This document shows, in pieces, positions 1 through 24,550 of a stretch of DNA of 24,550 nucleotides. The notes under the pieces are model-generated. The model saw nothing but the letters and a program-made list of their open reading frames with translations, made no database searches and was not told where the DNA came from. The stretch is from the IMG/VR virus record IMGVR_UViG_3300048672_000984, positions 1 through 24,550 of that record; one strand, written 5' to 3'. How positions within the stretch are numbered: the stretch's first letter is position 1; every line of letters begins with the position of its first letter. The stretch comes from a virus. The position numbers and the translations under genes were made by a program.

Positions 1-2172
1 ATAGTTGCTACCGGAGCCTCTAATTTTTCAGCTACTAATTACGCCACTGGATATTCTGCTATATTTTACAATAAAAATGGTACAAATGGTTCAAAAGATT
101 TATATAGAAGAATCGTAAGCTCTAACGGAACTTTAGGCACAGCTACGGTATTAGTATATAGTGCCGTACCTGCTTCATCCGCAGTGACACTTAACGGAGC
201 TCCGTATATATTGTTTTATAAGGCGTATTTGCCCTATTTTGATACAATATTCTTAGGTTTTGATGATATGACCAATGGAGTGTTGCGGGTAATAGCTCAA
301 TATGGCAACAGAGGTGGATTTAAAACAGCTTTAAACTCTGGACATATACCAAACCTTCAAATTGTAAATTCCCAAATATGGGGCGCAGGAATTGTTTTAT
401 CAGGAGCTCAAGACCTTAATACCGTACCACTTAAAGTTCCTACTACTGCAACCAATTTTAGAGCCGATTTCTCACAATCTTTAAATTATTTTGATGCAGA
501 ATTAAGTAAAAACCTGCATATTTCTGGCGGTATCTTAAAACTTTATGACGGCTCCACAGTGACAGAGCACGGATTTTTAGAAATACCTCCAACTTCCGGA
601 GCTGGGACATCGGACGGAACTAATTCAGACCAACAAGGTGGATATTTGGCAGCAGCCCCGACTGCAGCGGGCGTAGATGATATAGGAACTTATGTACAAA
701 CATCAGGATTAACGGATTATTTGCCAGGCGGCGATTATTTCGTAAGTTACGTATATGTCTATAGAGATAGAAACGGACAAACACACAGAAGTCCGCCTGC
801 AGTGCCATGGAAAGTTACACTATCTGGAGCAATTTCTTATAAAATGACTCACTATGTAAGAACTCCTACAATAAGCGAAAAAGAAGTTATAGAAATAGAA
901 ATATATAGAACTGTAGCTAATGGAAGCGTATTGTACAGAATTACTGGATTTAGTCCCGGCGGAACTGATAGAATAGTACTACCATCTAGTAGTAGAGATG
1001 GGGCATTTAAAAGTCTTTTAGATTTAGACAAAGCTACTGACCAAACTCTGCCAGCACAGCCGGCATTATATACAGATTCTGGAGAATTAGAAGCCAATAA
1101 CGCACAACCTAGTAGATATATCACAACTCTTAAAAACAGGGTATGGTTACTAAGTTCTGACGGCACCAGAGTTTATTACAGTAAGCTTAATACATTAGGA
1201 ACTCCGATAGAATTTAACGATAACTTATATATTGACCTAGACAGAAGGGGTGGTAATGCCACTGCTTTAGGAGTTTTGGACGAATATTTAGTAATTTTTA
1301 AAGAAAATGCCATATTCCTATTAGCTGGTGAAGGCCCTAATAATTTAGGCGAACAAAATGATTATAGACAGCCTCAATTAGTAAGTTCTGATGGAGGTTG
1401 TAGCGAGCCTAATTCAATAGTAATTTTTCCTCACGGAGTTATGTATAAATCTTCTAAGGGAATATATAGTATTGATAGAAGCCTTAAAACGGTTTATATT
1501 GGCGATAAAGTAGAGCGCTATAATAGCGAAGTTATTACCAGTGCTACGTTAATGCCGACGCTAAATGAAGTAAGATTTACTACAGATAACAAAAAAGCTT
1601 TAGTATATGACTACTATCACAATCTCTGGACTACTTTTACCAATCTGGATGCCGTTGACGCCGTATCTCACGCAAATACATATTACTATTTAAGAGAAGA
1701 TGGTAGAGTAAGGAAAGAAACAGTAGGACTTTTTTCAGATGCTGGAACTTTTATCAGAGCTTTTTTAAGAACAGCTTGGATACAGTTTTCTGGACTACAA
1801 GGCTATCAAAGAATATGGTCATTACAGCTTTTAGGCACTTTTAAATCCAATCACAAGATTATAACAAGATTTGGATATGACTATGACCCCTCCTCTATAC
1901 ACCAAGCTGATATAGATGCTACTCAAATAGCTTCTTCTACTGCATATGGCTCTGGACTTTATGGCGATGGAGTTTTTGGCGGAGAATATCAAGAATGGCA
2001 GTACGAAATAAGGCCTAAAATACAAAAATGCCAGGCCATTCAAATGACATTAGAAGACGCACAAGATGGTGTTTTAGGAGAGTCTTTTGCTATTTCAAAT
2101 ATGGCAGCGGAAGTTGGTGTTATGAATGGACTTGCAAGAACTCCTGCAGCTAATAAAGTCGGAGCTTCGTAA
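1..2172 (+). CDS. Tail nozzle / DNA-stabilisation-like protein, 5' partial
   Basis: The reading frame is open from the first base, so the gene starts outside the window; a GTG at 184 lies inside the frame and is not a convincing start. 723 residues are visible. The middle and C-terminal part (nucleotides about 1100-1680) has alternating short beta-strand segments typical of podovirus nozzle or packaged-DNA stabilisation proteins (T7 gp12 / P22 gp10 type). Examples are RVWLLSSDGTRVYYSK, then a segment ending LVIFKENAIFLLAG, then GIYSIDRSLK and ALVYDYYHNLWTTF, which read like propeller blades. It is followed at once by ejection-type genes, as expected for a tail-tube or nozzle gene. The assignment rests on fold-like pattern and position, not on a diagnostic motif. 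The stop codon TAA is also the first bases of the putative regulatory element at 2170. Confidence 0.6.
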   Translation: MVATGASNFSATNYATGYSAIFYNKNGTNGSKDLYRRIVSSNGTLGTATVLVYSAVPASSAVTLNGAPYILFYKAYLPYFDTIFLGFDDMTNGVLRVIAQYGNRGGFKTALNSGHIPNLQIVNSQIWGAGIVLSGAQDLNTVPLKVPTTATNFRADFSQSLNYFDAELSKNLHISGGILKLYDGSTVTEHGFLEIPPTSGAGTSDGTNSDQQGGYLAAAPTAAGVDDIGTYVQTSGLTDYLPGGDYFVSYVYVYRDRNGQTHRSPPAVPWKVTLSGAISYKMTHYVRTPTISEKEVIEIEIYRTVANGSVLYRITGFSPGGTDRIVLPSSSRDGAFKSLLDLDKATDQTLPAQPALYTDSGELEANNAQPSRYITTLKNRVWLLSSDGTRVYYSKLNTLGTPIEFNDNLYIDLDRRGGNATALGVLDEYLVIFKENAIFLLAGEGPNNLGEQNDYRQPQLVSSDGGCSEPNSIVIFPHGVMYKSSKGIYSIDRSLKTVYIGDKVERYNSEVITSATLMPTLNEVRFTTDNKKALVYDYYHNLWTTFTNLDAVDAVSHANTYYYLREDGRVRKETVGLFSDAGTFIRAFLRTAWIQFSGLQGYQRIWSLQLLGTFKSNHKIITRFGYDYDPSSIHQADIDATQIASSTAYGSGLYGDGVFGGEYQEWQYEIRPKIQKCQAIQMTLEDAQDGVLGESFAISNMAAEVGVMNGLARTPAANKVGAS

Positions 2173-2192
2173 GCTAGATTTTAGCCATATAT
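2170..2192 (+). promoter_or_regulatory. Candidate phage promoter or leader element, copy 1
   Basis: This 23-nt element matches the copy at 7772-7794 at 21 of 23 positions; the shared core is TTTAGCCATATAT preceded by TAAGCTA. It ends 41 nt before the ATG of the acetyltransferase gene (copy 2 ends 42 nt before its downstream ATG). A TAGATA follows both copies, but at different spacing. I see no sigma70 -35/-10 pair around it, so a phage-specific promoter, activator site or transcript-processing site is more likely. This is inference from sequence and position only. Confidence 0.5.
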
Positions 2193-2233
2193 GACTAGAT
2201 ATTCCGGTAATAACGGCATTTAAAAGGTAGAAA

Positions 2234-2572
2234 ATGGCAAGTAATTGGGCTAATTACATAATTGAAAGAGAGGGTAAATTAGTCTTAGAAAAACCGGAAG
2301 GCTTTGCAGTTTATCAATATCTAAAAGACTGGTGCTATATAGTAGATGTTTATGTGGCCCCGGAGTTTCGCGCCACTAGAGTTGCCGCAAAATTAGCTGA
2401 AGAAATTGCTAAAGAAGCTCTGGAAAAAGGATATAAAAAGTTACTAGGAAGCGTAGATACTAGGGCTAATAATGCCACAAAAAGTCTACAATATTTGTTA
2501 CAAAACGGATTTAAATTAATGCATAATGATGAACAGCTTATTTACTTAGAAAAAGCTATAGAGGGCAAATAA
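2234..2572 (+). CDS. GNAT-family N-acetyltransferase
   Basis: At 112 residues this is a minimal GNAT fold. The core beta-4/alpha-3 region is visible as YIVDVYVAPEFR (residues 35-46) followed by a helix, and a later segment (NNATKSLQYLLQNGFK, 79-94) matches the usual 'N..a..lYek.GF' block. GNAT enzymes transfer an acetyl group from acetyl-CoA to an amine; the substrate here is unknown. The pyrophosphate-binding loop, normally R/Q-x-x-G-x-G/A, reads R46-A-T-R49-V-A51, so the first Gly is Arg. The start is supported by AAAGGT seven bases upstream. It lies between the nozzle-like gene and the ejection genes, a position where small acetyltransferases are also seen in other podoviruses; it may modify a host or virion protein late in infection. 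Confidence 0.75.
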   Translation: MASNWANYIIEREGKLVLEKPEGFAVYQYLKDWCYIVDVYVAPEFRATRVAAKLAEEIAKEALEKGYKKLLGSVDTRANNATKSLQYLLQNGFKLMHNDEQLIYLEKAIEGK

Positions 2573-2575
2573 AAA

Positions 2576-3364
2576 ATGGGTTCAGTACTTGGAGGCGGAC
2601 AAGGTGCCGCAAACGACCAATTAAGACAGATTCAAGAACAGCAACAAGCGGCGGCAGCTCAAGCTCAAAATAACTTAAATGCCATTCAACCTCAGACCAC
2701 AGAATTTGGACAAGCTTTGGCAGCTAATGCTTTAGGCAAAGGCAATTCGATTGCTAATGCTCAAATGCAACTTGCAGCTCAAAAAAATCTACAACAGCAA
2801 TTATCCGCAGCTCAGGCTAGCAGAGGGGTTTCCGGAGGACTTGCAAGCCGTAATGCAGCTATGGCAGGAGCTCGTGGGAGCGCCGATATTGCCGGACAAG
2901 CGGGCGTTGCAAGACTTCAAGAGCAGCAACAGCAGCAAAATCAATTTCAAAACTATTTAGGTTCACAACAGCAGTATCAATTGGGTGCATTGGGCGGAGC
3001 TGGTAATACGGCAGCATCATCTGCACAAGCTGAAGCAGCGAAAAGACAAGCTGATAGTGCATTACTTGGAGGATTGTTACAAGCGGGTGGTAGTATGGCT
3101 GCAGCTGGCATAGGGTCTCCTAAAGGCATGGCACAAGGCGGCTTAGTAGAAGCTCCTGAAATAAAAGAGGGCGATAGCCAAGAAAATGATATAGTACCAA
3201 CTATGCTTTCTGGCGGTGAAATCGTAGTCCCTAAGTCTATAGTCGAAAAAGGCGGTAAAGCCGCTGGAAATTTTGTAGACGCTTTAAAACAGCATATGGA
3301 ACTCAAAGAAAAAATCAAAAAAATGTCTTATGGCGATGTTCTAGCTGCAAAAAAGGGAGAATAA
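2576..3364 (+). CDS. Gln/Ala-rich internal virion (ejection) protein
   Basis: 262 residues. The N-terminal two thirds are dominated by Gln, Ala and Asn in runs such as QEQQQAAAAQAQNN and look helical or disordered. A Gly/Ala-rich hydrophobic stretch lies near residues 165-180. The C-terminus carries NDIVPTMLSGGEIVVPKSI (about 205-223), close to the 'D.vPamLtpGEfVVpk' signature common in phage tape-measure and internal virion proteins. It opens a run of three similar genes, the usual arrangement for podovirus ejection proteins that leave the capsid and form a channel through the envelope. GAGGG precedes the ATG at a somewhat long distance, and the preceding stop is only three bases away, so translation is probably coupled. 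The family is inferred from composition, motif and context. Confidence 0.6.
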   Translation: MGSVLGGGQGAANDQLRQIQEQQQAAAAQAQNNLNAIQPQTTEFGQALAANALGKGNSIANAQMQLAAQKNLQQQLSAAQASRGVSGGLASRNAAMAGARGSADIAGQAGVARLQEQQQQQNQFQNYLGSQQQYQLGALGGAGNTAASSAQAEAAKRQADSALLGGLLQAGGSMAAAGIGSPKGMAQGGLVEAPEIKEGDSQENDIVPTMLSGGEIVVPKSIVEKGGKAAGNFVDALKQHMELKEKIKKMSYGDVLAAKKGE

Positions 3365-3365
3365 T

Positions 3366-5033
3366 ATGTCTGACGTTTTTACTCCGTCTCCTCTTAACAC
3401 CGGAGCTCCTAGTGTTGATAATAGTAATCTCATGGGCTCTAATGACCTGCAAAAAGTTCAATTTGCTAATCAGAGTTTACCGGCGCCAATAACTCCACCG
3501 CAAAACCCTGAACTTCCACAGGCTATAGACCCAGCCTTAGCTGCTCAACAAGTGCTAGACACACAAGCTTTGCAACAGCAGACACACACCAATCCTGTAA
3601 ATCAACAACAGCTGCAACAACAAAATTATTTAGGCCTTAATTCCGGCGCACAAAACCCAGAGACTCCGGCATTAACTCCACAAAATTTTCCAAGCGGGCA
3701 ATTAGGCGTTAATACGCAACTTCCGCAATCTCAGCCGCAGCAGCAACCACAACAAAATTTTGCACAACAACTGCAAGACTACTACAAAGCTCAAGAAGCT
3801 TCTTTAGCTAATGAAAAAGATTTAAATACTAAAATTGCTACTACCGGCGCCAGCATGGAAGCCGCTAAAGCAGAGCTATATCAAAATCAGCAAAAACAAC
3901 TTGCTGGATACGCTACAGAACTTGATACGGCACATAAAACAGCAACTGACAAAGTTAATCAATCACTAAAAGAAAGGGAACAGGCTTTAGCAGATTATAA
4001 AGACATGTTAACTGACCCTAAAAAACTTGATGAAGCTTTTAGGCCTAAAGGAATTTTTGAAGGTAAGTCAACTGGACAATCTATTTTAGGAGCTATAGCC
4101 ATAGGATTAGGCGGTATCGGAGCTGCATTTCAAGGCCCAGGTTCTGTAAACCAAGCTTTAAACATTATCCAAAAAAGACTAGACCAAGAAAATGAAGGAC
4201 GTAAAGAAGCTTATAAAACCAAACTTGTCGGTAAACAAAATTTAGCAAACGAAGCTGGGAAAACGGCAGATTTAGCAGGCCAACAAGAAGCTCGAGACAT
4301 TACCGCAATTAACAACAAAAAAATTATGCAGTTAGAAGCTGTTAGCGCTAAGGTTAATCAACTATCTAGCCAATATAATAGTGATACAATGAAGCAGAGA
4401 GCAAGCTTGTTTAACGAAGGTTTAAACCGTCAAATTGGAAGCTTAAAAATAGAAAATGCTAAACAACAATATAGCATGGAAATGATGCGTCAACTAGGCG
4501 GAATGGACCTTGAAAAATTTGAAAAACTTTCTCCTGCCCAACAGCAAATGGTTCCAGAAGAAATGAGAAAAACATTTGCAGAACAGCGTGAACGATATGT
4601 ACCAGGATACGGACTAGCTTCTAATAAAGAAGTTGCTAATGAGTTCAATAAAGCTCGCCCTCAGCTTGAGCAGGTTGTTCAAGGCGGACATAGATTGCTA
4701 GAATTAATGACGCCAGGCGCAAAATTCAACCTTGAAGACAGAGCTAAAATACAAACTATGGCAGGCCTTTTGATGGGACCTATGCGTGAACAAATGGGAT
4801 TTAAAACTCTGACAGAGGGAGACCAAAAACTTCTTGAAAGAGTTATGGGAGACCCTACTGCTATCATGAGTTTAAATAGCTTGCAAAAAACAAGAATGCA
4901 GACTATTATAAATGAAACGCAAAACACTTTGGCTACTAGAGCTAAAGCAGCTGGTATGCAACCTCGTGGCGGAGATGCTTATAATCAGCAGCTTCTACAG
5001 CAGTTTGGCGCTACTAAACCAAAATTTAAATAA
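3366..5033 (+). CDS. Internal virion / DNA ejection-like protein
   Basis: 555 residues. The first ~140 are Pro/Gln/Asn-rich and probably disordered; residues ~145-220 are charged and helical (coiled-coil-like). One short hydrophobic Gly-rich segment follows (SILGAIAIGLGGIGAAFQG, about 238-256) that could insert in a membrane, and then a long helical C-terminal half. This layout is typical of podovirus ejection proteins. One base separates it from the preceding gene (TAATATG junction) and AGGGAG provides a ribosome binding site. No enzymatic motif (for example a lysozyme-like transglycosylase domain) was seen. The role is inferred from neighbours and composition; confidence that it is virion-associated is moderate. 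Confidence 0.55.
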   Translation: MSDVFTPSPLNTGAPSVDNSNLMGSNDLQKVQFANQSLPAPITPPQNPELPQAIDPALAAQQVLDTQALQQQTHTNPVNQQQLQQQNYLGLNSGAQNPETPALTPQNFPSGQLGVNTQLPQSQPQQQPQQNFAQQLQDYYKAQEASLANEKDLNTKIATTGASMEAAKAELYQNQQKQLAGYATELDTAHKTATDKVNQSLKEREQALADYKDMLTDPKKLDEAFRPKGIFEGKSTGQSILGAIAIGLGGIGAAFQGPGSVNQALNIIQKRLDQENEGRKEAYKTKLVGKQNLANEAGKTADLAGQQEARDITAINNKKIMQLEAVSAKVNQLSSQYNSDTMKQRASLFNEGLNRQIGSLKIENAKQQYSMEMMRQLGGMDLEKFEKLSPAQQQMVPEEMRKTFAEQRERYVPGYGLASNKEVANEFNKARPQLEQVVQGGHRLLELMTPGAKFNLEDRAKIQTMAGLLMGPMREQMGFKTLTEGDQKLLERVMGDPTAIMSLNSLQKTRMQTIINETQNTLATRAKAAGMQPRGGDAYNQQLLQQFGATKPKFK

Positions 5034-5042
5034 GGGGTTTTT

Positions 5043-7607
5043 ATGCCTGATAATATTCAAATACCTCCGGCATTAACTCCTAATGTTGGGCCTCAGCCTA
5101 CTCAATATGTAAATCCACAAGAAGTATCACAGGCCTTAAACGAGCCTGTAGCTCCTCAATCTAATCCAGGAGCTCCTAATATATCTGAAGACCCCAGAGC
5201 TCCGGAAAGTACTCAACAACTATTAGACATAAGAAGTGGTAAGATACAGCCAGTTCCTACAAGTCAGGTAGCATCATTAGTCACATCTGGACATTATGAA
5301 CTTCCGACTGATGGTCAACAATATGTAGTACATAAAGAAACTGGAGACTTATTACAAATACCAAACACTGGGTATAAAAACGCCATTTCATCAGGCGAGT
5401 TTTTGCCGGCAAATGACCACGATATTCGCCAAGAAATGTACAAACAAAAATATGGTGATTCAGGTTTAGAAGCTTTAGCTACTGGAGCTGCTCGTGGCGC
5501 TACTTTAGGGCTTTCTGACGTAGCTCTAAGAGGCGCCGGAGTTTCTGCCGGTCGTCTTGCCGGCGTTGAAGTTGCAAATCCAGGATTAAGTATTACTGGC
5601 GAAGTTGTAGGAACCGTTGCAGGAGCTTTAGCGCCTGTAGGGCCGTTAGCCGGAGCCGCAAAAGTCGGAGGAATGGCCGAGAATGTGGCTATTAGAACAG
5701 CAGAAAGAGCTATAGAAAAAGCTGGTATAAATAACCCAATTGCTAAATCAATAGTTGGAAAAATAGTACCTGGAATGGTTGGCGGAGCTGTAGAAGGCTC
5801 TGTATATGGAGTTGGACAACTTATATCTGAAGATATGCTTGGTAAAGCTGATTTTAATGCGGAGAATCTAGCTGCTAGTGTTGGTGCTGGAGCCTTATTA
5901 GGGGCTGGTTTTGGTGCGGGATTTTCAGCATTAAAAGAAGCAGCTCCTGCCGTAGTAAATATGGCTAAGGATAAACTTGAAAAAGCGGGTTTTTCTGACG
6001 TTAAAAAAAATGCTCAAGAATTACTGGGAGTTTCTGACTCAAAATGGGCGAAATACACAAAACACGACAAAAACCTTGCAGACGATGTTGTAAAAGTTTT
6101 AAAAGATGAAAATAAAGTAGGACTATCTATAACGGACGATGCCGAAACAATTTCTAAAAAGATTGAAAACTTTAAACAGTCTTCTGGAGAAAAAATAGGC
6201 GCCGAATTAGAAAATATTAAAGCTGGCGCTGAAAAAGCCCCTGAAATATTACCAGACGCTAAGGAACTTTATAAAAAACTTGAAACTAAGGCTTATAACG
6301 CGGCTAAAGAAATGGAGCTTGCAGAGGGCGTAGCTGCTCCTGAAAAAGCTGCTGACTATGCAGCCGCTAAAAAATATGAAGAACAATATACGGCATTAAG
6401 AAAGGCTACTAAAGAAGGTCAAAAAATAGACATTGACCAGCTTCAGAAAATGAGACAAAGTCTTGATGAAGCCTCTAAATGGGATTTTCAAAAAAATGTA
6501 GACCCTGTTAAAATTGCAATTGCTAAAACTATGCGTCAAACTATGCGAGAAGAAATTGATTTACTAGCCAATAGAGCTGGAGCAGTGTTGGGAACTGATA
6601 TTGAAGCCTCTTTAAAAGCTGCAAACAGAGACTATTACGTCGCATCTAAAATAGCAGACCATGCGGCAGCAAAAGCCGCAAAAGGTTCTCCGGGGTTAGG
6701 CCTTAAAGATATTTTAACAGGAATGATATTCGAACATGTTGGCGGAGGCGCAGTAGCTTCATCAGTAGTAGCTGTAAAAAAAGCTATACAATCCGATTTT
6801 CGCCGTAAAATGGTTGTACTGGGACATGTAGAAAAAGCTAATGTAGCTATTAATAAGCTTATTGATTCTAGTGCCGGAAAATTCTTTACTGCCGGAGTTA
6901 ATGCCGCAGGACAGTCTGTTAAAGTTAGAGAAATTAAAAATCTTACAGAGTTTGAACTTGCTAAAAATGCTGAAGGTAAAAAAGCTAAAACACAACAAGA
7001 AGCTTTTAATAATATATCTTCAAATATACGGTCTTTAGCCGCAAGTCCGCAAAGAACCTTAGAACTTACTAATAAACACACAGCAGGTATACATGACGTA
7101 GCTCCTAATACTTCCGGTGCCTTAGACATGATAGGTGCTAATGCGATTAATTTTTTAAATTCTAAACTTCCGACTAGAAATTCAGAACCAGGAATAATGT
7201 CCAGACAATACCAGCCATCTGGTTTAGAGATGAGTAAATTTGAAAGATATGTTAATGCCGTTCAGAATCCTAAGCAAGTTATAGAGCATTTTAGTGAAGG
7301 TAAGATGAGCCGAGAAGAAGCTGAGACTATTAAATCTGTTTATCCTGATATATTTAGCAGACTTCAAGATAAAGCCATGTCCTATATTGGAGCAAACCCA
7401 AACTTGCCTTATCAGAAGAAGCTTCAGTTAGGTATCCTATTGGACACTAATACAGACCCTAGTTTAAACCCTCAAAATATACTAAAACTGCAAAATAACT
7501 TTCAAACACAACCAGAACAGCCGTCTCAAGGTGGGTCATCTAGTCAAAAAGGTTTGCAATCTATCGAAAAATCTAATAGACTGTCATTAAGTAACGAAGA
7601 AGACTAA
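5043..7607 (+). CDS. Large internal virion / DNA ejection-like protein
   Basis: 854 residues, the largest protein of the ejection trio. After a Pro-rich N-terminus, residues ~75-125 contain a segment of the 'H.etGdl.qiP..g...ai.sGef.p' type. This leads into EALATGAARGATLGLSDVAL (about 142-161), a pattern I associate with large internal proteins of podoviruses. Two Gly/Ala-rich hydrophobic stretches (about 180-210 and 268-300) could span or perturb membranes. Residues ~300-560 are Lys/Glu-rich helices with coiled-coil character. The C-terminus is Gln/Ser-rich. AAGGGG just upstream supports the ATG. The probable role is DNA translocation through the cell envelope at infection; this is inference from composition and order, and no catalytic motif was seen. 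Confidence 0.55.
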   Translation: MPDNIQIPPALTPNVGPQPTQYVNPQEVSQALNEPVAPQSNPGAPNISEDPRAPESTQQLLDIRSGKIQPVPTSQVASLVTSGHYELPTDGQQYVVHKETGDLLQIPNTGYKNAISSGEFLPANDHDIRQEMYKQKYGDSGLEALATGAARGATLGLSDVALRGAGVSAGRLAGVEVANPGLSITGEVVGTVAGALAPVGPLAGAAKVGGMAENVAIRTAERAIEKAGINNPIAKSIVGKIVPGMVGGAVEGSVYGVGQLISEDMLGKADFNAENLAASVGAGALLGAGFGAGFSALKEAAPAVVNMAKDKLEKAGFSDVKKNAQELLGVSDSKWAKYTKHDKNLADDVVKVLKDENKVGLSITDDAETISKKIENFKQSSGEKIGAELENIKAGAEKAPEILPDAKELYKKLETKAYNAAKEMELAEGVAAPEKAADYAAAKKYEEQYTALRKATKEGQKIDIDQLQKMRQSLDEASKWDFQKNVDPVKIAIAKTMRQTMREEIDLLANRAGAVLGTDIEASLKAANRDYYVASKIADHAAAKAAKGSPGLGLKDILTGMIFEHVGGGAVASSVVAVKKAIQSDFRRKMVVLGHVEKANVAINKLIDSSAGKFFTAGVNAAGQSVKVREIKNLTEFELAKNAEGKKAKTQQEAFNNISSNIRSLAASPQRTLELTNKHTAGIHDVAPNTSGALDMIGANAINFLNSKLPTRNSEPGIMSRQYQPSGLEMSKFERYVNAVQNPKQVIEHFSEGKMSREEAETIKSVYPDIFSRLQDKAMSYIGANPNLPYQKKLQLGILLDTNTDPSLNPQNILKLQNNFQTQPEQPSQGGSSSQKGLQSIEKSNRLSLSNEED

Positions 7608-7621
7608 CAAAAGGACTTTCT

Positions 7622-7708
7622 ATGTTTGAGACAATTAGCGCTATAGCAGGTTTTGTAACTATATCAATTTTCCTTATTTTACTAGTTACCGGAGAGTGGG
7701 GAAACTAA
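7622..7708 (+). CDS. 28-residue single-TM micro-protein
   Basis: This short ORF encodes 28 residues: a brief N-terminal MFETISA, then a continuous hydrophobic helix (IAGFVTISIFLILLV) and a short polar tail TGEWGN. AAAGGAC lies at good distance upstream of the ATG. Its TAA overlaps the next ATG (TAATG), so the two mini-genes look coupled. It sits between the last ejection gene and the first adhesin gene, just before the 7772 element. The function is unknown; accessory membrane peptide, lysis regulator or channel component are possible. Codon structure, ribosome binding site and overlap argue that it is translated. Confidence 0.55.
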   Translation: MFETISAIAGFVTISIFLILLVTGEWGN

Positions 7709-7767
7709 TGTTTTTACTGTTTTTAACCATAATTATTCTAATATACCTAGTTGATTTATACATTTAA
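7708..7767 (+). CDS. 19-residue hydrophobic micro-protein
   Basis: The ORF encodes MFLLFLTIIILIYLVDLYI, almost entirely a transmembrane helix. It begins within the stop codon of the preceding 28-residue gene (TAATG) and has a GGGG-type ribosome binding site in the end of that gene. Being so short it could be chance, but the junction style matches other coupled genes in this window (14699, 15649). No function can be assigned. Confidence 0.4.
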   Translation: MFLLFLTIIILIYLVDLYI

Positions 7768-7771
7768 GACA

Positions 7772-7794
7772 TAAGCTACAATTTAGCCATATAT
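7772..7794 (+). promoter_or_regulatory. Candidate phage promoter or leader element, copy 2
   Basis: This is the second copy of the 23-nt element at 2170-2192 (21/23 identical, core TTTAGCCATATAT). It ends 42 nt before the ATG at 7837, nearly the same distance as copy 1, and precedes the start of the adhesin array. Downstream is a weak 5-bp hairpin, CTTAG/CTAAG (7799-7803 with 7809-7813). The function is inferred, most simply a promoter for the fibre block. Confidence 0.5.
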
Positions 7795-7836
7795 AGGCCT
7801 TAGATAAACTAAGAAATCCTAAAAGGAGCCCTATAT

Positions 7837-8184
7837 ATGGCACGTAAACACGTTCATAGCTATACCATTTTTAGAGCGGTAGACGCTACCTCATCTATAT
7901 CCAATTCGACCGCACCCACTGACGTATCTCAAGTAGACAAATTTAACATACATTGCAAATTTTCTGCGGCTAATTCTGGAGATTTTAAGGTTTTTGTTAG
8001 AAACTCCAAAGATGACAGTTATTACGAGCTTAATTTTGGCGCTGCTTTAACTATTACCTCTGACACAGAATGCCTTTTAGAAATCCAAGAAGCTAATTTC
8101 TCTGATATGTATATATCCTGGGTTCCCACTTCTGGGTCTGGCACTTTAACCGCCATTTTACATATGGCTTCTTTAGGAGCTTAA
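7837..8184 (+). CDS. Small virion adhesin-like beta-sandwich protein
   Basis: 115 residues, strand-rich with no enzymatic motif. The C-terminus contains MYISWVPTSGSGTLTA (about 92-107), the same 'v.(W/Y).PTSGSG.i.a' block found at the ends of the proteins encoded at 11734 and 12098, so these three look paralogous. The ribosome binding site AGGAG is strong. It is the first gene after the conserved intergenic element and the head of the fibre array. A virion-surface decoration or adhesin module is the likely role, inferred from context; no receptor can be suggested. Confidence 0.5.
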   Translation: MARKHVHSYTIFRAVDATSSISNSTAPTDVSQVDKFNIHCKFSAANSGDFKVFVRNSKDDSYYELNFGAALTITSDTECLLEIQEANFSDMYISWVPTSGSGTLTAILHMASLGA

Positions 8185-8185
8185 A

Positions 8186-9814
8186 ATGGCTATTACTAGA
8201 TTTTCATACCCGCCCGCCGCCTCTACTACTATAGTTGGCGGAGCTACAGCAGCTAATCAAGTTACAGGAAATGCTTCATTAGCTAGTATTGACTCAAAAC
8301 TTTCAAACCCTATGCCTGTTACAGGCAGTTTTTATCAGGCTACACAACCAGTATCAATAGCAAGTTCTGTAGCAGTGACCGGGCCTTTAACAGATACACA
8401 ACTGCGAGCTACAGCAGTTCCAGTTAGCTTAGCTTCTAGTCCACTACCATCTGGAGCAGCTACGGCAGCTAATCAAACTACTGCAAATTCTTCACTATCA
8501 AGTATTGACTCAAAATTAACAAGCCCACTTACTGTTACCGGGCCGTTAACTGATACTCAACTAAGAGCATCTGCTGTACCAGTTAGCCTTTCTAGCACCA
8601 CAATATCAGGCTCTGTGGCTGTAACAGGCCCTTTGACAGATACGCAATTAAGAGCTTCTGCTGTGCCTGTAAGTATGACGAGTACTACAGTTACCGGTAC
8701 TGTGGCTGTTTCAGGACCTTTAACAGATACGCAATTAAGAGCCTCATCTGTGCCTGTAAGTGGCACTTTGACCGGAGTTACAACCGTAGGTACTGTAAGT
8801 TCGGTAAGTTCTGTATCTGGTTTGGTTACTGTAGTAAATAACTCTGACTTCTCAGCTGCGGCAATAACTACTACTACAACTCAAAGTACTCAAACAGTTT
8901 CATCTGGTACTATATTAGCTTTTTCTTTAAACATTACAGCAGTTAGCGGAACTAATCCAACTTACGATTTTAAAGTTCAAGAAACTCACGATAACGTTAC
9001 TTTTTATGATGTTTATCATGCACCAAGATTTACTACTACAGGCTCTTTATTAACTCCGCATATTAGACTTTCTGGTAACAGATATCGATTGGTAGAGACT
9101 ATTTCAGGTACTACTCCAAGTTTTACTAGAACTATTATATCCGATAGAACTATACAATCTACAAATTTGCGTAGAAGTATTATAGATAGAACTATCAACC
9201 CAGCCTCTACAAATTCAGTAAGTCCTACTTTAACGGCTTTAGGCGCTTCTAACGTACAGATGATAGTGAATCAAGGTTCTGGAGGCTCTGCAGTAGTATT
9301 TGCTATTGACGGTTCTAATGACAATTCAAACTGGGTTCAAAATTTAGCAACTGTCACTGGAGTTGTTGGCGGAGCTACTCCTGTATCTGTGCAAGCTTCT
9401 GGTAATTATAGTTTTTTTCGCGCAAGAGTTGTTTTAGGAGTTGCTTCTGCCACTATTAACAATTTAGAGCTAATTGCTACAGACGCCCCCGTAGACCTTT
9501 CTGTAGTAGCTAAATCATCGGCTAATGCCCCTATATTTAATGATTATTCAAGTACTTCTGTAACTTCTGCAGCATATGTACAGCTCGTTGCAGCAACTTC
9601 TCAAAATGCTACAGAAATAGAAATTTTTGATAGCTCTGGATATCCGCTTTATTTAGCTTTTGGTGCAGCAGCCTCAGAAGTTAATAAAGTTATTATAGTT
9701 CCAGGCGGAAACGGCAGAATTCCTTTAGCCGTCCCCGCTGGTACAAGATTATCTGTAAAATCCGTTAATACTAGTAATACTAGCGGTTTTATAGTTATTA
9801 ATTTATACGCTTAA
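8186..9814 (+). CDS. Repeat-containing fibre / virion adhesin protein
   Basis: 542 residues. The N-terminal part has two copies of 'ATAANQ.T.N.SL.SIDSKL' (residues 18-39 and 89-111) and four copies of 'VAVTGPLTDTQLRASAVPVS' (62-81, 115-134, 144-163, 173-192). Both repeats are widespread in phage and prophage fibre-type proteins. The middle contains two beta-sandwich-like regions (~210-320 and ~345-430). The C-terminus (about 463-542) has a module beginning YVQLVAATSQNATEIEIFDS and ending in LSVKSVN..NTSGFIVINLYA, a C-terminal module I recognise from other phage virion proteins. AGGAG seven bases upstream fixes the start, and one base separates it from the preceding stop (TAAAATG). It probably forms a trimeric or decorating fibre; exact function unknown. 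Confidence 0.6.
   Translation: MAITRFSYPPAASTTIVGGATAANQVTGNASLASIDSKLSNPMPVTGSFYQATQPVSIASSVAVTGPLTDTQLRATAVPVSLASSPLPSGAATAANQTTANSSLSSIDSKLTSPLTVTGPLTDTQLRASAVPVSLSSTTISGSVAVTGPLTDTQLRASAVPVSMTSTTVTGTVAVSGPLTDTQLRASSVPVSGTLTGVTTVGTVSSVSSVSGLVTVVNNSDFSAAAITTTTTQSTQTVSSGTILAFSLNITAVSGTNPTYDFKVQETHDNVTFYDVYHAPRFTTTGSLLTPHIRLSGNRYRLVETISGTTPSFTRTIISDRTIQSTNLRRSIIDRTINPASTNSVSPTLTALGASNVQMIVNQGSGGSAVVFAIDGSNDNSNWVQNLATVTGVVGGATPVSVQASGNYSFFRARVVLGVASATINNLELIATDAPVDLSVVAKSSANAPIFNDYSSTSVTSAAYVQLVAATSQNATEIEIFDSSGYPLYLAFGAAASEVNKVIIVPGGNGRIPLAVPAGTRLSVKSVNTSNTSGFIVINLYA
8237..8764 (+). repeat. Intragenic protein repeats (TAANQ..SIDSKL x2, GPLTDTQLRA x4)
   Basis: Within the 8186 gene the 20-residue GPLTDTQLRA-type repeat occurs four times and the TAANQ-type repeat twice, interleaved. 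At DNA level the copies differ mainly at synonymous sites. In the ten-codon GPLTDTQLRA core, copies 1 and 2 differ at 6 codons, copies 2 and 3 at 7, but copies 3 and 4 at only 3, suggesting the last pair is the youngest duplication. Confidence 0.85.
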
Positions 9815-9857
9815 TTACTGCCGGTCTATGGCCGGTACTAGCCTTTGGAGGCTACTA

Positions 9858-11732
9858 ATGGGTTCACCTGCAATTTTCGCCGGAAGAAGAGCTAAACTTC
9901 TTACCGCAGACGGTCTACTTACTAATGCCGGACGTATAATAGACTACGACGGACTTAGAAATTATATAGCTAATAACAGCGCTGAAGTTGATATAACTGG
10001 ATGGGCTACTTACGCAGACGCTGCAGGAACTTCTCCTGTAGACGGTACGGGAGGTTCTGCGGCATCTGCATTTACAAGGTCAACAAGCTCTCCTTTAATA
10101 GGCCAAGCAAGTTTCTTATGGACTAAAAGTGCTGCAAATAGGCAAGGCGAAGGTTTTAGCTATGATTTTTCTATTCAAGATTTAGATAAAGGTAAGGTCT
10201 TAGCATGTAGCCTCGACTACAGCATACTAAGTGGTACTTTTGCTAGCGGAGACATGACCTTTTGGATTTATGATGTAACTAATTCAGTTTTAATCCAACC
10301 AGCTCCGTATAGCATTCAAAATCATACATTAATTTCAGACAGATTTTTTCTTGAGTTTCAAACGGCATCAAATAGCAATTCTTACAGATTGATATGTCAC
10401 ACTAGTACTACAAGTGCAAGTGCATACACTCTGAAGTTTGATAATTTTTTATTAGGCCCGCAAAACAAGTTATACGGAACGAACTATAGAGATACTGTTT
10501 TATTATATCAAAATACTGGAACTTCTGCTACCACTGCAGGCACAGACGTACTTGTTGCTTTGGCTAATATAGCTTCTGCAAAAGGCAATTACTCTCTTAC
10601 TAGTAACGGAACTGCAATAAAGTATACTGAGAGATATAAAATAAGATTAAAAGCTGAAGTATTTGGAAATGGTGAGGTTGTTACTTTAAAGCTTGATATT
10701 AACGGCTCTAAAACATCAGGAAGAACTCATACCGTAGATAACAATGCCAGTGGCTCTTATAGTACTTTAGAAGACTCATTCGTAGTAGATTTAAATGCTG
10801 GCGACGTAGTGAAGTTTTATATTAACCAAGCTACTACATCTAGAACTTATCAATCTGCAGAAATGCATATAGAACAAATTACTTCTCAATCTTTAATCGC
10901 TTCTTCTGACGCGGCTACTAGAGCTGTAGCGGCTAGAGCGTACGTATCTTCTGGAGCTTCTACAACTTCTAGCTCTCCTATAAACTTTGATACAATTGAC
11001 TATGATACTCACGGAATGATTACCACCGGTGCCGGAACTTGGAAAGCTACCGCACGTGTTCCCGGTTATTATAAAGTTACTATAAGTCTTTATACTGGTG
11101 GAGCTTCTACAAATCTGCTATACAAAAACGGTTCCGCACATTCAGCACTTGGTACAGCTACTGTTAATACCTTATGCTCTGCTTCTACCGAACTATTCCT
11201 TAATGCCGGAGATTATGTAGAAATGCGACCAGGGACTACGGTAACTCCTGCAGCAGCATCTCCTGCAAGTTTATCGCAATCAAACTGGATAACAGTAGAA
11301 CAGCTTCAAGGCCCTGCTCAAATTTTAGCAAGTGATTTCGTTGGTGCAAGTTACTCTGTTAGCGCTAACTTTGCTGCTTCTACTACAGTACCAATAAACT
11401 TCGATACAAAAGAGTATGATTCTCATGGTTCGGTGGTTCCGTCTGCAACTGTTTGGAAGTTTACAGCACCTACACCAGGCACATATCAAGTATCCTCAGT
11501 AACATCAACTTCTAGTGCGGCAGTAAATATTCAAATATATAAAAACGGTTCCGCATTTAAAACGCTTGGAGCTGCCAATTCTGCGGCAACACTTTCAGGG
11601 GCTACAACCATTAAACTGCTGGCTGGAGAATATATGGACATAAGGCCTTCAGCGTCTGCAACAATATTGGGCGGTTCTTTAGCTACAAATACTACCGCAA
11701 ATTTATCAATTATAAAAATAGGAAACTACTAA
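9858..11732 (+). CDS. Tail fibre-like protein with CBM-like and three C1q/jelly-roll-like domains
   Basis: I place the start at 9858 (624 residues) because GGAGG lies seven bases upstream; an in-frame ATG at 9828 would add ten residues but has no ribosome binding site. Residues ~34-202 begin with NYIANNSAEVDITGW and look like a CBM4/9-type carbohydrate-binding module, a common start of phage fibre domains. Three jelly-roll/C1q-like domains follow at about 208-341, 360-483 and 496-622. The last two share 'PINFDT..YD.HG' and 'GyYkV/GtYqV ... LYKNGSA / IYKNGSA ... aGdYvemRP / aGeYmdiRP', so they are tandem duplicates. The likely role is glycan or surface-receptor binding on the virion. Domain names are by pattern only. 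Confidence 0.65.
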   Translation: MGSPAIFAGRRAKLLTADGLLTNAGRIIDYDGLRNYIANNSAEVDITGWATYADAAGTSPVDGTGGSAASAFTRSTSSPLIGQASFLWTKSAANRQGEGFSYDFSIQDLDKGKVLACSLDYSILSGTFASGDMTFWIYDVTNSVLIQPAPYSIQNHTLISDRFFLEFQTASNSNSYRLICHTSTTSASAYTLKFDNFLLGPQNKLYGTNYRDTVLLYQNTGTSATTAGTDVLVALANIASAKGNYSLTSNGTAIKYTERYKIRLKAEVFGNGEVVTLKLDINGSKTSGRTHTVDNNASGSYSTLEDSFVVDLNAGDVVKFYINQATTSRTYQSAEMHIEQITSQSLIASSDAATRAVAARAYVSSGASTTSSSPINFDTIDYDTHGMITTGAGTWKATARVPGYYKVTISLYTGGASTNLLYKNGSAHSALGTATVNTLCSASTELFLNAGDYVEMRPGTTVTPAAASPASLSQSNWITVEQLQGPAQILASDFVGASYSVSANFAASTTVPINFDTKEYDSHGSVVPSATVWKFTAPTPGTYQVSSVTSTSSAAVNIQIYKNGSAFKTLGAANSAATLSGATTIKLLAGEYMDIRPSASATILGGSLATNTTANLSIIKIGNY

Positions 11733-11733
11733 A

Positions 11734-12096
11734 ATGAGAGTCCAAACTAAACTTATGACTTTAGACACCAATAATGCGGCATCAACTTGTACGTCAATTG
11801 GATATGATGTTTCTCAAAGCTTGAACATAGCTATTCAGGCAGTTCTTACCGGCTCTCCGGTCGGCTCTCTGACTATTCAAGCTTCTTTAGATGAAGGACA
11901 TATTAATGCGGCCAACGAGATTATAAGGGACGATGGTGTGGTTAATTGGTCGACAGTTTCTACAACAGCTGTAAGTGCGGCAGCAACTGTTATTGTAAAT
12001 GTGCCAAACGAAGCTTATACCTTTGTGCGATTGGTATATACACCCACCTCTGGCTCCGGCAATATCTCTGCTCGCTTAGCAACAAAAACTATATAA
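11734..12096 (+). CDS. Small beta-sandwich virion protein, paralogue A
   Basis: 120 residues, strand-rich. It aligns by eye with the next protein (12098): 'lTGSPVGSLTIQASLD.G' corresponds to 'fSGAPVGRFYLQSSNDAG', VVNWSTVS to VVNWTTIS, and YTFVRLVYTPTSGSGNISAR to YAYVRVIWAPTSGTGSIDSAR. The same final block occurs in the 7837 protein. It begins one base after the preceding stop (TAAAATG) with a distant GGA, so translation probably depends on coupling. Probably a virion decoration or adhesin module; no enzymatic motif was seen. Adjacent position and similarity to 12098 suggest tandem duplication. Confidence 0.5.
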   Translation: MRVQTKLMTLDTNNAASTCTSIGYDVSQSLNIAIQAVLTGSPVGSLTIQASLDEGHINAANEIIRDDGVVNWSTVSTTAVSAAATVIVNVPNEAYTFVRLVYTPTSGSGNISARLATKTI

Positions 12097-12097
12097 A

Positions 12098-12469
12098 ATG
12101 AGAATAGCTAACGATACTCTTATTACTACCACAATTGATATGGCTAATCCATGGGCTTCGGATGCCATATATTTAGGACATATTAGTAATTACAGTATTC
12201 AATTATTTTTTTCTGGAGCTCCTGTAGGAAGGTTCTATCTTCAAAGCTCAAATGACGCTGGCAATCCCTCATCATCAAATCATCAACAGCAAATAGTAAA
12301 TGTGGTGAACTGGACTACTATTTCTGGAAGCACTCAAATTATAGACGCATCTGGAGACCATACTTGGCAAGTTCAAAATGCAGGATACGCCTATGTCAGA
12401 GTAATTTGGGCCCCCACTTCTGGAACTGGTAGTATTGACAGCGCCAGATATCATTTAAAAGGCGTGTAA
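12098..12469 (+). CDS. Small beta-sandwich virion protein, paralogue B
   Basis: 123 residues, paralogous to the immediately upstream 11734 product (see the shared SGAPVG, QSSND, VVNWTTIS and YVRVIWAPTSGTGS blocks). The junction is TAAAATG with no recognisable Shine-Dalgarno sequence upstream, implying reinitiation after translation of the preceding gene. The 'difference-from-mean' layout (an N-terminal strand, an S-N-D-A-G loop and a final R..W.PTSG strand) is what I associate with small phage structural beta-sandwich proteins. Function inferred from context. Confidence 0.5.
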   Translation: MRIANDTLITTTIDMANPWASDAIYLGHISNYSIQLFFSGAPVGRFYLQSSNDAGNPSSSNHQQQIVNVVNWTTISGSTQIIDASGDHTWQVQNAGYAYVRVIWAPTSGTGSIDSARYHLKGV

Positions 12470-12470
12470 A

Positions 12471-13037
12471 ATGGCCAGTACCTTCATATATTTGCCAGAG
12501 GATTCGTCGGTAGCAGCTGGAGTACAAAGCTTTAATGGCCGTACTGGAGTTGTTACTAGCGCTTCTGGGGATTATGGGGCTGCGCAGATTTCATATGATA
12601 ATACCACATCAGGACTTCCATCTACTAACGTACAAGGCGCATTAGATGCTGTTAGGAGCTTAGTACTAACTAGCGCTAGCCCAGGATTTAGTTTTGGTAG
12701 AGCGGGTATAGTTAATGCCGGAACTTATTTACAATGTGAAACAGTACCGTCTAATATATCTGGAAGATGGGTTTATATTGCAAGTGCGACAATAAGAAAG
12801 GTATTTGTGTCTAATGAGCTTTCCGTACCTTATACTATAGAAGTTCTATATAGTGATGGAAACGGTATAAATGAAACTTCCTTAGGAACTGTCACAGTAA
12901 GCTCTGGACTTGGAGCCGCTTTTACGGTAAATTGGTCTGTGCCTACTAATAAACAAATAAGCGTGAAAATAGCCTCTAGTAGTTTAAATGCGGCTAAAAA
13001 CATAGTATGCGGACTAGAGCTTGGGGGTAGTAATTGA
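12471..13037 (+). CDS. Fibre-type protein with NGRTGVV and Q.AlD.V motifs
   Basis: 188 residues. The N-terminal part contains VQSFNGRTGVVTSASGDY (about 18-35), a segment very common in phage tail fibre and receptor-binding proteins. It is followed by YDNTTSGLPSTNVQGALDAV (42-61), also a widespread fibre linker and repeated in related form in the 15649 protein. The C-terminal ~110 residues are beta-rich with a jelly-roll look (VSNELSVPYTIEVLYSDG ... NKQISVKIASS). AAGGCG lies upstream of the ATG, again in a TAAAATG junction. A virion attachment role is likely, receptor unknown. Confidence 0.55.
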   Translation: MASTFIYLPEDSSVAAGVQSFNGRTGVVTSASGDYGAAQISYDNTTSGLPSTNVQGALDAVRSLVLTSASPGFSFGRAGIVNAGTYLQCETVPSNISGRWVYIASATIRKVFVSNELSVPYTIEVLYSDGNGINETSLGTVTVSSGLGAAFTVNWSVPTNKQISVKIASSSLNAAKNIVCGLELGGSN

Positions 13038-13606
13038 GTAAAATATTGCACAATGCTACTGGAAGTACTTTGTTTATAGCTGATACCGGAGTATCTATAA
13101 CCTCTGGTGGAAATTATACTATACCAGAACAAGATTATCTATTATGGGCAGCTAGTAGTAACATAGTTACCTTTATTGGAAATAGCGATATTACAGTAAG
13201 CGATGGTTCCTTTACTTTAGGAATTTCTGATGCTATAAATCTGATAAAAGGTATATATCCAACAACCATAAAAGCTGTGCCGTATGGAAACACAAGCATT
13301 TTTACTTCTGAAGCTAATTCCGTTGCTGCAAGTACTTTAACTGATATTATAACTTATACGGCCTCAACAAATATTAGACTAGTATCAGCCTCTGTCTCCG
13401 GTAATAACGTAGCCCAATATACCTTGCTTTTAAACGGTAATGTAATAGGCAAAAAGTATACAAGTTTCGGAGCAGCTTTGAATGCAGATTTTAAGCTAAA
13501 TACAGGCCTTAGTATAATAGCCGGGGACGTGTTAAAAGTACAAGTTATACATACAAGACCATATGTAGGCGATTTTAATGCAAAATTTATAATGGAGACC
13601 ACATGA
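13034..13606 (+). CDS. Virion adhesin-like protein, TTG start
   Basis: 190 residues starting at TTG, overlapping the previous stop (ATTGA) with a G-run (GGGGG) upstream; no better start is available without losing the conserved N-terminus. The N-terminal ~80 residues have a pattern familiar from short phage virion proteins: 'LHNATGSTLFIADTGVSI' then 'nYTIPEQDYLLWAAS' and 'SDITVSDGS'. A jelly-roll-like C-terminal domain follows (ASTNIRLVSASVSGNN ... YTLLLNGNVIGKK ... AGDVLKVQVIH). It belongs to the adhesin array; a TGA overlaps the next ATG (ATGA). Confidence 0.55.
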   Translation: MSKILHNATGSTLFIADTGVSITSGGNYTIPEQDYLLWAASSNIVTFIGNSDITVSDGSFTLGISDAINLIKGIYPTTIKAVPYGNTSIFTSEANSVAASTLTDIITYTASTNIRLVSASVSGNNVAQYTLLLNGNVIGKKYTSFGAALNADFKLNTGLSIIAGDVLKVQVIHTRPYVGDFNAKFIMETT

Positions 13607-13776
13607 CTTTAGAACAAAAAAAGAAAGTACTTGAACTTGCAAAAGTAGAAGTAGCAAGAAAAGAACTTGAATATAAAATAGAAGAGCGTTTAGAAGAAAT
13701 TGAACGTTTAAAAGCTCATATTCAAGTCCAATTAGAAACAGAAAAAAAACTTAAATCACAAATCGAAGCTGTATAG
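13603..13776 (+). CDS. 57-residue coiled-coil mini-protein
   Basis: The ORF begins inside the stop codon of the preceding gene (ATGA) and GGAG precedes it at good distance. It encodes 57 residues that are almost all Glu, Lys, Leu, Ile, Gln and Arg with heptad-like spacing of Leu/Ile/Val (for example KVLELAKVEVARKELEYKIE), so a single long amphipathic helix or coiled coil is predicted. No Cys, Gly or Pro is present. It is unlike the surrounding beta-rich proteins. It may be a trimerisation stalk, a clasp for a neighbouring fibre or a small chaperone; the function is unknown. Confidence 0.65.
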   Translation: MTLEQKKKVLELAKVEVARKELEYKIEERLEEIERLKAHIQVQLETEKKLKSQIEAV

Positions 13777-13790
13777 CTTAAGGAGACATA

Positions 13791-14699
13791 ATGTCTGATT
13801 TTAACAGTTCTTTACCGGTAAGAACGGAAAACGCCGGTGACTTAGCAATAAAAATAGTAGATAGTACGATAACCTCGCAACAATTGACCGTTAATTCTGA
13901 TGGTTCAATTAATACAAACGTATCTGCTACAAACCTTGATATTAGAGACTTAGCTTTTGCAACTGATAAAGTAGATGTATCAAATTCAGTTGTTGCCTTA
14001 GACTCTGCAACATTAGCCGCTTTAGAAAGCATTACTGTACAAAACGGTTCTGGCGCATCTGCAGTAAACATCCAAGATGGTGGCAACTCTATTACTGTTG
14101 ATGGTTCTGTTACTGTATCAGCTACTGACTTAGACATCAGAAATTTGGCTTTTGCTACAGATAAAGTTGACGTTTCTGATTCAGTAGTAGCTCTTGATTC
14201 AGCTACTTTAGCTGCTTTAGAGAACATTACAGTATCTGCTACAGCTTTAGATATTAGAGCTTTAAGCCCTGCTACTGATAGCGTTAAAATATCTGACGGT
14301 ACTGACTCTTTAGCTATTAACGCTGACGGTTCCTTAAACGTAGTTGTAACATCTAGCGTTGCTGGAACTCCTGTATGTGATTATAAAGACGATTCTGCAA
14401 TAGCTGCAAATGCTTCTGCAAACCATGATTATACTACAGCTTCTGCAATGAAACTTACTGGTGTTTTGGCTTCTGCTTCTGGTAAATGTAAAATAGAAGT
14501 TAAAGTTGAAACTGCTGCTTCATCTGGTACTTTTATTACTAAGTTCGTAGCTTTTAACTCTACTGCTAATCCAAATATCCAAGTATTTCCTACAGGAGAT
14601 ATTATGGTTCCGTCTGGAGCTATTGTTAGAATTGTAAAAACTAATAAAGACAATCAAGCTCAAGACTTATACTCAACTATTGAAGGTTCTGAAGTCTAA
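13791..14699 (+). CDS. Repeat-containing virion protein
   Basis: 302 residues with the strong ribosome binding site AAGGAG (13780s), suggesting high expression. Two 40-residue repeats (44-83 and 109-148) share 'LDIR.LAFATDKVDVS.SVVALDSATLAALE.ITV', and a third partial copy begins at 148 (SATALDIRALSPATDSV). These repeats resemble beta-helical or shaft elements of fibre proteins and continue the GPLTD/SIDSKL style of the 8186 protein. The C-terminal ~120 residues form another beta-sandwich (KLTGVLASASGKCKIEVKVE ... IMVPSGAIVRIVKTN). It overlaps the next gene by TAATG. A structural role is likely; it could be an abundant decoration or fibre protein. Confidence 0.6.
   Translation: MSDFNSSLPVRTENAGDLAIKIVDSTITSQQLTVNSDGSINTNVSATNLDIRDLAFATDKVDVSNSVVALDSATLAALESITVQNGSGASAVNIQDGGNSITVDGSVTVSATDLDIRNLAFATDKVDVSDSVVALDSATLAALENITVSATALDIRALSPATDSVKISDGTDSLAINADGSLNVVVTSSVAGTPVCDYKDDSAIAANASANHDYTTASAMKLTGVLASASGKCKIEVKVETAASSGTFITKFVAFNSTANPNIQVFPTGDIMVPSGAIVRIVKTNKDNQAQDLYSTIEGSEV
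13920..14282 (+). repeat. Intragenic 40-residue repeat (two full, one partial)
   Basis: Copies at 13920-14039 and 14115-14234, plus a partial copy to 14282. Over 35 aligned residues 32 are identical, yet 21 of those 32 codons use a different synonymous codon. See the finding on repeat divergence. Confidence 0.9.
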
Positions 14700-15649
14700 T
14701 GGCTGATTTAACGGAAGTACAATCATCCCAAGCGGTAAAAATAGCTGGAGCAAATCCTGCTACTGGCGCCGAAGATAATTTTATGGAGGTTGATACTTCC
14801 GGTCGTATTGCTACTAAAATTAGTGATGCGGCAGGAAATGCAATTAATTTGGGGCAGACTACTAAATCTGGCAGTTTGCCTGTTACTATAGCCTCTGACC
14901 AAGATTCTATTCCGGTAAGTTCTGCACAAGCTCTTGCTTCTGGGACTATATCTGGCTCCGGCTCAATAAGTGTATCTACAAGTGGAAAATCTGTAGTAAT
15001 AGTAAAAACAAGCGGTACATGGTCTGGAACATTAAACTTTCAAACGAGTTTAGATAATGGCTCAACTTGGTTTGATGGAATTTATGGTACGGATTTAAGT
15101 ACTGGAGACACAGCTTCTGGCATAGGAACTGCTGATGCTTTATATAAGCTAAATGTTTCTGGATTTACAAATTTTAGATTGTCCGCAGTTTCGGCTATTA
15201 CCGGAACAGCTAGCGTACAAATAACTGCTACAATTGGAGACGGCGTTGTAGACGGGATAAATGGCTATGTATATACAAAAAGCTTCGTGAGAGGGGCTTC
15301 TGGAAATAACATAACCGATACTGCCGTAGGAGCTTCTCAAGCTCTTGACGTTAACGTAGTTTCTTCTGAGGCTATAACTGGCGTAGGCACTCAAGGTGCC
15401 ATCACTATTGGCACTTCAGCTATAGAAGCTAAAGTCGGCGCATCTGCTCTAATAGGTAGAAAACTTTTAACAGTATTTAACAATTCTGGCTCTATAATTT
15501 ACTGGGGCAGAACTTCTGGTATCACAACAAGTACCGGAACTCCTATTTATGAAAAACAGTTAATGACTTTTGAATTTGATAACACGGCTGCAGTCTATTT
15601 AATAGCTGGTGGCGCCGGTAATAACGTGCGTATAACGGAGTCTATCTAA
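14699..15649 (+). CDS. Virion adhesin-like beta-sandwich protein
   Basis: 316 residues. The N-terminus 'QAVKIAGANPATGAEDNFMEVDTSGRIATKI' followed by SGSLPVTIASDQDSIPVS is a motif set commonly seen in phage structural proteins. Residues ~80-185 form a module (VVIVKTSGTWSGTLNFQTS, then SLDNGSTWFDG, then GFTNFRLSAVSAITGTASVQ) that resembles the small beta-sandwich family of 11734/12098. The C-terminal ~75 residues (LIGRKLLTVFNNSGSIIYWG ... MTFEFDNTAAVYLIAGGAGN) resemble a capping module. It starts in a TAATG overlap and ends in another. A virion surface role is likely; receptor unknown. Confidence 0.55.
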   Translation: MADLTEVQSSQAVKIAGANPATGAEDNFMEVDTSGRIATKISDAAGNAINLGQTTKSGSLPVTIASDQDSIPVSSAQALASGTISGSGSISVSTSGKSVVIVKTSGTWSGTLNFQTSLDNGSTWFDGIYGTDLSTGDTASGIGTADALYKLNVSGFTNFRLSAVSAITGTASVQITATIGDGVVDGINGYVYTKSFVRGASGNNITDTAVGASQALDVNVVSSEAITGVGTQGAITIGTSAIEAKVGASALIGRKLLTVFNNSGSIIYWGRTSGITTSTGTPIYEKQLMTFEFDNTAAVYLIAGGAGNNVRITESI

Positions 15650-15849
15650 TGTCTAAAATACAAGCAACTCCAGTAGCAGTTTCAGTACCATTTGATAATT
15701 CTACAAACGGATTTACATCGACTAATGTACAAACAGCCATAGAAGAAGCTAAAACCGCATCTTCTGGGTTTGACGAGAATAAAATATTAACATCTGCCGC
15801 TTATGAAGTTTTAATAGACTTTAATGGCAATGTATTGAGAGGTAGTTAG
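15649..15849 (+). CDS. Short fibre-linker protein (66 aa)
   Basis: 66 residues beginning in a TAATG overlap with a GGAG site nine bases upstream. Residues ~14-34 (VPFDNSTNGFTSTNVQTAIE...) match the fibre linker seen in the 12471 protein (YDNTTSGLPSTNVQGALDAV), a motif widespread in phage fibres. It then stops by TAG, which overlaps the GTG start of the large fibre gene. It may be a connector or fibre-base protein, or the remnant of a longer fibre N-terminus; the good ribosome binding site favours a functional gene. Confidence 0.55.
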   Translation: MSKIQATPVAVSVPFDNSTNGFTSTNVQTAIEEAKTASSGFDENKILTSAAYEVLIDFNGNVLRGS

Positions 15850-17834
15850 TGGCATTACATGAGTTACGAGGTTCTGGCGCTCCATCATCTACGCCTACAC
15901 AATTAAATCAACATTACCTAGACACAGTTTCCGGTAATATATATTTTTCAAAAGGAACTTCTAGTTCTGCGGACTGGGTTTTAATGGCTACCTCAGGCTC
16001 TGGAGTCACAAGTTTCAACTTTAGAACAGGAGTTGTTGTACCAGTTTCTGGAGATTATACTAAAAGTGACGTAGGCCTTTCGAATGTAGATAATACTTCT
16101 GATGCAACTAAAAATGCGGCGGTAGCCACTTTAACTAATAAAACTATTTCAGCAGCTTCTAATACTATAACCGGACTAACAAAATCGGATGTGGGTCTAT
16201 CAAATGTTGATAATACCAGTGATGCTACTAAAAACTCTGCTGTTGCAACTTTGACAAATAAGATACTTACGGCTCCCGTAATAAATAGTCCTACCGGAAT
16301 AGTCAAAGCTGATGTAGGTTTATCAAACGTAGACAATACTTCAGACCTAAATAAGCCTGTAAGCACGGCCACTCAAACAGCTTTAAATTTAAAAGCCAAC
16401 TTAGCTTCACCAGCTTTAACTGGAGTTCCTACCGCCCCTACAGCTTCAAATGGAACTAATACAACACAGATAGCTACTACGGCATTTGTTTTAGCTAATT
16501 CTGGAACTCCGGCTGATGCTACTACAACTTCTAAAGGAATTGTCCAGCTTGCTGGCGACTTGGCAGGCACTGCAACTTCACCTACGGTTCCTGGATTAGC
16601 GGGGAAAGAACCTGCAATTACTGCCGGAACAACTGCACAATATTGGAGAGGTGACAAAAGCTGGCAGACTTTAAATTCTACAGCTGTAGGACTTGGAAGT
16701 GTAAATAATACTGCAGATACCGCTAAGAATATTGCTGGAGATGTTACCGGAACTTTGGGGGCTTCTACTGTTGCTAAACTTCAAAACAGAACTATGGCCT
16801 CTACACTTCCGTCAAATGGCCAGGCACTAGTATGGAATTCTACTAGCTCGCAATGGGAGCCTCAGACAGTTGGTGGAGGTTCTGGTATTAGCGTTGTTAC
16901 AACTTCCAATGCTATGTTAACTTTAACTAGTGTGGATAATAATTATCAAGTGTTTGTAGGAAATACTGCCGGCCAAAAAATTACTATGCCAAATGCTACA
17001 ACACTTACTGCCGGCTCTGATTATTTTTTAGTTAATAAATCTTCTGTGTTAATCCCCGTGTTTACAAACGGAGGCGCACTATTAGGAGTAATATATCCAG
17101 AGCAGTATCTAGAATGTATGGTAACGGATATATCCACATCAGCTGGAATATGGTTTCAGGAAGCGGCAGTACCAGCTTCTCCAACACAATCTGTTTTGTT
17201 TGATGATTTTACGGGCGCAGGTACAACTTCTGGAGCTATAGGCAAACTTGGTTGGACGTTAGTAGCGGGTGGTGGTCATACGGTAGGATATGTAGCTGGT
17301 ACAAGCACAGACTATGGTATTTTAAATTTAGGAACAGGAACAGGAATTTTGGCAGGATATGCTATTCACATGGGAAATACTGCATCCGTAGTTGGTGGCG
17401 GTATACGTGTTAATGAGTGGAGAGTTAGATTTCCCACACTAGCTACTGCAGTATCGGACTATTCTACTTATATAGGACTTTTAAATACAATTACAGCGAC
17501 TGCTGAACCTACTAATGGTGTTTATTTTACATATTCTAGAGCTACTTCTACCAATTGGATAATAAAAACTGCAAACGGCGGAACAAGAACTTCTACTACT
17601 ACTTCTGTGGCAGTAAATGCCAATCAATGGTACAAAATTACTTTGGTGATAAATGCGGATGGAACTCAGGTAGATTATTATATTGATGGAACATTTGTAG
17701 GCTCTATAACAACTAATATTTCAACTGCTGCATTAGGCCCGTCTTGGAATAGCCAGAAAACGGTTGCAGCTAGTGACGTAGCGCAGCATATAGATTATAT
17801 GTATGACTATAAAAACTTTAGTACTGTGAGATAA
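15849..17834 (+). CDS. Large tail fibre with VGLSNVDNTSD repeats and LamG-like C-terminal domain
   Basis: 661 residues from a GTG that overlaps the preceding stop (TAGTG), with GAGAGGT as ribosome binding site. An N-terminal segment (QHYLDTVSGNIYFSKG) is followed by FNFRTGVVVPVSGDYTKSDV, a variant of the fibre motif NGRTGVV. 'DVGLSNVDNTSDATKN'-type repeats occur at 71-90, 111-130 and 151-170, with a degenerate copy near 275-294. Next come the classic fibre segments VSTATQTALNLKANLASPAL, TQIATTAFV and GDVTGTLGASTVAKLQNR. The last ~210 residues are a LamG/concanavalin-like jelly roll (VLFDDFTGAG ... NQWYKITLVINADGTQVDYYIDGTFVG), a probable glycan-binding tip. This is the best candidate for the main receptor-binding fibre. 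Confidence 0.75.
   Translation: MALHELRGSGAPSSTPTQLNQHYLDTVSGNIYFSKGTSSSADWVLMATSGSGVTSFNFRTGVVVPVSGDYTKSDVGLSNVDNTSDATKNAAVATLTNKTISAASNTITGLTKSDVGLSNVDNTSDATKNSAVATLTNKILTAPVINSPTGIVKADVGLSNVDNTSDLNKPVSTATQTALNLKANLASPALTGVPTAPTASNGTNTTQIATTAFVLANSGTPADATTTSKGIVQLAGDLAGTATSPTVPGLAGKEPAITAGTTAQYWRGDKSWQTLNSTAVGLGSVNNTADTAKNIAGDVTGTLGASTVAKLQNRTMASTLPSNGQALVWNSTSSQWEPQTVGGGSGISVVTTSNAMLTLTSVDNNYQVFVGNTAGQKITMPNATTLTAGSDYFLVNKSSVLIPVFTNGGALLGVIYPEQYLECMVTDISTSAGIWFQEAAVPASPTQSVLFDDFTGAGTTSGAIGKLGWTLVAGGGHTVGYVAGTSTDYGILNLGTGTGILAGYAIHMGNTASVVGGGIRVNEWRVRFPTLATAVSDYSTYIGLLNTITATAEPTNGVYFTYSRATSTNWIIKTANGGTRTSTTTSVAVNANQWYKITLVINADGTQVDYYIDGTFVGSITTNISTAALGPSWNSQKTVAASDVAQHIDYMYDYKNFSTVR
16059..16730 (+). 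repeat. Intragenic VGLSNVDNTSD fibre repeats
   Basis: Three clear copies spaced exactly 40 residues apart (16059-16118, 16179-16238, 16299-16358) and one degenerate copy ending at 16730. Copies 1 and 2 are identical over VGLSNVDNTSDATKN but use different codons at 9 of 15 positions, including a Ser TCT to AGT switch. Confidence 0.85.
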
Positions 17835-17835
17835 T

Positions 17836-18264
17836 ATGACTAAATACATAATAAAAAACGCAGATTCAGAAGTAGAGTTTATTACCGAGTTAGGAGCTTT
17901 GACGTATCAAAATGCCAAAGGTGGAGAACTTATAATAGTGCAAGTACAGGATTCTCCGCAAAGTACTTTAGATATATTAGAAGCTAAGTCTTTGGATTAT
18001 ATTGATTTCGGGACTGATTTATATACTAAAATAAAACAAAAAGTATGGGCTTTTAATACTCTAGCGGCCAGTAGCGGTTCTCCTATTAATACTCAAAGTT
18101 TAATGGCCTTGTTATCTGCTTCTGATAATTTAGAAAAAGCTCTAAAAACAGGAAGTCTAGATACTGCTATATACGTATGTAATCAGCTAAAAACAGATTT
18201 GCCGACCTACTCCGGCATTGCAGACTACGCTATATTGCAGATAAATACTTTTTTAGGAAGATAA
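17836..18264 (+). CDS. Protein of unknown function downstream of the large fibre
   Basis: 142 residues, no signal peptide or membrane segment. The N-terminal ~40 residues are beta-like; the rest is helical, containing SLDYIDFGTDLYTKIKQKVW (about 52-71), then SLMALLSASDNLEKALKTGS and SGIADYAILQINTFLGR. It begins one base after the fibre stop (TAATATG). I have seen the helical 'DFG..LY..i..k.wa.n' layout in genes just after fibres, where it could be a fibre chaperone or minor virion protein, but I do not recognise a defined family. Function unassigned. Confidence 0.6.
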   Translation: MTKYIIKNADSEVEFITELGALTYQNAKGGELIIVQVQDSPQSTLDILEAKSLDYIDFGTDLYTKIKQKVWAFNTLAASSGSPINTQSLMALLSASDNLEKALKTGSLDTAIYVCNQLKTDLPTYSGIADYAILQINTFLGR

Positions 18265-18265
18265 T

Positions 18266-18760
18266 ATGCAGTTTAAAGTGGGTTTTTCCAGAGCCATCAG
18301 TCCTCTAAAGATAGGCTCTAAGCTTATACAGCTGGTTGAAAAACGGCCATTTTCGCACGTTTACATTGAGTTTATAGACCCTATTACCAGTATTAAGCTT
18401 ATATCGCAAGCATCGCATGGGTATGTAAACCTGGTAAACGCTGAAATATTCTTTAATCAAAACAAGGCAATAGAAGAATATATATTTGAATGCGACGAAC
18501 AGCAGTGGCTTATTATAGAAGCTTTTATGCACAAAAACCTTGGAAAACCTTACTCTCAGCTACAATTATGCCTAATTGCTATAAAAAAATTATTGCATAT
18601 TACGCCGGCAATAAGCAACAAAGACGAAGCTTTTATATGCTCAGAATGGGCAAAAAGAATATGTGATATTGATAACTTACGACTAGATTCCAATATTGAA
18701 ATAGATTATATGACTCCTAGCGACCTAAATACCTTAATAAGGAATATGAAGCTCCAATGA
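18266..18760 (+). CDS. Permuted papain-like (NlpC/P60-related, YiiX type) hydrolase
   Basis: 164 residues. The order of the putative catalytic residues is that of circularly permuted papain-like enzymes: His first in RPFSHVYIEF (H31), then a mid segment NLGKPYSQLQ (91-100), then Cys in EAFICSEWAK (C125). A TPSDL segment near the C-terminus is also usual in this group. Members act as amidases or endopeptidases, sometimes on cell-wall peptides. No signal peptide is present, so export would need the holin just downstream. AGGA and a TAATATG junction support the start. It could be the endolysin-like component of this phage, or a virion-associated hydrolase; the reaction is not demonstrated by sequence. 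Confidence 0.6.
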   Translation: MQFKVGFSRAISPLKIGSKLIQLVEKRPFSHVYIEFIDPITSIKLISQASHGYVNLVNAEIFFNQNKAIEEYIFECDEQQWLIIEAFMHKNLGKPYSQLQLCLIAIKKLLHITPAISNKDEAFICSEWAKRICDIDNLRLDSNIEIDYMTPSDLNTLIRNMKLQ

Positions 18761-19128
18761 AACGTATTAGAATAGGTGAATATAAAGACAGTTTTGTAGG
18801 TATTAAACACAAGCTATTTCTAGGCCTATATGAGATATCATCAGGACACTGGTTTTATTTTAAGGCCGATAAAGAACAGATAGATATGCAATCCCAAAAC
18901 GGCTTTAAAAAAGACTGTATAGTTGTGTGGCAAGAAGACTTACTGCTGCATGATGATACTTTCAGCCGTATTTGGGATTTTTGTTTTAGCCACCTTCATA
19001 TGTCTAAGACTGAAAAAGATTTTTATGATTTTTTGGCAATAACTCTAAAAAAGGATTCTAAACTGGCACATTTTGCTCAGATAATAGATAAAACGGCCCT
19101 AAAAGCTTATTACGGCCCTAAAGGATAA
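18757..19128 (+). CDS. Protein of unknown function in lysis region
   Basis: 123 residues, aromatic-rich, mostly soluble. It begins with MKRIRIGEYKDSFVGIKHKLFLG and contains SSGHWFYFKADKEQIDM and a helical C-terminal half ending AYYGPKG. Its ATG overlaps the stop of the papain-like gene (ATGA), and it is followed after three bases by the holin, so it is probably cotranslated with them. I do not recognise the family. A role in lysis timing or as a partner of the hydrolase is possible from location only. Confidence 0.6.
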   Translation: MKRIRIGEYKDSFVGIKHKLFLGLYEISSGHWFYFKADKEQIDMQSQNGFKKDCIVVWQEDLLLHDDTFSRIWDFCFSHLHMSKTEKDFYDFLAITLKKDSKLAHFAQIIDKTALKAYYGPKG

Positions 19129-19131
19129 AAC

Positions 19132-19551
19132 ATGAAAACTTGGTTACAAGGTATTATAGTATCTCTGGCGGCTGTATTAGCTCCTATCAAAGCAATGATG
19201 ATTACAGCCGGAGTTTTAATTTTTGTCGACCTTGTTACCGGAATTTGGGCCGCTCTTAAATCCGGAGAAAAGATTTCTAGCGCTAAATTACGTAATACGG
19301 TATCAAAAGCTGTAATATATCAAATTGCTATAATTTCTGGTTTTATATGCGAAAAATACTTACTAGACGGAGCTTTGCCAATATCTAAACTTATTGCCGG
19401 AGTTATTGGTATGGTAGAGATAAAATCTGTTTTGGAAAACGCCAATAAAATATTTGATAAGGATATATTTGCATCTATAGTGCAGCAATTAGGCTCTTCA
19501 AACCTTGCCGGGGCTAAAGAAGCCGTTAAAACTGCAGAAAAAAAGGATTAA
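19132..19551 (+). CDS. Holin (phage_holin_4 / TcdE-like)
   Basis: 139 residues with hydrophobic segments at about 5-17, 20-42, 58-75 and 82-97. The central signature FVDLVTGIWAALKSGEKISSAKLR (31-54) is the conserved core of the phage_holin_4 family ('D..tGi..A...g...sS...r'). A basic/polar C-terminal tail (ANKIFDKD ... VKTAEKKD) follows. Holins form membrane lesions that time host lysis. AAGGA upstream fixes the ATG. Neighbours are a papain-like hydrolase and unknown small genes, consistent with a lysis segment. Family assignment is fairly secure; activity not shown. Confidence 0.8.
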   Translation: MKTWLQGIIVSLAAVLAPIKAMMITAGVLIFVDLVTGIWAALKSGEKISSAKLRNTVSKAVIYQIAIISGFICEKYLLDGALPISKLIAGVIGMVEIKSVLENANKIFDKDIFASIVQQLGSSNLAGAKEAVKTAEKKD

Positions 19552-19552
19552 T

Positions 19553-20185
19553 ATGCCTACTAAGCTTCCTTTATTACTGGACCCAAATGCTCCCGATGAA
19601 TCTAAAGCTGGGAAAGCCCAAGAAGCTTTGCAAGCTATGTGGGAAGCTGCAAAAAATAAAACTAAACCAGTAGCAGACGCCGTTAATGCCGGGGTCGAAA
19701 GCCTATCAAATAGTCCTGCAGGAAAATTATTTAATTCCGCAAATGATGCAAGGTCTCAGTTTATAAACAATGCCGCAAATCAAATGAACTTTACAAAGAA
19801 CACAGTAACTCCTCAAGGAGATTTGCAAGGTGTTGAAAATGCTAAAAACGTAATGGACATGGCTCTACCATCTCCTGCAGATGCTCTTCTTTTAGGCGGC
19901 GGTAAGATGGCTGGATTCTTAGGAAAACATGCGCCAGAACTAGCTAGTAAAATTGCAAAAGCTCATGGAGAGTTTATGCAAGTTAATCCATTACTATCCG
20001 AAGTCGGAGCTGTTGGTAAACAGGTCCCTCAAACTGCTGCGCACGCATTAGAAGCTGCTAAAGATACTGGTTTTGGTAAATTGGCAATGGCTCCTATGAC
20101 TCAACAAGAAAAGATACTTGCGGATATGAAACAAAGAGGACAGGCTAGACTAGCAGCTAAGCTTGCCGCCGAAAAAAAACCATAA
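19553..20185 (+). CDS. Ala-rich protein, possibly internal virion or ejection-related
   Basis: I choose the ATG at 19553 (210 residues), one base after the holin stop and preceded by AAGGA; an in-frame ATG at 19505 would overlap the holin gene by 47 bases and lacks need. The protein is rich in Ala, Lys, Asn and Gln and helical, with 'MDMALPSPADALLLGGGKMAGFLG' (about 96-119) as the only mildly hydrophobic part. Its composition is like the ejection proteins at 2576-7607, yet it lies after the holin. Function unknown; a virion-packaged or scaffold-type protein is one possibility. Confidence 0.55.
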   Translation: MPTKLPLLLDPNAPDESKAGKAQEALQAMWEAAKNKTKPVADAVNAGVESLSNSPAGKLFNSANDARSQFINNAANQMNFTKNTVTPQGDLQGVENAKNVMDMALPSPADALLLGGGKMAGFLGKHAPELASKIAKAHGEFMQVNPLLSEVGAVGKQVPQTAAHALEAAKDTGFGKLAMAPMTQQEKILADMKQRGQARLAAKLAAEKKP

Positions 20186-20223
20186 CTCTTGCATTTTTCA
20201 TGCCAGTGTGTTAGGCTATAAAC

Positions 20224-20691
20224 ATGAAAATTAAATTTCGACTTAATATCGGCGCATACAGCATTAACAACTGGACTTATGCCAGCCGTAAGGTAATCAC
20301 AACACAAGCCAGAGAATGGATTCAAGATGTGGTTTATGCGGCTTCTGCTCCGGCAATAACGGCTGAACTAGCAAAGGTTCGCTCCGCTTTTGACCCTAAA
20401 AAGTATTCAATAGGCATACGTATAGTCGAAAATTATCCAGAAAGCAGCTTTTACACTAAAAACGGCACGATATCGGGCCATACGTTCGATAAATCAAACA
20501 TCGAGAAGCCGCTAATAGATATTTTATTCTTGCCTAAGTTTCATGGAAGCTTTCCACCGGAGACGTTCCAAAATCTAAATATAGATGATAAATTTATTAC
20601 GCACATGACTAGCGTTAAAAAGCCAGTTACTGCCGGCGGACTTAGCATAGACATTACTATCTGGCTAATTAGCCGCCCAAAGAATCCATAA
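20224..20691 (+). CDS. RusA-like Holliday-junction resolvase / endonuclease
   Basis: 155 residues. The diagnostic block is D89-K-S-N92-I-E-K95-P-L-I-D99, corresponding to 'DxDNxxKxxxDxL' of RusA, followed by NLNIDDKF (117-124) corresponding to 'gvw.DD..i', and a basic VKKP (131-134). RusA enzymes cut four-way DNA junctions and may help resolve phage DNA before packaging. The second catalytic Asp of E. coli RusA (D72) is Ser91 here. A weak TTAGG precedes the ATG. The 38-bp gap before it has a TTGCAT and a TATAAA but not at canonical spacing. Codon and base style resemble the minus-strand replication genes. It ends convergently with the next gene. Confidence 0.65.
   Translation: MKIKFRLNIGAYSINNWTYASRKVITTQAREWIQDVVYAASAPAITAELAKVRSAFDPKKYSIGIRIVENYPESSFYTKNGTISGHTFDKSNIEKPLIDILFLPKFHGSFPPETFQNLNIDDKFITHMTSVKKPVTAGGLSIDITIWLISRPKNP
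20663..20674. other. 12-bp perfect palindrome at convergent gene junction
   Basis: GGCTAATTAGCC is a perfect palindrome lying in the 23-bp overlap region of the convergent 20224 and 20669 genes and contains the stop codon of the minus-strand gene. It could form a weak bidirectional hairpin or a protein-binding site, but no U-tract follows on either strand, so I do not call it a terminator. Confidence 0.35.
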
Positions 20692-21019
20692 TAACTAACA
20701 CAAGCTTCTTACCGTCCGTAGTCCTAGCTAACATAATTGGCGTGTCTTGATATTTGGCTACTAAATCTGTCCAAGCTTTTGCAGTTTTTGGCAGTTCAAC
20801 CTCTACATCCTGATTGAAGGCTTTAAATAATTGGCGCTCTCCAAACCTTAAGAACCGCTGCATTAAAACCGCGTAACCGTCACTATAAATATTATTATCA
20901 TGGATTTTACGAGCTCTCAAATCGGCTTTATCGTAAAAAGCTTTAAAAGCTTCATCATATTTTTCCTGGATACTTACGTCGATAATGCCGCCTGATTGGC
21001 GATAAAGCTTCAGCTTCAT
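20669..21019 (-). CDS. Protein of unknown function (116 aa)
   Basis: 116 residues, soluble, with a short beta N-terminus (MKLKLYRQSGGIIDVSIQEK), an acidic/basic helical middle (YDEAFKAFYDKADLRARKIHD) and a beta C-terminus ending LVLVIMDSLGG. GAAGGAAG on the minus strand gives a good ribosome binding site, and the ATG overlaps the stop of the upstream micro-gene (ATGA). It is the last gene of the minus-strand block and overlaps the RusA-like gene by 23 bp tail to tail. No family recognised; it may be a host-takeover or replication accessory protein. Confidence 0.6.
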   Translation of the reverse strand: MKLKLYRQSGGIIDVSIQEKYDEAFKAFYDKADLRARKIHDNNIYSDGYAVLMQRFLRFGERQLFKAFNQDVEVELPKTAKAWTDLVAKYQDTPIMLARTTDGKKLVLVIMDSLGG

Positions 21020-21144
21020 TTTTCACTTCCTTCGTTAATAGCTGCTTTTATTATACTATAAGCAAAACCAGCAAACACGGATACAAATGACAAAGCAAAA
21101 ATACAGCCACTAAAATATATTACGTTTAATAAAATCTCATACAT
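21016..21144 (-). CDS. 42-residue TM micro-protein
   Basis: A short minus-strand ORF encoding 42 residues: a hydrophobic segment of about 28 residues (VIYFSGCIFALSFVSVFAGF, then AYSII) and a polar C-terminal tail KAAINEGSEK. AAAGGATG is well placed upstream of the ATG, and the TGA overlaps the next gene's ATG. The chain of overlaps 21241-21146-21016-20669 suggests one operon. One or two membrane helices are possible. Function unknown. Confidence 0.55.
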   Translation of the reverse strand: MYEILLNVIYFSGCIFALSFVSVFAGFAYSIIKAAINEGSEK

Positions 21145-21145
21145 A

Positions 21146-21253
21146 CTATTTCATCCTTTCAAAAATTGCTATCAAAACTATTACTAAAATCGCAAACCCA
21201 AATAAGGCTCCATACCACATAGCTGCTAGCATTATTAAGTCTAAAAGTCCCAT
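21146..21253 (-). CDS. 35-residue TM micro-protein
   Basis: A minus-strand ORF encoding 35 residues: MGLLDLIMLAAMWYGALFGF continuing into AILVIVLIAIF and a short basic tail ERMK, so essentially one long TM helix. Its start lies inside the end of the spanin-like gene (13-bp overlap), and a GGA site precedes the ATG. It ends one base before the 42-residue micro-gene. With the next gene it forms a pair of tiny membrane proteins, possibly lysis accessory or membrane-modulating. Function unknown. Confidence 0.5.
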   Translation of the reverse strand: MGLLDLIMLAAMWYGALFGFAILVIVLIAIFERMK

Positions 21254-21645
21254 GTTAATCCAACTTTAATGCTATCAGCGCCCGCAAGAACGCCAAGGCT
21301 TAGACTACCTAAAATCCGTCTATCTAACGAAGCTTCGATGCGGTTTAAGTCTTTAGAATCGCTATAAACCCCAATTCTCCAGTCCTTTACTAGGACTTCT
21401 GTATTACGGCTTTCATCAGTCTTAGACTCAGCCTTAACGGAGCGGTCGGTAATTGTGGTTGTAGTTTCAGTTTGTCCGTTAGGGACAGTTACAGTGCGAG
21501 TAACGGTTACTACATTATTGCGTACAACTTCCTTTTCTACGACTTTGTCCACCGTTTCAATTCGAGGACTATATTGCCGGCAGATAAAAAAGCCTATTAC
21601 CGCACCAATTGCTAAACTCATGACTCCAATTTTTAAACCGTTCAT
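21241..21645 (-). CDS. Membrane-anchored periplasmic (spanin-like) protein
   Basis: 134 residues. An N-terminal hydrophobic helix (LKIGVMSLAIGAVIGFFI, residues 4-21) follows MNG, with no lipobox. After it comes RQYSPRIETVDKVVEKEVVR (23-43), a helical linker, then a Thr/Val-rich section (VTVTRTVTVPNG, TETTTTITD) and a C-terminal beta pattern (WRIGVYSDS ... SLSLGVLAG ... GLTWDF). The TM-plus-coil layout is like inner-membrane spanins or other phage envelope proteins; the beta C-terminus is unusual for a classic Rz. AGGAGGT is a very strong ribosome binding site just after the polymerase stop. An alternative is a host-envelope modifying protein. It lies on the opposite strand from the holin. Confidence 0.45.
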   Translation of the reverse strand: MNGLKIGVMSLAIGAVIGFFICRQYSPRIETVDKVVEKEVVRNNVVTVTRTVTVPNGQTETTTTITDRSVKAESKTDESRNTEVLVKDWRIGVYSDSKDLNRIEASLDRRILGSLSLGVLAGADSIKVGLTWDF

Positions 21646-21653
21646 AAGACCTC

Positions 21654-23942
21654 CTAGCCTTTCGCTTCTGCATAATTATACCCGAAAGATGGAGTTGCTG
21701 TCAAGGGAAGTTTTAATGCTATTGTCGTTTCCATATGACGCTGCAGTATTTCAGCCGCTTCAGTTTTATGAGCTTCTGAAGAGTGTAGTAATAACTCATC
21801 ATGTACTTGCATGGTTATGTAAGCATCCAAATTACGGGCTTTAAGCTCCTTAGAAATGGCTATAGAAGCTCTATTGATAATGCCGGCGGCAAGACCTTGT
21901 ATTTGAAAGTTATAAGCGTTATTACGGGCGTTCTTGACACGAGAAGCAACTTCTTTTACATGCGCATAAGTAGCCGGCGTATGGTTATAAACTTTCCACA
22001 GTTCCAAGCCGTCAAAAAGTTTCTTACCAAATCTACGATAGTCTTCTACTTCGCGTTGAAACCGGCGTTTACGACCAAGTTCTGTAGTTATATAACCTTG
22101 CTGCCACAAAACTGTTTCTGTATCTTGCATCCATTTTTGCAAATCAGGAAATGCCGCAAGATAGCCGTTGTAAATATCTCTGGCTTCTGACTCTGGAATG
22201 TTTAGAGTTTTACTAAGTGCGTAAGGCCCAAGACCATAGGCGATACCAAGCGAGTATGCCTTGGCCTTTTGTCTTGCTGGTTTATTAAGCTTGCCTAAAT
22301 AGTTTGCAGCCTTTTTATCTGGACTGTATTGTACCAATTTCTCGGCGCCAATAGCAATTTTAGAGTAAAAATCTTCTCCGTTTTTAAAAATGTCTATCAA
22401 GCCCTTATCCCGGCTTACGTGCGCAAAAACTCTAGGCTCTAGAGAATCATAATCGGCGTCTATTAATACATGGCCAGGAAGCGCAATAAAAAACTTTCTA
22501 ATCATGTTTGTGTATTTTTGCTCTAATAAGGTAGACTTGCCGGCTGCAACGGCCTCGTCGTCTATTGGTCTTGGAAGTTGCTGAATGTTTCCGGACAATC
22601 TGCCTGAGACAGTTCTGTGCATAAAATAGCTTGGGTAATATATACCATTTTCCTGGCCTTCTAAAATAGGCTCAAAGTATGTGCCTTTAATCTTTTGTAG
22701 GCCACGAAGCTGCTGTAACAAAGCCGCCCAATCGTATTTACGGGCCATAACTGCTAAGAACTCATCATTGATTTGAGGCGAGCCCTTATCGGTAGTGCTT
22801 ATTGGAGTTTCTTTTAACAAGCTTGGGGTTGTAGAAGTTCCAAAGAAAAGCCGTTTTAAGTGGTCAGTGCTATATAGGTTAAAAGGCCGTTTAATCCCGT
22901 CTTCTGCCATTAACTGGAGCTGTATTTTCTGAGTTAATGTCGGGGGCACGTGTTCTTGCTGGTTTATAAGTCGTTCAAAATGTGTATCAGGTGCTAGTAA
23001 ACCTTTTTTCTTATGCTTTTCAATCTCTACTTTAGACAGCGAAACAACGCCTTTATCTGTCAAAGGCCAGCCTTGTGGCGCTAACTCGCGACCAAGAAGC
23101 TCCTTAAATCTGCCAGAAAGCTTAAACGGATATTTAGTTCGGATGTACCAGTCATTGAAATGCCCTAAGAGAGGCTCAATTTTAATATATACAGAAGTTT
23201 CAATGCTATCTATGTCCTGGTTTATTGCCGTTAATGCTGCAGAAAGCCCGGCAACATCGACCGGAATTCCGCGAGTTTCAGCCGGAATAACTACATGCTT
23301 ATATAGGGGCATAACTTCTTCTTCAAAAAGCTTTAACGAAGCTTCGTCTTTGGCCAAATCCGCCTCAAAACGCTTCCACAAATCAAACGTTAATGCCGCA
23401 TCTTGGGCGCCGTACTTAGCTAAAATATCAGAATCGGCCATGTAGTATTGCTTTTTAGTGCCGCCGTTTCCAGATATTGATTCTAACATGTCATCTTGTT
23501 CTGAGCCTGTACCAATGCCAAAAACTTCCTTTCCTACCTGTTTTAAGCCGTATGACATCCTATTTTCGTCTAGTGTGTGTAAGGCAAGCATTGCGTCTGC
23601 ATGAAGCGCCGGTAATAAGTCAATGCCGGTTTGCGCAACTGTAAATCTATAGTCGAATGAAGAGTTCCACATAATTAGGCGCTTGGAGCTTATTACGGCT
23701 AATAATGCGCTTACATCCTCATATGGCAAAATAGTTTGAAGCTCCGAAGATTGCCAAGCTTTAAGCACGACATATGCAGTAAATTTTTGGCAGGCTACAG
23801 AAAATCCTATTAGAGTATCTTTGCGAGGGTTCAATCCACTAGTCTCGGTATCGTAGCTTAGCTCTGTTTCATCGGCTAGTAAAGCCGTAAGAGCGTCTAC
23901 TTCTTGCTTGTTTCGGGTGATAATAACTTTTCTGTTTTGCAC
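21654..23942 (-). CDS. polA: Family A DNA polymerase with 3'-5' exonuclease (PolA-like)
   Basis: 762 residues from a GTG with AAAGG upstream. Exonuclease motifs: D31-T-E33 (YDTETSG), N93..D97 (NSSFDYRF), Y177..D181 (YGAQDAAL). Polymerase motifs: SGRLS (R448), motif A ADYDSLEPR (catalytic D497, E502), motif B R557-QKA-K561-AYS-L565-GIA-Y569-G and motif C QVHDE (H714, D715, E716). No 5'-3' nuclease domain is present, as usual for phage PolA. The residue equivalent to E. coli Phe762 is Leu565, a variant known in viral PolA surveys and linked there to temperate or slow replication styles. It replicates the phage genome. The start overlaps the upstream nuclease gene by 46 bp. Confidence 0.92.
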   Translation of the reverse strand: MQNRKVIITRNKQEVDALTALLADETELSYDTETSGLNPRKDTLIGFSVACQKFTAYVVLKAWQSSELQTILPYEDVSALLAVISSKRLIMWNSSFDYRFTVAQTGIDLLPALHADAMLALHTLDENRMSYGLKQVGKEVFGIGTGSEQDDMLESISGNGGTKKQYYMADSDILAKYGAQDAALTFDLWKRFEADLAKDEASLKLFEEEVMPLYKHVVIPAETRGIPVDVAGLSAALTAINQDIDSIETSVYIKIEPLLGHFNDWYIRTKYPFKLSGRFKELLGRELAPQGWPLTDKGVVSLSKVEIEKHKKKGLLAPDTHFERLINQQEHVPPTLTQKIQLQLMAEDGIKRPFNLYSTDHLKRLFFGTSTTPSLLKETPISTTDKGSPQINDEFLAVMARKYDWAALLQQLRGLQKIKGTYFEPILEGQENGIYYPSYFMHRTVSGRLSGNIQQLPRPIDDEAVAAGKSTLLEQKYTNMIRKFFIALPGHVLIDADYDSLEPRVFAHVSRDKGLIDIFKNGEDFYSKIAIGAEKLVQYSPDKKAANYLGKLNKPARQKAKAYSLGIAYGLGPYALSKTLNIPESEARDIYNGYLAAFPDLQKWMQDTETVLWQQGYITTELGRKRRFQREVEDYRRFGKKLFDGLELWKVYNHTPATYAHVKEVASRVKNARNNAYNFQIQGLAAGIINRASIAISKELKARNLDAYITMQVHDELLLHSSEAHKTEAAEILQRHMETTIALKLPLTATPSFGYNYAEAKG

Positions 23943-24445
23943 TTTTTTGCCTTTCTTTTGGCAATGTTAAATTTACGTTCAATAACAGTTTGCCAATGTA
24001 ACATCAAATCTTCAAACTCTGCTCTCGGTATCCTATAATACTCAGTAGTATATCCGATATTAGCTCTAGACTCAAGCTTGAATCCTTTTTTTCGCACTAA
24101 TGCCTCAATACGCTTAACAAGTCTTAAAGTCTCAAAAAGATACAATTTATCGTCATTTATAAAGTAGTAGGCGAAGTATTTGCAACCATGCTCCAAGCTT
24201 TGAAATGGGCCTCCGGGCTTTCCTGGTCTTGACCAGCGTTCAAGCACAAAGTTAGTCCATTTATCATGACTGTAAGAATCACACTTTAACTCTATTTTAA
24301 ACTCAGTACCTTTAACTTTAAAGTCTCCTTGTCTGCCGTCCGTGGCTTCTAGGAGCTCTCCATATTTTTCAAAAAACTTTTTTTCGCCGTCTTGTCCTCG
24401 TTTTAGGTCTTTAAAAAAGCTCGAAGCTGGTTTTATGTATGTCAT
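23897..24445 (-). CDS. PD-(D/E)XK-family nuclease
   Basis: 182 residues. The motif set is visible in order: RGQDGEKKF (E22), GRQGDFKV (D41), FKIELKC (E52-x-K54) and TNFVLER (E69), the normal acidic-acidic-E-x-K arrangement of PD-(D/E)XK nucleases. A C-terminal basic tail (AKRKAKKCKTEK) may bind DNA. The fold is shared by restriction, recombination and phage end-processing nucleases; the substrate cannot be told from sequence, but the place next to the polymerase suggests replication, recombination or host-DNA breakdown. AAGGAC is well placed before the ATG, which overlaps the stop of the upstream gene (ATGA). Confidence 0.75.
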   Translation of the reverse strand: MTYIKPASSFFKDLKRGQDGEKKFFEKYGELLEATDGRQGDFKVKGTEFKIELKCDSYSHDKWTNFVLERWSRPGKPGGPFQSLEHGCKYFAYYFINDDKLYLFETLRLVKRIEALVRKKGFKLESRANIGYTTEYYRIPRAEFEDLMLHWQTVIERKFNIAKRKAKKCKTEKLLSPETSKK

Positions 24446-24550
24446 TTGCCGTCCTTGGCCGTTCTTGCGGCGGTTAAGGCTTTAAACTGAAAACTGTCGT
24501 GATGGTCGGTCCGCTCTGTGTCCCATATCTGCATGAAACCACGAAGGGGT
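24442..24550 (-). CDS. C-terminal end of an upstream gene, partial
   Basis: The minus strand is open from the window edge to a TGA that overlaps the nuclease ATG (ATGA), giving 35 visible residues ending LTAARTAKDGK. They are polar and include IWDTERTDHHDSF. The tight overlap is the same coupling style seen elsewhere, so this is probably the tail of the next replication gene. Too little is visible for a function. An internal ATG would make a 30-residue peptide, which I think less likely. Confidence 0.5.
   Translation of the reverse strand, partial: PLRGFMQIWDTERTDHHDSFQFKALTAARTAKDGK

Follow-up and report, generated by a model that had tools for sequence, protein, structure and literature searches.

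Predicted nucleases accompany the loss of GATC or GGCC from phage genomes

Introduction

What removes one short palindrome completely from the genome of a phage? The question is raised by a linear IMG/VR record (G000), all of which is analysed here. This stretch of 24,550 bp, referred to as the window, is part of the genome of an uncultivated tailed phage. A sequence-only reading of the window had claimed that GATC is entirely absent and had attributed this to a GATC-cutting host restriction system, thus predicting a host with such a system, or to avoidance of Dam/MutH. There is ample evidence that Type II systems of the host drive site avoidance, and GATC was found to be under-represented in all 46 phages whose hosts encode matching enzymes (PMC6286503).

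Results

Absence of GATC from the window

An exact count with a second-order Markov expectation over the whole window, a check that the sequence-only reading had itself proposed, gave 0 GATC where 46.8 were expected. The claimed absence thus held, far beyond chance, and the former estimate of about 80 expected sites was of the right order, base composition alone predicting nearly 90. Among all 256 tetranucleotides, GATC is the only one with a zero count. It is followed by CGCG, which is itself depleted (8 found, 25 expected), and TGAG (29 found, 59 expected). Synonymous shuffling of codons within genes, which keeps both the proteins and the codon usage, yielded an expectation of 44.4 +/- 5.1 GATC with a minimum of 28 in 300 shuffles. 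Aspartate codons preceding a C are GAC in 31 of 31 cases and never GAT, while 237 GAT and 132 GAC precede A, G or T, and the isoleucine codon ATC never follows a G in the window genes. GATC is avoided mostly by synonymous codon choice and, based on the shuffling expectation and the codon choice around would-be sites, selection against it acts at the DNA level. AGCT, which had been held up as a common counterpart of GATC, is indeed common, but the contrast was slightly exaggerated as AGCT is strongly over-represented (269 found, 202 expected under the Markov model; 259 in genes with 175 expected from codon shuffling).

Gene content of the window and its nearest relatives

Besides proteins of the tail and virion, the window encodes a holin and a DNA polymerase of family A. 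The features relevant to this analysis are:

1-24550, no strand: viral contig, GATC-free (0 found, 46.8 expected)
184-2172, plus strand: internal virion or tail-like protein (phrog_511, E 9e-16)
19132-19551, plus strand: holin (PF05105)
20224-20691, plus strand: 155-aa conserved neighbour, an edge marker of the replication module in relatives
20669-21019, minus strand: 116-aa conserved neighbour, which in relatives adjoins the slot holding nuclease A or B
21654-23942, minus strand: family A DNA polymerase with a 3'-5' exonuclease domain
23897-24445, minus strand: nuclease A, a 182-aa predicted PD-(D/E)XK endonuclease, proposed to be GATC-specific

The end of the nuclease A gene and the start of the polymerase gene overlap by 46 bp, and a purine-rich stretch precedes the start of the nuclease A gene, an arrangement consistent with coupled expression of the two proteins.

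Megablast of the window against 50,697 phage records returned no match and hence no close relative, and the polymerase or the tail protein, used singly to search viral contigs, did not detect relatives either. Alignments were needed: with a polymerase alignment, relatives could be detected, the nearest two sharing a common gene order being the 57-kb contigs G001 and G002.

Loss of GATC or GGCC within the phage family

G001 resembles the window in containing no GATC (0 found, 128 expected). G002, which is equally close and has the same gene order, contains 222 GATC with 212 expected and instead lacks GGCC (0 found, 55 expected). Another relative with this gene order, L005, also has a normal GATC content (93 found, 84 expected). 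We defined the family as the 80 loci having the major capsid protein of G001 and G002. Of these, 12 are GATC-free, 49 GGCC-free and 12 neither, with 7 being too short to tell. Palindrome tests with an expectation of at least 8 gave a zero count in 42 of 1,121 cases, every one of them GATC or GGCC, and none of the 17,997 tests of non-palindromic words in the same scan did so. In L172 and L176, two small contigs closely related to each other, there is at most one GATC and no GGCC, but the expectation for GGCC is itself no more than 4 to 5. A scan for missing motifs in family members that have both GATC and GGCC found nothing common to them, the individual cases being CCWGG in L150 (0 found, 16 expected) and RGCGCY in L181 (0 found, 9 expected). 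On the capsid tree, at least 3 changes are required to explain GATC-free status and about 10 to explain GGCC-free status.

Two nucleases in one slot

Nuclease A is encoded in all five large GATC-free family records (the window, G001, G013, G035 and G041) and in none of the GGCC-free ones. At the place corresponding to nuclease A, G002 carries a PD-(D/E)XK-like gene that is unrelated to A, from here on referred to as nuclease B. Nuclease B was found in nine GGCC-free family records (G002, G017, G022, G029, G037, G039, G044, G046 and G049) and in no GATC-free one. The slot beside the homologue of the 20669-21019 gene is occupied by A in G001 and G013 and by B in G002, G017, G037 and G044. Others have B in this slot by the same homologue with small insertions. 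In G035, as in the window, A is found on the opposite side of the polymerase. Comparing loci by gene sharing, A and B were never found together in one locus. It should be noted that the capsid tree offers only one or two independent A/B pairs within the family, too few for significance.

Association beyond the family

A blind search of viral contigs using a five-sequence alignment of A identified 36 loci on contigs of up to 365 kb with a GC content of 31 to 50%. In 35 of these, GATC reaches at most 10% of expectation; 28 have none and seven retain 1 to 5 sites, so that, leaving out the one exception, 11 GATC sites remain in total where 1,717 are expected. GGCC is normal across the 36 A loci, with more than 10% of the expected sites in each. 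The corresponding search with an alignment of B identified 54 loci, all 54 of which have zero GGCC (658 expected in total) and more than 10% of the expected GATC. Whole A records with zero GATC include G067 (661 expected, 205 kb), G075 (753 expected, 215 kb), G081 (384 expected), G080 (364 expected), G068 (233 expected), G066 (145 expected) and G063 (98 expected), and whole B records with zero GGCC include G097 (443 expected) and G096 (52 expected). The B pattern extends to a cultured Rhodothermus myovirus, RM378 (NC_004735), with 0 GGCC in 129,908 bp where 158 are expected. This phage is unrelated to the family and was detected only via its B homologue (Rm378p099) at 36.5% identity.

For comparison, loci sampled by polymerase give base rates of 3 in 78 for zero GATC and 4 in 64 for zero GGCC. 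Fisher tests of the two associations yield p = 5e-22 and 1e-25, values that overstate independence as many loci are related. Grouped by gene sharing, A occurs in five GATC-free clusters and one that is an exception, and B in seven clusters, six of them informative and one too short to inform. Three queries for nuclease A in cultured phages gave no match. Neither nuclease A nor the capsid protein had a match in bacterial genomes, and therefore no restriction-modification context or host can be inferred from them.

Further palindromes are missing from individual genomes. RM378 (L199-L201) likewise has no CTAG (0 found, 115 expected), which suggests a second enzyme or another pressure. G067 (L313-L323, 205 kb) has no GCGC (0 found, 562 expected) besides lacking GATC, and G081 (L344-L352, 164 kb) no GTAC (0 found, 241 expected). 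In 13 of the 36 A loci, G081 among them, GTAC does not exceed 10% of expectation and may represent a third specificity.

The most serious competing explanation is that hosts carry enzymes of the MboI/DpnII/Sau3AI type, that the phages lost the site to escape them and that the nuclease gene is a bystander. The documented role of host Type II systems in site avoidance (PMC6286503) speaks for it, as do G003, G004 and G005, which are GATC-free yet do not carry A. Escape from host restriction, however, leaves the match of A with GATC and of B with GGCC unexplained, which shows no cross-over and holds in unrelated phages as well as in relatives that swap the content of one slot. Further, host-driven loss should hit varied sites, whereas in the family only GATC or GGCC is zero where this is testable. 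We thus regard this explanation as unlikely.

Motifs and predicted fold of nucleases A and B

The hallmark of the PD-(D/E)XK nuclease superfamily is an acidic residue on a beta strand followed by (D/E)xK on the next strand, often with another acidic residue on the first helix. Residues E21, D41, E52, K54, D56, Y58, N65, E69 and G78-G79 of nuclease A are invariant among its first five homologues, and nearly all of the 26 distinct sequences keep the helix GE, the strand D, E-x-K, the downstream N...E and GG. Nuclease B has the conserved motifs GE, PD, DL and K(S/G/T), with E49, D81 and V-K93 as its predicted catalytic set and the second acidic residue usually replaced by His. AlphaFold models were obtained at a mean pLDDT of 82.5 for A and 88.2 for B. 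The best fold match of A is the homing enzyme I-Ssp6803I (Z 9.2 over 126 residues, 3.2 A), followed by PvuII, Hjc, RecU and DpnI. For B, the best match is Eco15I (Z 9.4 over 119 residues, 3.0 A) with NhoI (Z 8.6 to 9.4 for Eco15I and NhoI), I-Ssp6803I, DpnI (Z 8.4) and PvuII as other matches. As Z values near 8 can come from a common arrangement, these matches speak for membership of the superfamily but do not single out a relative. Judged by motifs and modelled fold core, both proteins appear to be members of the PD-(D/E)XK superfamily.

Neither A nor B matched Pfam or NCBIfam, and A did not match PHROG. The window nuclease and its G001 homologue had no Pfam match up to E 0.1, including DpnII (PF04556) and MutH/Sau3AI (PF02976), and the window nuclease showed a weak match to PADLOC (E 0.0065). 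The likeness of A to DpnI is distant and structural only. DpnII, MboI and Sau3AI are missing from the structural match lists, which is no evidence against that fold.

The models also bear on a second alternative, in which A and B would be nucleases of replication, for instance Holliday junction resolvases, and site loss would reflect an incidental sequence preference or a linked trait. The A gene does lie in the replication module and the A model matches RecU and Hjc (Z 6 to 7.5, no sequence match) as well as the fusellovirus D212 nuclease. Resolvases, however, recognise structure and have a loose preference for sequence, which should not force total site loss from 200 to 300 kb, and the best matches of B are restriction enzymes, which makes this alternative improbable.

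Search for a methyltransferase partner

PF02086 was detected neither in the first 12 records nor in the window and six others, and among further records it was absent from 42 of 44, with partial matches in G071 and G072. No PF01555 match exceeded the cut-off in 27 records, and PF00145 was found in 2 of 43 (G013 and G022). Within the scope of these three families and of records some of which are fragments, cognate methyltransferase genes appear to be absent from the window and mostly so from the other carriers. The cognate partner that characterizes Type II restriction-modification is thus seemingly lacking. Protection by methylation is unnecessary in a genome that has no GATC site.

Exceptions to the association

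The one A locus with substantial GATC content is L254 (9992-10586 in record G088), where the homologue has an insertion but keeps the catalytic residues and the genome contains 318 GATC with 584 expected. In G088, CGCG is zero (117 expected) and ACGT is reduced to 16 (178 expected), and this homologue may have changed specificity. Conversely, G003, G004, G005, G062 and L009 are GATC-free or GGCC-free and have neither A nor B. G003 (L091-L093, 59 kb) contains 0 GATC with 167 expected, and G005 (L095-L097, 44 kb) lacks GATC, GGCC, CCGG, GCGC and GTAC altogether. No other PD-(D/E)XK protein emerged as a convincing candidate when G003, G005, G062 and L009 were searched by regular expression. Given such phages, loss of GATC or GGCC can also have other causes or be due to unrecognised nucleases.

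Discussion

We consider it very likely that the window phage encodes a methylase-free GATC endonuclease and that its genome has been purged of this site as self-protection. Starting from the absent sites, the one-to-one pairing of the nuclease present (A or B) with the missing site, the motifs, the predicted fold and the lack of cognate methyltransferase genes in most records, we infer that A and B are cleaving enzymes with GATC and GGCC as their respective sites and that carrying the nuclease was what drove site loss. The phage would produce the small endonuclease A, recognising GATC and having no partner methyltransferase, and purifying selection would have cleared its own genome of GATC, mostly synonymously, leaving A unable to cut it. 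During infection, A would then attack GATC sites elsewhere, most likely in the host chromosome, which would supply nucleotides and shut down the host; competing phages or plasmids may be further targets. Related phages would have B in the same slot and a genome cleared of GGCC instead.

The sequence-only reading was right in naming a GATC-recognising nuclease as the likely selective agent, but the cause it gave, host restriction or Dam/MutH, is probably wrong. GATC absence tracks a nuclease encoded by the phage, relatives with another nuclease in the same slot lack GGCC, and this pattern does not predict a host with a GATC system. MutH acts at GATC, so that escape from methylation by Dam or repair by MutH, an idea put forward for T7-like phages, would hit the right site; still, it is very improbable, as the syntenic L005 has normal GATC and relatives lack GGCC, which has no link to Dam or MutH. 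An artefact of sequencing or library preparation removing GATC-containing reads can practically be dismissed, as genes are intact, reading frames run continuously over the avoided positions, avoidance proceeds by codon choice and RM378, a separately sequenced isolate, shows the same pattern for B and GGCC.

Several known systems resemble the proposed one in part. The study of restriction-site avoidance describes short palindromes likewise lost under nuclease selection but assigns the pressure to host enzymes (PMC6286503), whereas the phage's own nuclease is proposed here. DpnII, MboI and Sau3AI (GATC) and HaeIII (GGCC) have the same sites as those proposed for A and B, and several of them share the PD-(D/E)XK fold. 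Unlike these Type II systems, A and B appear without a partner methyltransferase, match neither Pfam nor NCBIfam and are located in phage replication modules. Chloroviruses, including PBCV-1, NY-2A and relatives, encode site-specific endonucleases with sites of 2-4 bp that are presumed to break down the DNA of the host within minutes after infection; their genes always adjoin that of a cognate methyltransferase, whose methylation protects the viral DNA (PMC7019647). A virus-encoded endonuclease with a short site, here a predicted one, is common to both, but the phages studied here infect bacteria, lack the site and have no detected cognate methyltransferase, and A and B, unlike the chlorovirus enzymes, could not be linked by sequence to any named family. 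Endonucleases II and IV of T4 degrade host DNA and spare phage DNA, hydroxymethylcytosine marking self. Self is thus recognised by base modification in T4, whereas here it would be recognised by absence of a short palindrome. By analogy with T4 and the chloroviruses (PMC7019647), the most plausible advantage would lie in the cleavage of host DNA.

Searches of open-access literature yielded no published description of phage enzymes that have no methylase and whose sites are absent, making the novelty provisional. It is likely, with somewhat less confidence than for the window itself, that A and B represent a widespread form of self/non-self discrimination without a mark, in which exchangeable methylase-free enzymes are accommodated by genomes of up to 300 kb lacking the matching word. 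If so, the missing palindrome in a phage genome would reveal the specificity of its enzyme, and the combinations GCGC and GATC (G067), GTAC and GATC (G081) and CTAG and GGCC (RM378) would point to further enzymes. The usual reading of site avoidance would be reversed, as a missing palindrome may mark the phage's own weapon and not that of its host. Restriction enzymes and their specificity could be predicted from sequence alone, by locating an absent word and then the gene accompanying it, and two uncharacterised enzyme families, A and B, would gain predicted sites. This also raises an evolutionary question, namely how such an enzyme can be acquired before the genome is free of its site and how enzymes are swapped in one slot.
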